NCBI RefSeq assembly: GCF_001956855.1
Contig: NZ_MTHD01000002.1
Location: 558,001-622,000, forward strand
From: Azonexus hydrophilus
GTDB taxonomy: Bacteria; Pseudomonadota; Gammaproteobacteria; Burkholderiales; Rhodocyclaceae
Direction of reading: 5' to 3'
DNA: 64,000 nucleotides
Below the pieces are notes generated by a model. It was not told the origin of the DNA. It saw only the letters and a list, made by a program, of their open reading frames with translations, and did not search any database. Position 1 is the stretch's first letter, and the number at the start of each line of letters is the position of its first letter. Position numbers and translations under genes: made by a program. Below, piece after piece: positions 1-64,000 of the stretch.

Positions 1-289
1 GCGCCGAATATTCGCCGAGGCTGTGCCCTGCGACGACGGTCGGCATCTTGCCGCCCTTCTCGCACCACAGACGCCAGGCGGCGATACCGGCGGTGAGCAT
101 CACCGGCTGGGTATTGACGGTTTGTGTCAGCACTTCGGCCGGACCTTCGGCAACCATCGCCCACAGGTCGTCGCCGAGGGCGGCGGAGGCTTCGTCAAAG
201 GTGGCGCGAACCACTGCGGCATCGCCGTAGGCGGCCATCATGCCAACGCTCTGCGAGCCCTGGCCGGGAAATACGAAAGCAAAAGACAT
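1..289 (-). CDS. fabD: Malonyl-CoA:ACP transacylase (FabD), N-terminal part only
   Basis: Cytoplasmic transacylase that loads malonyl groups from CoA onto acyl carrier protein for fatty acid synthesis. The visible 96 residues begin MSFAFVFPGQGSQ, the standard FabD start, and reach the nucleophile elbow GHSLGEYSA, whose Ser is the catalytic acyl carrier. The ATG is at 289-287. The gene runs off the left edge of the window, so about two thirds of the protein is missing. It follows fabH by 17 nt in the same operon, the usual plsX-fabH-fabD order. Identification is firm from the two motifs and the context. Confidence 0.95.
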   Translation of the reverse strand, partial: MSFAFVFPGQGSQSVGMMAAYGDAAVVRATFDEASAALGDDLWAMVAEGPAEVLTQTVNTQPVMLTAGIAAWRLWCEKGGKMPTVVAGHSLGEYSA

Positions 290-306
290 GGTCCAGTCTC
301 CTGATG

Positions 307-1266
307 TCAGAATTCGAGCAGGGCTGCGCCCCAGGTGAAACCGCCACCGACGCCTTCAAGCAGGACCTTGTGGCCACGCTGGATGCGTCCGTCACGGACG
401 GCCTCGTCAAGCGCCAGCGGCACCGAGGCGGCAGAGGTATTGCCATGGCGATCGACGGAGACGATCACCCGTTCGCGATCAACACCCAGCTTTTTGCCGG
501 TGGCCTCGATGATGCGGATATTGGCCTGATGCGGAATCAGCCAGTCAACCGCGGTGGTGGCAATGCCGGCGGTTGCACAGACTTCTTCGGCGACCTCGGC
601 CAGCACCTTCACGGCAAACTTGAAAACGGCCTGACCATCCATGCGCAGGAAGGGGTCGCCGGTCACCTGGCCACCACAGATCTGCCCCGGGACGTTGAGG
701 ATGCCGCTCTGGCTGCCGTCGGCGTGCATCGCGGTGGCCAGGATACCAGGCTTGTCGGAGGCTCCCAGCACGACGGCGCCGGCGCCGTCGCCGAACAGCA
801 CGCAGGTGCCACGGTCGCTCCAGTCAAGGATGCGGGAAAAGACTTCGGCGCCGATCACCAGCGCTTTGCTGTGGCTGCCGGATGCGATGAATTTCTCGGC
901 AATGCCCAGTGCGTAGGTGAAACCGGCACACACGGCCTGGACGTCGAAAGCCGCGGCGCCCTTGTTGCCGAGCCTGCCCTGGATGATGCAGGCGGTGCTT
1001 GGGAATATGTAGTCCGGGGTCGAGGTTGCGACGATGATCAAATCGAGGTCGGCGGCAGCGATACCAGCCATTTCCAGCGCACGCTGCGCGGCGATCAGGC
1101 CGAGTTCGCTCGAGGTCGTACCAGGCTCTGCCAGATGACGGCTGCGGATGCCTGTACGCGTCACGATCCACTCGTCGTTGGTCTCGATACCGCGTGCCGC
1201 CAGATCGGCATTGCTGACCGGGCTGCCCGGCAGATAGCTGCCGGTGCCAATCACACGTGCATACAT
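307..1266 (-). CDS. fabH: Beta-ketoacyl-ACP synthase III
   Basis: Initiates fatty acid synthesis by condensing acetyl-CoA with malonyl-ACP. The 319-residue length is normal for FabH. The catalytic triad is visible: Cys113 in VQAVCAGF, His246 in IPHQAN and Asn276 in GNTSAA. The N-terminal GTGSYLP and the [10 protein letters not shown] segment are family hallmarks. The start codon directly abuts the plsX stop codon, so translation is probably coupled. It lies in the yceD-rpmF-plsX-fabH-fabD operon. Confidence 0.97.
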
Positions 1267-2295
1267 TCAGACATTCTCCACAGTGGCGAGCGGTGCCGCA
1301 CTTGTTTGGGTCAGGCGCCCGGTAATGCGCTCCAGCACGCGATTTTCCGCGGCATCGTAGGCGCGGGATATGGCATTGCCAAAAGACAACTCGTCGGCCG
1401 AGCCGTGGCTCTTGACCGAGATGCCCTTGAGCCCCAGCAGGATCGCGCCGTTGTAGCGGCGATGGTCGAAACGCCGCTTGAAGTTGTTCAGGACAGAGAT
1501 GGCGATCAGTGCGGCCAGCTTGGTCAGCCAGTTGCGCTTGAATTCGCTGCGCAGCGACGACGCAAGCATCTGCGCCAAGCCTTCGGATGTCTTCAGGGCG
1601 ACGTTGCCGACAAAGCCGTCGCAGACGATGACGTCCGCTTCACCCTTGTAGATGCCGTCTCCCTCGACATTGCCGATGAAGTTGAGATCCGAGCCACGCA
1701 GCAGTTCGGCTGCGGCCTTGACCACTTCGTTACCCTTGATCTCTTCTTCGCCGATGTTGAGGATGCCGACCGTCGGCCGTTCCTTGTGTTCCATCGCGGC
1801 TACCAGCATGGCGCCCATGATGCCGAACTGGAGCAGGTGCTCCGGTGCGCAATCGACATTGGCGCCAAGGTCCAGCATGTGCGTATGGCCGTTGACCGTC
1901 GGCAGCGGCGCGCAGATTGCCGGCCGGTCGATGCCGGGCAGCATTTTCAGCACGAAGCGTGAGATCGCCATCAGCGCGCCGGTGTTGCCGGCGGAAACGC
2001 AGGCATCCGCCTCGCCAGACTTGACGAGGTTGATGGCCACGCGCATCGACGAATCTTTTTTGTTGCGCAGGGCGAGCGCGGGCGACTCGTCCATGCCAAC
2101 GATTTCGCTGGCATGCACAAGACGCAGGCGCGGGTCGTCGATCCTGGCAGCGAGAAGCGGGCGCAAGACCTCCTCCTGACCGACCAGGACGAGATGAGCC
2201 GCCGGGTGTTCTGCAAGAAAACGGATAGCCGCCGGTACCGTCACTGACGGTCCGTGGTCACCCCCCATGCAATCAATGGCGATGCGGGTTGTCAT
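1267..2295 (-). CDS. plsX: Phosphate acyltransferase PlsX
   Basis: Converts acyl-ACP to acyl-phosphate, the donor for the PlsY step of phospholipid synthesis; peripheral membrane or cytosolic. I chose the ATG at 2295 because it gives [16 protein letters not shown], the canonical PlsX start with the DxMGGD motif. A longer in-frame start at 2331 would add 12 unconserved residues. Length is 342 residues, typical. The gene sits between rpmF and fabH; the 54-nt gap to rpmF and direct abutment to fabH indicate one operon. Confidence 0.97.
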
Positions 2296-2349
2296 GGCAA
2301 AAGAAAAGGCAGGCTCTCCCGAAGGAGCCACCTGCCCTTTGCTGAACGA

Positions 2350-2529
2350 TTACTCGCCCTTGGCCTTCAGGACCTTCTTGCCACGGTAGAAACCGTTCGG
2401 AGAGATGTGGTGACGCAGATGCGTTTCGCCCGTGGTCGTTTCAACGGCCAGCGGGGGAGCGGTCAGGAAATCATGAGCGCGGTGCATGCCACGCTTGGAC
2501 GGGGACTTCTTGTTCTGTTGAACGGCCAT
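2350..2529 (-). CDS. rpmF: 50S ribosomal protein L32
   Basis: A 59-residue reading frame starting [20 protein letters not shown], the classic bacterial L32 N-terminus, rich in Lys and Arg. It is a structural component of the large ribosomal subunit. It has no Cys-based zinc motif, so it is the zinc-independent form. It lies between yceD (21 nt upstream) and plsX, the order conserved across proteobacteria, which ties ribosome production to lipid synthesis. Confidence 0.97.
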
Positions 2530-2550
2530 TTTGTGTTACTCCAAAAAAAA

Positions 2551-3039
2551 TCAGTTCGGCTTGCCTTTGAGCTCGGCCAGTGCGGCAAACGGATTGATCC
2601 GCTCGCCGGCGCCGGCTGCGCCAGGCAAACCACATCTTTCGTGCCGTGGCGCAACGGGCAGGGACAAAAGTATTTCGTCCTCGACCAGTTCAGCCACATC
2701 CAGTTCTTTTTCCACCGGCAAAAAATCCCGGCTATCGTCTTCCAGTTCGTCTTGCGACAGATCGGCATTTGCCGGAACAACTTCCAGCAGACTATCGACC
2801 CCCAGTTCAAAAGGGATGGCTTCCAGGCAACGCTGACACGCCAGCGGAATACATCCGCCAACCGTCAAGTGCAGCATGGGTTCGCCACGTTCGCCCCTGA
2901 ATCCTTCGAGTTGCCAGGAAACCTCCCCGGACACTTCTGCCAGCAAATCATGCAGGCGTTCCATCGCCGAAACCGCCAGTGTTCCTTGCAGAACACGCGC
3001 GTCCCTGGCAAAGGCGAAGGCGTCATTGATCCTTTTCAA
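2551..3039 (-). CDS. yceD: YceD family protein (DUF177), 23S rRNA accumulation protein
   Basis: A 162-residue acidic protein of the YceD/DUF177 family. In E. coli the homologue is linked to 23S rRNA accumulation, and the molecular role is still unclear. Characteristic features are the CxxC-like segment around residues 60-70 (VGGCIPLACQRCLEAI) and the acidic central stretch (DELEDDSRDFLPVE). It is the first gene of the operon with rpmF and the plsX-fab genes, and a good sigma-70-type promoter lies just upstream. Confidence 0.92.
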   Translation of the reverse strand: MKRINDAFAFARDARVLQGTLAVSAMERLHDLLAEVSGEVSWQLEGFRGERGEPMLHLTVGGCIPLACQRCLEAIPFELGVDSLLEVVPANADLSQDELEDDSRDFLPVEKELDVAELVEDEILLSLPVAPRHERCGLPGAAGAGERINPFAALAELKGKPN

Positions 3040-3066
3040 ACTGAACCTGTGCGACTTAAACGAGGG

Positions 3067-3095
3067 ATGATATTATTTTTGGCTCGCCAAGTCAA
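3067..3095 (-). promoter_or_regulatory. Promoter for yceD-rpmF-plsX-fabH-fabD, with a dyad in its spacer
   Basis: On the minus strand a -35 TTGACT (3095-3090) and a -10 TATCAT (3072-3067) are separated by exactly 17 nt, 27 nt from the yceD start codon. The spacer contains the symmetric sequence TTGGCGAGCCAA (3090-3079), which could be an operator. Prediction is from sequence match only. Confidence 0.6.
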
Positions 3096-3149
3096 AACAA
3101 AGTGCTGCTTCAAGTAATCGACGCAACGCCTTGTTGCACAAAAACTTTC

Positions 3150-3731
3150 ATGATGCCAAACCTCATTCTCGCTTCAACCTCGCCTTACCGCCGCGAATTG
3201 CTCGGCCGCCTGGGTCTGCCGTTTTCGGTTGCCAATCCGCAAACCGACGAAAGCGCCCTGCCCGGCGAAGCCCCAGACGCCCTCGCCCTGCGTCTGTCGG
3301 AGGCGAAAGCCCGGGCCGTTGCCGGCGACCACCCCGACGCACTGATCATCGGCAGCGACCAGGTTGCCACGGTCGACGGCAAGATTTATGGCAAACCCGG
3401 CACGCACGAGCGTGCCGTCGCGCAGTTGCGCGAACTGTCCGGCAAGACCGTCAATTTCTTCACCGGCCTGTGTCTGCACAACACACGCACTGGCGAAAGC
3501 CTGGTCCGAGGGGTGTCGACACTGGTCACCTTCCGTCAGCTCAGTGATGCCGAGATCGAGAATTACCTGCGGCGCGAACCGGCCTACAACTGTGCCGGTT
3601 CGGCCAAATCGGAAGGACTGGGCATTGCCCTGCTCGCCGCCATGCAAGGTGATGACCCCAACGCCCTGGTCGGGCTGCCATTGATTGCCTTGTGCGACAT
3701 GCTGCGCCAGCAGGGCGTGGCGGTACTCTGA
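3150..3731 (+). CDS. Maf/YceF-type nucleotide pyrophosphatase
   Basis: Maf-family nucleoside triphosphate pyrophosphatase that hydrolyses modified nucleotides; the YceF subgroup acts on 7-methyl-GTP. The start gives [20 protein letters not shown], with the signature ASTSxxRRELL. Downstream are DESALPGE, the IGSDQV motif and [12 protein letters not shown]. Overall similarity to E. coli YceF is high, and divergent placement next to yceD-rpmF-plsX supports YceF over the dTTP-acting Maf. The ATG at 3153 is equally possible. The stop overlaps the start of the next gene by 1 nt (TGATG). Confidence 0.9.
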
Positions 3732-4438
3732 TGACCGGCACACTGTTCCTGATTCCTGTCCCGCTCGGCCCGGTGTCGCCGCAGGACAACCTGCACGCCG
3801 GCGTCCTGGCGTGCATCCGTCCTTTGCGCCACTTTGTCGTCGAGCAGGCCAAAACTGCCCGCGCCTTCCTGAAGGCCGCCGGCACCGACTTGCCGTTGCA
3901 GGAATTGCAACTCGAAGAACTGAACGAACATACCCGGGCCGATGCCCTGGATCGCCTGCTCGCGCCGCTGCGCGAGGGTCACGACGTCGGTCTGCTGTCC
4001 GAAGCCGGTTGTCCGGCTGTCGCCGATCCCGGCGCCGATCTGGTAGCGCTGGCCCAGCGCGAGAACATCCGCGTCGTACCGCTGGTCGGCCCCTCGTCGC
4101 TGCTGCTGGCGCTGATGGCTTCCGGGCTCAACGGTCAGCGTTTCGCCTTTCTGGGATATTTGCCCGCCAAGGACGTTGACCGCAACAAGGCGCTGCGCGA
4201 ACTCGAGAGCGAATCACGCAAGCACCGGCAGACGCAGTTATTCATTGAAACGCCTTACCGCAACCGGGCAATGTTCGATGCTGTCCTGCAGGCCTGCCAG
4301 CCGGCGACCCGGCTATGCGTCGCCACCGATCTGACCTTGCCCGGTGAGTCGGTCCGTACGCAAACCATCGCCCAGTGGAAAAAACAAACGCCGCCCGAAA
4401 TCGAGCGGCGTCCGACGGTTTTCCTGCTGCTGGCCTGA
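3731..4438 (+). CDS. SAM-dependent methyltransferase, tetrapyrrole-methylase fold (RsmI-like)
   Basis: A 235-residue protein of the tetrapyrrole methylase superfamily, related to RsmI (16S rRNA C1402 2'-O-methyltransferase) but shorter and divergent at the N-terminus ([13 protein letters not shown]). The family motif LLSEAGCPAVADPGADLV and the following PLVGPSSLLLALMASG segment are present, as is FIETPYRN. It is translationally coupled to maf through a TGATG overlap. Its rRNA substrate is inferred from family; this short paralogue may act elsewhere. It ends immediately before the converging sppA stop. Confidence 0.8.
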   Translation: MTGTLFLIPVPLGPVSPQDNLHAGVLACIRPLRHFVVEQAKTARAFLKAAGTDLPLQELQLEELNEHTRADALDRLLAPLREGHDVGLLSEAGCPAVADPGADLVALAQRENIRVVPLVGPSSLLLALMASGLNGQRFAFLGYLPAKDVDRNKALRELESESRKHRQTQLFIETPYRNRAMFDAVLQACQPATRLCVATDLTLPGESVRTQTIAQWKKQTPPEIERRPTVFLLLA

Positions 4439-5398
4439 TCAGTTCAAACGGACCCCGGAAGCGCTGCTGGAAAATCCGCGCCAGAAGCTGTCGACCGCAC
4501 CAGCGCCGAGGCGCTTGGCAAAACGTTCGGCGATGTTTTCCTTGACCGAGTAGTCAAGCACGTTCTCGAGCTTGACGACATCGCGGGCCACCGACTCGAC
4601 GGTACCGAAATCGTCGGCCAGCCCGAGCTGGATGCTTTGTGCGCCGGTCCACATCAGGCCGGAGAAAATCTCGGGATTGTCCTTCAGGCGTTCGCCGCGT
4701 CCGGCCTTGACGACCTCGATGAACTGCGCATGGATATCGGCCAGCAGAACGCGGGCGTGTGCCTTGTGCTCTTCGGCCTGGGGCGAGAACGGATCAAGGA
4801 AGCCCTTGTTTTCGCCGGCGGTGAGCAGGCGGCGTTCGACGCCGAGCTTTTCCATCGTGCCGGTGAAGCCGAAACCGTCCATCAGCACGCCGATCGAGCC
4901 GACGACGCTGGCCTTGTTGACGTAGATGCGGTCAGCCGCCGCAGCAACGTAGTAGCCGCCGGATGCGCAGACATCCTCAACGACGGCGTAGAGCGGCTTG
5001 TCCGGAAATTTGGCGCGCAGGCGACGGATTTCGTCATTGACCATCCCCGCCTGCACCGGGCTGCCGCCGGGGCTGTTGATGCGCAGCACGACCGCCTGCG
5101 AGTTCGGCGCATCGAAAGCGGCGTTGAGCGCTGAAATCAGGCTTTCGGCACTGGCTTCGGCCTTGGGGGCAATGACGCCTTGCAGGTCGATCATCGCAAC
5201 GTGCTTGTCCTCGACCTTGGTGCTGTCCCATTCGACCATGGCGAACAGGATGAAAGCCAGGTAGCCGAAGCCGAGCAGCTTGAAGAAAATGCCCCAGCGA
5301 CGGCGGGCGCGCTGTTCGCTGAGCGTGGCGAAAGCCAGCTTCTCGAGCGTCTTGCGCTCCCAGGCGGGATCGTTGTCGGGACGTTGGGAATTATCCAT
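4439..5398 (-). CDS. sppA: Signal peptide peptidase SppA-like S49 serine protease
   Basis: Inner-membrane peptidase that degrades cleaved signal peptides. The 319 residues carry one transmembrane anchor (about 36-54) followed by a single S49 domain, the short form rather than the 67-kDa tandem form. The catalytic dyad is visible as Ser146 in CASGGYY and Lys198 in GENKGF, with RINSPGGS forming the oxyanion region. The ATG at 5398 was chosen over an in-frame ATG 42 nt upstream, which lies deeper inside the Rieske gene. Overlap with that gene is 8 nt. Confidence 0.92.
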   Translation of the reverse strand: MDNSQRPDNDPAWERKTLEKLAFATLSEQRARRRWGIFFKLLGFGYLAFILFAMVEWDSTKVEDKHVAMIDLQGVIAPKAEASAESLISALNAAFDAPNSQAVVLRINSPGGSPVQAGMVNDEIRRLRAKFPDKPLYAVVEDVCASGGYYVAAAADRIYVNKASVVGSIGVLMDGFGFTGTMEKLGVERRLLTAGENKGFLDPFSPQAEEHKAHARVLLADIHAQFIEVVKAGRGERLKDNPEIFSGLMWTGAQSIQLGLADDFGTVESVARDVVKLENVLDYSVKENIAERFAKRLGAGAVDSFWRGFSSSASGVRLN

Positions 5399-5750
5399 TT
5401 CTGTTTTCCAGCACCAAAAAGACATTGCCATCGGATTCAATCACCGGCAGGGATTTCAAGCCCCTGCCCTGGCAGCGTCCGCCGAGGCAGCGTCCGCTAT
5501 CCGGTGCATAAAGCGCGCCATGTACGGCGCAAATCAAGTATAGCTTGGAATGATCGAAGAACTCGCCGTGCTGACAATCCAGCTCAACCGGCACATGGGC
5601 GCATTCGTTGAGGTAGGCATGGACGCGACCCCGGTAGCGGATGACGAAGGCGGGAACGTTGCGGCCGTAGCGTTCGACACTGAATCGCACGCCTTTTCCT
5701 GCCTCGGCCAGTTCGCAGCCGGCACAGATCAGGCGTTTGTCTTCAGCCAT
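5391..5750 (-). CDS. Rieske [2Fe-2S] domain protein
   Basis: A 119-residue stand-alone Rieske protein. Cluster ligands are visible as Cys50-x-His52 and Cys74-x-x-His77. It has no signal peptide or membrane anchor, so it is a soluble ferredoxin-like carrier rather than a bc1 subunit. It overlaps sppA by 8 nt and the upstream HAD gene by 22 nt, so the three form a tight operon with rluC. Its electron partner cannot be read from the sequence. Confidence 0.88.
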   Translation of the reverse strand: MAEDKRLICAGCELAEAGKGVRFSVERYGRNVPAFVIRYRGRVHAYLNECAHVPVELDCQHGEFFDHSKLYLICAVHGALYAPDSGRCLGGRCQGRGLKSLPVIESDGNVFLVLENRNG

Positions 5751-6379
5751 GCATCAAGCTCGCGGACGTCGTGCAGGCAGGCCAGCGGCGCATGTTCAAG
5801 CAGATGGTCGTGCGGGTGTGCGCCGTAGGTTACCGCCAGTGCATCGACTCCGGCATTGCGGGCCATCAGCAGATCGTGCGAGGTATCGCCGATCATTACG
5901 GTCGACGCCGGTAAAACGCCAAATTCCGCCATCAGTTCCTCAAGCATTTGCGGGTGCGGCTTGGAGTGGCATTCGTCGGCGCAGCGCGAGGCGGAGAAAT
6001 ATGGACGCAGCGCGGCGTGATCAAAGGCGCGCTCAAGACCCATCCGGCTTTTGCCGGTGGCGACCGCCAGGATGTGACCAGCCGCCTGCAAGCGTGCCAG
6101 CATCGCCGGTACGCCGTCAAACAACGTCAGCTCGTGGTCGCCGGACAGGTAATGGAAGCGGTAACGGTCGATCATCGCCTGGTAGTTCTCCGGCGCCAGA
6201 TCGGGCACCGCGTGCCGCATCGCATCGGCCAGACCGAGGCCGATCACGTGGCTGGCCCGCTCGCGATCGGGTACCGGCAGACCCAGGTCGCGACAGGCGG
6301 CCTGAATGGCCTTGACGATGGCACCGGCGGAATCCAGCAGTGTGCCGTCCCAATCGAAGACCACGAGTTCGTATTTCAT
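5729..6379 (-). CDS. HAD-IA family phosphatase (phosphoglycolate phosphatase-like)
   Basis: A 216-residue HAD hydrolase. Motif I is FDWDGTLLDS, with nucleophile Asp9 and acid Asp11. Motif II is AVATGKS, motif III is the Lys in SKPHP, and motif IV is MIGDTSHDLLMA. The cap domain between motifs I and II is the C1 helical type seen in Gph. The substrate is not determinable from sequence; Gph-like or a pyrophosphatase role is possible. It overlaps rluC by 4 nt (ATGA), the arrangement often seen next to rluC in betaproteobacteria. Confidence 0.87.
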   Translation of the reverse strand: MKYELVVFDWDGTLLDSAGAIVKAIQAACRDLGLPVPDRERASHVIGLGLADAMRHAVPDLAPENYQAMIDRYRFHYLSGDHELTLFDGVPAMLARLQAAGHILAVATGKSRMGLERAFDHAALRPYFSASRCADECHSKPHPQMLEELMAEFGVLPASTVMIGDTSHDLLMARNAGVDALAVTYGAHPHDHLLEHAPLACLHDVRELDAWLKTNA

Positions 6380-7380
6380 TGTTGCTCCAGGATGTGTTGC
6401 AGGTTGTCGGCGACGAATTCGCGCGAATTTGCCGCGTCGACCGCAGCAATGTAGCTACGGATACCATCGGGCAGCGGCGCCACGCACTCCACCGGTGTCC
6501 CCAGCAGCGGATGCCGGAAAGCCATGCGCCAGGCGTGCAGCGCCATCCGTTTCAGGCCGGCCGGCCGCAGCCGCTTGTTGAGATTGAAATCGCCATATTT
6601 TTCGTCGCCAAGAATGGGAAAGCCGAGATGCGCCAGATGCACGCGGATCTGGTGCGTCCGCCCGGTCTTCAACTGTGCCTCAAGCAGGCTCATTTCCGGC
6701 CAGCGGGCGAGCAGCCGGAATACCGTGTGCGATGCCTTGCCCTCGGCGTGCACCGACACCCGGCGCTCGCCGCTGTCGGTCAGGTATTTGAGCAGCGGCG
6801 CCTTGACGTGCTGGGTGTTGTTCATCCAGCGCCCCTTGACCAGCACCAGGTAGCGCTTGTCGGCGCCGGCGCCGTGCTCGCGGAACATGTCGTGCAGCGC
6901 CGTCAGCGCCAGCCGCTTCTTGCCGACCAGCAGGATGCCCGAGGTTTCGCGGTCGAGCCGGTGCGCCAGTTCGAGGAACTTCGCCTGCGGCCGCTGCCGG
7001 CGCAAGGCTTCAATGACGCCAAAGCTGACGCCGCTGCCACCATGCACGGCAATGCCCTCGGGCTTGTCGATGACCAGCATCGCGTCGTCTTCGAAAATGA
7101 TCGGCAGATCGACGCGGGCCTTGGCGGCTTCCTCGACCTCGTTCTGCGGCCGCTCGGCAATGCGGATCGGCGGAATGCGCACATTGTCGCCAAGCTGCAG
7201 GCGATAGGTTGCATCGACACGACCGCTGTTGACCCGCACCTCGCCACTGCGCAGGATGCGATAGACATGGCTCTTCGGCACCCCCTTGCAATGCCTGAGC
7301 AAGTAGTTGTCAAGGCGCTGGCCTTGGGCTTCTTCGCCGATCACGACATGGGTGACCGAATTGTTACCTGCGCCATTCAT
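6376..7380 (-). CDS. rluC: 23S rRNA pseudouridine synthase RluC
   Basis: Converts uridines 955, 2504 and 2580 of 23S rRNA to pseudouridine (E. coli numbering). The order is an N-terminal S4 RNA-binding domain (QRLDNYLLRHCKGVPKSHVYRILRSG split by normal S4 spacing) followed by the RluA-type catalytic domain. The catalytic Asp is in AHRLDRETSG, and KTGRTHQIRVH is conserved. The start at 7380 (MNGAGNNS) was chosen over a start 81 nt upstream, which adds an unconserved basic tail. The gene is divergent from rne, a common neighbour pairing. Confidence 0.95.
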   Translation of the reverse strand: MNGAGNNSVTHVVIGEEAQGQRLDNYLLRHCKGVPKSHVYRILRSGEVRVNSGRVDATYRLQLGDNVRIPPIRIAERPQNEVEEAAKARVDLPIIFEDDAMLVIDKPEGIAVHGGSGVSFGVIEALRRQRPQAKFLELAHRLDRETSGILLVGKKRLALTALHDMFREHGAGADKRYLVLVKGRWMNNTQHVKAPLLKYLTDSGERRVSVHAEGKASHTVFRLLARWPEMSLLEAQLKTGRTHQIRVHLAHLGFPILGDEKYGDFNLNKRLRPAGLKRMALHAWRMAFRHPLLGTPVECVAPLPDGIRSYIAAVDAANSREFVADNLQHILEQQ

Positions 7381-7779
7381 TTTTCTAATATACTGCCTGC
7401 GTTTTACGTCTCTGTTTGCAAGGGATGCCGAACCGTCAGACCGTCCGCCCTCGCGCTCCATGCGCGACCGCCATGCGGCAGGCTACGAAGTCTCTCCTGT
7501 GCCAATTGCCCGGGACAAACCAACGTGAAACGACTGGTTAAGTTCACTCACCAAAAGTAGTGATGTTAACGGATTAGCTCGCCATAAGCACGCACGGATC
7601 GCCCGTTGCAGGAATTCCAGATCGCGCATTTCATAAAAAGACTCGCGATTAACTAACGATCAGCACATTCATCATCGCCTTTGCCTCCACAACATGACGC
7701 AACCCGATAACTGAACCTGTCGCTGCCTGCATGGGCGTTTCGTTGCAGTGTGCACCAGCGAGCTGGAGCCCAAAAAACA
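7381..7779. other. Long rluC-rne intergenic region (399 bp), rne leader
   Basis: No credible protein or RNA gene is visible between the divergent rluC and rne. The region should contain both promoters. A TATATT element lies just upstream of rluC on minus. On the plus strand TTGCAG (about 7606) with a downstream TCATAA is a weak promoter candidate. A long 5' leader is typical for rne because RNase E autoregulates through its own 5' UTR in E. coli. I did not find a hairpin strong enough to assign. Confidence 0.5.
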
Positions 7780-10434
7780 ATGAAACGCATGCTTTTCAAT
7801 GCGACACAGGCGGAAGAACTCCGTGTCGCCATTGTCGATGGTCAGAAACTGATTGATCTCGACATTGAATCCGCCGCCAAGGAACAACGTAAAAGCAATA
7901 TTTACAAGGGGGTCATTACCCGCATCGAACCGTCGCTCGAAGCCTGCTTCGTCGACTACGGTGCCGACCGCCATGGTTTCCTGCCCTTCAAGGAAGTTTC
8001 CCGCGCCTATTTCCAGGCCGGCGTCGAACCGGGCAAGGCCCGTATCCAGGACGCCCTCAAGGAAGGTCAGGAACTGATCGTTCAGGTCGACAAGGACGAA
8101 CGTGGCAACAAGGGCGCAGCCCTGACCACCTACGTTTCCCTGGCCGGCCGTTACCTTGTGCTGATGCCGAACAACCCGCGTGGCGGTGGCGTTTCGCGCC
8201 GTGTCGATGGCGACGAGCGCGCCGAACTGCGTGAGATCATGGATCAGTTGGAAGTCCCCGGTGGCATGAGCCTGATCGCCCGTACCGCAGCCATCGGCCG
8301 TCAGGCTGAAGAACTGCAATGGGACCTGAACTATCTGCTGCAACTGTGGAGCGCCATCGAAGGCGCAGCCAAGCAGCAGAACGGCGCCTTCCTGATTTAC
8401 CTCGAAGGCAGCCTGGTGATCCGCGCCATTCGCGATTACTTCCAGCCGGACATCGGCGAAATCCTGATCGACACCGACGAAGTCTATGAGCAGGCCCGTG
8501 CCTTCATGGAGACGGTGATGCCGGGCAACATCAATCGCGTCAAGCGCTACAGCGACGACGTGCCGTTGTTCTCACGCTTCCAGATCGAGCACCAGATCGA
8601 AACCGCTTTCGTTCGCCAGGTCAACCTGCCGTCCGGTGGCGCCATCGTCATCGATCACACCGAAGCCCTGGTTGCCGTCGACGTCAACTCCGGTCGTGCT
8701 ACCAAGGGTGCCGACATCGAGGAAACGGCGCTGAAGACCAACCTCGAAGCTGCCGACGAACTGGCCCGCCAGTTGCGTCTGCGCGACCTGGGTGGTCTGA
8801 TCGTCATCGACTTCATCGACATGGAAAACAGCAAGGCCCAGCGCGAAGTCGAGAACCGCCTGCGCGATGCCCTGCGTTTCGACCGTGCCCGTGTCCAGAT
8901 GGGCAAGATCAGCCGCTTTGGCCTGATGGAGCTGTCGCGTCAGCGCCTGCGCCCTGCCCTCGCGGAAACCAGCTACATTTCCTGCCCGCGCTGTACCGGC
9001 ACCGGCCACATCCGCTCGACCGAGTCGGCCGCGCTGCACATCCTGCGCATCCTCGAAGAGGAAGCGATGAAGGAAAACACCGGTGCCGTGCATGTCCAGG
9101 TTCCGGTTGATGTCGCCACCTTCCTGCTCAACGAGAAGCGTCCGGACATCCAGGCCATCGAGTTGCGTCACAAGGTCACCATCCTGCTGATTCCGAACGT
9201 TCATCTGGAAACGCCGGCGCACACGATCACCCGCCTGCGCCACGATGACCTGAACGGTGACGATCTGCGTGAGCCGTCCTACAAGATGGTTGATCAGCCG
9301 CTTGAGGAATCGGTCAAGCAGGCAGCCAAGCAGGAAAATGCCAAGCCGCGTCAGGAAGCGGCAATCAAGGGCATTTCTCCGGATCAGCCGGCTCCGATCA
9401 TGCCTGAAAAGCTGGAAGCGCCAGTTGTCGTTCAAGCGGCTCCGCAAGAAGGCGGCCTGTTCGCGAAAATTGTTTCTTGGTTCCGCACGCCGGCCAAGCC
9501 GGCGGTTGCTGAAGTCAAGCCGGAAGTCCCGGCCCGCAAGGGGCGTGACGGTCGCAACAACGAAGGCCGTCGCGAACGCGGCGAAGGTCGTGGTGACAGT
9601 CGTCGCAACGGTCGCAACAATAATCGCCGTGATGAGGCTGAGCGTGGCAATCGCAACGAGCGTACCGAAAAGCCGGTGCGTGAAGAAGCCGCTGCCGGCG
9701 CAGAGCGCCAGGAACGTCGCCCGCGCAAGGAGCGCCAGCGTCCTCAGGCCGAAAAACCGGCGATCGAGCAACTCCCCATTGATGTCCAGAATGTATCGGC
9801 AGATGTGGCGCCAGAGACTTCGGCCAGTGATGAGCAGGGCAACAGCCGCCGCCGCGGTCGCCGTGGTGGTCGTGGTCGTGGCGAACGTCGCAACGAGCAG
9901 GATGTCCAGGCCGCTGCTGGTGAAGCAATCGTTGGTCAGGAAACCGCAGTGGCAGCATTTGCTGTAGATGTCGTCAGCCAGGAAGCAGTCGTCGTTGTAA
10001 TCCCGGCTGATGAAAAGCTTGCGCCTGAAAGCGTGTCGCAGCAGCCTGTAGAGCCACTTGTGCAGGCTATCGTTGAAACGCCGGTTGTCGAGGTTGTCGA
10101 GACGGCAATGCCGGCGGTTGAAGTGGTTGAAGCTGTCGAGGTCGTCAGCGCACCGCAGGTCGTCGAGGCCGTTGTCGAAGCACCTGTTGCGGCACCTGTG
10201 GCTGCTCCGGTCGTGGTGGAAGACATTGCTCCGCCTGCACCGGTGGTGCCGGCGGCCAAGCCAGTTGATGTCGAGGCTGCACTGTCGGACAGTGGTCTGG
10301 TCATGGTTCAAACGACTTCGGCTGCTGCCGTGGTGACGGTTGAGCCGCCGGTCAAACTGGGCCGTCCGCGCAAGCAGAAAAGTGTCGAGCAGATTGCAGC
10401 TGAAGAACTGGTCATGGTTGAAACCCAGAAGTAG
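7780..10434 (+). CDS. rne: Ribonuclease E
   Basis: Essential endoribonuclease for mRNA decay and rRNA/tRNA processing, and scaffold of the degradosome. The 884 residues start MKRMLFNATQAEELRVAIVD. The catalytic half holds the S1 domain (about 37-120), the DNase I-like site (VDVNSGRATKG and VIDFIDM) and the Zn-link Cys402/Cys405 in CPRCTGTG. The C-terminal 370 residues are low complexity. First comes an Arg/Gly/Asn-rich RNA-binding block (about 590-700), then a long Val/Ala/Pro/Glu block ending in a basic tail LGRPRKQK. Partner-binding microdomains cannot be assigned by eye. Confidence 0.97.
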   Translation: MKRMLFNATQAEELRVAIVDGQKLIDLDIESAAKEQRKSNIYKGVITRIEPSLEACFVDYGADRHGFLPFKEVSRAYFQAGVEPGKARIQDALKEGQELIVQVDKDERGNKGAALTTYVSLAGRYLVLMPNNPRGGGVSRRVDGDERAELREIMDQLEVPGGMSLIARTAAIGRQAEELQWDLNYLLQLWSAIEGAAKQQNGAFLIYLEGSLVIRAIRDYFQPDIGEILIDTDEVYEQARAFMETVMPGNINRVKRYSDDVPLFSRFQIEHQIETAFVRQVNLPSGGAIVIDHTEALVAVDVNSGRATKGADIEETALKTNLEAADELARQLRLRDLGGLIVIDFIDMENSKAQREVENRLRDALRFDRARVQMGKISRFGLMELSRQRLRPALAETSYISCPRCTGTGHIRSTESAALHILRILEEEAMKENTGAVHVQVPVDVATFLLNEKRPDIQAIELRHKVTILLIPNVHLETPAHTITRLRHDDLNGDDLREPSYKMVDQPLEESVKQAAKQENAKPRQEAAIKGISPDQPAPIMPEKLEAPVVVQAAPQEGGLFAKIVSWFRTPAKPAVAEVKPEVPARKGRDGRNNEGRRERGEGRGDSRRNGRNNNRRDEAERGNRNERTEKPVREEAAAGAERQERRPRKERQRPQAEKPAIEQLPIDVQNVSADVAPETSASDEQGNSRRRGRRGGRGRGERRNEQDVQAAAGEAIVGQETAVAAFAVDVVSQEAVVVVIPADEKLAPESVSQQPVEPLVQAIVETPVVEVVETAMPAVEVVEAVEVVSAPQVVEAVVEAPVAAPVAAPVVVEDIAPPAPVVPAAKPVDVEAALSDSGLVMVQTTSAAAVVTVEPPVKLGRPRKQKSVEQIAAEELVMVETQK

Positions 10435-10452
10435 CCTTCTGTCACAATCAGC

Positions 10453-10480
10453 AAAAAGGGCGTCTGCGGACGCCCTTTTC
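10453..10480. terminator. Bidirectional Rho-independent terminator between rne and LMW-PTP
   Basis: Inverted repeat GGGCGTC-TGCG-GACGCCC flanked by A-run and T-run, so the hairpin with a U-tract forms on both strands. It serves rne on plus and the converging phosphatase gene on minus. Confidence 0.9.
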
Positions 10481-10504
10481 TATTTCAGTGTCTGGTTTCT
10501 GGGG

Positions 10505-10987
10505 CTAGCGGGTACCGAGTTTTTTGCCAACCTCTTCGATCACGCCCTGCGCTGCATCCTCGACCATGTCCAGAACCAGGTCAAAACCATGCCCCAGGCC
10601 ATAGTAGGGGTCAGGTACTTCTTCATCATCGAAATTCCTGGCGTACTCCATGAACAGCTTGATCTTTGACAATTGTTCCGGCGTTGCCATGCGCTGGAGA
10701 TTGTCCAGATTGCTCCGATCCATGGCCAGGATCAGGTCGAAATACTCGAGATCCTGCAAGGCGACCTTGCGTGCCCGCAATTGGGAAAGGTTATAACCTC
10801 GCGCCGAAGCGGCTCGCTGAGTTCGTGAATCCGGCGCTTCGCCGACGTGATAGCCGTGCGTTCCTGCAGAATCAACTTCAACTTTATCACCCAGGTTATT
10901 GATTTTTATAAAATACCTAAGAACAGATTCCGCCGTGGGCGAACGGCAGATATTGCCCATGCAAACAAGCAGCACGCGGTAAATCAT
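10505..10987 (-). CDS. Low-molecular-weight protein tyrosine phosphatase
   Basis: A 160-residue LMW-PTP. The P-loop is at the N-terminus as VCMGNICRS, with nucleophile Cys9 and Arg15. The general acid Asp is in DPYYG near the C-terminal third. Such enzymes act on tyrosine kinases of exopolysaccharide systems (Wzb-type) or on phosphoarginine. No polysaccharide genes are nearby, so the target is unknown. It lies 5 nt downstream of uvrB on the same strand and may be cotranscribed with it. Confidence 0.93.
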   Translation of the reverse strand: MIYRVLLVCMGNICRSPTAESVLRYFIKINNLGDKVEVDSAGTHGYHVGEAPDSRTQRAASARGYNLSQLRARKVALQDLEYFDLILAMDRSNLDNLQRMATPEQLSKIKLFMEYARNFDDEEVPDPYYGLGHGFDLVLDMVEDAAQGVIEEVGKKLGTR

Positions 10988-10992
10988 TTCCT

Positions 10993-13056
10993 TTATTCTC
11001 CATCAGGGTCGTGTCGCGCCGCGCCGAATACCTGTTCCCTGAGTCGGAAAAGTTCGTCGCGTGCAGCCGCCGCTTTTTCGAATTCCAGGTTTTTCGCACA
11101 GTCGAGCATCTGCTTTTCGAGCCGCTTGATTTCCCTGGCGACGGTTTTTTCATCCATGGCTTCGTAGACCGCACGTTGCTGTGCTGCCTTCTGCTCGGTC
11201 TGTGCCGATTCGGCATCGTAGACGCCGTCAATGATGTCCTTGATCTTCTTGGACACCCCTCGCGGGACGATGCCATGCAGTCGGTTGAATGCGATCTGTT
11301 TTTCCCGTCGCCGCTCCGTCTCGGCGATGGCCTTTTCCATGGATTGCGTAATCCTATCAGCGTAAAGGATGGCTGTGCCATGAATATGGCGTGCGGCACG
11401 GCCAATGGTCTGAATCAATGAACGCTCGGAACGCAGGAAGCCTTCCTTGTCGGCATCGAGAATGGCCACCAGCGAAACCTCGGGAATATCGAGACCCTCA
11501 CGCAGCAGGTTGATGCCGACCAGTACGTCGAACTCGCCCAGACGGAGGTCGCGGATGATTTCCACGCGTTCGACGGTGTCGATGTCCGAGTGCAGGTAGC
11601 GCACCTTGATGCTGTTGTCGGCCAGGAAGTCGGTCAGGTCTTCGGCCATGCGCTTGGTTAACGTGGTGACCAGAACGCGCTCGCCAGCGGCGATCCGCTT
11701 GCCGATCTCGCCGAGCAGGTCGTCCACCTGCGTGGACGCCGGACGAACGATGACTTCAGGATCAATCAGACCGGTCGGCCGCGCCACCTGCTCAACCACC
11801 TGCCCTGCGTGCTGGTTCTCGTAATCGGCGGGTGTTGCCGAGACGAAAACGGTCTGGCGCATGTGCCGCTCGAACTCGTCGAACTGCAGCGGCCGGTTGT
11901 CCAGCGCCGACGGCAGGCGGAAACCGTAATCGACCAGGTTTTCCTTGCGCGAACGGTCACCCTTGTACATGCCACCGACCTGCCCGATGCTGACATGAGA
12001 CTCGTCGATGAACATCAACGCGTCGCGTGGCAGATAGTCGATCAGCGTCGGCGGTGATTCCCCGGGCTGGCGGCCGGAAAAGTGTCGGGAGTAGTTTTCG
12101 ATGCCTTTGCAGAAACCGATCTGATCAAGCATCTCGAGGTCGAAGCGGGTGCGCTGTTCTATCCGCTGTGCTTCGACCAGCTTGTTGTTGCGGGTGAAGA
12201 ATTCGATCCGCTCGCGCAACTCCTGCTTGATCGCCTCGATCGCGCGCACGACGGTGGCGCGCGGCGTCACGTAGTGCGACGCCGGGAAAACCGTGAAGCG
12301 CAGCGCCTTGTGCAGCAATTGTCCGGTCAACGGGTCAAAAAACTGCAAATTCTCGATCTCGTCGTCAAACAGCGAAACGCGGATCGCATGCTCGGCATGT
12401 TCGGCCGGGAAGATATCGATGACGTCACCGCGCACGCGGAAGATGCCGCGATGGAAATCCATCTCGTTGCGCTCGTACTGCATGTCGGTCAGGCGCTTGA
12501 CGATGTCGCGCTGATCCAGCTTGTCGCCGACGCGCATGGTCAGGATCATGTTGTGGTATTCGTCGCGATCACCGATGCCGTAGATGCACGACACCGTCGC
12601 CACGATCACCACGTCACGCCGCTCGATCAGGCTTTTCGTTGCACTCAGCCGCATCTGTTCGATGTGATCGTTGATCGAGCTGTCCTTTTCGATGAACAGG
12701 TCGCGCGATGGCACATAGGCTTCGGGCTGGTAGTAATCGTAATAGGAGACGAAGTATTCGACGGCGTTCTCCGGGAAGAACTCCTTGAATTCCGAATACA
12801 ACTGCGCTGCCAGCGTCTTGTTCGGCGCCAGTACCAGCGCCGGACGACCGGTCCGGGCAATGACGTTGGCCATCGTGTAGGTCTTGCCCGATCCGGTTAC
12901 GCCCAGGAGTGTCTGGAAGGACAAACCGTCCTCGACACCCTCGACGAGAAGGCGGATGGCCTCAGGCTGGTCACCGGCGGGTGGGAATGGCTGATGCAAA
13001 CGATACGGGCTGCCATCGAAACACACGACGGGAGTGCTGCTGTTGGTTTCGCTCAT
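10993..13056 (-). CDS. uvrB: Excinuclease ABC subunit B
   Basis: DNA-damage verification helicase-like subunit of nucleotide excision repair. 687 residues from MSETNSST, after discarding an 11-codon upstream extension. Walker A is [10 protein letters not shown], followed by the beta-hairpin region ([12 protein letters not shown]), helicase motifs including DESHVS and QTIGRAARH, and the C-terminal UVR motif ([24 protein letters not shown] split). No clear LexA box of CTGT-N8-ACAG type was seen upstream. It is divergent from the aminotransferase gene, with a strong palindrome in the 75-bp gap. Confidence 0.97.
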
Positions 13057-13077
13057 GTTAGAATTTTTCGCTTTCAC

Positions 13078-13102
13078 AACGCACAGCACAATGCTGTGCG
13101 TT
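13078..13102. promoter_or_regulatory. Perfect 11-bp inverted repeat between uvrB and the aminotransferase gene
   Basis: AACGCACAGCA and its exact reverse complement are separated by 3 nt (CAA), in the middle of a 75-bp divergent intergenic region, 29 nt before the aminotransferase ATG. It could be a dimeric repressor operator or, in the transcript, a stable 5' hairpin. No T-run follows on either strand, so it is not a standard terminator. Confidence 0.6.
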
Positions 13103-13131
13103 CACTGTTCGTATTATTCCACGGAGTTCTT

Positions 13132-14337
13132 ATGTCCTCTTCGATCTTCGCTGCGGTGGAAATGGCCCCGCGCGACCCCATTCTCGGTCTGAATGAAGCC
13201 TTCAACGGCGATGCGCGCGACACCAAGGTCAACCTCGGCGTCGGCGTCTACTTCGACGACAACGGCAAGATCCCGCTGCTGGCTGCCGTCAAGGCCGCCG
13301 AGGAAACCCGCCTGAAGGCCGCACCGCCGCGTGGTTACCAGCCGATCGAAGGACCGGCTGCCTACAACACCGCGGTCCAGAACCTGCTGTTCGGCAAGGA
13401 TTCCGACCTGCTCGCCGCCGGCCGCGTGATCACCGCCCAGGCCATCGGTGGTACCGGCGCACTGAAGATCGGCGCCGACTACCTGAAGCGCCTGAATCCG
13501 GAAGCCAAGGTTTACATCAGCAACCCGTCCTGGGAAAACCACCGCGCCCTGTTCGAAGCCGCCGGTTTCATCGTCGAGGATTACGCTTACTACGATGCAG
13601 GCACCCGTGGCGTGAATTTCGCCGGCATGAAGGCCGACCTGAACAAGATGGCACCGGGCTCCGTCGTGCTGCTGCACGCCTGCTGCCACAACCCGACCGG
13701 CGCCGACATGAGCGACGCCCAGTGGGCAGAAGTCGTTGGCATCTGCCAGGAACGCGGCTTGGTGCCCTTCCTTGATATGGCCTATCAGGGCTTTGCCGAT
13801 GGCATCGACGCTGATGCCGTGGCGATCCGCGCTTTCTCCGCCTCCGGCCTGCAGTTCTTCGCCTCCAGTTCGTTCTCCAAGAACTTCTCGCTGTACGGTG
13901 AGCGTGTCGGCGCGCTGTCCGTTGTCACCGCCTCCAAGGAAGAGTCGGCGCGCGTTCTGTCGCAGGTCAAGCGCGTCATCCGCACCAACTATTCCAACCC
14001 GCCGATTCATGGTGGTGCGCTGGTTGCCGCCGTTCTCGCCTCCGGCGAATTGCGTGCCCAGTGGGAAACCGAACTGGCCGGCATGCGCGATCGCATCCGC
14101 GCCATGCGCGCCGGTCTGGTTGATGCCATCAAGGCCACCGGCTGCGCCCAGGACTTCTCCTTCGTTGCCCAGCAACGCGGCATGTTCTCCTATACCGGCC
14201 TGACCGCCGCCCAGGTTGAGCGGATGAAGGAAGAATTCGGCATCTACGCCGTGTCGACCGGCCGCATCTGCCTGGCTGCGCTTAACACAAAAAATCTGGA
14301 TTACGTCGCCAAGGCCATCGCTGCCGTGACCAAGTAA
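13132..14337 (+). CDS. Class I aspartate/aromatic aminotransferase
   Basis: PLP-dependent transaminase, 401 residues, of the AspC/TyrB family. It starts MSSSIFAAVEMAPRDPILG, and the sequence KVNLGVGVYFDDNGKIP is typical of this subgroup. The PLP-binding Lys250 is in SSFSKNFSLYGERVG, and HACCHNPTGAD gives the Asn that contacts the cofactor. Aspartate versus aromatic preference cannot be fixed from sequence. A good RBS (GGAG) precedes the ATG, and a terminator follows, so it is probably monocistronic. Confidence 0.93.
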   Translation: MSSSIFAAVEMAPRDPILGLNEAFNGDARDTKVNLGVGVYFDDNGKIPLLAAVKAAEETRLKAAPPRGYQPIEGPAAYNTAVQNLLFGKDSDLLAAGRVITAQAIGGTGALKIGADYLKRLNPEAKVYISNPSWENHRALFEAAGFIVEDYAYYDAGTRGVNFAGMKADLNKMAPGSVVLLHACCHNPTGADMSDAQWAEVVGICQERGLVPFLDMAYQGFADGIDADAVAIRAFSASGLQFFASSSFSKNFSLYGERVGALSVVTASKEESARVLSQVKRVIRTNYSNPPIHGGALVAAVLASGELRAQWETELAGMRDRIRAMRAGLVDAIKATGCAQDFSFVAQQRGMFSYTGLTAAQVERMKEEFGIYAVSTGRICLAALNTKNLDYVAKAIAAVTK

Positions 14338-14358
14338 GTTGTCGGACAAGGTCATCAG

Positions 14359-14384
14359 AGGGCGGGATTTTCCCGCCCTTTTTA
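14359..14384. terminator. Terminator after the aminotransferase gene
   Basis: Stem AGGGCGGGA / TCCCGCCCT (14359-14367 with 14371-14379), 3-nt loop, followed by TTTTTA on plus. It overlaps the last codons of the converging AsmA-like gene and may act on both strands. Confidence 0.9.
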
Positions 14385-16055
14385 TTTGTCCGCTGTTACC
14401 GTCAGGTTTGGCAATTGCCCGTTGACAAGCAAAGGGGCGCGTATCGTTGCTACCGACGAACTGGCGATGAGCATCAGACGACCTTCAACCATGCCGTCCG
14501 GGTTCGCCTGAACCTGACCGCTTGCTGTCATCAGACCGGCATCAAGCCGGATATTACGTACCGACACTCCTTTTTTGTCGATGCCGATATCCGCATCGAG
14601 CCTGTCGAATCGGGTCACGCCCGAGCGTACGACTGCCCCGGTACCTCGCCTGCCCGCTTCCCCAATGTCCGTGCCATGGATAATGCCGCGAACAATCTCG
14701 ACTTTCATCTGTGCTGACGCTGACTGCCACATTTGTGCCCAATCGCTACCTTGTCCGTCAATCCGCAAAGTACCGCCTAGGTCTCCTTCGATATTCATCG
14801 CCAGCGCCAGATCAGCAGACAATTTGCGCAAGTCGATTCTGGTCAGCAATCCCATGCCTGACATGCTTACGCCATCGTGCCATGAAAGCCGCCAGTCTCC
14901 CTTGAGCACACCGCCAAGGAAAGTCGTATCGATATCATTGATTTGCAGATTGTCGGCCTGCAGAACGCCACGTGCCTGCAACGCGGCGAAACTGACTGGC
15001 AGACCGGGAGGGCGCCAGGCGCGCCCTTCCATGGCAACATCGAATCCAGCGCCCCGCGGTGTTGCCTTGAGCAAAAGGCTGCGATCCGGATTTTCAAGTT
15101 GAGCGCTTTCCAGATGCCCGTTTGCGAGAAGAATCTTGCCGTTCAATGGCCCAAAAACCATCGACGATCCTGCGTGGACCCTGAGATTGCTTATCAGGAT
15201 CTGGTGCAAGGCAGAGTTTGTCCGGTTTTCATTGAGGGCAGCAAATGGCAGGCCAAGCACATCTTCAACCGATAATTCAGGGTCGAGTGCAGTGATTTTT
15301 TCAATGCTGCCAACGCCTCCAAGAATCAATTGCATGGGGTTATGTATTTGCAGTGAGGCAATCCGGCCATCCCGGATACCACTCAAATGGACCCCCTGCA
15401 GCAACAGATGTGGTGTCGGCAGGAACTGGAGCGAAACGTCGTCAATCGTCACCGCCGTGTTCAGCATGTTGGTGGCTATGCGTTCGATCTCAATTTTGTG
15501 ATTGTTGTACGGATAGAGCAACAATCCGAGCACGCACAGCACGATAAACGCGAAAGCCGATCCAAGGATCACGGCAGGTCTGGATTGGCGTGACGGCTGA
15601 TTTTCCGGTTCGATATCCGCATCGTCATTGATCCCGGTTTTTCTTGTCGACTGCAATTCGTCGTTGTCGACTCGAGATGCTGGCAGGATGGGCTTCCCGA
15701 ATGAAGAAAAGCGGCTCGTCTGACTATCGCTACCAAGGCTTGTTGGTCCCTTGGTCGTGCCGAAGGTTGAAAACTGGGAAATGGCTGACACCTGCTCTTT
15801 GCGAACAGGCAGTTGCCCCTGCTCCCAGGCAGCGGCAGCCGCTGCCAGAGGGACGATGTAGCCACCACTTTCGAGCTCGCGAATGGCGCCCTCGACCAAA
15901 CGGGCGTTACCGATTTTGGCGGATAGTTCGCCAACCGTCAGCTTTCCATCAACCTGGACCAAAACCATTCTCAGATTGCGCTGAACAACCCGCGTGCTCT
16001 GGCGAACCGCCTCGTCCCCGATGGGGGTTTTTGCATAAACCTGACCAGAATTCAT
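14382..16055 (-). CDS. AsmA-like membrane protein with N-terminal winged-helix-like domain
   Basis: A 557-residue protein I cannot name. Residues 1-75 form a small cytosolic alpha/beta domain (RNLRMVLVQVDGKLTVGEL, then IRELESGGYIV) that looks like a degenerate winged helix. Residues 76-158 are a polar linker with two FSxFG repeats (around 95-99 and 116-120). One transmembrane helix spans about 160-181. The remainder (185-557) is a periplasmic beta-rich region with AsmA/DUF748 character, including a C-terminal segment typical of AsmA (LNIEGDLGGTLRIDGQG-like and GLMTASGQVQANPDG). AsmA family members help lipid transport between membranes. The gene stands alone, between a terminator and tRNA-Asn on the other strand. 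Confidence 0.65.
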   Translation of the reverse strand: MNSGQVYAKTPIGDEAVRQSTRVVQRNLRMVLVQVDGKLTVGELSAKIGNARLVEGAIRELESGGYIVPLAAAAAAWEQGQLPVRKEQVSAISQFSTFGTTKGPTSLGSDSQTSRFSSFGKPILPASRVDNDELQSTRKTGINDDADIEPENQPSRQSRPAVILGSAFAFIVLCVLGLLLYPYNNHKIEIERIATNMLNTAVTIDDVSLQFLPTPHLLLQGVHLSGIRDGRIASLQIHNPMQLILGGVGSIEKITALDPELSVEDVLGLPFAALNENRTNSALHQILISNLRVHAGSSMVFGPLNGKILLANGHLESAQLENPDRSLLLKATPRGAGFDVAMEGRAWRPPGLPVSFAALQARGVLQADNLQINDIDTTFLGGVLKGDWRLSWHDGVSMSGMGLLTRIDLRKLSADLALAMNIEGDLGGTLRIDGQGSDWAQMWQSASAQMKVEIVRGIIHGTDIGEAGRRGTGAVVRSGVTRFDRLDADIGIDKKGVSVRNIRLDAGLMTASGQVQANPDGMVEGRLMLIASSSVATIRAPLLVNGQLPNLTVTADK

Positions 16056-16090
16056 TGGCCTGCATCCAATCCTGAAACGACTGATACGAC

Positions 16091-16119
16091 TTGACTCGAC
16101 AGCATTCTACTCCTATAAT
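16091..16119 (+). promoter_or_regulatory. Sigma-70 promoter of tRNA-Asn
   Basis: -35 TTGACT (16091-16096) and a perfect -10 TATAAT (16114-16119) with a 17-nt spacer. The -10 ends 12 nt before the mature tRNA, and a GC-rich discriminator (GCGCGC) suggests stringent control. Confidence 0.88.
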
Positions 16120-16131
16120 GCGCGCTTCCGT

Positions 16132-16207
16132 TCCTCGATAGCTCAGTCGGTAGAGCGCCGGACTGTTAATCCGTAGGTCCCTGGTTCGAGCCCAGGTCGG
16201 GGAGCCA
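16132..16207 (+). tRNA. tRNA-Asn (anticodon GTT)
   Basis: A 76-nt cloverleaf with CCA encoded. Acceptor TCCTCGA pairs with the 3' strand before GCCA. The D-loop contains AGCTCAGTCGGTAGAGC, the anticodon loop CTGTTAA holds GTT at 16165-16167, and the T-loop GGTTCGAGCC is canonical. It reads Asn codons AAC/AAU. It is transcribed alone from its own promoter to a terminator immediately downstream. Confidence 0.98.
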
Positions 16208-16218
16208 AAAGTTTGATC

Positions 16219-16250
16219 AAAATGCCCAGCCTCATGGCTGGGCATTTTGC
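16219..16250 (+). terminator. Terminator of tRNA-Asn
   Basis: A 13-bp stem AAAATGCCCAGCC / GGCTGGGCATTTT with a TCAT loop, followed by GCTTTTG. It starts 11 nt after the tRNA CCA end. The following 178 bp up to moaA hold no feature I can support apart from the presumed moaA promoter. Confidence 0.9.
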
Positions 16251-16428
16251 TTTTGTTGGACCGATTTTGCAGCCGGGAGCTCATGCCTCCGCCCTATCTC
16301 AGCTACCGTAAAATCGCGATGATGATAGCATTTTTATGTCGTTTGACTCATTTTTCTCCGAAAAATAGCTCTACCCATTTCGATCTACCCCCTTGTTGGC
16401 TGTCTTTTGTGCGCTGATAATCCGACGC

Positions 16429-17496
16429 ATGCGCAATGAAACACTTCACACCGAAGATACGCCTGCATCGCTTGTCGGTTTCCAGCCGGCGGTCAGCACT
16501 GCAGGCCATGCCGCGGGTACCCTGATCGACAAATATGGGCGTCACGTTACTTACGTGCGTTTGTCGATAACCGACCGTTGCGATTTTCGCTGCACCTACT
16601 GCATGGCCGAGGAGATGACTTTTCTGCCGCGCCAGGAGGTCATGAGTCTGGAAGAGTCGCTGCAGGTTGCTCAGGCGTTTGTCAGTCTCGGCGTCAGCAA
16701 GCTGCGACTGACCGGCGGAGAACCGTTGGTGCGCAAGAACGTCATGTGGTTGATCGAGCGGCTGGGGGCCCTGCCCGGCCTGGAAAATCTGGTCCTGACA
16801 ACCAATGGCTCGCAGCTTGATCGCTTCGCCGCCCCACTCAAGGCCGCTGGCGTCAAGCGCCTGAACATCAGTCTGGATACATTGAAGGCCGAGCGTTTTC
16901 AGGCCATTACGCGGATTGGCGACTTGTCAAAGGTCCTGCGTGGAATCGAGGCTGCAACGGCCGCTGGTTTTCAGCGTACAAAACTGAATACCGTGATGAT
17001 GCGCGGTACCAATGATGACGAATTCGTCGATCTGGTACGTTTTGCTGTCGAGCACCAACTGGATATTTCCTTCATCGAGGAAATGCCACTGGGAGAGATT
17101 CATGGTCGCAGCAAAACCTATATTTCGTCTGAAGAAACGCGGGAGATGATTGGTCGGCATTACGAGCTCATTCCTTCAACCGAGAGCTCCGGTGGTCCCG
17201 CACGCTATTGGCGAATCCCCGGTAGCGAATCACGGATCGGTTTCATCTCTCCGCACAGCCACAATTTCTGCGATTCCTGCAATCGCGTGCGCGTGACTGC
17301 CAAAGGAGAGCTTTACCCTTGTCTCGGCCAGAATGATGCACTGAGCCTGTTGCCGGTCATGCGTGCGAACGGCGATGAGGCAGCATTGCGTCAAGCCATT
17401 GTCGACAGCATGGGCATCAAACCCTTTGGTCACGACTTTACCCAGCAGATGAACAATCCGCAGGTCGTACGCTTCATGTCGATGACTGGCGGCTGA
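16429..17496 (+). CDS. moaA: GTP 3',8-cyclase MoaA (molybdenum cofactor synthesis)
   Basis: Radical SAM enzyme that converts GTP to 3',8-cyclo-GTP, the first step of molybdopterin synthesis. The SAM cluster is Cys51-x3-Cys55-x2-Cys58 (CDFRCTYC). The C-terminal second cluster is in NFCDSCNR and LYPCLG. The protein ends in the functional double glycine (MTGG). The 355-residue form starting MRNETLHT has about 35 residues before the core; an ATG 36 nt upstream is also in frame. No other moa genes are adjacent. Confidence 0.95.
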
Positions 17497-17513
17497 AGCG
17501 GTACGGCGAATCA

Positions 17514-19391
17514 ATGGCCGTTGCCCGCTCTCCCTGGTCGTCATCGTTGCAGCGTCCGCTTCTGGCAGCCGGTCTGCTGCTGGCGGCGGCAACCGGTCTG
17601 TTGCTCAATCTTGTACAACCGGGCCTTTTTTCCAGTGCCTTGCTTGTTTCTGCGGGTCTTGCCCTGCTCTGGCTTGGTTACGTCGAATACCAGCATTTCC
17701 GCTCGATCTCGCAGGCCTACGATCTTGCCATGCAGGCGGCTCACGATGGGTTCTGGAACTGGAACCCTGTTACCAAGAAATTGCAGGTTGGTTCCCGCTT
17801 GTTGCAGATACTCGGCTACCGCCAGGATTTTCTGCCCGACACCCATGCTTGGCTGAGACTGGTGCATCCGGACGATGTGGCTTTTTACAATCGCGCCGTG
17901 GCACGCCATATTAAGGGTGAAACGGATCACTTCTACTGCGAGTACCGGGTGCTGGCCAGTGATGGACAGTATCGCTGGATTGCTTCCCGTGGTCTGGCCG
18001 TGCGTGATGGACGGGGAACCGCTTACCAGATGGTCGGTTCGGTGACGGACATCACGGAGCGGCGCCAGCATCAGGAAGAGCTGGAGTTTCTTGCCCAGCA
18101 CGACGTGTTGACCGGTTTGCCGAACCGACTGTTGTTTGCCGAGCATCTGCAGGCGGCAATCACTGAGGGCCGTGAACAAACACATCGTCTTGCCGTGCTT
18201 TTCATCGACCTCGACCGTTTCAAGAACATCAACGATACCTTGGGGCACCGTGCTGGTGACCAGATGCTGCAAACGGTCTCGATGACGCTAAGGGCAAGCC
18301 TGCCGGCCAATTGTCGTCTGTATCGCCAGGGCGGCGACGAATTCATTGTCTTGATCAATCCATTGCCGGCAGGTACCGATGCCATGGATATTGCACTGAA
18401 AATCAAGGAGCAGATCACCGAGCCGATTGCGGGTGGCGAAAACGACTTTTTCACCAGTGCCAGTATCGGCGTCAGTCTCTTCCCGGATGATGCAGGCGAC
18501 GGGGAGACATTGCTGCGTCACGCCGACACGGCAATGTATGCTGCGAAAGCCGTCGGCGGAAATGCCATACGCTTTCATACCGCCCAGATGGATCAGCGAG
18601 TCAGTTTGCGCATGTCGCTGGAAACCAGGCTACGCAAGGCTTTGCAGGAAAACCAGTTCGAATTGTATTTCCAGCCGCAGGTTGCCGCCGAAGATGGCCG
18701 CCTGGTCGGCGCCGAAGCCTTGCTGCGCTGGCATGACGGGGATTCGATGATTCCGCCGGATCAGTTCATTCCGGTTGCTGAGGAATGTGGTTTGATCGTG
18801 CCGATTGGTGAATGGGTGATTGCCCGGGCTGTCGGCCAGATTGCCGAGTGGCGCAATCGCCATGCGCTGGTACCGCCGATCGCCATCAATCTTTCACCAC
18901 GTCAGTTCTGGCGCCCTTCGGTGTCGCATTGCATTCTTGACGCGCTGAACTTTGCCGGTCTGCCAACGTCGGTACTTGAAGTCGAGATCACGGAGTCCGT
19001 GGTGCTTGATCCTGAAGGCGACAGCATCGAGCAGCTGGGACGGTTGCGTGAAGCCGGGATCGGTATTGCGCTCGATGATTTCGGTACCGGCTATTCTTCC
19101 CTCTCCTATCTGCAGCGACTGCCGGTTGGCGTTTTGAAGATCGATCGCTCCTTCATCAAGTCGCTGGTCGTCGACGAAGGCGCGGCGGGCAGCGAGCCAC
19201 TGGTGCGCGCGATCATCGCCATGGCGCACAGCCTTTCGTTGAAAGTGGTTGCCGAAGGCGTGGAAACGCCCGAACAGCTACAGGCCTTGAGATATCTTGG
19301 CTGCGACATTATTCAGGGCTACCTGTTCAGCCGACCGCTCGCGCCAGGTGAATTTGCCGAAAAATACCTGGTTGACCGCAAGAATCCATAA
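17514..19391 (+). CDS. Membrane PAS-GGDEF-EAL protein (c-di-GMP turnover)
   Basis: A 625-residue cyclic-di-GMP protein. Two predicted membrane segments (about 13-33 and 38-55) are followed by a PAS fold (65-185, ending in the PAC-type VTDITERR), a GGDEF domain with intact GGDEF at 273-277, and an EAL domain with EAL at 401-403 and DDFGTGYSS further on. No RxxD inhibitory site precedes GGDEF. Both catalytic signatures are intact, so it may be bifunctional or mainly a phosphodiesterase. It begins 17 nt after moaA and may be cotranscribed. Confidence 0.93.
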   Translation: MAVARSPWSSSLQRPLLAAGLLLAAATGLLLNLVQPGLFSSALLVSAGLALLWLGYVEYQHFRSISQAYDLAMQAAHDGFWNWNPVTKKLQVGSRLLQILGYRQDFLPDTHAWLRLVHPDDVAFYNRAVARHIKGETDHFYCEYRVLASDGQYRWIASRGLAVRDGRGTAYQMVGSVTDITERRQHQEELEFLAQHDVLTGLPNRLLFAEHLQAAITEGREQTHRLAVLFIDLDRFKNINDTLGHRAGDQMLQTVSMTLRASLPANCRLYRQGGDEFIVLINPLPAGTDAMDIALKIKEQITEPIAGGENDFFTSASIGVSLFPDDAGDGETLLRHADTAMYAAKAVGGNAIRFHTAQMDQRVSLRMSLETRLRKALQENQFELYFQPQVAAEDGRLVGAEALLRWHDGDSMIPPDQFIPVAEECGLIVPIGEWVIARAVGQIAEWRNRHALVPPIAINLSPRQFWRPSVSHCILDALNFAGLPTSVLEVEITESVVLDPEGDSIEQLGRLREAGIGIALDDFGTGYSSLSYLQRLPVGVLKIDRSFIKSLVVDEGAAGSEPLVRAIIAMAHSLSLKVVAEGVETPEQLQALRYLGCDIIQGYLFSRPLAPGEFAEKYLVDRKNP

Positions 19392-19409
19392 AGCCCCAAA
19401 GGGACGTGA

Positions 19410-19565
19410 TCAGGGATATATCTTGCAGAAGCCGATGCCGTTGACCGGGTCGCTGACCAGCCCCAGCAAGGTGAAGAATATCGACATGCCAATGAAAAAG
19501 GCGACCCAGCGGGCCGCCTTTCTGTGACGTGCTACCAGGTCCTTGCAGGGCTGGCAGAAGCGCAC
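19410..19565 (-). CDS. Possible small Cys-rich single-pass membrane protein
   Basis: An open frame just after typA reads 51 codons from a GTG at 19565 (VRFCQPCKDLVARHRKAA...). It has a CxxC pair, a basic patch, one hydrophobic helix (about residues 20-37) and a Cys-containing tail ending in KIYP. Upstream in the same frame, inside the typA stop region, lies a second CxxC (CAVC) with no start codon before it. A weak AGG precedes the GTG. The frame overlaps the typA terminator hairpin, which argues against it. The composition looks like a real protein, but it is unproven. Confidence 0.35.
   Translation of the reverse strand: MRFCQPCKDLVARHRKAARWVAFFIGMSIFFTLLGLVSDPVNGIGFCKIYP
19495..19523 (-). 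terminator. Terminator downstream of typA
   Basis: On minus: AAAGGCG-GCCC, 3-nt loop, then GGGT-CGCCTTT followed by TTC. One stem pair is G-U on this strand and A-C on plus, so the hairpin favours the typA direction, although it could also stop the converging GGDEF-EAL transcript. Confidence 0.7.
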
Positions 19566-19575
19566 GCTTGCCTGC

Positions 19576-21417
<1,842 letters not shown>

Positions 21418-21535
21418 GGGAGCGAATTTGGCCAGAAAAATCAAAGGCGTGATTCTACCATCCCGTGTTGCGGCGCAGCATCCATTCGTGCAGAAAAGAA
21501 GGAAATTTTAGTGCGGGTGATGTTTGGACAGTTGT

Positions 21536-24292
21536 TCAGACATACTCCTTGCTCACGCTTGCACAGGATTTTTCTCTGTGCCTGGTGGTGGCGCCAAGAG
21601 TGTATTTGAAGCTGCCGTTATTCGCTGCGCTGACGCGGATGCGGCCAATTGCCGTCCCTTCCGCCATGCGTGTCAGTACCGCCCCGGCTATTTCCGGCAA
21701 CAGGGTTCCGTTGAGGATGTGATCGACATTGCGAGCGCCGGAATCAACTTCGGTACAGCGTGCCAGCACGGCATCGACCAGCTTTTCATCCCAGGCAAAC
21801 TCGGCCTTGTGGTTGGTGGTGATTCGGGACTGGATGCGGTGCAGCTTGAGCTCGATGATCTGCTGCAGCACCGCGTCGGCAATCGGGTAGTACGGTATCA
21901 CCTTCAGCCGCCCCAGAAAGGCCGGCTTGAACGACTTGTACAAAATCGGCCGCAGCATCTCCGCCAGCGCATCGGCCGCCGGCAGTTCGACGGTTGGCTT
22001 GTTCAGGCAGGCCTGCATTATCTGGCTCGAACCAACGTTGCTGGTCAGGATGATCAGCGTATTGCGAAAATCAATTTCGCGGCCTTCGGCATCATCGAGC
22101 ACGCCCTTGTCAAAAACCTGGAAAAAGAGCTCAAGTACGTCTGGATGAGCCTTCTCCACCTCGTCAAGCAGCACGACACTGTAAGGATTGCGCCGTACCG
22201 CTTCGGTCAGGACACCACCCTCGCCGTACCCGACGTAGCCCGGCGGGGACCCTTTCAAACCGGAAACACTGTGCGCTTCCTGATACTCGCTCATGTTGAT
22301 GGTGACCAGTTTTCTTTCACCGCCATAGAGAATGTCGGCCAGCGCCAGCGCGGTTTCGGTCTTGCCGACACCTGACGGACCGACGAACAGGAACACGCCC
22401 TTGGGTTTGTCCGGATCTTCCAGGTTGGCCCGCGCCGTCCTTACCCGCTGAACGATCGCCGCCAGCGCATGATCTTGGCCAATCACCCGCTCTTGCAGAA
22501 GTGACTGCAGATTGAGCACGGTCTTTATTTCATCCTTGACCATTTTCCCCAGGGGAATTCCGGTCCAGGCAGCGACGATTTCGGCGACGATATGGCCATC
22601 GACCTGCAACGGCACCATCGGGTTTTCGCCTTGTAACTGTCGCAGTGCGACAAGCGCCTCGTCCAGCTGGTTGTTGGCAGAACCCGCTCGGGCCGTATTC
22701 TTGCTGCCACGCCTTTTTTTCGTGACAGGGTGGTTGACCGCAGAATTCCCCTCCTCCGCCTGCTTGCGCATTTCGAGTATTCGGGAAACCAGTATTTTTT
22801 CTTCCTCGTAGCGCGCCTTGAAATGCAGAAGATCCGATTCGATGGCAGCAATCTGTGCTTTCAGTTCACCGATGCGTGTGTCGTGCCACATGCCGCTGGA
22901 TGCTTCGCGTTCCAGTGCGGAAAGTTCGGCACGCTCGCGGGCAATGCGCTTCTCGGCCTCGTCTATCAGCGCAGGGGTTGCGCTCTGGCCTAGGGCCACT
23001 TTGGCACAGGCGGTATCAAGCACGCTGATGGCCTTGTCCGGCAGTTGCCGACCACTGATATAGCGATGTGAAAGACGCACCGCTTCGGTAACGGCTTCAT
23101 CCATGACGCGAATGCCGAAATGTTTTTCCATCAGCGGGACCATGCCTCGCAACATGGCTGCGGCGAGCGGTTCAGACGGCTCCTCGACCTTGACAACCTG
23201 AAAGCGGCGCGCGAGCGCTGCATCTTTCTCGAAATATTTCTTGTACTCGGCCCAGGTGGTGGCTGCGATGGTGCGCAGTTCACCGCGCGCCAGCGCCGGC
23301 TTGAGCAGATTGGCGGCGTCGTTCTGGCCGGACTGGCCGCCTGCACCGATCATCGTGTGCGCCTCGTCGATGAAGAGGATGATCGGTTTCGGACTTTTCT
23401 TGACTTCGTCGATGACGTTTTTCAGGCGGTTCTCGAACTCTCCCTTGACGCTGGCACCAGCTTGCAAGAGGCCCATATCGAGGGTGTGCAACGCGACCTC
23501 TGCCAGCGGTGGTGGCACATCTCCGGCGGCGATGCGCAAGGCCAGTCCTTCGACAACGGCTGTTTTGCCGACACCGGCTTCGCCGGTCAGAATGGGGTTG
23601 TTCTGGCGACGACGCATCAGGATGTCGATGACCTGACGGATCTCCCCGTCACGACCAACGACAGGGTCGACCTTGCCAGCACGGGCAAGCTGCGTCAGAT
23701 TGCTCGTGAACTGATCAAGTGCGGGAGTTTTGCAAACTTCAGGTGCTGCGCTTCGAGTTGCGCTCACCTTTTCTTCCACGCCGTCGTGAGTTTCAGCCAA
23801 ACCACGGACCTCTGCTGCTTCGGAAGAAGCTTCAGTCATCTTGTCGAAGTTGTGCTTGAGTTCATCCAGTCTGACCTTGGTCAGTAGCCTTGAGCCGCGG
23901 AAGGCCAGTTGCACCAGTTCGGGCGCCGTGAGCAATGCCAGCAGTAGATGACCGGAACGAATACGCGGCAAGCGGGCGTCAAGAGAGGCGATCAGCCAAG
24001 CCTGCTCGAACAGCTTGGGAAGGTGCATTGAAAAAACCGGCGTGCGGTTGTTGCCGGTCTTGAAGCCGTCAATCTCATGGTTGAGTTCGCGCTCAAGGCC
24101 AGTCGGACTGATTCCCGATAGTTTGGCAATGACCACCAGATCACTGCCAGGTTGTTCGAGAAGCGCCAGCAGCAGATGTTCCAGGTCAATTTCGTAGTTG
24201 CCTCGTGAAATGCACAAACCGGCGGCACGTTCGGTTGCCTGGCGACAGGTGGAATTCAGTTTGCTGATCAATGTCTTCAATGACGTACTCAT
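21536..24292 (-). CDS. tssH: T6SS ATPase ClpV (TssH)
   Basis: AAA+ unfoldase that recycles contracted TssB/TssC sheaths. 918 residues. The N-terminal Clp-N domain (1-150) is followed by AAA1 with Walker A GEAGVGKT and Walker B ILFIDEAH, a coiled-coil M domain (about 430-540) and AAA2 with GPSGVGKT and VVLLDEVEKAHPDV. A Lys/Arg-rich stretch (KKRRGSK) precedes AAA2. The ClpV class rather than ClpB is supported by the divergent N-domain and its position as last gene of the tss operon. One copy of the TGCGGTCRAC word lies inside (22733-22742). Confidence 0.95.
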   Translation of the reverse strand: MSTSLKTLISKLNSTCRQATERAAGLCISRGNYEIDLEHLLLALLEQPGSDLVVIAKLSGISPTGLERELNHEIDGFKTGNNRTPVFSMHLPKLFEQAWLIASLDARLPRIRSGHLLLALLTAPELVQLAFRGSRLLTKVRLDELKHNFDKMTEASSEAAEVRGLAETHDGVEEKVSATRSAAPEVCKTPALDQFTSNLTQLARAGKVDPVVGRDGEIRQVIDILMRRRQNNPILTGEAGVGKTAVVEGLALRIAAGDVPPPLAEVALHTLDMGLLQAGASVKGEFENRLKNVIDEVKKSPKPIILFIDEAHTMIGAGGQSGQNDAANLLKPALARGELRTIAATTWAEYKKYFEKDAALARRFQVVKVEEPSEPLAAAMLRGMVPLMEKHFGIRVMDEAVTEAVRLSHRYISGRQLPDKAISVLDTACAKVALGQSATPALIDEAEKRIARERAELSALEREASSGMWHDTRIGELKAQIAAIESDLLHFKARYEEEKILVSRILEMRKQAEEGNSAVNHPVTKKRRGSKNTARAGSANNQLDEALVALRQLQGENPMVPLQVDGHIVAEIVAAWTGIPLGKMVKDEIKTVLNLQSLLQERVIGQDHALAAIVQRVRTARANLEDPDKPKGVFLFVGPSGVGKTETALALADILYGGERKLVTINMSEYQEAHSVSGLKGSPPGYVGYGEGGVLTEAVRRNPYSVVLLDEVEKAHPDVLELFFQVFDKGVLDDAEGREIDFRNTLIILTSNVGSSQIMQACLNKPTVELPAADALAEMLRPILYKSFKPAFLGRLKVIPYYPIADAVLQQIIELKLHRIQSRITTNHKAEFAWDEKLVDAVLARCTEVDSGARNVDHILNGTLLPEIAGAVLTRMAEGTAIGRIRVSAANNGSFKYTLGATTRHREKSCASVSKEYV

Positions 24293-24319
24293 TGGCTATT
24301 GCTTTCTTTATTGGGGTAT

Positions 24320-25384
24320 CTAATGAATCGCGTGGGTGATGTAGCGGCAGTCGCCGCGGTCATTTAGCTCTGGACGGCTGGCGATGAAGGTGTCGTAACC
24401 AAGTTGGCAGCCCTGTCCGGCGAGCAGGACCAGAGGACGTACATCCTCGGCACGAAGGATTGGCCGAATTTCAAACTCGAACTCTCCTCCCGTCGTCAGA
24501 TTCAGCAGCTTTTCAAGGGCTTTTGCCAAGGCACCGCAGGGCATGAATTCGGTGTAGCGCTCATGCGTCAGTGGTCCGATACTGATGCGGATGCGCAGGT
24601 TACGTTGCCAAACCCGTTCGCCGACCAGTGTATTGGTGCCGAGCAATGAGTTTTTGTTGCCAAGCGTGGAGCGTTGCTCTGGCGGCACAACACACCAGCG
24701 TCCGACGAATTGCTCGATCAAAACGATTTCCCGAAAATATCCGCAGAGCAACCGTTTCAGGGCTTCAGCAGAAAACGGACGCTGCCGAATAAGGCCGGTA
24801 AAGCAGGCCAGCGATTCATCTTCAACGACACCTGGATGGCTGTTCAAGCGTTCGCGCAGCGTATCAAAGCCCATACCGCCGAGTGCCAGGATCAGAGGCA
24901 GGAATCGGTCTTTTCGATTTCCTTCATACTGGATTGGCAGCTTGTATTTTTTCCAGGCCCGATAGAAATGACCGACTGCCCGGTTAGTAAACAGATCAAG
25001 AAAAGCCCGTCCGGCGGTATCGCGGTTGAACCGCTCATGGAGAATCACCTGCTCGGTGTAATGAATAGGCAGGGTGCCATTGACGCCCAGCATCCCCATG
25101 AAACTCGGCGTGATCTCAACCTGTTCCAGCTCCGCTGTTTCGAGGCCTTCATCATCAAGTCGGTAGCCAGACTGCATGCTGTCTACCTGGCTTGGCGCAA
25201 AACCGAGGCGCAGCGAGTTGCGGAAACGGATTTGTTCGCTAACTGCATCATTGTTCACGGAGCCTGCTGTTTTCCGGAACACGAGTTCATAGAGTCGTAC
25301 CAGATGGAAAAACTCGTAGCGTTCCGGAGTCAGTTGACTCTGCTCTATTACCCCAGGATCGATTCGCCGTTGCGTGGTGCGCAT
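24320..25384 (-). CDS. tssG: T6SS baseplate subunit TssG
   Basis: Baseplate wedge protein of the ImpH/VasB family, 354 residues, normal length. The N-terminus has the characteristic RYEFFHLVRLYE (fits FFxLVRLLE-type). Later come the family segment FLDLFTNRAVGHFYRAWKKY and the central HYTEQVILHERFNRD. It overlaps the upstream tssF by 37 nt, which fixes the pairing and suggests translational coupling. It works with TssE, TssF and TssK to build the wedge around the spike. Confidence 0.93.
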   Translation of the reverse strand: MRTTQRRIDPGVIEQSQLTPERYEFFHLVRLYELVFRKTAGSVNNDAVSEQIRFRNSLRLGFAPSQVDSMQSGYRLDDEGLETAELEQVEITPSFMGMLGVNGTLPIHYTEQVILHERFNRDTAGRAFLDLFTNRAVGHFYRAWKKYKLPIQYEGNRKDRFLPLILALGGMGFDTLRERLNSHPGVVEDESLACFTGLIRQRPFSAEALKRLLCGYFREIVLIEQFVGRWCVVPPEQRSTLGNKNSLLGTNTLVGERVWQRNLRIRISIGPLTHERYTEFMPCGALAKALEKLLNLTTGGEFEFEIRPILRAEDVRPLVLLAGQGCQLGYDTFIASRPELNDRGDCRYITHAIH

Positions 25385-27177
25385 CGGATCAACTCCTCTC
25401 CGGTTCTTTTTGAAATTACAAGCAACTGGACAAAACTATTCAGGCCCACGTACAGGCCAAGGAAACGATCGATACAGCGGCTGAAAACATCGAGGCCGCT
25501 ACCCACGAAACTTGACTCGTCGATCGTGAGCCGGACCTCCAGGCCACGGATAAAGCAGGCGAATGGCTTGCCGGGCATCCAGAGAGTCTTGCTTGTTTGT
25601 TCAATACCGAGCACACCTTCGATTTGTCGTCGTGTGCTGGCGGTTCCCGGTAAATCATAAAGAGCGAGCATTTCCTGAAATGCCTTGAGGCCAGTATCTG
25701 TCAGCGATAACTGATTCAATGACAGGTGGGAAATGATTCGCCATTGACCATCCCGCCGGTGGTCAAACCGGCTTGGCTGGCTGGGTTTGCGCAACAACTT
25801 GATCGAACGAACGCTTGAGCCGCCTTCAAGAAAGAGATCCCCAGACGGAAGTCCTACCGACATCAGTGTTGGCAATTCCCGATTGGTGCAAGTCAGTTGA
25901 AGGCTCAGTACATCGGTTTTGGGCTGAACTGGATCAAAGTCGGCGTCGACAATGGATAGCGAGGTTTCGTAACCCGGACTGGTTTCGGCAACCATCGGAT
26001 CTCGTTGCGCGTACCAGTAGTACCCATTCCGTTCAGGCGTTTCTCCGTGGCGCAACGAAAAGAACGGACGAAATTCGGTAATTGACTCACCCTGAGGGGT
26101 TTGTCGAATACGCCTTACCGAGTCGATGGAATAGATATCGTACGCGTAGGCCCTGCGTCCATCAGCAACGACTGGGTAGGCGGATTGGCGATGATTGATC
26201 CTGACCGGATCGCCGCGCTGGGCGAAAAGATTGACAACAGGGACGCATCCAAGTCGCAGATTCTGTGTTGTCAGTGTCTGCAGGAGGCGAGAGGTATCAC
26301 TGTCGGCACGAATGCTGCCCAACGCAATACTCAGCCTGATTGTTGCTTCGCCAAGGATTTCCGGTGGTATTGCAGCAAGATCGATATCAAAAAAATTGAA
26401 TTTTTCCGGAAAGCAGAAATACTCGGTCAGATAGCGATAGGCGCCATGCGCAGTGTCCGGCATTTCGAACAAGGCCTCGTCTTCGGCAAAACCGACTTCA
26501 CTGATCAAACCAGGCTGTGCGATACGCCAACGCTGGTCAGTGCCGATGGCGTAGACCTTCAATTGCCGAAGAAAGAGCGAATCCCGCAAGGCTGAAGCTA
26601 CTGAGGGCTCTGCATCAATGTAGACACGCAGGGTCTTCAGTTGCCGAAACCCGTCTTTAACGCTGTCGCCGTGCAAGGCCAGCGAAAACGAAAGCAGCGC
26701 ATTGCTGCCGACTGGCAGACGTACTTCTCCTGGGGCTGCGGCGATTGGGTCAAAAGTCAGATTTTCGATGCTGACCGGGGTCAGCTGCACATTCCATGCC
26801 GTACGAAATTTGCATACAGCTCCCTTGATTGGCCGTGACTGCAGTTCGGTATTGCGAGGAATGCTGGAAACGCTACCCTGTCCGCGTCCGTAGTCGAAAT
26901 GCGCAATCGAGCAACTTGGAAACGGGCGGAGGTAGTGCGGGTACAGAACATTGAGCAAGGCTTCTGTAAACTGCGGGTAGCTGTCCTCGAGTTTTTTCGA
27001 GACGCGCGCCGTGAGCAACGCGAAGGACTGGATCATCCGTTCGACGTGCGGATCGTCACACCCCTCTCCCGATAGCAGCAATTGCGCAGCAAGTTTGGGA
27101 TAGCGTTCGGCAAACTGGCGGGAATGCTGACGCAGAAAAGCAAGCTCTCGCTCGTAGTAAGGAAGAAGATCTTCCAA
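25348..27177 (-). CDS. tssF: T6SS baseplate subunit TssF
   Basis: Largest baseplate wedge protein (ImpG/VasA family), 609 residues. The start MEDLLPYYERELAFLRQH is the canonical TssF N-terminus, but the start codon is TTG (27177-27175); no ATG fits. ERMIQSFALLTARVSKKLED and the LYPHYLRPFPS segment are family hallmarks. It is separated from the tssE stop by zero bases. Confidence 0.94.
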   Translation of the reverse strand: MEDLLPYYERELAFLRQHSRQFAERYPKLAAQLLLSGEGCDDPHVERMIQSFALLTARVSKKLEDSYPQFTEALLNVLYPHYLRPFPSCSIAHFDYGRGQGSVSSIPRNTELQSRPIKGAVCKFRTAWNVQLTPVSIENLTFDPIAAAPGEVRLPVGSNALLSFSLALHGDSVKDGFRQLKTLRVYIDAEPSVASALRDSLFLRQLKVYAIGTDQRWRIAQPGLISEVGFAEDEALFEMPDTAHGAYRYLTEYFCFPEKFNFFDIDLAAIPPEILGEATIRLSIALGSIRADSDTSRLLQTLTTQNLRLGCVPVVNLFAQRGDPVRINHRQSAYPVVADGRRAYAYDIYSIDSVRRIRQTPQGESITEFRPFFSLRHGETPERNGYYWYAQRDPMVAETSPGYETSLSIVDADFDPVQPKTDVLSLQLTCTNRELPTLMSVGLPSGDLFLEGGSSVRSIKLLRKPSQPSRFDHRRDGQWRIISHLSLNQLSLTDTGLKAFQEMLALYDLPGTASTRRQIEGVLGIEQTSKTLWMPGKPFACFIRGLEVRLTIDESSFVGSGLDVFSRCIDRFLGLYVGLNSFVQLLVISKRTGEELIRCAPRNGESILG

Positions 27178-27657
27178 TTAAGCTCCTGTTCGCGGTCTAT
27201 GCCGACTGACGGAATATTGGAGGCTGGTCGGTTGCAGCAGGGCGTCGAATGCAACTGGCTCCTGTGCCGGTCTGACGTACAAAACGGCATTGATCGAGAA
27301 ATACAGGGCATTCACCGTCTTGCGGTGAAGTTCAAGCGCTACTCGCACATCGCGAAGTCGAGGTTCGTGGGCGACGATGGCACCTTCAATGGCTGTGCAG
27401 ATACGGCGCCGGTCATGGACGTTGGCCAGGCTCAGTCCAGCAAAATCGCTCATGCCGAATCCGGCGACCGAGTCCGCAGCCAGTGGAAACTCGCTGCACC
27501 ATTGCTCATCGAGAATCGCCCTGGTGTTCAATAAAGCTTCAAGGTCTCGCGCTACAGAATCCTTCAGCTGGTCAAGCGAAAGGCGTCGACGCACAGCCCC
27601 GACGGGCAGATCGTCGAACAGCTTGTCAAATAGGGATGGCTCGAAACCTTTCGTCAT
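27178..27657 (-). CDS. tssE: T6SS baseplate protein TssE (gp25-like)
   Basis: Homologue of phage T4 gp25 lysozyme-like wedge protein that initiates sheath polymerisation. 159 residues with the typical SLDQLKDSVARDLEALLNTR core, in which the ELxxLLNTR-type motif is recognisable, followed by the FGMSDF segment and an AIxxHEPRL motif. It starts 45 nt after the hcp stop. It directly abuts tssF. Confidence 0.9.
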   Translation of the reverse strand: MTKGFEPSLFDKLFDDLPVGAVRRRLSLDQLKDSVARDLEALLNTRAILDEQWCSEFPLAADSVAGFGMSDFAGLSLANVHDRRRICTAIEGAIVAHEPRLRDVRVALELHRKTVNALYFSINAVLYVRPAQEPVAFDALLQPTSLQYSVSRHRPRTGA

Positions 27658-27702
27658 GAGAAAGGGCGGAAACCGGGTTCCGCCGCTTCTTTCAAAAGAA
27701 CA

Positions 27703-28239
27703 TCAACTCAGATTCGGCGTGTTCTTGGCAAGATTCCATGCTCCCTGAATATTGACCTTGCCGGACTTGTTGCCGTCGATATTCAGTTCATCGTAGGTCC
27801 ATTTGACTGCCGAGTATTTGAGGGAGAAGATTTCCTTTGGAATACCTTCATCATCAACCGAGGGGGATACTGAGGCGATGATGACGTTCTTCAGTTCAAT
27901 TTTCATGTATTGATGACGATTTTGTGTTCCGGATGGGTTGCCAGTCGTGTTTTTCCCGCCGAATGCCCGGTAAAAATAGATGACAACATCGTTCACCACC
28001 AAGCCGGAAGAGCAGGCTTGGTAAAGCTTGGGACTGGAACCATCAATGTCCTTGGTGAAGATCATTTCACCGTGCTCGACCCGTTCTGCGGTATGGCCGC
28101 CAGCCCCGGATGCTGTAGCAGATTTCGGCTGACGCATCGTATGGCTCCAGCTCGATACCTCCACCTGGTCCTTGTGCTTGGAATCGCGGGAATCGCCCTT
28201 GATATCGCTTCCCATGAACTCAACGTATATATCCTTCAT
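27703..28239 (-). CDS. hcp: T6SS tube protein Hcp (TssD)
   Basis: Hexameric inner-tube protein that is propelled out of the cell and also acts as effector carrier. 178 residues, beginning MKDIYVEFMGSDIKGDSRD, with the Hcp1-family pattern HGEMIFTKDIDGSSPKL and the C-terminal KWTYDELNIDGNKSG. A loop insert (GGKNTTGNPSGTQNRHQ) around residue 110 is a little longer than usual. A clear AGGAG lies upstream. It sits between tssC and tssE. Confidence 0.95.
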   Translation of the reverse strand: MKDIYVEFMGSDIKGDSRDSKHKDQVEVSSWSHTMRQPKSATASGAGGHTAERVEHGEMIFTKDIDGSSPKLYQACSSGLVVNDVVIYFYRAFGGKNTTGNPSGTQNRHQYMKIELKNVIIASVSPSVDDEGIPKEIFSLKYSAVKWTYDELNIDGNKSGKVNIQGAWNLAKNTPNLS

Positions 28240-28269
28240 TTCGTGCTTTCTCCTAGGTAATAAAAAACA

Positions 28270-29751
28270 TCAGGGTTTACTTGACTGCGGCAACTCAGCG
28301 ACCAAGCGCAAGGACACCGAGAGTTCGTCAAGCTGGAAGTGCGGCCGGATGAACGATACGGCGCGATATACGCCGGGGCGCCCTGGTACTTCACTGACTT
28401 CGACTGACGCTTCCCGCAATGGGAACTGCGCCTTGGTTTCCTGTGATGCCGAGTCGTCGGCTGTCACGTATTGATCGACCCAGCGTTGCAGGTAATTTTG
28501 AACATTGGCCGCTGATGCAAAACTGCCGATTTTGTCCCGCATCATTGCCTTCATGTAGTGCGCAATCCGGGAAACAGCGAACATGTACTGGAGTTGTGCA
28601 GACAGCGAAGCATTGGCATTGGCGGAGTCGGTGTCGTACTTCCTCGGCTTCTGTGCTGACTGGGCTCCGAAGAAAGCCGCATAGTCGGTATTCTTGCAAT
28701 GCACCAAAGGGATGAAGCCGAGGTCGCTCAGTTCCTTCTCCCGTCGGTCGGTAATCGAGACCTCGGTCGGACATTTCAGCGCAACCTCTCCATCATCGGT
28801 ACGGAAAGTATGGGTTGGCAGATCTTCCACCAGCCCTCCCCCCTCCACACCGCGGATCGCTGCACACCAGCCATGATTCTCAAAAGCGGTGGTCAAACGA
28901 ACAGCAAAGGCAAACGCTGCATTGCACCACAAGTATTTTTCATGATTCGTACCATCGACTTCCTCGACATAATTGAAGCCTTCCGTGACCTCTCCGTCGA
29001 TCGGGTTGTATGGCAGGCGCCCCAGGAATCGCGGTAGCGCAAGACCGACATAGCGTGAATCCTCGGACTCGCGAAATGACTTCCACTTTGCGTATTCAAC
29101 GGTATCGAACACCTTCGACATATCGCGTGGCTTGCCTAATTCGGTGTAGGTCTCGAGTCCGAACAACTGAGGAGCTGCGGCTGTGATGAATGGGGCATGT
29201 GAAGCTGCTGCGATGTGCGACATCTGCTCGATGAAGTACATGTCTTCCGGTTGCCTGGTCAGTTCAAACTGGCCGATCAGGCTACCGAATGGTGCGCCGC
29301 CAAATGTTCCAAACTCTTCCTCGTAGACCTTTTTGAACAAGGCGCTCTGGTCGAAATCGATGGCTGTCTTGAAGTCCTTTACCAGTTCGCGCTTGCCTGC
29401 ATTGAACAGTTTGATCTTCAGTTGTTGCCCGGTCGACGTCTGCTTGCACAGATAATGGAGTCCGGTCCACGCGCTTTCGAGCGCCTGGAACTCCGGCGCA
29501 TGCATGACTTCGCTCAATTGTTCGGAAATCAGGCGGTCGAGTTCTGCGACGCGTGCATCCAGAGATGCCGCGAGATTTTCCGAAACGACAACCTCTCCGT
29601 CGAGGACCTGGTGAACAAGCTCATTGATGATGTCCCGTGCCCGATCTTTTTCCTGGTCTGATTGAGCAACCCTGCTTTCTTCGATGATCTGGTCGAGAAT
29701 GGTGGACTCGCCTGCGGTGCTGCCACTGACAAATACCTGTTGCGCACTCAT
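28270..29751 (-). CDS. tssC: T6SS contractile sheath large subunit TssC
   Basis: Forms with TssB the phage-tail-like sheath around the Hcp tube. 493 residues. Family features include the N-terminal DQIIEESRVAQSDQEKDRA region, LESAWTGLHYLCKQT, SLIGQFELTRQPEDM and KCPTEVSITDRREKELSDLG. The C-terminus ends in the RPHFQLDELSVSLRLVAELP segment needed for interlocking. It overlaps tssB by 4 nt (ATGA). Confidence 0.97.
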   Translation of the reverse strand: MSAQQVFVSGSTAGESTILDQIIEESRVAQSDQEKDRARDIINELVHQVLDGEVVVSENLAASLDARVAELDRLISEQLSEVMHAPEFQALESAWTGLHYLCKQTSTGQQLKIKLFNAGKRELVKDFKTAIDFDQSALFKKVYEEEFGTFGGAPFGSLIGQFELTRQPEDMYFIEQMSHIAAASHAPFITAAAPQLFGLETYTELGKPRDMSKVFDTVEYAKWKSFRESEDSRYVGLALPRFLGRLPYNPIDGEVTEGFNYVEEVDGTNHEKYLWCNAAFAFAVRLTTAFENHGWCAAIRGVEGGGLVEDLPTHTFRTDDGEVALKCPTEVSITDRREKELSDLGFIPLVHCKNTDYAAFFGAQSAQKPRKYDTDSANANASLSAQLQYMFAVSRIAHYMKAMMRDKIGSFASAANVQNYLQRWVDQYVTADDSASQETKAQFPLREASVEVSEVPGRPGVYRAVSFIRPHFQLDELSVSLRLVAELPQSSKP

Positions 29752-30260
29752 CGTCCATCTCCTTCGCTCTGTTTGTCGTCGAGCTGACGAAGTTGTTCGG
29801 TGTTGTTCAGTATTTCGGTCAACAGGTCTTCGAGTTTTTCGTTACCTGCCAGCTTGTTGCGTAAATCAGCCAGTTTCGCCCTGGCTTCCTGAAGCTTGCG
29901 CAAGGGCTCTACCTGCTGCACGACTGATTCCGGGCGGAAGTCCTCGAATTTCCTGAACTCGACATCCACGCCCAGTTCCCCTCCTTCCGATGTCAGGCGA
30001 TTTTTCACCCTGAAGGCTGCGCGAGGTGCCATGCCATCCATGACGTCGTCAAAGTTGTCCATGTCGATATTGACGAACTTGCGGTCACGTACTTTCCCCT
30101 GATATTCCCGGGATTGCGCGGTGAAATCACCGAGTACTCCAACCACGAATGGGAGTTCCTTGACCTCGATGGCGTCACCAATCTCGACATCGTAGGTTAA
30201 TTGGACACGGGGAGGTCTGACCTTCTGCAAACGTTTCTGAATGCTTTCTTTCTTCGCCAC
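29748..30260 (-). CDS. tssB: T6SS contractile sheath small subunit TssB
   Basis: Sheath subunit partner of TssC, 170 residues. It uses a GTG start (30260-30258) with AGGAG 8 nt upstream. The start MAKKESIQKRLQKVRPPRVQ and the central ELPFVVGVLGDFTAQS (a TssB signature) identify it; FVNIDMDNFDDVMDG follows. A coiled-coil-like C-terminus (LAKLRNKLAGNEKLEDLL-type) ends the protein. Confidence 0.96.
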   Translation of the reverse strand: MAKKESIQKRLQKVRPPRVQLTYDVEIGDAIEVKELPFVVGVLGDFTAQSREYQGKVRDRKFVNIDMDNFDDVMDGMAPRAAFRVKNRLTSEGGELGVDVEFRKFEDFRPESVVQQVEPLRKLQEARAKLADLRNKLAGNEKLEDLLTEILNNTEQLRQLDDKQSEGDGR

Positions 30261-30320
30261 AACTTTCTCCTGATTGAATTCGAATCAAACGTACTAAATT
30301 CGAACTTTAATGCATTTTGT

Positions 30321-30965
30321 TTATTTAAGCATGCCAAATGGATTTCCGGTTGTGGCTGTCGCCTGCCCTTTGGGCGGCGAGGTGTCCCCGGGAGGGGTTG
30401 CCGACTGGGTTCTTGCCTTGGCCCGCGCAATGGCTTTTTTTCTGGCGGCAACCGCTTCGCGTTTTTTTCTTGCTTCCAGTTCGGCCGGTGGAACCAGGAC
30501 ATCTTCACCAAGGATCTCGCGCATCACCATTGCAAGGTCAGTAGCGTCAGCTCTGGCTCCCCCCTTGAGATCAACGTCATTCCGGAGTTCAGTAAGTGAT
30601 TGAGCTGCTACGCGCAGTCCGGAAACCGCCCGAATGCTCTTGGCGACCTGGTCTGCCCTGTCCCGTTGCAGGGCCTCTTCAGACGAAACAATGGCTTGCG
30701 AGTAGTTTTTTGCATCAAAGTGTATTTTTGCCATATGAACCCATGGCTCTTTTCTGTCGGGCTTCGCTCGCGCAACATCGGTGAGAAGATTTATTGCCTC
30801 TTCCTTTTTCCCGCTGTCCGCCAGCAAGTCCGCTTTCTGTGAAGACAGGGTCATCAATTCGAGAAACTGATCCTTGCTGACCAGAGGCTCGGTTGTGGCG
30901 CAACCGGAAAGTACTGCCATGGCAACAAGGATCATCGGCAAGGATGACCATTTTGAGGCGAGCAT
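30321..30965 (-). CDS. TPR-containing lipoprotein heading the tssB operon
   Basis: A 214-residue predicted lipoprotein. The start at 30965 has AGGAG 8 nt upstream and gives MLASKWSSLPMILVAMAVLSGCATTEP, with a lipobox LSGC. After that comes a short TPR-like helical region (about 45-130: KKEEAINLLTDVARAKPDRKEP and a second repeat around NYSQAIVSSEEALQ). The tail is Lys/Ala-rich (EARKKREAVAARKKAIARAKAR-type), followed by a Pro/Gly end. It is probably an outer-membrane accessory of the T6SS. It is comparable in position to the TagM-like lipoproteins of Burkholderia T6SS-1; that equivalence is an inference. Confidence 0.75.
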   Translation of the reverse strand: MLASKWSSLPMILVAMAVLSGCATTEPLVSKDQFLELMTLSSQKADLLADSGKKEEAINLLTDVARAKPDRKEPWVHMAKIHFDAKNYSQAIVSSEEALQRDRADQVAKSIRAVSGLRVAAQSLTELRNDVDLKGGARADATDLAMVMREILGEDVLVPPAELEARKKREAVAARKKAIARAKARTQSATPPGDTSPPKGQATATTGNPFGMLK

Positions 30966-31027
30966 ACACACTCCTGAAATTATTGCTTCAAATAAAATGA
31001 CAATGGGTTTGCCTGATGCAGGACGGC

Positions 31028-31057
31028 ATAGTACATTAACGTTCTGCGTGTAATCAA
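31028..31057 (-). promoter_or_regulatory. Candidate promoter of the minus-strand tss operon
   Basis: On minus TTGATT (31057-31052) and TACTAT (31033-31028) with an 18-nt spacer, 62 nt before the TPR lipoprotein start. On plus an overlapping TTGCCT-17-TACATT (31009-31037) could drive tssJKL. The divergent gap of 183 bp is AT-rich. No convincing sigma-54 element was found. Confidence 0.4.
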
Positions 31058-31148
31058 CCCATTTGCATATATGCCAAACAATTTTTTTGGAACAGTTGCT
31101 GCCGCTGCGGGTGATCGGATTCGTCATGTCGCTGCTGGAGGCGCAGCG

Positions 31149-31745
31149 ATGGTTGTGCTCATTTTTGCCGCACTGGCTTCCGGTTGCGCGACGACATCAG
31201 GGGTGCAATTGGCGGGAACTGCCATTGGTATTGTTCTCGAGGCAACTGGCGTCCTGAAGAAGGATGGAGATCCTGCCAAGCGGGTCAGGGACTTGTCAGT
31301 CAGGATATTCGGGGGGGAGGAGTTGAATACGACAAGCAGTGGTGTCCCGATGTCGCTGGTCGCAAAAATCTACGTTTTGCGCTCCCCGGAGCGTTTACGC
31401 ACACTGACCTATCCACAGATGACCAGCCAGGAAGGTGAAAAGGAGGCATTTGGAGAAGATCTGATCATGGTTCGCGAAGTCACGATCATTCCCGGCAAGT
31501 CTTATGAGCTGCCTTTCAAAATTCCGGGCGACGCAACGACTATCGGCATTGTTGGCATGTATCGCGCCCCCTATTCCTATCGCTGGAAACTCGCGTTCGA
31601 TGCTGGCAATTCATACAGCACCGGCATCGTTGTTGGCGCTCATGCATGCGCACTGACAGCCAGCAAGGGGGCGTTGCGATCGGATATCAGTCCCGATACA
31701 GTGCAGTCACTGGTCGGCGTTCAATGTAATACACAGAAGTCGTAG
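31149..31745 (+). CDS. tssJ: T6SS outer-membrane lipoprotein TssJ
   Basis: Anchors the T6SS membrane complex to the outer membrane. The start at 31149 has GGAGG 8 nt upstream and yields MVVLIFAALASGCATTSG, with lipobox ASGC at Cys13. A longer in-frame ATG at 31071 would add a basic n-region (RIRH) and gives a more usual signal length, so the start is uncertain. The mature part has the TssJ pattern: RIFGGEELNTTSSGVPMSLVAKIYVL, then EVTIIPGKSYEL and GIVGMYRAP. It is followed 4 nt later by tssK. Confidence 0.9.
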   Translation: MVVLIFAALASGCATTSGVQLAGTAIGIVLEATGVLKKDGDPAKRVRDLSVRIFGGEELNTTSSGVPMSLVAKIYVLRSPERLRTLTYPQMTSQEGEKEAFGEDLIMVREVTIIPGKSYELPFKIPGDATTIGIVGMYRAPYSYRWKLAFDAGNSYSTGIVVGAHACALTASKGALRSDISPDTVQSLVGVQCNTQKS

Positions 31746-31749
31746 ACCA

Positions 31750-33093
31750 ATGACAAGTGCAAAAATATTATGGGGGGAAGGACTTTTTCTCCGGCCTCAA
31801 CATTTTCAGCAACAGGATATCCATGCAGAATCATTGGGGCGACGTGTCCTGTTGTCGGCAAACCCATATGCCTGGGGGGTTCGTGATCTTGAACTTGATC
31901 ACGACGCCCTGAAAAGCGGCGTTCTGCGCTTCAATCGGGTCAATGCAATTTTTGCCAACGGAGATATTTTTACTGCCCCGGATATTGATCAGTTGCCGCC
32001 CCCCCAGGCGCTTGCCGGTGTCGTGTCAGAAGATGGGGCCACGGACTTCTTTCTGGCCCTCCATCATATCAATCCTCACGGTGGAAACTGTACGGATAGC
32101 GCTGTCGAGTCCGGGCAGGCGCGTTATCTGATTGTTCCTTGCGAGACACCGGATCTATATACCGATGCAGCCGAGGCGGCGATTTCGAAGCTGAGCAAGA
32201 TTTCCCGCATCAAATCGGCCGGTGAGCCAATGGACCAGTTCCTGACGCTTCCTCTGGTTCGCATCAGAAGAACTGCCAGCAATGGTTTTGAGATCGATCC
32301 TGCCTTTATGCCGCCATCCATCAGCCTGCGCAGTGCGCCGGGGCTGTACATGATGCTGCGAAGGCAGATTGATGCGCTGCTGGCCAAAGTGGAAGCTCTG
32401 TACGGATTTCATCGTGAGCCGTCAAAGAACGTCATTGAATTTCGTTCAGGAGATATTGCTTCCTTCTGGCTCTTGCACACCGCGAGCAGTGCATGCGCCT
32501 CGTTGACCCATCTTTTTCGTAATCCAGATGTTTCGCCAGAGCGTCTTTTCCAGGAGTTCCTGCGTCTTGCCGGTGGCTTGATGACCTTTTCAAAGTCATT
32601 CACGCTGAATGACCTGCCCACATATGACCATGCCCAGCCAGGTCCCTGCTTCACGCGTCTGGAGCATATACTGCGCGAGTTGCTGGATACGGTGATTTCC
32701 ACACGCTATTTCGCAATAGCCCTGAACCAGATCAAGCCATCTTTTCATGTTGGCCATCTCGATTCCGAAAAAATCAACAGTGATACGGCTTTTTATCTGT
32801 CGATCACTGCTGCACACCAGCAATCCGAAATCATCGAGTCGATCCCGCTACGCATCAAGGTTGGGGCTCCTGATGATGTGGAAAAGCTGGTCCTTTCCGC
32901 CATTTCCGGGGTTCGTCTGAGTCACGCAGCACAGGTTCCGGCACCGATTCCTGTGCGTCCTGGAGCCTGCTATTTCGCACTGGATGCCCACGGGCCGCTT
33001 TACGAAAGAATGCTCAAGGCGCAGTCGGTGATGATCTATGTTCCGGAAAGCTATCGTGACCTCAATATCGAAATGATCGCAGTTACGCCATGA
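31750..33093 (+). CDS. tssK: T6SS baseplate-membrane complex connector TssK
   Basis: Trimeric adaptor that links the baseplate to the TssJLM membrane complex. 447 residues. It begins MTSAKILWGEGLFLRPQHFQQQD, the hallmark (V/I)xWxEGLFLxPQHFQQ. The C-terminal domain, which binds TssL, includes VGAPDDVEKLVLSAISGV and an acidic end. It overlaps tssL by 4 nt (ATGA). Confidence 0.96.
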   Translation: MTSAKILWGEGLFLRPQHFQQQDIHAESLGRRVLLSANPYAWGVRDLELDHDALKSGVLRFNRVNAIFANGDIFTAPDIDQLPPPQALAGVVSEDGATDFFLALHHINPHGGNCTDSAVESGQARYLIVPCETPDLYTDAAEAAISKLSKISRIKSAGEPMDQFLTLPLVRIRRTASNGFEIDPAFMPPSISLRSAPGLYMMLRRQIDALLAKVEALYGFHREPSKNVIEFRSGDIASFWLLHTASSACASLTHLFRNPDVSPERLFQEFLRLAGGLMTFSKSFTLNDLPTYDHAQPGPCFTRLEHILRELLDTVISTRYFAIALNQIKPSFHVGHLDSEKINSDTAFYLSITAAHQQSEIIESIPLRIKVGAPDDVEKLVLSAISGVRLSHAAQVPAPIPVRPGACYFALDAHGPLYERMLKAQSVMIYVPESYRDLNIEMIAVTP

Positions 33094-33863
33094 ATCATGC
33101 TCCCAGTCTGTTTTCCACAGCTCCTGTTTCCCAACAGGATATTCAGCCATTCGAGCAATCAACCAAAAACCTGGTTGATCTGCTCTATGACGGTTTTTAC
33201 ATGCTGATCCTGCTGCATAATCGAAGTGCGCCGGGGGATGTTGAGGCGTTTTCCGGAAATATCCAGAAATTTCTCGGTGAATTCGAGCGAACGGCAAAAA
33301 AACATCATTTCAATGCCGATGATATTTTTGATGCCAAGTACGCTTTTTGTGCGGCGGTCGATGAAGCGGTCCTGACGTCAAAGATGCATATCCGCGATAC
33401 CTGGGAGCGCCGACCGTTGCAACTTGTCCTGTTTGGCGATCAGCTGGCAGGGGAGCATTTCTTCGATAAGCTGGAAACGGCCCGCAATGGCGGGGCCAGT
33501 CGGGTTCAGGCGCTGGAGGTCTTTCACATGTGTCTGCTGGTCGGCTTCAAAGGGCGCTACCTGCTCGAGGGGCCGGAAAAGCTCAAATATCTGACCGCAC
33601 AGTTAGGTGAGCAGATCGCTCACATCAAGGGCAAGGCGGCTTCCTTTGCGCCCCACTGGGCAGCGCCGGACCAGATCGCCAACGCCATCAAGCGGGACAT
33701 GCCTCTCTGGGCCATCAACTCGGTGCTCGCGCTGTTTGCCTTGCTGGCATTCATCGGCCTGGACTGGCACGCCAGTCAGCAGGTTCAGCAGGTATTGTCA
33801 CCGTTCAACAATGTGGTTCAATTGGCGCCACGCGCACCCACGCTGATCATTACCCTGCCATGA
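33090..33863 (+). CDS. tssL: T6SS inner-membrane protein TssL (DotU/IcmH family)
   Basis: Inner-membrane component of the T6SS trans-envelope complex. 257 residues with a cytoplasmic DotU domain (NLVDLLYDGFYMLILLHN, FCAAVDEAVL, YLLEGPEKLKYLTAQLGEQI) and one C-terminal transmembrane helix (about 206-226). No OmpA/peptidoglycan-binding extension follows; only about 30 periplasmic residues remain. The expected next gene, tssM, is absent; the following gene is on the opposite strand. Confidence 0.94.
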   Translation: MNHAPSLFSTAPVSQQDIQPFEQSTKNLVDLLYDGFYMLILLHNRSAPGDVEAFSGNIQKFLGEFERTAKKHHFNADDIFDAKYAFCAAVDEAVLTSKMHIRDTWERRPLQLVLFGDQLAGEHFFDKLETARNGGASRVQALEVFHMCLLVGFKGRYLLEGPEKLKYLTAQLGEQIAHIKGKAASFAPHWAAPDQIANAIKRDMPLWAINSVLALFALLAFIGLDWHASQQVQQVLSPFNNVVQLAPRAPTLIITLP

Positions 33864-33877
33864 CGGGGGCTTTCAGG

Positions 33878-34534
33878 CTAGAGAGCATCCTTGCCGGATT
33901 TTGCACCGCTTGAGCGAAGCAAGTCGGCGATATCCGTATTGTTGAAGCGCAGGGCCAAGTCGAGTGCCGTCTCGCCTGTATCCATGCGCAGGTTGGCATT
34001 GGCCCCTTTTTTCAACAGGGCGCGAGCAACGCCGATATGACCACCACGTGCGGCGGCCATCAGCGCAGTCATGCCGTTATCGCTGGCGGCGTCAAGCTCC
34101 GCACCCTTGCTGACGAGAAAATCTGCAATTTCGTGGTGCCCGTTGAACGCTGCATAAACCAGTGGCGGCCAGCCGGGAACCGTTTGCGAGGCACCGGCGT
34201 TGACCAGAAGTTCAACCACGCGCAGATAGCCGCGCAACGCCGCCAGCGCCAGCGCGGTATCGCCCGCAGTGTTGCGCGCATTCAACTTGGCCCGGTTGGT
34301 GATGAGGAAGCCGGTCAGTTCGGCATGACCGTCACGGGCCGCCAGCATCAGCAGCGTGTTGCCTTCGCTGTCGGTTGTATCTACCGAAGCCCCTTTGGCC
34401 AGCAGCGGGCGAATCTCGCTGACGCTGCCCATTTTGGCGCCCTGAATCAGATCGTCGTAAGTACCGGCGAAGGACAGTGACGGGATGGTCAGCACGAATA
34501 TTGCGGTCAACAGGGTTTTTTTCATGATTTTCAT
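33878..34534 (-). CDS. Secreted ankyrin-repeat protein
   Basis: A 218-residue protein with a Sec signal peptide (MKKTLLTAIFVLTIPSLSFA) followed by about five ankyrin repeats (residues 30-210), recognisable by repeated GxTxLxxAAxxGH patterns. It is a periplasmic protein-protein interaction module of unknown partner. It starts inside the tatD stop (ATGA overlap), so it belongs with tatD rather than with the convergent tssL, whose stop is 14 nt away. An ATG at 34525 is an alternative start. Confidence 0.85.
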   Translation of the reverse strand: MKIMKKTLLTAIFVLTIPSLSFAGTYDDLIQGAKMGSVSEIRPLLAKGASVDTTDSEGNTLLMLAARDGHAELTGFLITNRAKLNARNTAGDTALALAALRGYLRVVELLVNAGASQTVPGWPPLVYAAFNGHHEIADFLVSKGAELDAASDNGMTALMAAARGGHIGVARALLKKGANANLRMDTGETALDLALRFNNTDIADLLRSSGAKSGKDAL

Positions 34535-35307
34535 GGTGTTGGCGAAACTGGTTTGAACAGACGCAGAAAGTTTCCGGTGGTCACTTCAGCTATCTCTGCC
34601 AACGTAGTTTCCCGCAACCTGGCAATTTCTTCCGCGACATAGCGCACATAGGACGGCTCGTTCGGTTTGCCGCGAAAAGGTGTCGGTGCCAGATATGGTG
34701 CGTCGGTTTCGACCAGCATCCGGTCCAGCGGGCACTTCTGAGCGACCTCCTTGACGATGGCCGCATTCTTGAAAGTGACGATGCCGGAAAAGGACAGGTA
34801 AAAACCCAGGTCGAGCGCCTGGCTGGCAATCTCCCAGTTTTCGGTGAAACAGTGCATGACCCCGCCGACCGCTTCAGCCCCCTCCTCGCGCAGCACCTGC
34901 AAGGTGTCCACAGCGGAATCCCGGGTATGGACGATCAGCGGTTTGCCACATTGGCGGGCGGCGCGGATGTGCGTCCGGAAACGCTGCCGTTGCCATTCCG
35001 GTTTGTCCTTGTGCCAGTAGTAGTCAAGACCGGTTTCGCCGATTCCCAGCACTTTCGGATGGGCCGCCAGGGCCAGCAAACGGGCTTCGTCGGGTTCTTC
35101 GACGTCGCTGTATTCCGGATGCACGCCCACGGTCGCGTAAAGGTTGTCGGCCTGTTCGGCGATGGCGAGCACCTGGGGGAAATCTTCGAGATTCACGCCA
35201 ATGCACAGCGCGGCACCGACCCCGCGTTCCTGCATGGCAGCGAGCACAGCGGGCAGGCGATCGGCCAGTCCGGGAAAATCGAGGTGGCAATGCGAATCAA
35301 CCAGCAT
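34531..35307 (-). CDS. tatD: TatD family metal-dependent DNase
   Basis: TIM-barrel metallohydrolase with 3'-5' exonuclease or DNase activity. 258 residues. Metal ligands are in DSHCHLD at the N-terminus, IGETGLDYYWHKD in the middle, VHTRDS and MHCFTENW, and LVETDAPYLAP at the C-terminal third. It is probably the YcfH-type member because it sits beside holB and tmk, the E. coli arrangement (tmk-holB-ycfH). The pilZ gene is 8 nt upstream. Confidence 0.93.
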   Translation of the reverse strand: MLVDSHCHLDFPGLADRLPAVLAAMQERGVGAALCIGVNLEDFPQVLAIAEQADNLYATVGVHPEYSDVEEPDEARLLALAAHPKVLGIGETGLDYYWHKDKPEWQRQRFRTHIRAARQCGKPLIVHTRDSAVDTLQVLREEGAEAVGGVMHCFTENWEIASQALDLGFYLSFSGIVTFKNAAIVKEVAQKCPLDRMLVETDAPYLAPTPFRGKPNEPSYVRYVAEEIARLRETTLAEIAEVTTGNFLRLFKPVSPTP

Positions 35308-35315
35308 GCCGTCGC

Positions 35316-35678
35316 TCAGAGGGTGTGTGTCGGACGGGCAGACTGCAGCACGCCGCCGAGCAGGCCTTCGATCTTGCGGCGCGCTTCCTGGCCGCTTTCG
35401 TCGTCGTTGAAATGGACTCCGATGCCTTGGGCGCGGCCATTCTGGGCGCCTGCCGGGGTCACCCAGATGACGGTGCCGGCAATGGGTAGCTTGGTTGGAT
35501 CATCCATCAACGACAACAGCATGAAAACTTCGTCGCCCAACGAATAGGCGCGGGTTGTCGGAATGAAGATGCCGCCGTGGCGCAGATGGGGCATGAAGGC
35601 CGCGTACAGGGCGGATTTCGAGTTGATGTTCAGCGACAGTACGCTGGGGCGCTGCGGTGCGGGTTTGACTTCGCTCAT
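35316..35678 (-). CDS. pilZ: PilZ domain protein
   Basis: A 120-residue single PilZ domain of the type IV pilus PilZ subtype. It starts in KPAPQRPSVLSLNINSKSALYAA and contains TVIWVTPAGAQNGRAQGIGVHF. The canonical c-di-GMP motif RxxxR is absent, as in Pseudomonas PilZ, which does not bind the nucleotide but controls pilus assembly through PilB/FimX. The operon position between holB and tatD is conserved in many proteobacteria, which supports the name. Confidence 0.88.
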   Translation of the reverse strand: MSEVKPAPQRPSVLSLNINSKSALYAAFMPHLRHGGIFIPTTRAYSLGDEVFMLLSLMDDPTKLPIAGTVIWVTPAGAQNGRAQGIGVHFNDDESGQEARRKIEGLLGGVLQSARPTHTL

Positions 35679-35684
35679 CCTCGA

Positions 35685-36704
35685 TCAACGGCTAAACAGG
35701 GCTCGATAGTCCAGAAAAACACCTTCCAGAAAGAGGCGCGCATTGAGCGGCTGTTCTGCTTCCTGACGGCGCTGGTTCATGGTTCGGTAGAAATGAATCA
35801 GGCGAACGGCTGGAATCATATCAGCCAGCATGGTTATTTTGGGCTGTTGGCCCAGAAAATATCTGGTGGGCAAGCCATTCTTGACCAGTGTGAGGTCGAC
35901 CAACCATTTTTGCACGGCCTCGATGACCTGCTTGAGTTGCAGCCGCCCCTTGCTGTCTTTGACTGCTTTTTCCAGTTCTCCGGCCAGCCCCAGTGGATCG
36001 GCACCTCTTCCCCCGGCCAGACGGTTGGCCAGTAGTTCCAGCCAGGCGCCCTGTCCCGACGTCGCCATCTCCCGGGCAAAGCGTGGCGAACCGCCGCTCA
36101 GTGCCAGCCAGCGCTCGGCATCACTGATGCCGGCGGCGACCAGCGCCCGCGTTGCAACCTCCGTCGGTGGGACGCTGATGGGTGCGGCCTGACAGCGACT
36201 GCGGATCGTTGGCAGCAATCTGGATGGTTCACTTGATACCAATAAAAACAATATACTTGCCGGTGGTTCTTCAAGTATTTTAAGAATTGAGTTTGCGGCA
36301 TTCCGGTTCATCGCTTCAGCCGGATTGACGAGCACGATACACAAGCCGCCACGATGGCTGCCGACACCAAGGAATTCGTCGAGGTTACGGATCTGGTCGA
36401 TGGTGATCTGCTGGCTGGGCTTTTTCTTGCCCTCTTCCGTTTCGACGTCTTCGCCGAGTGCATCCGGTTGCAGCAGCCGGAAGTCCGGATGGTTGCCTTG
36501 CGCGAACCAGTTGCAGGCCATGCATTGGCCGCAGGCATGACCGTCAGGCGCAACATTCTCACAGAGAAGTGAGGCGGCGAACTCGCGGGCCAGGGCGTAT
36601 TTTCCCAGACCTTTCTGGCCGATCAGCAGCAGGGCGTGCGGCAGGCGCGGACGCCTTGCCTGCAGGCTGAGCCAATTTTCTTTGTGCAACTCTAATATAT
36701 TCAT
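35685..36704 (-). CDS. holB: DNA polymerase III subunit delta prime
   Basis: Clamp-loader subunit. 339 residues from an ATG at 36704 that shares one base with the tmk stop (TAATG). An upstream TTG would add two residues. The zinc-binding Cys cluster is seen in SLLCENVAPDGHACGQCMAC. The P-loop-like region is degenerate (LIGQKGLGKYALA), and the SRC motif (TIRSRCQAAPI) replaces the arginine finger. Downstream genes are pilZ and tatD. Confidence 0.93.
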   Translation of the reverse strand: MNILELHKENWLSLQARRPRLPHALLLIGQKGLGKYALAREFAASLLCENVAPDGHACGQCMACNWFAQGNHPDFRLLQPDALGEDVETEEGKKKPSQQITIDQIRNLDEFLGVGSHRGGLCIVLVNPAEAMNRNAANSILKILEEPPASILFLLVSSEPSRLLPTIRSRCQAAPISVPPTEVATRALVAAGISDAERWLALSGGSPRFAREMATSGQGAWLELLANRLAGGRGADPLGLAGELEKAVKDSKGRLQLKQVIEAVQKWLVDLTLVKNGLPTRYFLGQQPKITMLADMIPAVRLIHFYRTMNQRRQEAEQPLNARLFLEGVFLDYRALFSR

Positions 36705-37315
36705 TAACAAATACTTGCGACAATTACTTCAAGTTGTTTGCGAATATTTTCCAGGGTATTGTCGGCGGCGATGACGCGCATGCGCGCCGGGTTCCCGTGT
36801 GCCCGATCAAGGTAGGCCTGGCGGACCCGTTCGTGGAAATCGGCGCGCTCCTGTTCGAACTTGTCGAGCACCCGGTTGGCCAGAACGATGCGCTCCCGGG
36901 CAACATCGAGCGGCAGATCGAAGAGCAGCGTCAGGTCGGGATGCAGATGGTCGTGCACCCAGTGTTCGAGCGCCAGGAACTTGCTCTTGTCGAGACCCCG
37001 GCCGCCGCCCTGGTAAGCCCAGGTGGCATCGCTGAAGCGGTCGCAGACGACCCATTCGCCACGTGCCAGCGCCGGCTCGATCAGCCGGGCCAGATGTTCG
37101 CGACGGGCGGCAAACATCAGCAGGGTTTCGGTTTCCAGATGCATCGGTTCATTGAGCAGCAACTCGCGCAGTTTCTCTCCAAGTTCGGTGCCGCCGGGCT
37201 CCCGGGTGACCTGCACGGTCAAGCCCTTGCCGCGAAGCTGTTCGGCCAGCCATTCGACGTGGCTGCTCTTGCCGGCGCCGTCGATGCCTTCGAAGGTGAT
37301 GAACTTGCCTCTCAT
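36704..37315 (-). CDS. tmk: Thymidylate kinase
   Basis: Phosphorylates dTMP to dTDP. 203 residues. The P-loop is [12 protein letters not shown], the DR(F/Y) motif is [19 protein letters not shown], and the lid region is around [20 protein letters not shown]. It overlaps mltG by 4 nt upstream and holB by 1 nt downstream, the conserved mltG-tmk-holB order. Confidence 0.97.
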
Positions 37316-38307
37316 TTTCCGCCTCTCTGGTATTTGTTGACCGCCCGGTTGTGTTCGTCGAGCGTCCTTGAAAACTGGCTGCTGCCGTCGCCGCGGGCAA
37401 CGAAGTAGAAGGCATCGCTGGCGGCCGGCGCGAAGGCGGCACGGATCGACGCCAGCCCCGGCATGGCAATCGGTGTCGGCGGCAGGCCGGCCCGCGTGTA
37501 GGTATTGTACGGGGTGTCGGTCTGCAGATGGATCTTGCGCAGGTTGCCGTTGAAATTCTCGCCCAGGCCGTAGATCACGGTCGGGTCGGTCTGCAGACGC
37601 ATGCCGATGCGCAGGCGATTGACGAAAACGGCGGCAACCTGCGTGCGATCTTCCTCGCGGCCGGTTTCCTTCTCGATGATCGAGGCCATGATCAGCGCTT
37701 CGTCAGGCGAACGGTACGGCAGCCCCGGTGGACGTTGCGACCAGGCTTCGTCGATCTGGCGCTGCATGTTGCCGACGGCGCGGGCAAGTACGTCCAGATC
37801 GCTGGAGTCCTTGTCGAACAGGTAGGTGTCGGGCAGCAGGCGCCCTTCCAGACTGCGCAGCGGCAGCCCCAGGCGGGCGATCAGCTGGGCTTCGCTCAGG
37901 CCTTTGCTGTCGTGCTGCAAGCGCGGATGGGCATCAAGACGGGCGCGGAACTGGCTGAAGGTCCAGCCTTCGATCAGCGTGATACTGGCCTGGCTGACGC
38001 GTCCGGTGGCTAGTTTGTCGAGCAGGCTCAACGGTGTTTCGCCGGCATCGGTAGCATAAGTGCCGGCCTTGATCGCGCCGCTCTTGCCCTGCCAACGGGC
38101 CAGCAGCACGAACAGGTCGCCCTGGACGGGAATCCCGGCAGCGTTGATCTGGCGCAACGCTCCCCGCAGGCTGCTGCCGGCGGGTACACGAAATTCGACC
38201 CCGGTCTGCTTCAGCGCGATCGGCTGTTGCGACCACCAGATGAAGCCGGCGGCCACTGCGGCTGCGGTGATCGACAACAGGACGGCAAGACGGAAAATGA
38301 AACGCAT
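37312..38307 (-). CDS. mltG: Endolytic murein transglycosylase MltG
   Basis: Cleaves nascent peptidoglycan strands and sets glycan length. 331 residues from [12 protein letters not shown]; a longer frame to 38409 adds an unconserved basic stretch. A transmembrane helix (about 5-24) is followed by a LysM-like subdomain and the YceG catalytic domain. The catalytic Glu lies in [14 protein letters not shown], with [20 protein letters not shown] after it. It is the first gene of the mltG-tmk-holB-pilZ-tatD series and is divergent from ygfZ, as commonly seen. Confidence 0.95.
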
Positions 38308-38420
38308 GGGAACTCGTGGGCGACAAACGGGTCTTGCCCGTCGGAAACGAGCAGCAAAATAGTCTGGCAAAACGTCGGGCAAATCGGGCGATATAATAGC
38401 CCAAACCACAAGGAGCCTTC

Positions 38421-39437
38421 ATGAACCCCCATTGGCGCAGCTTTCTCGAATCGGCCGAAGCGACTTTCGCCGGCGATTCTTCAGACCTCCTCGACTTCGG
38501 TGACGCGCAGGCGGAGCTGCTGGCCGCCGGTCGGCAGACCGTGCTCGTGCCGCTGACTCACCTGGCACTGATTTCGGCCGCCGGCGAAGATGCCAAAACC
38601 TTTCTGCACAGTCAATTCACCAACGACGTCAATCACCTGGCGCGTGGGCAGGCGCAGCATGCCGGTTGGTGCACCGCCAAGGGACGCATGCAGGCCAGTT
38701 TCGTCGCCTGGAACGAAGACGATACCTACCACCTGATGCTCGCCGCCGATTTGCTCGAGGCCACGCAGAAACGACTGCAGATGTTCGTTTTGCGGGCAAA
38801 AGTGAAGTTGACCGCAGAAGGCGACCAGATACTGCTTGGCCTGGCCGGGCCGCAGGCGCTTGAAGCGCTGGCCGATGCCGGCCTGGGTGCCCCCGAAGCG
38901 CCGATGAGCACGATGGTCAGCAATGACATCACCGTGCTGCACCTCGATGATCAACGCTATGTCGTGGTAGCCCCCGCCAGTGCTGCTCCGGCGCTGTGGC
39001 AGAAGCTCTCGGTCAAGGCGCGGCCAGCCGGTGTGCCGGCCTGGCGCTGGCTCGACATCCAGGCAGCTTTCCCGCTGGTGACGCTGGCGACCAAGGAGGA
39101 ATTCGTGCCGCAGATGGCCGATTTCGAGAAGATCGGCGGCGTCAGCTTCCACAAAGGCTGCTATCCGGGTCAGGAAATCGTTGCCCGGACGCAATACCTG
39201 GGGAAGGTCAAGCGCCATCTCTACCGTCTGAGCGGCGATGTCGCGGTGCAGCCCGGCGACGAACTGTTCTCGCCGGACAATCTTGAGCAGGCCAGCGGCA
39301 AGATCATGACGGCAGCGCCCTCGCCCACCGGCGGTTATGTTGCGCTGGCGGTCGTGCAATCCAACTTTGCCGACAACCTGCGCCTCGGTTCGCGCGATGG
39401 CGCGGTTGTCACGGCGGCAGCGGTCAATCCTGCCTGA
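38421..39437 (+). CDS. ygfZ: Folate-binding protein YgfZ
   Basis: Tetrahydrofolate-dependent protein for repair or maturation of Fe-S enzymes such as MiaB. 338 residues. The invariant motif KGCYPGQEIVAR contains the functional Cys. FLHSQFTNDV and GWCTAKGRM are further family marks. It starts at 38421 after AAGGAG. One iterated word copy lies at 38807-38816. It is followed 9 nt later by the NRDE gene. Confidence 0.94.
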   Translation: MNPHWRSFLESAEATFAGDSSDLLDFGDAQAELLAAGRQTVLVPLTHLALISAAGEDAKTFLHSQFTNDVNHLARGQAQHAGWCTAKGRMQASFVAWNEDDTYHLMLAADLLEATQKRLQMFVLRAKVKLTAEGDQILLGLAGPQALEALADAGLGAPEAPMSTMVSNDITVLHLDDQRYVVVAPASAAPALWQKLSVKARPAGVPAWRWLDIQAAFPLVTLATKEEFVPQMADFEKIGGVSFHKGCYPGQEIVARTQYLGKVKRHLYRLSGDVAVQPGDELFSPDNLEQASGKIMTAAPSPTGGYVALAVVQSNFADNLRLGSRDGAVVTAAAVNPA

Positions 39438-39692
39438 GCGGCAGGCATGTGCCTGATCGTCGTCGGCTGGCAGGTTCATCCGGATTACCCGCTGGTTGTC
39501 GCCGCCAATCGCGATGAGTTTCACGCCCGGCCGACGGCGGCGGCCGCTTTCTGGCCGGACGCCCCGGACATCTGCGGCGGGCGCGATCTCGAAGCCGGCG
39601 GCACCTGGCTGGGCGCGACCCGGGACGGGCGTTTTGCCGCCGTCACCAATGTCCGCGAACCGGGCAAGCCAGCCGGAAAATGCTCGCGGGGC

Positions 39693-39723
39693 GCGTTGAC
39701 CGCAGGATTTCTGCGGTCAACGC
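39693..39723. repeat. Perfect 13-bp inverted repeat formed by two iterated words
   Basis: Arms at 39693-39705 (GCGTTGACCGCAG) and 39711-39723 (its exact reverse complement) with a 5-nt loop GATTT. It lies in frame within the NRDE gene. Each arm contains the word GTTGACCGCA/TGCGGTCAAC that is dispersed over the window. Confidence 0.85.
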
Positions 39724-40165
39724 AGTCGGCCGGCGATTTTTCCGCCGGCATCGTTGCCGAGGATCATGCCGGCTTCAACCTGTTGCTGGCCGACCAGACC
39801 TCGCTGTTTTACATATCGAACCGCGACCAGCCGCCGCGTCAGTTGCCACCGGGCATCTACGGCCTGTCGAATCACCGCCTGGACACCCCGTGGCCGAAAC
39901 TGGTCAAGGCACGGGAACGCTTCGCTGCGGCGCTGACTGGTCTGCCGGATGAGGCAGCCTTCTTCGCCCTGCTCGCCGACCGCGAGATCGTTGCCGACGC
40001 GGCATTGCCCGATACCGGCGTGCCGCTGCCGTGGGAACGCCTGCTGTCGGCGGTGTTCGTGCAATCACCCGATTACGGCACGCGCGCCTCGACCTTGCTG
40101 CTGCGCGACCACGACGGCAACATCACGCTGCACGAGAAAAGTTTTGGCCCGGATGGCCGGAAAAT

Positions 40166-42320
<2,155 letters not shown>

Positions 42321-42346
<26 letters not shown>

Positions 42347-43220
42347 GTCCGGCGACAAGAAAATCCATCAGGACGCGAACGCGATGCGGCACGTGGCGAT
42401 TGCCCGGCAGCATCGCGTGAATGCCAAGCTCCGGCAGGGGAAATCCGGACAGGATGATCTCGACCCGACCGGCGGCAACCGCTTCCTCGATGATGAAATC
42501 CGGCTGCAGGGTGATGCCCATGCCCTGCGCCGCCGCTGCCACCAGCACGTCGCCATTGTTGGCATGAAGCCGGCTGCGCACCGGGAATCCCTGGAGTTGC
42601 CCGCTAACCAGGAAAGACCACTGCTGTGATGCGACGCCTGCGGTATAGCCCAGGCATTCGTGGTGGATCAGCTCGGCCGGATGTTGCGGTCGACCGTGGC
42701 GGGCGAGATATTCCGGTGCGGCGACGACGTGCATCCGGCTGCTGCCGATACGCCGTGCGACGTCGCCACCTGCCAGTTTCCGGGTAATGCGCAGCGACAG
42801 GTCGATGCCCTCTTCGATCAGTTTCACCTGGCGATCGCTGAAATCCATGTCGAGCGAAACTTCCGGGTAGCGTCGGGCAAAATCCAACAGCATCGGCGCC
42901 AGGCGTTTCAGACCAAAACTCAGCGGCACGCTAAGGCGGATGTTGCCGCGCGGGGTCAGGCGCTCTTCGGCAACATCGGTTTCGGCCGCCTCGACCAGGT
43001 TCAGGATGACCCGGCATTTCTCCAGGTAGGCGGTACCGGCCGACGTCAACGTCAGCCGACGCGTGCTCCGCGCCATCAGCTTGACGCCAAGATGGGCTTC
43101 CAGGCCGGCGATCTGGCGCGTGACCACCGAGCGCGCCACCCCCAGTTGCTGGGCCACCGCGGCAAAACTGCCCAATTCGGCGATGCGGACGAACAGATGC
43201 ATGGCTTCGAGTCGATCCAT
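42321..43220 (-). CDS. LysR-family transcriptional regulator
   Basis: A 299-residue LTTR. The N-terminal winged HTH is MDRLEAMHLFVRIAELGSFA ... AQQLGVARSVVTRQIAGLE, close to the CrgA/AphB-like subgroup. The rest is a PBP2-like ligand domain. It is divergent from the dioxygenase-b561-YceI-YceI operon, 95 bp away, and probably regulates it. Candidate LTTR half-sites lie directly upstream of its start. Confidence 0.93.
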
Positions 43221-43222
43221 TG

Positions 43223-43248
43223 TTGCTAATCCGGCAATAATGATTTGC
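43223..43248. promoter_or_regulatory. Candidate LysR-type binding region
   Basis: Half-sites TTGC, GCAA and TTGC start at 43223, 43234 and 43245, each 11 bp apart. The first pair forms TTGC-N7-GCAA, which fits the T-N11-A LTTR consensus. It lies 2 nt before the lysR start codon, in the divergent gap. Predicted from sequence only. Confidence 0.45.
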
Positions 43249-43315
43249 GTATTGTCTAGTATTTCCGCCTGTCAATGCAGAATAAAGTGCAGTCATCGCA
43301 TCAGGACATATCGCC

Positions 43316-44119
43316 ATGACCACGCACTTCCCCACCCTCTTCGTTCCGCACGGCGCGCCCACCTTCGCGCTGCAGCCGGGTGCCGCCGGCGCAGCGCTGG
43401 TCCGCCGCGCGGCCACCTTGCCGTTGCCACGGGCGATCATTGTCGTCAGCCCGCACTGGGACACGGCGATCCCGACCGTCGGCACTGCCCGGCGCCTGGA
43501 AACCATCCACGACTTCTACGGTTTTCCGCCTGAGCTCTACGCCCTGCGCTATCCGGCCAGCGGCTGCCCGGAAGCCGCCGGCGAAGTACTCGCCGCGCTG
43601 ACCGCTGCCGGTCTGCCGGTTGAGGAAGACGCCCGGCGTGGCCTTGATCATGGCGCCTGGGTGCCGTTGCGGATGATGTTCCCCAATGCCGACGTGCCCG
43701 TCGTCCCGCTGTCGATCCAGAGCCGTGGCGGCGTCGACCAGGCCTTTCGTCTCGGCCAGGCCTTGGCGCCGCTGACGGCCCGAGGTTTCCTGGTCATCGC
43801 TTCGGGCAACGTCACGCACAACCTGCGCGATTTCCAGCGTGCCCATGCCAGCGGCGGCCAGACCCCGGCCTATGTCCGCGACTTCACCGGCTGGCTGGCT
43901 GCCCGACTGGCTGCTGGCGACATCGCCGCACTGCTCGATTACCGTCGGCAGGCGCCCGGCGCCGTCGAGGCCCTGCCGAGCGATGAACATTTGCTGCCTT
44001 TTTTTGTCGCACTGGGTGCGGCGGGAGAAGGGGCGGAACCGGAACGTTTCCATGCCGGCATCGACGACTACGTCATCGCCATGGACGCTTACGCATTTTT
44101 GCCCAAACAAGGAGGTTGA
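43316..44119 (+). CDS. Extradiol ring-cleavage dioxygenase, DODA/YgiD type
   Basis: Class III extradiol dioxygenase family (4,5-DOPA dioxygenase, YgiD). 267 residues. Zn/Fe ligands are suggested by FVPHGAP (His), VSPHWD (His), LDHGAWVPL (His) and ASGNVTHNL. The true substrate is unknown; E. coli YgiD cleaves L-DOPA in vitro. It is the first gene of the operon divergent from LysR. The b561 gene follows immediately, with its RBS (GGAGG) inside this gene's 3' end. Confidence 0.88.
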   Translation: MTTHFPTLFVPHGAPTFALQPGAAGAALVRRAATLPLPRAIIVVSPHWDTAIPTVGTARRLETIHDFYGFPPELYALRYPASGCPEAAGEVLAALTAAGLPVEEDARRGLDHGAWVPLRMMFPNADVPVVPLSIQSRGGVDQAFRLGQALAPLTARGFLVIASGNVTHNLRDFQRAHASGGQTPAYVRDFTGWLAARLAAGDIAALLDYRRQAPGAVEALPSDEHLLPFFVALGAAGEGAEPERFHAGIDDYVIAMDAYAFLPKQGG

Positions 44120-44121
44120 CC

Positions 44122-44664
44122 GTGAAAAACCACTACACCGCAACGGCCAAGGCCCTGCACTGGCTGATGGCCCTGATGCTCTTCGCCATGCTGGCGCTGG
44201 GCTTCTACATGCAGGGTCTGCCCCTGTCGCCGGAGAAACTGCAGCTCTATTCCTGGCACAAGTGGGCCGGCGTGACGATTTTCCTGCTGGTGCTGTTCCG
44301 CCTCGCCTGGCGCTTCACCCACCGGCCGCCGGCATTGCCGGCGAGCATGCCGAAACTCATGCAACTGGCTGCCCACGCCGGCCACCTGGCGCTCTACGGC
44401 CTGATGCTCGCCATCCCGCTGTCCGGCTGGCTGATGAGTTCGGCCAAGGGTTTCCAGACCGTCTGGTTCGGCGTCCTGCCGCTGCCCGACCTGCTGACCA
44501 AGGACAAGGCGCTCGGCGATCTGCTGCAGACCGTCCATGTCAGCCTCAACCTGTTGCTGCTCGTGGTCGTTGCCGGCCATGTCGGTGCCGCCCTCAAACA
44601 CCATTTCATCGATCGTGACGACATCCTGACCCGGATGTTGCCCAAGCGTACCCAGGAGAACTGA
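44122..44664 (+). CDS. Cytochrome b561 family membrane protein
   Basis: Di-heme electron carrier in the inner membrane, 180 residues with four transmembrane helices. Conserved His residues occur in AKALHWLMA, SWHKWAG, HAGHLALYG and VHVSLNL / GHVGAALKHH. The start is assigned to GTG at 44122, 6 nt after AGGAGG; a TTG at 44116 is too close to the RBS. In E. coli CybB is a superoxide:quinone oxidoreductase. The YceI pair downstream is a recurring partner of b561. Confidence 0.92.
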   Translation: MKNHYTATAKALHWLMALMLFAMLALGFYMQGLPLSPEKLQLYSWHKWAGVTIFLLVLFRLAWRFTHRPPALPASMPKLMQLAAHAGHLALYGLMLAIPLSGWLMSSAKGFQTVWFGVLPLPDLLTKDKALGDLLQTVHVSLNLLLLVVVAGHVGAALKHHFIDRDDILTRMLPKRTQEN

Positions 44665-44665
44665 C

Positions 44666-45226
44666 ATGAAACGCATCCTTTCCACTCTCGCCCTGGCTGT
44701 CGCGCTGCTGCCGCTATCGGCGCAGGCCATTGAATATACACAGGTGCAGGCTGCGAAAAGCAGTGTCGTCTTCACCTACCAGCAGATGGGTGTTGCGGTC
44801 GACGGCCATTTCCGCAAGTTTTCCAGCCAGCTTTCCTTCGACCCGGCCAAGCCGACCGCCGCCCGCGTCAGCTTCGACGTCGAACTGGCCAGCGTCGACA
44901 CCGGCGCCCCGGAAGGCGACAGCGAAGTTGCCGGCAAGCCCTGGTTCAATACCAGCGCTTTCCCGGTTGCCCGTTTCGTATCCGGCGGCGTCAAGGCACT
45001 CGGCGGCAATCGCTACGAGGTCGCCGGCAAGTTGACGATCAAGGGCCGTACCCAGGATGTCGTCGTCCCCGCCACCGTCACCACTCAGGGCAACACCGCC
45101 ATCTTCGACGGCGCTTTCACCATCCGCCGTGCCGACTTTTCCATCGGCGAAGGCAGCTGGGCCAAGTTCGACATCGTCGCCAACGACGTCCGCATCAAGT
45201 TCCGCATCGCCGCCACCGGCAAGTAA
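44666..45226 (+). CDS. YceI family periplasmic protein (first copy)
   Basis: A 186-residue protein with a signal peptide (MKRILSTLALAVALLPLSAQA) and a lipocalin-like YceI fold that binds polyisoprenoids such as ubiquinone-8. VFTYQQMGVAVDGHFRKFS, FNTSAFPVARF and GKLTIKGRTQDVVVP are typical. It starts 1 nt after the b561 stop. It shares fold and order with the second copy but low identity, so it is an old duplication. Confidence 0.92.
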   Translation: MKRILSTLALAVALLPLSAQAIEYTQVQAAKSSVVFTYQQMGVAVDGHFRKFSSQLSFDPAKPTAARVSFDVELASVDTGAPEGDSEVAGKPWFNTSAFPVARFVSGGVKALGGNRYEVAGKLTIKGRTQDVVVPATVTTQGNTAIFDGAFTIRRADFSIGEGSWAKFDIVANDVRIKFRIAATGK

Positions 45227-45251
45227 TCCCCCAACCCCAAGGAGAAACCCC

Positions 45252-45821
45252 ATGAAAAAGCAACTCGCCATCCTCGCACTCGCCATCGCCGCCGCCACGC
45301 CGGCACTGGCTGCGCCGGAAACCTACACGATCGACGGCACCCACACCTTCCCGCGCTTCTCGTACAGCCACTTCGGCTACTCGACCCAGCTCTCGCGCTT
45401 CAATACCACCACCGGCAAGGTCGTCTTCGATGCGGCGGCCAGGACTGCTACGGTCGACATCGTCATCGACACGAAATCCGTCGATACCGGCTACGCCACT
45501 TTTAACGAACACATCCAGGGCGAGGATTTCTTCAATACCGCCAAGTATCCGACCGCCACCTTCAAGTCGACCAAGGTCATTTTCCAGGGCGACAAACCGG
45601 CCAGCATCGAAGGCCAGCTGACGATCAAGGGCGTGACCAAGCCGGTGACGCTGACCGTCACCGACTTCAAGGCTGCACCGCATCCGATGCTGAAGAAGAA
45701 CGCCATCGGCGCCAACGCCTGGACAGTGATCAAGCGCTCCGAATTCAACGCTGGCAAGTACGCCCCGAATGTTGGCGACGAAGTACGCATCGACGTGGCG
45801 ATCGAAGCCATCGCGCAATAA
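45252..45821 (+). CDS. YceI family periplasmic protein (second copy)
   Basis: A 189-residue protein with a signal peptide (MKKQLAILALAIAAATPALA) and a YceI domain: YTIDGTHTFPRFSYSHFGYS, FFNTAKYPTATFKSTK and LTIKGVTKPVTLTV. This copy is closer to the classical YceI than the preceding one. AAGGAG precedes the ATG. It is the last gene of the operon and is followed by a strong terminator. Confidence 0.94.
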   Translation: MKKQLAILALAIAAATPALAAPETYTIDGTHTFPRFSYSHFGYSTQLSRFNTTTGKVVFDAAARTATVDIVIDTKSVDTGYATFNEHIQGEDFFNTAKYPTATFKSTKVIFQGDKPASIEGQLTIKGVTKPVTLTVTDFKAAPHPMLKKNAIGANAWTVIKRSEFNAGKYAPNVGDEVRIDVAIEAIAQ

Positions 45822-45837
45822 AGGCCTTTGGCAAAAG

Positions 45838-45868
45838 AAAACGGCGCCTTGCGGGGCGCCGTTTTTTT
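45838..45868. terminator. Terminator after the YceI operon, convergent with guaA
   Basis: Stem AAACGGCGCC / GGCGCCGTTT around a short loop, with a T-run on plus (GTTTTTTTA) and an A-run on the other side, so it can act on both strands. Confidence 0.9.
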
Positions 45869-45883
45869 ACCTTGCGAGCTGGA

Positions 45884-47518
45884 TCATTCCCACTCGATCG
45901 TCGCCGGCGGCTTGCCCGAGACGTCGTACACCACCCGGTTCAGTCCGCGCACTTCGTTGATGATGCGGTTGGAAACGCGACCGAGCAGTTCGTACGGCAG
46001 ATGCGCCCAGTGCGCGGTCATGAAATCGCTGGTAACGACGGCACGCAGCGCGACGACGTTTTCGTAGGTGCGGCCGTCGCCCATGACGCCGACGCTCTTG
46101 ACCGGCAGGAAGACGGCGAAGGCCTGGCTGGTCAGGTCATACCAGGTCTTGCCGATATCGGCCTCGGTGCAGGCACCGGCGGCGACATCGCGCTCGCTTG
46201 CTACGGTCGACCGCAATTCATCGATGAAAATGGCGTCGGCGCGTTGCAGCAGGTGCGCCGCCTTCAGCGTGACTTCGCCAAGGATCCGCACCCCCAGGCC
46301 CGGACCCGGGAACGGATGACGATAGACCATCTCGCGCGGCAGGCCGAGGGCGACACCGAGTTCGCGGACTTCATCCTTGAACAGTTCGCGCAGCGGTTCG
46401 AGCAGCTTCAGATGCATGTCTTCCGGCAGGCCGCCGACATTGTGGTGGCTCTTGATCGTGTGGGCGCCCTTCTTGCCCTTGCCGGCCGACTCGATCACAT
46501 CCGGGTAGATGGTGCCCTGGGCCAGCCATTTGGCCGACACCAGTTTCTTTGATTCGGCCTGGAAGACTTCGACGAATTCCTTGCCGATGATCTTGCGCTT
46601 CTGTTCCGGGTCGGAAACCCCGGCCAGCTTGCCCATGAAGTCGTCGACAGCATCGACGCGGATGACCTTGACGCCGAGATTGCGCGCGAACATGTCCATG
46701 ACCATGTCACCTTCGTTCAGGCGCAGCAGGCCGTGATCGACGAAGACGCAGGTCAGCTGGTCGCCGATGGCGCGGTGGATCAGTGCCGCCGCAACGCTCG
46801 AATCGACACCACCGGAGAGACCGAGGATGACATCATCGCTGCCGACTTGGGCGCGGATAGAGGCCACCGCTTCGGCGATGTAGTCGCCCATGACCCAGTC
46901 AGTGCCACAGCCGCAGATGCCGTGCACGAAGCGTTCGAGGATGGCACGGCCCTGCAGCGTGTGGGTGACTTCAGGGTGGAACTGGACGGCGTAGAACTTG
47001 CGCGCCTCGTCAGCCATCGCCGCGATCGGGCAGGACGGCGTCGACGCCATGGTCTTGAAACCGGGCGGCAGTTCCATCACCGAATCACCGTGACTCATCC
47101 ACACCTTGAGCATGCCGTGACCTTCGGCCGTGGTGAAATCGGCGATGTCGTTCAACAGCGCCGTATGGCCGTGCGCACGGACTTCCGAATAACCGAATTC
47201 GCGTGCCTTGCCGGCCGCTTCGGCGGTCATTACCTGGCCGCCGAGCTGCTGCGCCATCGTCTGCATGCCGTAGCAGATGCCCAGCACCGGGACGCCCAGT
47301 TCAAAGACGACCTTCGGTGCACGCGGTGTGTCGCCTTCGGTCACCGAGTTCGGACCGCCGGACAGGATGATGCCCTGCGCGCCATAGCTGCGGATGAACT
47401 CGTCGGAAACGTCGTACGGATGGATTTCGCAGAAGACCTTGGCTTCACGCACGCGACGGGCGATCAGTTGGGTGACCTGGGAACCGAAATCGAGGATGAG
47501 GATTTTCTGATGGGACAT
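45884..47518 (-). CDS. guaA: GMP synthase (glutamine-hydrolysing)
   Basis: Converts XMP to GMP. 544 residues from the ATG at 47518 ([23 protein letters not shown]); a GTG two codons upstream is also in frame. The GATase domain has nucleophile Cys in [15 protein letters not shown]. The ATP-pyrophosphatase P-loop is [11 protein letters not shown], and the C-terminal dimerisation domain contains [16 protein letters not shown]. It follows guaB with a terminator-like hairpin in the 60-nt gap. The C-terminal end [16 protein letters not shown] is complete. Confidence 0.97.
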
Positions 47519-47535
47519 GTTCACAACCTTGAATG

Positions 47536-47559
47536 AAAAAGGCGGCTGAATTAGCCGCC
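47536..47559 (-). terminator. Terminator-like hairpin between guaB and guaA
   Basis: On minus: GGCGGCT, 5-nt loop, AGCCGCC, then TTTTTC. It begins 20 nt after the guaB stop and ends just before the guaA ribosome-binding region. It would reduce readthrough into guaA unless guaA has its own promoter. Confidence 0.75.
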
Positions 47560-47578
47560 CTTCTGGACACTGGAACGA

Positions 47579-49616
<2,038 letters not shown>

Positions 49617-49626
49617 GCCGGTCGAA

Positions 49627-49956
49627 TCAGCTTTCGGCGGCTTCGCTGTCCCCGGCCCCCTTCTTCATGACCTTGCCTTCGGCAGCACGCTGCTTGCGCA
49701 CCTCCTTCGGATCGGCGATCAGCGGCCGGTAGATTTCGACGCGATCGAAATCGCGCAGCACGGCATCGGGCTTTGACAGCTTGTTCCAGATACCGAATTT
49801 GTTCTTCTTCAGGTCGATTTCCGGGTATTTGCTCAACAGCCCCGAGCTTTCAAGTGCCTGCTCCAGGGTACTGCCGGCGGCTAACCGCAGACGGACGACT
49901 TCCTGCTTGTTGGGCAGCGGATAGCAGACTTCAACGGCAATCATTTGTTCAGCCAT
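49627..49956 (-). CDS. rnfH: RnfH family protein (UPF0125)
   Basis: A small ubiquitin-like-fold protein of 109 residues, start [46 protein letters not shown] and LRDFDRVEIYRPLIADPKEVRKQRAAE (read as two adjoining motifs) are the family signature. The function is unknown; the paired toxin-like RatA gene next to it is the standard arrangement (ratA-ratB). The start overlaps ratA by 8 nt; a start 12 nt further up is possible. Confidence 0.9.
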   Translation of the reverse strand: MAEQMIAVEVCYPLPNKQEVVRLRLAAGSTLEQALESSGLLSKYPEIDLKKNKFGIWNKLSKPDAVLRDFDRVEIYRPLIADPKEVRKQRAAEGKVMKKGAGDSEAAES

Positions 49957-50392
49957 GACTGGCTCCATAAACCTGCGCCGCACGGCGCACGAAGGCGTCG
50001 ACGAAGGTGTTGGCGATATGGCTGAACACCGGGCCGATGACCTTCTCGAACAATTTGCTGGAAAACTCGTAGTGCAGCCGGAACTCGATCTTGCAGGCAT
50101 TCTCGGCGAGCGGACGGAAATGCCAGGAACCCTCCAGGCGACGAAACGGACCGTCGACCAGGCGAATGTTCATCAGCGTCGGAAACTGTTTGTCATTCTC
50201 CGTCGTGAAGCTGGATTTCACCGCGTGGTAATTGATATGTAGCGTTGCCACAGTTCTTGCAGCATCGCGGAATTTGAGCTCGGTACGATTGCACCACGGC
50301 AGGAAGGCCGGGTAGTCCTCGCAACGATCCACCAACTCGAACATCCGGGTGGCTGAGTGCTCGATCAAGACGGTTTTTTCGACCAGGGCCAT
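49949..50392 (-). CDS. ratA: RatA/Coq10-like START domain protein
   Basis: A 147-residue SRPBCC/START-fold protein. [34 protein letters not shown] (read as two motifs) is the conserved RatA N-terminus, and [29 protein letters not shown] is the C-terminal helix. E. coli RatA is reported to bind 50S subunits, while Coq10 homologues bind ubiquinone; either may apply here. It is divergent from smpB, the usual pairing. Confidence 0.92.
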
Positions 50393-50452
50393 GCTGCGGC
50401 AGCGTTCCTGTATTCCTGTAGAATCGAGGATTTTAATGGATCACGCGGCAGC

Positions 50453-50902
50453 ATGAGCATCACGGTCAACAAAAAAGCCTTTCACGACTACTTCGTTGAA
50501 GAGAAGTATGAGGCCGGCATTGCCCTCGAAGGCTGGGAGGTCAAGGCGATTCGTGCGGCCCGGATGAACATCAAGGAATCCTACGTCATCATCCGCAATG
50601 GCGAGCTTTTCCTGATCGGCATGCACATCAGCCCCCTGCCGATGGCATCGACCCACAATCACCACGATCCGGTGCGCACGCGCAAACTGCTGCTGCATGC
50701 GCGGGAAATCGCCAAGCTGATCGGCAAGGTCGAACGCGCCGGTTATGCGCTGATCCCGATCGATCTGCATTTTGTACGTGGCCGGATCAAGCTGGAAATC
50801 GGCCTGGCCAAGGGCAAGAAACAGCATGACAAGCGTGCCGACCAGCAGGAAAAGGAAGGCAAGCGCGAAGCCCAGCGGGCGATGAAGGAAAAACTGCGCT
50901 GA
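50453..50902 (+). CDS. smpB: SsrA-binding protein SmpB
   Basis: tmRNA partner in trans-translation. 149 residues starting [42 protein letters not shown] and [22 protein letters not shown] are conserved, and a basic C-terminal tail ([13 protein letters not shown]) inserts in the ribosome. The tmRNA gene itself is not in this window. It is followed 1 nt later by the TRIC gene. Confidence 0.97.
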
Positions 50903-50903
50903 G

Positions 50904-51524
50904 ATGAGCATGGACGCCCTGCTCTACTGGGTCGGCATGTCTGCTGTCGCAGTCAACGCACTGACCGGCGTTCTCGATTCGGGGCGCAAGCAGATGGACC
51001 TGATCGGTGCCCTGCTGGTGGCTGTTGCCACGGCGCTGGGCGGCGGTACCGTGCGCGATCTGCTGCTCGACCGGAATGTCTTCTGGGTTGTAGACCAGAC
51101 CTATCTGATGGCGGCGCTGGGCACCGGCCTCGTTGCCTTTTTTGTCGTCCGCAGCTTCAGCCTGCCGCCCCGTCTGTTCCTTATTCCCGACGCGATCGGC
51201 CTGGCACTGTTCACCATCATCGGTACCCAGATCGCCCTCCAGTGGAATACACCCTGGCTGGCAGCCAGCCTGATGGGCGTGATCACCGGTGTGGTCGGTG
51301 GCGTATTGCGCGACATCCTGTGCAACGACGTACCCAGTATTTTCCTCAAGGGTGAGTTGTATGCCACTGCCGCCTGGCTCGGTGCGCTGGCACTGATCGG
51401 CCTGCAGGAAATCGGAGTGACCCCGGTCAATGCTGCCTGGGCTGCCATGGGGATCGTTCTGGTGTTGCGCCTGCTGGCCCTGCGTTTCAGTCTGACCCTG
51501 CCCGCACTCGGGCAGGCACGCTAG
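50904..51524 (+). CDS. TRIC-type (UPF0126/YicG) trimeric cation channel protein
   Basis: A 206-residue membrane protein with about seven helices built as two UPF0126 repeats. Each contains a glycine-rich kink, ATALGGGTVRDLLLDR in the first and TGVVGGVLRDILCND in the second. Bacterial members form trimeric K+-permeable channels like eukaryotic TRIC. It is tightly coupled to smpB; the physiological link is unknown. Confidence 0.9.
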   Translation: MSMDALLYWVGMSAVAVNALTGVLDSGRKQMDLIGALLVAVATALGGGTVRDLLLDRNVFWVVDQTYLMAALGTGLVAFFVVRSFSLPPRLFLIPDAIGLALFTIIGTQIALQWNTPWLAASLMGVITGVVGGVLRDILCNDVPSIFLKGELYATAAWLGALALIGLQEIGVTPVNAAWAAMGIVLVLRLLALRFSLTLPALGQAR

Positions 51525-51557
51525 CCGATGCCGATTTTGGTATATTCTTTACCCGCC

Positions 51558-52190
51558 ATGAAAAACACCCGCATCGTTCTTGCTGATGACCAACTGCTGG
51601 TTCGCGCCGGTATTCGGGCCTTGCTCGAAACCTTGCCCGGCTATGTTGTCGAGGCGGAGTGCGCCGATGGCCATCAGGCCATCGCCGAGATCGCCCGCTG
51701 CAAGCCCGATGTCGTGCTGCTCGACATCGCCATGCCCGGACCGTCCGGGATTGAGGTGGCCAGGATGTTGCGCCAGCGCGATCCGGCGATGCGCATCCTC
51801 ATCCTGTCCAGCATCGACCGGCGGGAAATCGTCGAGCAGGCACTTGATGCGGGCGTCGATGGCTATCTGCTCAAGGATTTCATTCTCGATGAACTGCAGC
51901 AAGCACTGTCGGCCGTGCTGTCGGGGCAGGCTTTCCTGTCACCGAAAATCAGCGCGATCACCCGCAGCGCTGCGAGCAACGACAGCGGCCGTGAAGAGCG
52001 CCTGACCGCACGCCAGACTGAAATCCTGCGTCTTGTCGCGTACGGAAAAACCACCAAAGAAATCGCCAGGGAACTTGGTATCAGCCCGAAAACCGTGGAA
52101 TTTCACCGGGCCCGCCTGATGCAGCGTATCGGCGTCCATGATGTTACCGGCCTGACCCGCTTTGCCGTGCAGAACGGCCTGGTGTCCTGA
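51558..52190 (+). CDS. NarL/FixJ-type response regulator
   Basis: A 210-residue regulator. The receiver domain has phosphoacceptor Asp56 in VVLLDIAMPG, with acidic pair D10/D11 and Lys in YLLKDF. The C-terminal LuxR-type HTH is LTARQTEILRLVAYGKTTKE ... GISPKTVEFHRARL. No histidine kinase gene is adjacent. Start M at 51558 was chosen; an in-frame ATG at 51528 overlaps the promoter-like region. It is convergent with an Hpt protein gene, 2 nt between the stops. Confidence 0.93.
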   Translation: MKNTRIVLADDQLLVRAGIRALLETLPGYVVEAECADGHQAIAEIARCKPDVVLLDIAMPGPSGIEVARMLRQRDPAMRILILSSIDRREIVEQALDAGVDGYLLKDFILDELQQALSAVLSGQAFLSPKISAITRSAASNDSGREERLTARQTEILRLVAYGKTTKEIARELGISPKTVEFHRARLMQRIGVHDVTGLTRFAVQNGLVS

Positions 52191-52192
52191 GT

Positions 52193-52582
52193 TCAGTCAG
52201 CGCTGGTTTCCAGATAGCGCGCCAGTTCACCGCAAACTTCATTCAGTGATTCCTTGAGTGCCCGGCTACGCGCCAGCCAGTCGATGCCGACACCGTCCTG
52301 GCGGTGGCAATACAGCACGTATTCGAGTTCCCTCGCCAGGGCAACTGATTGATGGGCGGAAAACAAAACGCAGCTACTGCGTATGTCGTGAACAACGTCC
52401 TGCAGGGCGGGAATGTCGCTTTCGGCGGCAGCCCGATCAAGACGTTCCACAAGTTGCGGGTGGTTATCGATGAACAGATGAATCAGACGAACCGCAGCAG
52501 CCCGGTTGCGCCCAAGATTTACCAGCAGGTAATCGAGATTGCAAACTTGCCCGCCGTTATTGTTGTCGATGGAATTCGACAT
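52193..52582 (-). CDS. Hpt (histidine phosphotransfer) domain protein
   Basis: A 129-residue protein whose C-terminal 95 residues form an Hpt four-helix bundle. The phospho-accepting His65 is in VVHDIRSSCVLFSA, which matches the H-x-I/L-K/R-G-S pattern with Ser in place of Gly. The first 18 residues are an Asn-rich polar tail. It is a phosphorelay intermediate for hybrid kinases, probably passing to a response regulator such as the convergent neighbour. The 93 bp upstream hold no gene. Confidence 0.8.
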   Translation of the reverse strand: MSNSIDNNNGGQVCNLDYLLVNLGRNRAAAVRLIHLFIDNHPQLVERLDRAAAESDIPALQDVVHDIRSSCVLFSAHQSVALARELEYVLYCHRQDGVGIDWLARSRALKESLNEVCGELARYLETSAD

Positions 52583-52675
52583 GGACGAACACCTTCTTTT
52601 TCTTTGTGTTGTTTGTCCATAGCTTAGAAACAAAGGCAGGCCGGGGGAACCGGGTATTACCCTAGGGGCATGAAA

Positions 52676-53461
52676 TTACTCAAACATGTGCGACTGACCA
52701 GCCTCACGCAGCAAGCGCCTGGCGAACAGCAGGTCCTCCCAGGCTTTCGCCTTGTCGGGCAAATTACGCAGCAGATAGGCCGGGTGGTAGGTCACGGCCA
52801 CCGGGATGCCGGCATGCTCGAAACGGCGTCCGCGCATCGCAGCCAGGGATTTGTCCTCGCCCAGTACCGAATGGACGGCCGCCTTGCCCAGCAGGACGAT
52901 CACCTTCGGCTTGAGCAAGGTAATCTGACGCTCCAGCCACGGCCGGCAGGCGGCCATTTCTGCAGCCTCCGGCGTGCGGTTGCCAGGTGGCCGGCACTTC
53001 ACCGCATTGGCGATGTAAACCTTTTCGCCACGAGCGATGCCGAGAGATGCCAGCATCGCATCCAGCAACTTGCCGGCCTGGCCGACGAAAGGCTCGCCCC
53101 GCACATCCTCTTCCGCACCGGGGCCTTCGCCGATGAACAGCCAGTCCGGTTTCAGGTCGCCGACCCCGGGCACAGCCTGCTTGCGCTGCTGGCAAAGAAT
53201 GCAGGCGCTGCATTCCCGTATCCCCTGCTGCAATTCCGGCCATCCCAGACCGTCGACCGCAGGCGTCGGCCTCAATACCGGTGCCTCGCCTGCGCCGGCC
53301 ACAACCGGCAGTGCTACAGCTGTCACTGCAACAGATGCAGCGGCCTCGGCAATTGGCGCCGGTGTTTCTTCCTGCTCCAAAGCAGCGCGGGCGTCATCAC
53401 GCAGGACCCACTGAGGCGTTATGCCCATTTCGGCGAGCATCTGTTCGCGGTTCAGGCTCAT
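52676..53461 (-). CDS. Uracil-DNA glycosylase, family 4 (Fe-S type)
   Basis: Base-excision glycosylase for uracil, 261 residues. Residues 1-75 are an Ala/Val/Pro-rich linker with MLAEMGITPQWVLR at the start. The UDG4 core follows: ECSACILC starts the [4Fe-4S] cluster, GEGPGAEEDVRGEPFVG is motif 1, NAVKCRPPGNRTP is motif 2, and VTYHPAYLLR is motif 3. It overlaps rimI by 4 nt. The rimI-UDG pairing is common in beta- and gammaproteobacteria. Confidence 0.94.
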   Translation of the reverse strand: MSLNREQMLAEMGITPQWVLRDDARAALEQEETPAPIAEAAASVAVTAVALPVVAGAGEAPVLRPTPAVDGLGWPELQQGIRECSACILCQQRKQAVPGVGDLKPDWLFIGEGPGAEEDVRGEPFVGQAGKLLDAMLASLGIARGEKVYIANAVKCRPPGNRTPEAAEMAACRPWLERQITLLKPKVIVLLGKAAVHSVLGEDKSLAAMRGRRFEHAGIPVAVTYHPAYLLRNLPDKAKAWEDLLFARRLLREAGQSHMFE

Positions 53462-53925
53462 GCGAGTTCCTTTTCAAAAACCAGCGCATCTTCGCGCCCG
53501 ATCGCTGCCGGGTAATAACCCTTGCGCAGACCGATCTGGCGAAACCCGAAGTGCTTGTACAGTTCGACAGCGCGCCCATTGGCCGGCCTGACTTCGAGAA
53601 ACATCCGGTGCGCACCAGCCAGTGCGGCACACTCCATGGCATTACGCAGCATGCGGGCACCGTAGCCGCGCCCCTGGAAGCGCTCTGCAACGCCAATATT
53701 GAGCAGATGGGCCTCGTCGAGCACGCGCATGACGATCGAGAAACCGATCAATTCGCCGCCGATGCGTGCCACCCAGGCGCTGTAGCCGGCATGCAGCGAA
53801 TCAGCAAAGTTGCCGCGCGTCCACGGAAACGCCTGCAAACCGGCTTCCAGTGCGGCGACGCCATCAAGGTCGCGTTCGCTCATCGGGAAGAATTCGACCG
53901 GTAGCGGCAGCGCGGCCACATTCAT
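53458..53925 (-). CDS. rimI: Ribosomal-protein-alanine N-acetyltransferase RimI
   Basis: GNAT acetyltransferase that modifies the N-terminal Ala of ribosomal protein S18. 155 residues. The acetyl-CoA loop is VAERFQGRGYGARML, and HRMFLEVRPANGRAVELYKHFGF is the C-terminal signature. It is linked to tsaB by a 4-nt overlap, as in many genomes. Confidence 0.93.
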   Translation of the reverse strand: MNVAALPLPVEFFPMSERDLDGVAALEAGLQAFPWTRGNFADSLHAGYSAWVARIGGELIGFSIVMRVLDEAHLLNIGVAERFQGRGYGARMLRNAMECAALAGAHRMFLEVRPANGRAVELYKHFGFRQIGLRKGYYPAAIGREDALVFEKELA

Positions 53926-54611
53926 GCCCGCCCGCCTTCAAGCAAACGCTCTGCCACGGTCTTGGCCACCTTGTCGCGGATGTAGAGTGGCGCTGCCAAG
54001 GCCGGATCGATCGCATCACCGGCGACAACGCGCGGTGCGGCGAGACGGGCCACCCAGGCAGCACCTGGCAGGATGTCCGGCAACTGCAGCAGCCCGGCCT
54101 CGTTTGCCCGTGCAGACAGTTCCGGATAGGCGGAAAGTGCATTGCCACAAGCCAGCCAGCCAGTTGACGTCGGGAAAATGATGTCGGCCGGTGGCTGCAC
54201 ACGAATGTCGCCCTGCAAGCACGGCGAACCATCCTGCATCTGATAGTTGCCAACGTAAACCTCACCCATGCGCGCATCGAGCAGCGCCATGACATGCTGT
54301 CCGCCACTGGCGGCGGCCATGGCTTGCAGACTGGTCACCGGCAGCAGCGGCACACCGGCCGCCACCGCCAGACCTTGCGCGGCCCCGCAGGCAACGCGCA
54401 GGCCGGTGAAGGCGCCCGGACCAACGCCGAAGGCGATGGCATCGAGTTGCGCGACAGCGATTTCCGCCTCGGCCAGGACTTCGCGCACCAGCGGCAGCAG
54501 GGTTTCGGAATGCGAGCGACCGCCAGGACAATTGCGTACGATCAACTCGCCATCGCGCCACAGCGCGCAGGAGCCGTTTTCGGTCGAGGTTTCTAGAGCC
54601 AGTATCTGCAT
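53922..54611 (-). CDS. tsaB: tRNA threonylcarbamoyladenosine biosynthesis protein TsaB
   Basis: Partner of TsaD in t6A37 tRNA modification. 229 residues from MQILALETSTENGSCAL. An ASKHA-fold N-terminal domain has FGVGPGAFTGLRVACGAAQGLA, the TsaB dimer signature. The C-terminal half is degenerate, as usual for the non-catalytic subunit. The frame continues upstream for 106 codons without conservation, and the true start is at 54611. Confidence 0.95.
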   Translation of the reverse strand: MQILALETSTENGSCALWRDGELIVRNCPGGRSHSETLLPLVREVLAEAEIAVAQLDAIAFGVGPGAFTGLRVACGAAQGLAVAAGVPLLPVTSLQAMAAASGGQHVMALLDARMGEVYVGNYQMQDGSPCLQGDIRVQPPADIIFPTSTGWLACGNALSAYPELSARANEAGLLQLPDILPGAAWVARLAAPRVVAGDAIDPALAAPLYIRDKVAKTVAERLLEGGRA

Positions 54612-54651
54612 GGGGTAACATTCTACCGGAGGCCTGCCCCGCCGCGCCGGA

Positions 54652-54945
54652 TCAGTCTTCGCGCCAGCGCCTTTTGCTGCGTTTGTCGTCGCGTTCGTTC
54701 TGCTCGCGCATTTCATCACGCAGGCGACGGCGTTCGTCCGGCGGCAGATCACGCCAGTGCGCAGGCCTGGCATCGTTATCGGGCCGTGGCGCCAGATTCT
54801 GCTGCTGCCAGTGTTCACGCATCTGCTTGCGGATCTCGCGCCTTTCCTCCGGCGGCAGATCGTGCCGACGATCCTGCGCCAATGCGCCCGCTGCTGGCAG
54901 AAGCAGCAGGATGGACAACAGCGGGACAAGAAGACGGGATTTCAT
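54652..54945 (-). CDS. Small Spy/CpxP-like periplasmic protein
   Basis: A 97-residue protein with a signal peptide (MKSRLLVPLLSILLLLPAAG ALA) and a very polar, Arg/Glu-rich helical mature part. It has a tandem repeat DLPPEERREIRKQMREHW (29-46) and DLPPDERRRLRDEMREQN (66-83). The repeats resemble the LxxE/R-rich motifs of Spy/CpxP-type chaperones, though the classical LTxxQ motif is missing. It is divergent from an OmpR/EnvZ-type pair, the layout seen in cpxP-cpxRA. Function is inferred. Confidence 0.6.
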   Translation of the reverse strand: MKSRLLVPLLSILLLLPAAGALAQDRRHDLPPEERREIRKQMREHWQQQNLAPRPDNDARPAHWRDLPPDERRRLRDEMREQNERDDKRSKRRWRED

Positions 54946-55103
54946 GGAGGCGTATTTTATCCGTTTCGACACTGCTTCATTGTCCGATGTGCAGTGACCG
55001 ATCACGCCGCAAAGTTGTAATCGAATGTTTCCCGCTGCCACTATCGATATCCTTTGTTACCATTTGGCGCACTCTTGTCTTCGCCAGCAGCTATCCTTGC
55101 CGC

Positions 55104-55832
55104 ATGAACGAAACCAACCAGCACATCCTCGTCGTCGATGACGACGCCCGCCTGCGTGACCTGCTCACCCGCTATCTCGGTGAGCAGGGATTTGTCGTCA
55201 AGGCCGTCGGTGACGGCCAGCAGATGGACAAGGCGCGCAGCCGCGAACATTACCACCTGATCGTCCTCGACCTGATGATGCCGGGCGAAGACGGCCTGTC
55301 GATCTGCCGCCGCCTGCGCGGCCAGGGCGACCGGACGCCGATGATCATGCTGACGGCCAAGGGCGACGAGGTCGACCGCATCGTCGGTCTGGAAATGGGC
55401 GCCGACGATTACCTGCCCAAACCCTTCAATCCGCGCGAACTGCTGGCGCGCATCCACGCCGTGCTGCGCCGGCAGGGCAACATGCCGCCGGGAGCACCGG
55501 AAGATGCCCAGGAGACAGCCCGTTTCGGCAACATCGAGGTTGATTATTCAGCACGCACGCTCAAGCGCGGCGATGAAACCCTGCCGCTGACGACCGGCGA
55601 ATTCGCCGTGCTCAAGGTGCTGCTCCAGCACCCGCGCCAGCCGCTGTCGCGCGACAAGCTGATGACGCTGGCCCGCGGTCGCGAACAGGGGCCGTTCGAC
55701 CGCGCCATCGACGTCCAGGTTTCCCGGCTGCGCAAGCTCATCGAAAACGACCCGTCGCAGCCGCGCTACCTGCAGACGGTGTGGGGCTTCGGCTACGTCT
55801 TCATGCCTGACGGCGCCGCCCGGGAAAACTGA
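55104..55832 (+). CDS. OmpR-family response regulator
   Basis: 242 residues: receiver with Asp56 in LIVLDLMMPGEDG, Lys in DDYLPKPFNP, and a C-terminal winged helix (LPLTTGEFAVLKVLLQHPRQ and DVQVSRLRKLIENDP, the OmpR signature). Start ATG at 55104 (MNETNQHILVVDDD). TGATG overlap with the kinase ensures coupled expression. Close to OmpR in length and spacing. Confidence 0.93.
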   Translation: MNETNQHILVVDDDARLRDLLTRYLGEQGFVVKAVGDGQQMDKARSREHYHLIVLDLMMPGEDGLSICRRLRGQGDRTPMIMLTAKGDEVDRIVGLEMGADDYLPKPFNPRELLARIHAVLRRQGNMPPGAPEDAQETARFGNIEVDYSARTLKRGDETLPLTTGEFAVLKVLLQHPRQPLSRDKLMTLARGREQGPFDRAIDVQVSRLRKLIENDPSQPRYLQTVWGFGYVFMPDGAAREN

Positions 55833-57130
55833 TGCCGCGCTCGCTGCTGGCGCGTACCTTCCTGCTGCTGGCGATCCTGGTACTGCTGAGTACGGCGGGC
55901 TGGCTGGCGCTGTTCAGCCACATCGACGCCGAACCGCGGGCGCGCGAATCGGCGAACATGGCGACTTCTGCGGTCAACCTGATTCGCGCCTCGCTTTTTG
56001 CCGCCGCCCCGGACAAACGTCCCGGCCTGTTTGCCGAGTTTTCGTCGCGCGAGGGCATACGCCTGTTGCCAGCCGAACCGCAGGACGACATCCTGCCGAT
56101 GCCCGATTCGCGTTTTCATCAGTTGATGCGAGAGGCAGTCGTCGCCCGCCTCGGCCCGGCGACCCGGATCGCCGCCGAGGTTAACGGCGAACCGGGTTTC
56201 TGGATCAGCTTCCGTTTCGACGAACGGGATGACGACGAGTTCTGGCTGGTCCTCCCGCGCGAGCGCGCCCGGAGCGGTTTTGCCGCGCGCTGGCTGAGTT
56301 GGGCGGCGCTGGCCGTTGCCCTCGCCCTGCTCGTCGCCTGGCTGATTGCCTCACGCATCAGCCGGCCGCTGAAAGCGATGGCCCGGTCGGCACAGGCCGT
56401 TGGTCGGGGGCAGACACCGTCGCCGCTACCCGAGGATGGCGCTGAGGAAATGCGGGCGCTGGCAACGGCATTCAACGTCATGGCTGCCGATCTGGCGCGC
56501 CATGAGAAGGATCGCTCGGAAGTGCTGGCCGGCATTTCGCACGACCTGCGCACGCCGCTGACCCGGCTGCGCCTGGAAGCGGAAATGAGCGTGGCCGATG
56601 AAGCCGCTCGCCAGGGCATCGTTGCCGACATCGAGCAAATGGAAGCCGTGATTTCGCAATTCATGGATTACGCGCGGGCCGAGTCCGGCGAACAGCCGGA
56701 AGTCACCGATCTGGCCGCGCTGCTCGCCGGTATCGGCGAGCGCCAGGCGGCAATCGGCCGTGGTCTGGAAATTGACCTCGACGGCGTGTCGACCGCAATA
56801 ATCCGCCCGCGTGCCATCGGCCGCGCCGTCGTCAATCTGCTCGACAACGCGTGGAAATACGGCGGCGGTGCGATCAGTTTGAAAGCTGTTGCGGTCGACC
56901 ACGAAATCCGCATCGAAATCGCCGACCGCGGCCCGGGCATTCCGGCCGCCGAGATGGAACGCCTGAAGCGCCCGTTCACCCGGCTGGAAAACGCCCGCAC
57001 CGATGCCAGCGGAACCGGGCTCGGCCTGGCCATCGTCGAGCGCATCGCCCAGTTGCACGGCGGCCAGCTGGTGCTGCTGGCGAACCCGGGTGGCGGCCTG
57101 CTGGCGCGACTGGTGCTGCGCGCTGCCTGA
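55832..57130 (+). CDS. EnvZ-type sensor histidine kinase
   Basis: 432 residues. A transmembrane helix at about 7-28, a periplasmic sensor of about 120 residues and a second helix near 153-173 are followed by HAMP, then the HisKA domain with phospho-His237 in GISHDLRTPLTRLRLE. The ATPase domain has N-box VNLLDNAWKYG and G1 IADRGPGIP. The substrate sensed is not known. Three copies of the iterated word occur here, in different frames. Confidence 0.94.
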   Translation: MPRSLLARTFLLLAILVLLSTAGWLALFSHIDAEPRARESANMATSAVNLIRASLFAAAPDKRPGLFAEFSSREGIRLLPAEPQDDILPMPDSRFHQLMREAVVARLGPATRIAAEVNGEPGFWISFRFDERDDDEFWLVLPRERARSGFAARWLSWAALAVALALLVAWLIASRISRPLKAMARSAQAVGRGQTPSPLPEDGAEEMRALATAFNVMAADLARHEKDRSEVLAGISHDLRTPLTRLRLEAEMSVADEAARQGIVADIEQMEAVISQFMDYARAESGEQPEVTDLAALLAGIGERQAAIGRGLEIDLDGVSTAIIRPRAIGRAVVNLLDNAWKYGGGAISLKAVAVDHEIRIEIADRGPGIPAAEMERLKRPFTRLENARTDASGTGLGLAIVERIAQLHGGQLVLLANPGGGLLARLVLRAA

Positions 57131-57136
57131 AAACGT

Positions 57137-60115
57137 TCAGCCGATGAAACGGCTGATATCGACCTCGTCGATCTGTTCCGGTTTCAGGAAGCGTTCGGCG
57201 TACGCACGGTAAATGCCGGACGTCAGGAACAGATCAAACAGCACCGGATCGATATGCTGGTCCTTCTTGAAGAAGGAAAGGATCTTGATCGATTCCGACA
57301 GTGTCTTCATCGGCTTGTACGGCCGGTCCGACGCCGTCAGCGCCTCGAAGATGTCGGCAATGGCCATGATCCGCGACGGGATGGACAGCTCGTCGGCGGT
57401 CAGCCGGCGCGGATAGCCGGTGCCGATCATCGTCTCGTGGTGGGTGCCGGCGTACTCTGGCACCCGACGCAGGGATTTTGGCAAGGGCAGCTTTTCCAGC
57501 ATCTGGATGGTCTGGATGATGTGCTCGTTGATCTTGAAGCGTTCCTCGTCGGTCAGGGTGCCACGGGCAATGGCCAGGTTGTAGACTTCGCCGAAGTTGT
57601 AGAGGTTTTCCGGCACCGTGACCCGCCAGCCATGCGCCGGGTCGAATGTCTGGCGGCCCGGCTCGCGCGGAACCACGTGCCACGGCTTGTCAGCCAGCAG
57701 GTTTTCGCGGACGGGCAAGGGCTGCACTGGAGATTGGCCACGCCGGCGGATTTCTTCCTGCGACAGGCCGAGGGTGTCGTCGAAATGGCGCAGCCAGGTT
57801 TCTTCGGCAATCCGCCCGACGCGCGCCATTTTTTCCGGCGCCATGAACTCGCCGCCGATATTGGCGTCGGCGACGAAAGCGAAATCATCAAGCAGTTGTT
57901 CCCGACGTTCGGCAAAGCGGGCGTCGGCTGTTGCCACATCGTCACCGCGCTCGTGGATTGCCTGCAGACGTTCGATTTCGGCATCCCGCAGCAGGACCTC
58001 GAAGCGCGTGCGTATTTCATGAATGCGGTTATAGATCGTTTCCAGTTTGGTGGCTTTGTCGACCACGTATTCCGGTGTCGTCACCTTGCCGCAATCATGC
58101 AGCCAGGCGCCAATGCGGAATTCACGCCACTCCTCTTCGCTGGCGAAACGGAAATTTGCCAGCGGGCCGCTGTCGACCGCAGAAGCCGCTTCGGCCAGCA
58201 TCATTGCCAGTTCCGGCACGCGTTCGCAATGGCCGCCGGTATACGCGCTCTTGGCATCGATGGCGCCGGCCACCAGCTTGATCAGGGCGTCCATCAACAG
58301 CTTCTGCGACTCGAGCAGATTGACGTTCTCCAGCGTAACCGCCGATTGCGCGGCCAGGGCCTCGACGAAACTTACCAGTTCCGGGGTGAAGGGAATGACC
58401 GCCCCGCTCTCGGGGTCGAGTGCGTTCATCAATTGCAGCACCCCGATGACTTCACCGTCACGCGGCGACAGCGGGATGGTCAGCATCGACACCGCGCGCA
58501 TGCCGGTTTTCTCGCTGAACTGCATGGTCCCCGAAAGATCGAAGCGGGTGTCTTGATAAACGTCGTCGATGACGACTGTTTCGTTGTTCAATGCCACGTA
58601 GGTCGATACGTACCCGGTCATCGGCGCACCGCTTACCGGGTCGTGCAGCGGTACCTCGAAATCGTGCAGGTCATCGCTCGCGGTACGCAGGGCGAAGCGC
58701 AGCGTATCGTGCTCGGTTTTCAGATACAGCGTCGCCGCCGCGCAACGGGAAATTTCCTGGGCGCTGTTCAGGATATGGCGCAGCAGTGTCTCGCGGTTTT
58801 TTTCCCGCGACAGCATCAGACCGCTTTCAACCAGGCGCTGCAGTTTGTCCTGGGCGATGTTCAACGCCGTGGTACGGTCCCGGATCGAGTGCTGCAGGAC
58901 GATCTGGGCATCGCCCAGGGCATTGATCTCGTAGAGGAACGACGCCGGCTGCTGCGGCTCGACGGAGAAATCCAGGCGCTTCAGGCGCTCCGAATTCCGT
59001 GCCAGGGCGGCGAGTGAATGGACCACCCGACGCGAGCCGAGCAAGGCCAGTGGCACCAGCAGCAAGGTGATGCCGATCGATACCGCCATCACGTCGCCGC
59101 GCGCTTTCTCGATCGGGCCGGAAAAGTCGCTGATCGGGGCCATGGCGATGACAGTGAAACGGGCGCCCGGGAAAGCTTCGCTCAACTGGCGGACAACGAC
59201 GAAATCTGCCGCCTTGCCGGATTGTTCGAGCTTCAGAACAGCCGCGCCATCCTGTTTCTCCTGTTTGGACAGCCCTTGCAAGGTCGGGTCGGAGATGGCG
59301 TCGAGCCGGGTCAGCGGCGCAATCGCCAGCGTGGAAAAACGCTGGCCACGCAGACTGTAGGCAATCACCCGGTCGTCTCCGTCAAGCAGCATGATGGCTG
59401 CATTGGGCGACAAGGGCAGTTCGCCGAGAAAGCCCTGCAGTCGGGAAAGATTGATATCGACGGCAAATACGCCGGCCTGGCCGGTCACCGCCCGGGAGAT
59501 GGTCAGGCCAAGCTCACCGGTCGAAGCAAAGAGATAGGGCGCCGTCACGGCCAGTCCGGACTGTTGCATCGCACTCTGGAACCACGGTCGCGAGCTTGGC
59601 GCAAATTGCGCTGCATTTTCACGACTGGCCAGCAATTGACGATGCTGGTCGAGAAATGTCCAGCGCTCTTGCCGGCCACCACCCGCTGCTGTCGTGATCC
59701 GACGGATGGCAAACCAGGTATCTGCGGGCGCCTTCAGTGTCTCGATCAGGCGGCTGTTGCCACGTATCCCGATAGCCTGAACGAATCCGTCATCGGGCAA
59801 GCCGAAATACTGGCCATAAAAATCGGGATTCACCGCCAGTGAAGCGATCAGTTCCGGCACTGCACCATCCGGATCGAAGGCCCGGCGGTCTTCGGCACGA
59901 TTGCCAACGATCAGCCCCGCCTTGCCCACCAGTTCTCCGGTGGCTTCGATCGACTGCCGGGCCAGCAGCGAAAAGCGCTCGCGGGCATTGTCTTCCATCA
60001 TCGACTGGAACTTGCCGAAGACGGTAAACAGAAAACCGGCGGTCAGCGACAGGACGATCAGGATCAGTACCGACAATACCCAGTACTGAAAACGGAACTG
60101 GAACCTTGCGGGCAT
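57137..60115 (-). CDS. Membrane sensor with dCache-like, GAF and HD-GYP domains
   Basis: A 992-residue protein. A transmembrane helix (about 13-35) is followed by a long periplasmic sensor, probably dCache (36-345), a second helix near 347-367, HAMP, a GAF domain (about 430-590) and a C-terminal HD-GYP phosphodiesterase. The catalytic HD is His673-Asp674 in HDCGK. The second metal and GYP region is HHETMIGTGYP (His892 onward), in which the usual Asp before Gly is Ile. About 150 extra residues separate these two parts. It is c-di-GMP hydrolysis by family; activity with the altered motif is unproven. Confidence 0.85.
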   Translation of the reverse strand: MPARFQFRFQYWVLSVLILIVLSLTAGFLFTVFGKFQSMMEDNARERFSLLARQSIEATGELVGKAGLIVGNRAEDRRAFDPDGAVPELIASLAVNPDFYGQYFGLPDDGFVQAIGIRGNSRLIETLKAPADTWFAIRRITTAAGGGRQERWTFLDQHRQLLASRENAAQFAPSSRPWFQSAMQQSGLAVTAPYLFASTGELGLTISRAVTGQAGVFAVDINLSRLQGFLGELPLSPNAAIMLLDGDDRVIAYSLRGQRFSTLAIAPLTRLDAISDPTLQGLSKQEKQDGAAVLKLEQSGKAADFVVVRQLSEAFPGARFTVIAMAPISDFSGPIEKARGDVMAVSIGITLLLVPLALLGSRRVVHSLAALARNSERLKRLDFSVEPQQPASFLYEINALGDAQIVLQHSIRDRTTALNIAQDKLQRLVESGLMLSREKNRETLLRHILNSAQEISRCAAATLYLKTEHDTLRFALRTASDDLHDFEVPLHDPVSGAPMTGYVSTYVALNNETVVIDDVYQDTRFDLSGTMQFSEKTGMRAVSMLTIPLSPRDGEVIGVLQLMNALDPESGAVIPFTPELVSFVEALAAQSAVTLENVNLLESQKLLMDALIKLVAGAIDAKSAYTGGHCERVPELAMMLAEAASAVDSGPLANFRFASEEEWREFRIGAWLHDCGKVTTPEYVVDKATKLETIYNRIHEIRTRFEVLLRDAEIERLQAIHERGDDVATADARFAERREQLLDDFAFVADANIGGEFMAPEKMARVGRIAEETWLRHFDDTLGLSQEEIRRRGQSPVQPLPVRENLLADKPWHVVPREPGRQTFDPAHGWRVTVPENLYNFGEVYNLAIARGTLTDEERFKINEHIIQTIQMLEKLPLPKSLRRVPEYAGTHHETMIGTGYPRRLTADELSIPSRIMAIADIFEALTASDRPYKPMKTLSESIKILSFFKKDQHIDPVLFDLFLTSGIYRAYAERFLKPEQIDEVDISRFIG

Positions 60116-60154
60116 GATGAATCCTTTCGGCTGTTCAGGGCACTTGCCGACGCC

Positions 60155-60748
60155 TCAGCGCAGGGAGATTTCGACCCGCCGGTTGCGTGGTTCGCTGACT
60201 TCGTCCCGTGTTGCCACCAGCAAGTTGCGTTCGCCGTGCGACTCGATGCTCAGGGCATGGACTTTCAGTCCCCTGGCCTTGATCAGTTCGCCGATCACCT
60301 TTGCACGTTGCAGCGCCAGGGCCTCGTTGACGTCGGCCTTGCCAATGGTGTCGGTATGGCCGATGATCGAAACATCGACGGCAGGACGCCGACCAGCGGC
60401 CTCGATGATTTTTGGCAACAGTGCAGTCGAAGCTTCGGTCAGGCGGGCGCCGCCGCTCTCGAAATACAGCAGGAAACGCTCGGGCAGTATCGGCCGGGCC
60501 GCCATGGCACTACCGAAGTCGCGCTGTATCGTTTCGGCTGCCACCGGCGCGGCACGGGTCGAACCATCCAGCGCAGCACCATGACCGGACTGGTTGACGA
60601 CCTGCTCCCCCTTGCTGCCCTTGACCACCACCGCACCGGTGGAGCCGTCCGGGTTGTCGAGCAGGACGACATAGGACTTGCTGGCGCAACCGCCGAGCAG
60701 GCCGATGCCCAGAAATGCGGCAAGCAGTTTGGCATGAATTCCGCGCAT
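60155..60748 (-). CDS. OmpA-family lipoprotein
   Basis: A 197-residue outer-membrane lipoprotein: lipobox LLGGC with Cys21, a short linker with Val/Gly-rich strands, then an OmpA C-terminal peptidoglycan-binding domain (about 85-197: LYFESGGARLTE, SIIGHTDTIGKADVNEALALQ, and the C-terminal RNRRVEISLR). It anchors the outer membrane to the wall and could pass envelope signals. It lies 3 nt after the FecR protein and 39 nt before the HD-GYP gene. Confidence 0.88.
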   Translation of the reverse strand: MRGIHAKLLAAFLGIGLLGGCASKSYVVLLDNPDGSTGAVVVKGSKGEQVVNQSGHGAALDGSTRAAPVAAETIQRDFGSAMAARPILPERFLLYFESGGARLTEASTALLPKIIEAAGRRPAVDVSIIGHTDTIGKADVNEALALQRAKVIGELIKARGLKVHALSIESHGERNLLVATRDEVSEPRNRRVEISLR

Positions 60749-60751
60749 GGC

Positions 60752-61186
60752 TTACTCCCCGACGTTAACCAGGAAATGCGTGCCGCGCACGCCGATGGTG
60801 CCGGTCGGCGTCTCGATCGAGACCGCATCGGGCTGCAGCTTGGCGATCACGCCGGAAACATAATTGAGGCTGCCACGGGTCAGCTTGCTGCCCATTTTCA
60901 GCTTGCCCTGACCAGGTGCGTAGAGGTAGTCGGTGACGGTCAGTTCGGTATTGGGGCCAAAGGACATCACCGTCTCGTCCTTGAAGGTGACCCCCATCGA
61001 GGCCTGAGCCGCGGTCCTGAGGACCGAACCGGCAAACACCGGGGTGCCCACCTCCGCCTTGACCGGCTTGCCGTCATGGCTGACCGAGGCTTCACCACTG
61101 ACTGTCTTGACGAAGCCGACCGGCGGATCCGCAGCCAGCACAAGCATGGGAACAGACAGCATCAATGCCAGTATTTTCTTTTTCAT
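60752..61186 (-). CDS. FecR-domain periplasmic protein
   Basis: A 144-residue protein with a signal peptide (MKKKILALMLSVPMLVLAA) and a single FecR domain, FVKTVSGEASVSHDGKPVKAEV to TPTGTIGVRGTHFLV. Unlike iron-dicitrate FecR there is no N-terminal cytosolic anti-sigma part and no transmembrane helix; a secreted binding module is likely. It is divergent from the CHASE2-cyclase (116 bp gap), a pairing I recall as recurrent in proteobacteria. Confidence 0.85.
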   Translation of the reverse strand: MKKKILALMLSVPMLVLAADPPVGFVKTVSGEASVSHDGKPVKAEVGTPVFAGSVLRTAAQASMGVTFKDETVMSFGPNTELTVTDYLYAPGQGKLKMGSKLTRGSLNYVSGVIAKLQPDAVSIETPTGTIGVRGTHFLVNVGE

Positions 61187-61302
61187 TTTGCGACCCCTCC
61201 GGACTATGTCTTGCATGTACAAATCTTTCGCCATCAGGCTTCAGCGTATCATAGGAAAGTACCGGATAATCAGCCAAATAACCGACCCTGTCAGGTTTTG
61301 CG

Positions 61303-63453
61303 ATGAAAAGCGTTTCCCGCTGGATACTTCTCCTCCCGTTTGCCGTCATCGTCCTGGCAATCGTCGTCCAGTCGCTCGCCGATGCATCGATGCAGGTCGT
61401 CCGCCACGCCGTTTTCGATCAGTATCAGCGCTGGCAGCCACGCGCCTATGTCGAAGCCCCGATCAGGGTCATCGACATCGATGAAGAGAGCCTGACCCGC
61501 TTCGGTCAATGGCCGTGGCCACGGACCCTCCTCGCCCGGATGAGCGCCCGTTTGACGGATGCCGGAGTCGCGGCCATCGGATTCGATGTCATGTTTGCCG
61601 AAGCCGACCGCACCTCGCCACGGGCCATTGCCGATCTCTGGCGCCTGGATGGCGGTTTGCGCCGGGATATCGAGGCCTTGCCCGATCACGACCAGCTTTT
61701 TTCCCGACAGCTGGCTCAATCGGAGGCCGTGCTCGGCTTTGCCCTGACTCGCAGCGGCAATGATGACAAGTCCCCGGCGCGCAAGGCCGCCTTCGTCAAT
61801 CTCGGCGAAAACCAGATCGCCTGGGTGCATGGCTTCGCCGGTGCGGTGCCGGCCCTGCCCGAGCTGGAAAACGCTGCCCGCGGCAACGGCGCGCTGACTT
61901 TTGTGCCTGATAACGATGGCGTGGTCCGGCGCGTGCCGCTGGTTCTGCGCCAAGGCGACCTCCCGCTGCCGACGCTGGTCAGCGAAAGCTTGCGCGTGGC
62001 CCAGGCGGCACCAGTGATTTTCCTGCGCAGCGCCGGCCATCTGCAGCAGATGACCGGTAGCCGCGACAACGCCGGCCTGGGCGAAATCCGGATCGGTGAA
62101 CTGAGCATCCCGACGACGCCGCAGGGCGAAATCTGGGTACATTACAGCGGCCACCAGAAGGCGCGCACCCTGCCGGCCTGGCGGGTCCTCGAGGACGATG
62201 CCGCGCTGGCCTCGCTGGCCGGCCATATCGTACTCGTCGGCAGTTCCGCGCAAGGCCTGATGGACCTGCGTTTCAGCCCGTTCGGCCTGGTTCCCGGCGT
62301 CGAAGTGCATGCCGAGGCGCTGGAGCAGATCCTGACCGGGCATTACCTTGAACGCCCAGCCTGGGCCAAGGGGCTCGAATTCGCTGCGCTGGTCGCTGGC
62401 GGCCTGCTGGCCGGTTTCCTGGCGCTGCGCACGCGCGCCATGATCGCGGCCGGCGCCTGCCTGCTGCTGATGTTTGCGGCTGGTGCCGGATCATGGCTAG
62501 CGTTCACCGACAGTCGCCTGCTGATCGACCCCAGCTTGCCGCTGCTCGGCATCCTGTGGTCGTTCGCCCTCTGCAGCCTGGCCCACCATTTCATCACCGA
62601 ACGCGATCAGCGCTGGATCAGGACGGCCTTTGCCCGCTACGTCTCGCCCAATCGCGTCGCCCACCTGCTCGAGCATCAGGAAGACATGGCGCTCGGCGGG
62701 CAGCGACGGACCTGCAGTTTCATCTTCACCGACCTGGCCGGTTTCACGTCGCTGATGGAGGGCATCGACCCGGCACGCGCCGTCGCGCTGCTCAACGACT
62801 ATCTTGACGGGATGATCGCCATCGCCTTCCGTCACGAAGGCACGCTCGACCGGATCGTCGGCGATGCCGTGGCCATCATGTTCTCCGCCCCCTTGGCCCA
62901 GGCCGATCACTGCGCCCGGGCGCTGGCCTGCGCGCAGGAGATGGAGGTTTTCGCCAGAGACTATTCGCGGCGGCTGATCGACCAGGGCATTCCCTTCGGC
63001 GCCACGCGCATCGGGGTTCATGCCGGCGAGGTCATTGTCGGCAATTTCGGCGGCAAGACCATGTTCGACTACCGGGCGCTGGGCGACCCGGTCAACACCG
63101 CAGCGCGCCTGGAATCGGCCAACAAGCATCTGGGGACCTGCGTCTGCGTCTCCGAAACCATTCTGGCCGAGGTGCCCGACGCCGAAGTTCGCCCGGTCGG
63201 CAAGGTGGTATTCAAGGGCAAGACCCACGCGCTGGCCGTGTTCGAAACGCTGGGACCATCCAGCGCGGCGGGCCGGGCGCCGCTCGATCGCTATCTGACC
63301 GCCTACCACGCCCTGGTTGCCGATCCAGCCGCAGCCACCCGGCTGTTTGCCGAGCTGCATGGCGACCATCCCGACGACCGGCTGGTCGCCATGCAGCATC
63401 GCCGCCTGCAGGATGGACAAGGCGGCGACCTGATCGTGCTCGCCGACAAGTAA
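61303..63453 (+). CDS. CHASE2 domain-containing class III adenylate/guanylate cyclase
   Basis: A 716-residue membrane cyclase. An N-terminal helix (about 7-27) is followed by a periplasmic CHASE2 domain (about 40-340: IDIDEESLTRFGQWPWPR, AIGFDVMFAEADR), then three helices (about 350-430) and a catalytic domain (about 470-640). Metal Asp residues are in FIFTDLAGFTSLM and IVGDAVAIMFSAP. DYRALGDPVNTAARLESANK carries the Asn/Arg transition-state pair, and the preceding GGKTMFDY places Lys and Asp as in adenylate-type enzymes. cAMP product is inferred. Confidence 0.92.
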   Translation: MKSVSRWILLLPFAVIVLAIVVQSLADASMQVVRHAVFDQYQRWQPRAYVEAPIRVIDIDEESLTRFGQWPWPRTLLARMSARLTDAGVAAIGFDVMFAEADRTSPRAIADLWRLDGGLRRDIEALPDHDQLFSRQLAQSEAVLGFALTRSGNDDKSPARKAAFVNLGENQIAWVHGFAGAVPALPELENAARGNGALTFVPDNDGVVRRVPLVLRQGDLPLPTLVSESLRVAQAAPVIFLRSAGHLQQMTGSRDNAGLGEIRIGELSIPTTPQGEIWVHYSGHQKARTLPAWRVLEDDAALASLAGHIVLVGSSAQGLMDLRFSPFGLVPGVEVHAEALEQILTGHYLERPAWAKGLEFAALVAGGLLAGFLALRTRAMIAAGACLLLMFAAGAGSWLAFTDSRLLIDPSLPLLGILWSFALCSLAHHFITERDQRWIRTAFARYVSPNRVAHLLEHQEDMALGGQRRTCSFIFTDLAGFTSLMEGIDPARAVALLNDYLDGMIAIAFRHEGTLDRIVGDAVAIMFSAPLAQADHCARALACAQEMEVFARDYSRRLIDQGIPFGATRIGVHAGEVIVGNFGGKTMFDYRALGDPVNTAARLESANKHLGTCVCVSETILAEVPDAEVRPVGKVVFKGKTHALAVFETLGPSSAAGRAPLDRYLTAYHALVADPAAATRLFAELHGDHPDDRLVAMQHRRLQDGQGGDLIVLADK

Positions 63454-63459
63454 GGCCGA

Positions 63460-64000
63460 CTACGCGTGCGCCTGCCCGGCGGCGAAGGGATAGCTTGCGA
63501 GCACGCGATAATTCGAGCCCGCTGCTGACAACTGCGAACGGACCAGGACGAAACCCTGGCAGTGCCAGTCACGCGCAGGTGCCAGCGGTTTTTCCGGCGG
63601 TATCCGCTGGGCCTTGCGCAGCAAGGTGACATGCGGGAAAAATGCCGATTTTCTGCGGTCGACCGAAAAATTGCCGGCAATCAGCCGTTCGCGCAGCAAC
63701 CCGGCGAGTTCGCCGAGCGCTGGCGGCGGCGCGGTGAAACCCGCCCAGACGATATCGTTGTGCGCCCAGCCGGCAACACGGTCGAGTCTCAGGTCAAAGG
63801 CCGGGAGCGAAATACCGCGCGCTGCGGCGGCCAATTCTTCCAGGCGGGATTCGGCGACATTGCCGACGAAAGCCAGCGTCAGGTGAACCGTCCCGGCTCG
63901 GGTCGGTCGACCGCCGCAACTGGCGGCGAGTTCAGCCGCCAGCCCGGCCAGGTCGTCGGCGACTGCGGTCGACGGCCATAAAGCGAAGAAAACGCGGGCG
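63460..64000 (-). CDS. thpR: RNA 2',3'-cyclic phosphodiesterase (LigT/ThpR), 5' end cut off
   Basis: 2H phosphoesterase superfamily. The gene runs off the right edge and lacks only the first few codons. The two HxT motifs are visible: HLTLAFVGN in the first half and HVTLLRK in the second. RVFFALWP at the window edge is the family N-terminus. It hydrolyses RNA 2',3'-cyclic phosphates in vitro. It converges with the cyclase gene, 6 nt between stops. Two iterated word copies lie inside. Confidence 0.9.
   Translation of the reverse strand, partial: ARVFFALWPSTAVADDLAGLAAELAASCGGRPTRAGTVHLTLAFVGNVAESRLEELAAAARGISLPAFDLRLDRVAGWAHNDIVWAGFTAPPPALGELAGLLRERLIAGNFSVDRRKSAFFPHVTLLRKAQRIPPEKPLAPARDWHCQGFVLVRSQLSAAGSNYRVLASYPFAAGQAHA

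Follow-up and report, generated by a model that had tools for sequence, protein, structure and literature searches.

The 64,000-nucleotide stretch of Azonexus hydrophilus analyzed here (the window) raises the question of why a single 10-mer, TGCGGTCRAC, should recur throughout its length. The original prediction held that the DNA word itself is under selection, likened it to uptake words, and offered DNA uptake, a methylase, a nucleoid protein or a mismatch-biased process as explanations, suggesting as checks a genome-wide count, a strand-bias test, an extended logo from the flanks, a comparison of word positions in relatives and a search for competence genes. DNA uptake is the one of these four functions that fits best, the other three fitting worse.

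The iterated word and its site

In the window, TGCGGTCRAC occurs 22 times, as 14 copies of TGCGGTCGAC and 8 of TGCGGTCAAC that span positions 4175-63973 (9 on the plus and 13 on the minus strand), compared with 0.6 expected (100 dinucleotide shuffles: mean 0.60, maximum 3). The predicted expectation of less than one copy is therefore borne out, as is the excess, although the exact tally of 21 (13 + 8) required correction; likewise RAC follows 22 of the 29 TGCGGTC heptamers rather than 21 of about 27, the pattern standing and the counts changing. By an order-4 Markov model, TGCGGTCGAC is the top-ranked 10-mer of the window (14 vs 0.65 expected). Across the 3.6-Mb genome we counted 1297 copies of TGCGGTCRAC (659 + 638) and 38 of the reversed word (21 + 17), which supports the claim of selection on the word, and a 444-kb sample of the genome, window included, holds 101 + 40 copies where an order-5 Markov model expects 7.0 + 3.0.

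With its flanks taken into account, the word proves to be the core of a longer site, about 29 bp in length and carrying phased A/T tracts: CGGTCRAC is followed, after 15 unconstrained bases, by an A/T tract that hardly varies. The sites of the window are as follows, each given over its ~29 bp, with the A/T tract scored as A/T bases out of 4 and TG denoting TGCGGTCRAC.

4156..4184, minus: TG site, word 4175-4184, tract 4/4
4471..4499, minus: TG site, word 4490-4499, tract 4/4
5897..5925, plus: variant site, 5' TA, tract 4/4
6417..6445, minus: TG site, word 6436-6445, tract 3/4
12322..12350, plus: variant site, 5' TC, tract 4/4
14234..14262, minus: 5' GC, possibly a variant site but could be chance, tract 4/4
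19352..19380, minus: TG site, word 19371-19380, tract 4/4
22714..22742, minus: TG site, word 22733-22742, tract 4/4
29428..29456, plus: 5' CC, possibly a variant site but could be chance, tract 4/4
34502..34530, plus: TG site, word 34502-34511, tract 4/4
38788..38816, minus: TG site, word 38807-38816, tract 4/4
39676..39704, minus: TG site, word 39695-39704, tract 3/4; inverted pair with 39712..39740
39712..39740, plus: TG site, word 39712-39721, tract 4/4
40162..40190, minus: 5' GG, possibly a variant site but could be chance, tract 4/4
40559..40587, plus: TG site, word 40559-40568, tract 4/4
42685..42713, plus: TG site, word 42685-42694, tract 3/4
44096..44124, minus: variant site, 5' CA, tract 4/4
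44794..44822, plus: TG site, word 44794-44803, tract 4/4
45449..45477, plus: variant site, 5' TA, tract 4/4
46187..46215, minus: TG site, word 46206-46215, tract 2/4; overlaps TA site 46202..46230
46202..46230, plus: variant site, 5' TA, tract 4/4
49126..49154, minus: TG site, word 49145-49154, tract 4/4
53233..53261, minus: TG site, word 53252-53261, tract 3/4
55352..55380, minus: TG word, weak or chance, word 55371-55380, tract 1/4
55969..55997, plus: TG site, word 55969-55978, tract 3/4
56769..56797, minus: TG site, word 56788-56797, tract 4/4
56890..56918, plus: TG site, word 56890-56899, tract 3/4
58153..58181, minus: TG site, word 58172-58181, tract 4/4
63639..63667, minus: variant site, 5' TT, tract 4/4; overlaps 63654..63682
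63654..63682, plus: TG site, word 63654-63663, tract 3/4
63964..63992, plus: TG site, word 63964-63973, tract 4/4

Among 198 sampled copies, site positions 26-29 are A or T in 80, 96, 96 and 93%, compared with a background of 39% and with 35-43% at 138 places of scrambled words; the same tract is found in the CA dialect described below (76 copies) and in genome G246 (50 copies). Counted from the T of TGCGGT there are two 3' A/T segments, a weak one at 17-19 and a strong one at 25-29, plus an extra 5' patch at -4 to -2, the weaker patches standing in phase with the main tract. The A/T tract past the core forms a run without 3-periodicity, and conservation is small beyond about -8 to +31. The composite CGGTCRAC-N15-WWWW numbers 1234 in the genome and 10 in its reversed control. 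The inner core is very strict: a full A/T tract accompanies 145 of the 198 perfect words but only 10 of 161 single mismatches at positions 3-10, and perfect words outnumber these near-misses in the sample; mismatches at positions 1-2 keep the full tract in 52 of 106 cases.

As predicted, copies fall in unrelated genes and in different frames. By a crude gene call, 153 of the 198 sampled copies (77%; random placement, 81%) lie in coding sequence, 76 sense and 77 antisense and in several frames, with one frame common to 66 of the 76 sense copies, and 43 of the 198 lie between called genes. The strands are balanced (94/104), and over 26 sampled loci the strand-bias test showed no departure from chance at the level of single loci (chi-square 26.2, p = 0.45); individual loci are skewed up to 9/3 and 2/9. 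Spacing is near random (index of dispersion 1.19 per 5 kb), density climbs with G+C from 0.0 per 5 kb below 54% (6 bins) to 2.6 above 66% (5 bins), and 12 overlapping inverted pairs, TGCGGTCGACCGCA, occur among the 198 words.

Distribution and dialects within the genus

The composite is confined to the genus Azonexus/Dechloromonas, in which 40 of 76 genomes are rich (391-1785 copies) and 36 are poor (9-159); 393 genomes from other genera of the same order hold at most 37 each, and 63 other loci scanned for it contain 2 copies. On an IspH tree of 32 genomes the rich/poor label changes 9 times, 3 of these changes being forced by well-supported branches. Close rich and poor genomes include G062 with G203, G266 with G217, and G000 with G208 and G210. 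A de novo search covering 40-60 kb from each of seven poor Azonexus genomes revealed no word that stands out.

The two bases 5' of the core form a species-level dialect, which is TG, CA or mixed, although fewer than 10 sites lie behind the per-genome consensus for many genomes. CA/TG counts are 1302/92 in G249 and 1243/117 in G147, compared with 121/1297 in the window's genome (G000) and 281/1630 in G246; the CA word, CACGGTCRAC, has ACGG where the TG dialect has GCGG. The suggested comparison of word positions in relatives proved informative: at 55 sites aligned to both genome kinds, counted on gap-free windows, 77% of rich partners and 8.5% of poor ones retain the core, compared with 21-22% for control 8-mers. 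At kept sites between TG- and CA-dialect genomes the commonest pairs are TG/TA (23), TG/CA (21), CG/CA (20) and TG/TG (18). Dialect bases have thus been switched in place at conserved sites.

Uptake genes, pilins and mobile elements

The search for competence genes had a mixed outcome, with ComEC and ComEA present in most of the 76 genomes but not separating rich from poor. ComEC has matches in 75 of the 76 (68 above the cut-off), and ComEA exceeds the cut-off in 67; rich and poor genomes are alike in this respect, and presence of either gene is not supported as the cause of richness or poverty. In G246 (Azonexus sp. R2A61), which holds 1785 composites, comEC is matched in a single frame from model position 59 to 663. 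Five of the 40 rich genomes (G220, G227, G232, G248 and the single-contig G266) have no ComEA match above the cut-off, and the weaker ComEA matches hit a protein roughly 800 aa long. In the window's own genome comEC is split by an element, and the strain is therefore probably not transformable now. Breakage of comEC is likewise not supported as the cause of word loss: rich genomes make up 5 of the 13 with a broken gene, including the frame-shifted G217 and G253 (parts on two contigs), and 35 of the 63 others, in which parts at contig ends count as unbroken (p = 0.36). The mobile elements within comEC of four rich genomes (G000, G207, G229 and G243) carry 1 site where 41.7 would be expected. 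These elements are lower in G+C, and composition may contribute to their scarcity of words, because words per 5 kb rise with G+C.

A pilin with the PF16732 (ComP_DUS) domain is present in 70 of 76 genomes. In the window's genome it has four cysteines and is flanked by pilY1 and ispH; this genome also encodes a GspH/FimT-type pilin. Co-variation did not single out the PF16732 pilin as receptor: by eye, neither cysteines nor charge nor pilin type shows a pattern that would separate rich from poor among 55 genomes (57 of the 76 attempted, G222 and G252 giving none). The copies of sisters G062 (989 sites) and G203 (105 sites) are closely similar, and those of rich sisters G201 and G202 very different, again by eye. 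Among solved structures, generic pilins come out on top and P. aeruginosa PilE (4noa) ranks lower; the structure searches with PilE and FimT both hit pilins in general.

A candidate uptake sequence weighed against other readings

The predicted likeness to uptake words gains support from the core-plus-A/T-tract site and the species dialects, and several traits of the word are among those listed for known uptake sequences in excerpts of PMC1626085. The likeness of TGCGGT to the Pasteurellaceae uptake signal sequence (USS; Hin-type AAGTGCGGT, Apl-type ACAAGCGGT), which shares GCGGT with the TG dialect, likewise holds and extends to the overall design, in a different register. As described in the available parts of PMC1626085 and PMC12616744, the USS also has a core followed by two A/T-rich segments about one helical turn apart, is strict with few near-misses and no orientation bias, and has dialects that differ directly 5' of a conserved inner core. 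The Azonexus site, however, occurs in another family (in Azonexus/Dechloromonas, the USS being found in Pasteurellaceae), is less dense, has a core extended 3' (CGGTCRAC) and an extra 5' A/T patch at -4 to -2, and in its CA dialect lacks the GCGG inner core. Its A/T segments (17-19 and 25-29 from the T of TGCGGT) are displaced by about 5-8 bases from those of Hin (about 8-13 and 20-25, converted from the figure numbering in the available part of PMC1626085).

The Neisseriaceae DNA uptake sequence (DUS; GCCGTCTGAA and dialects) resembles it in other ways, as far as the available excerpts go: related species differ in dialect (PMC12616744), the DUS is tied to core and not foreign genes (PMC4212676, citing Treangen 2008), and overlapping dyad pairs are reported in Simonsiella (PMC3630211). 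Its sequence is unrelated; the Azonexus site has no CTG inner core, and its core CGGTCRAC comes with A/T tracts, whereas the DUS is described without flanking motifs in the accessible text of PMC1626085. With regard to the minor pilin receptors ComP and ComN, of which ComP has two disulfides (PMC12616744, in part), the window's genome has its four-cysteine PF16732 pilin and GspH/FimT-type pilin, but no link of pilin type to word richness was seen by eye in 55 genomes. In Verminephrobacter eiseniae, a betaproteobacterium of the Burkholderiales with type IV pili, competition data suggested sequence-limited uptake, and the portion of PMC4212676 at hand names no uptake word.

From these sequence comparisons we propose that the word is the core of a candidate DNA uptake sequence (probability about 0.78), and the best explanation is a putative third lineage of such sequences beside the USS and DUS. 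It also seems rather likely that environmental Azonexus harbors a separately evolved, third system of DNA self-recognition for natural transformation, with a USS-like core and phased A/T tracts, dialect bases rewritten site by site while sites stay put, repeated loss within the genus, and word-poor mobile elements attacking the channel gene comEC. A surface component of the type IV pilus, probably a minor pilin, would bind CGGTCRAC and the 5' dialect bases; the phased A/T tracts would make the DNA able to bend or kink while the pilus draws it through the secretin of the outer membrane; its transport inward would fall to ComEA and ComEC; and homologous recombination would then spread site-bearing alleles, because DNA with the site would be taken up more often. 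Such a bias would let sites accumulate, stay at orthologous positions and change dialect in place, would leave mobile elements free of them, and would have them decay after a loss of uptake or of its specificity.

Proteins that organize the chromosome also have dispersed sites, matS, Noc, SlmA and parS-type sites being examples, and the word might instead bind such a nucleoid-associated protein and be selected for chromosome structure. This fits a consensus that is long, strict and not palindromic and that carries A/T tracts, and it fits the near-random spread (1.19 per 5 kb) and the lack of difference between rich and poor genomes in the competence genes looked for. It would be odd, however, because 36 of 76 species have few or no sites and the label changes repeatedly (9 times, 3 forced, on the 32-genome IspH tree); moreover, dialect bases vary between species, and inner-core near-matches are close to chance here, whereas the consensus of sites bound by regulators is looser (PMC1626085, in part). 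We consider this role unlikely.

Recombination or segregation signals of the Chi or KOPS type are, as the word is, short, frequent and often inside genes, but Chi and KOPS favor one strand within each replichore, and to our knowledge neither has an A/T tract of this kind; with strands at 94/104 (p = 0.45, 26 sampled loci), 76/77 relative to genes, and an A/T tract within the site, the idea is very improbable. The same holds for a REP or MITE-like repeat, mobile or copied, that spreads by transposition, to which the 12 overlapping inverted pairs would lend themselves: conservation hardly reaches beyond about -8 to +31, 77% of copies lie within called genes in several frames, and many sites align with an intact core in other species (gap-free windows). 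A modification or restriction word is harder still to credit; a C5 methylase gene does lie in the element piece on contig 17, but in a stretch without composites, restriction normally selects against its own sites, and an 8-10 bp asymmetric core combined with an A/T tract matches no methylase target type familiar to us. There is hardly any room for an artefact of composition or of preferred codons (Ala-Val-Asp, Val-Asp-Arg, Ser-Thr-Ala), in spite of the single frame of 66 of 76 sense copies and the rise of density with G+C, given a reversed word at only 38, composites at no more than 37 in 393 genomes of other genera and 9-159 in 36 of the same genus, an A/T tract that is not 3-periodic, and 43 of 198 copies between called genes.

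If the word is indeed an uptake sequence, it would add a third case, in environmental bacteria, to a self-DNA preference that available excerpts of PMC7811141 and PMC1626085 describe for two families, in species mainly of mucosal surfaces. The Azonexus signature, with hundreds to more than 1000 copies in many species, is built like the self-DNA tags of those two families. With 76 species genomes, rich and poor sisters and several dialects available, one could test what gives rise to uptake words, what makes A/T tracts recur, how specificity changes in concert with some thousand sites across the genome, and whether such words aid in purging mobile elements. The word could also serve as a practical tag for transforming Azonexus bacteria, which include phosphate-storing sludge species (PMC12455942, in part).

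Among the literature matches listed (titles and abstract starts, with subscription journals and preprints largely outside the search), none reports an uptake word in Rhodocyclaceae, and none of six forms of the Azonexus word is printed as a whole word in the literature searched, where occurrences inside longer strings would be missed. Uptake words of other genera, looked for as enriched 8-10-mers in named loci 15 kb or longer (40 highest-ranked), are not supported, but this is a weak test: only L147 among the Azonexus loci showed its own word clearly. Other iterated words are present in loci L203, L204, L206 and L219.

Abundance and anatomy of the site

The original prediction put 21 copies of TGCGGTCRAC in the window; 22 were counted, and the claimed excess over chance holds, with 0.60 copies expected and a maximum of 3 in 100 dinucleotide shuffles. 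The window spans 558001-622000 of contig 10 in the Azonexus hydrophilus genome (G000; 3,596,517 bases, 17 contigs). The whole genome carries 659 forward and 638 reverse copies, or one per 2.8 kb, against 38 copies of the reversed word, a control for composition. Under an order-5 Markov model, no other 10-mer in 444 kb of this genome is as strongly enriched as its two forms (101 versus 7.0 and 40 versus 3.0).

Alignment of 198 copies from a 604-kb sample of G000 (~17% of the genome, including the window) extends the word to a longer site. With the T of TGCGGT set to position 1, positions 26-29 form an A/T tract (80, 96, 96 and 93% A/T; 39% in the sample overall), accompanied by T at -2 (78%), A/T-rich positions -4 and -3 (62 and 69%), C or T at 0 (88% of 141 copies), C at 13 (63%), A/T at 17-18 (67-68%) and a G/C-rich stretch at 22-23; conservation is slight 5' of about -8 and 3' of about 31. 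The A/T patches centre on about -3, 18 and 27, a spacing of about 21 and 9-10 bases, which would place them on roughly one face of the DNA helix. Within the window, all tract positions are A/T in 13 of the 22 words and at least three in 20, and nine more places combine the core and full tract with a different 5' pair. The tract recurs in 50 copies from G246, another word-rich genome, and in 76 copies from G147 and G249, in which CA replaces TG 5' of the core, and was not found at 138 scrambled-word places (35-43% A/T). Fourteen copies from word-poor genomes are 43-64% A/T at the tract, and perhaps include relics.

We scored words with a single mismatch, accepting the tract as separate evidence that a site is genuine. 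A full tract follows 10 of 161 words mismatched at positions 3-10 (reversed control, 4 of 158), 52 of 106 mismatched at positions 1-2 and 145 of 198 perfect words. The fixed part of the site is therefore CGGTCRAC plus the A/T tract, with positions 1-2 variable; passages of one study describe strictness of this kind as common to known uptake sequences (PMC1626085).

Twelve perfect palindromes TGCGGTCGACCGCA, each two opposite words overlapping, were also observed (loci L031, L035, L040, L043, L045, L121, L122, L123 and L126), 8 of the 12 outside called genes; each could represent a double site or belong to a terminator.

Distribution, dialects and maintenance

The composite CGGTCRAC-N15-WWWW divides 76 genomes of one genus, identified as Azonexus/Dechloromonas by scanning named genomes for IspH, into 40 rich genomes (391-1785 composites), 8 with 88-159 and 28 with 9-60, the reversed composite giving 4-31 (G000: 1234 versus 10). 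Among 399 genomes drawn across the order, six of them Azonexus/Dechloromonas, none of the 393 from other genera exceeded 37 composites; the bare word stayed at or below 81 in each of 194 genomes from other genera of the family, and a full-tract composite appeared only twice in 63 named loci (L159-L221) outside the 17 closest. A single-gene tree of IspH DNA, built from 32 of these genomes and 4 outgroups, requires nine changes between rich and not rich, against a mean of 12.3 after shuffling; strong branch support makes three of the nine unavoidable. The tree places G062 (989 composites) and G203 (105) as sisters (99/98). Intermediate counts, together with A/T patches seen in the G200 sites inspected, make repeated loss within the genus the simpler reading; gains are a possible alternative.

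The two bases 5' of the core define dialects. Bare TGCGGTCRAC is the leading form in G246 (1630), G000 (1297), G258 (1269) and others; CACGGTCRAC dominates in G249 (1302; TG 92) and G147 (1243; TG 117) and outnumbers the TG form in several other genomes, such as G229, G205 and G209. G201 and G202 have nearly the highest composite counts (1720 and 1639), yet few of either word, and their 26 sampled sites (17 + 9; L117, L118, L223) gave no clear 5' dinucleotide preference; they may represent a third dialect with relaxed 5' bases.

Sampled loci were compared between species in BLASTN alignments of up to 85% identity, leaving out gapped windows. The core is intact in 69% of rich partners on average (112 distinct, non-independent sites from 40 loci, many close to ispH) and in 9% of poor or intermediate partners (62 sites), random 8-mers in these alignments being identical in 21 and 22%. 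The paired contrast, in which a single set of sites serves both groups, gives 77% versus 8.5% for the 55 sites with both kinds of partner. Between TG- and CA-dialect genomes, grouped by word counts, the commonest pairs at kept sites are TG/TA (23), TG/CA (21), CG/CA (20) and TG/TG (18), every genome pair and base combination being scored once per direction; dialect bases thus changed in place at sites that were retained.

Candidate uptake machinery and mobile DNA

Matches to ComEC occur in 75 of the 76 genomes (68 over cut-off), ComEA is over cut-off in 67, not being found at that level in five rich genomes (G220, G227, G232, G248, G266), and a PF16732 pilin is present in 70. In G000 a fimT-pilV-pilW-pilX-pilY1-pilE cluster adjoins ispH; pilV, pilW, pilX and pilY1 are putative assignments based on gene position, not on a family match. 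The PF16732 pilins of 55 genomes, compared by eye, are of several types that do not sort with word richness. This pilin is highly divergent across the genus, sharing about 30-69% identity with its G000 counterpart, against 72-91% for IspH (L051-L080, L103-L241).

In at least 11 of the 76 genomes comEC lies in parts (loci L242-L259), with breaks at various positions along the gene. In ten (G199, G206, G207, G229, G241, G243, G245, G250, G267, G268) the parts share a contig and are separated by 2-65 kb; in G000 they fall on two contigs (L242 and L243):

C10:855627-856886, part of comEC
C17:32473-33087, part of comEC

The two breaks examined closely involve different element types: a TniABQ-like transposon in G000, where matches to Mu-transpos_C (TniA-like), TniB and TniQ lie close to the break, and a large serine recombinase, whose gene adjoins the break, in G229. 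The comEC elements of four rich genomes (42.7, 48.5, 33.7 and 43.3 kb) hold 0, 0, 0 and 1 composites where genome averages predict 14.7, 11.2, 6.4 and 9.4, although the chromosome exceeds these elements in G+C, and in the G000 sample the number of words in 5 kb drops as G+C does. The G000 element is known as two contig ends only, and rich G253, whose comEC is also split over two contigs, lies outside the four-genome count. Mobile elements are known to block transformation by inserting into competence genes (PMC4774983), and interruption of comEC by transposable elements is reported for Piscirickettsia (PMC12955456).

A type VI secretion cluster of lower G+C (ClpV-like AAA, TssG, TssF, VipB, VasE/TssK, DotU) occupies 21536-33863 of the window; TGCGGTCRAC is absent from 22742-34502, a gap from which the cluster may be a later acquisition.

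Comparison with known uptake sequences

The CGGTCRAC site fits best as a putative DNA uptake sequence, a reading drawn from sequence patterns taken together: strand balance, gene-internal position, strict core and dialects, along with its uneven spread among genomes, its retention at orthologous positions and its rarity in mobile elements. Published accounts place uptake words in Pasteurellaceae (USS) and Neisseriaceae (DUS) (PMC7811141, PMC1626085); no report of one in Rhodocyclaceae was found among the literature matches listed. By analogy, the putative Azonexus site would work like both, but belongs to neither: the USS has an inner core GCGG, which the CA dialect lacks, and an A/T register that appears to differ, and the DUS has a CTG core and no flanking motifs, neither of which holds for the Azonexus site.

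Other iterated words were seen in two loci of unrelated betaproteobacteria, L203 (20.9 kb) and L206 (18.8 kb), with AATCCGAAAT occurring 17 times and CGGCAATGAC 8 times; these are possibly tandem or domain repeats.
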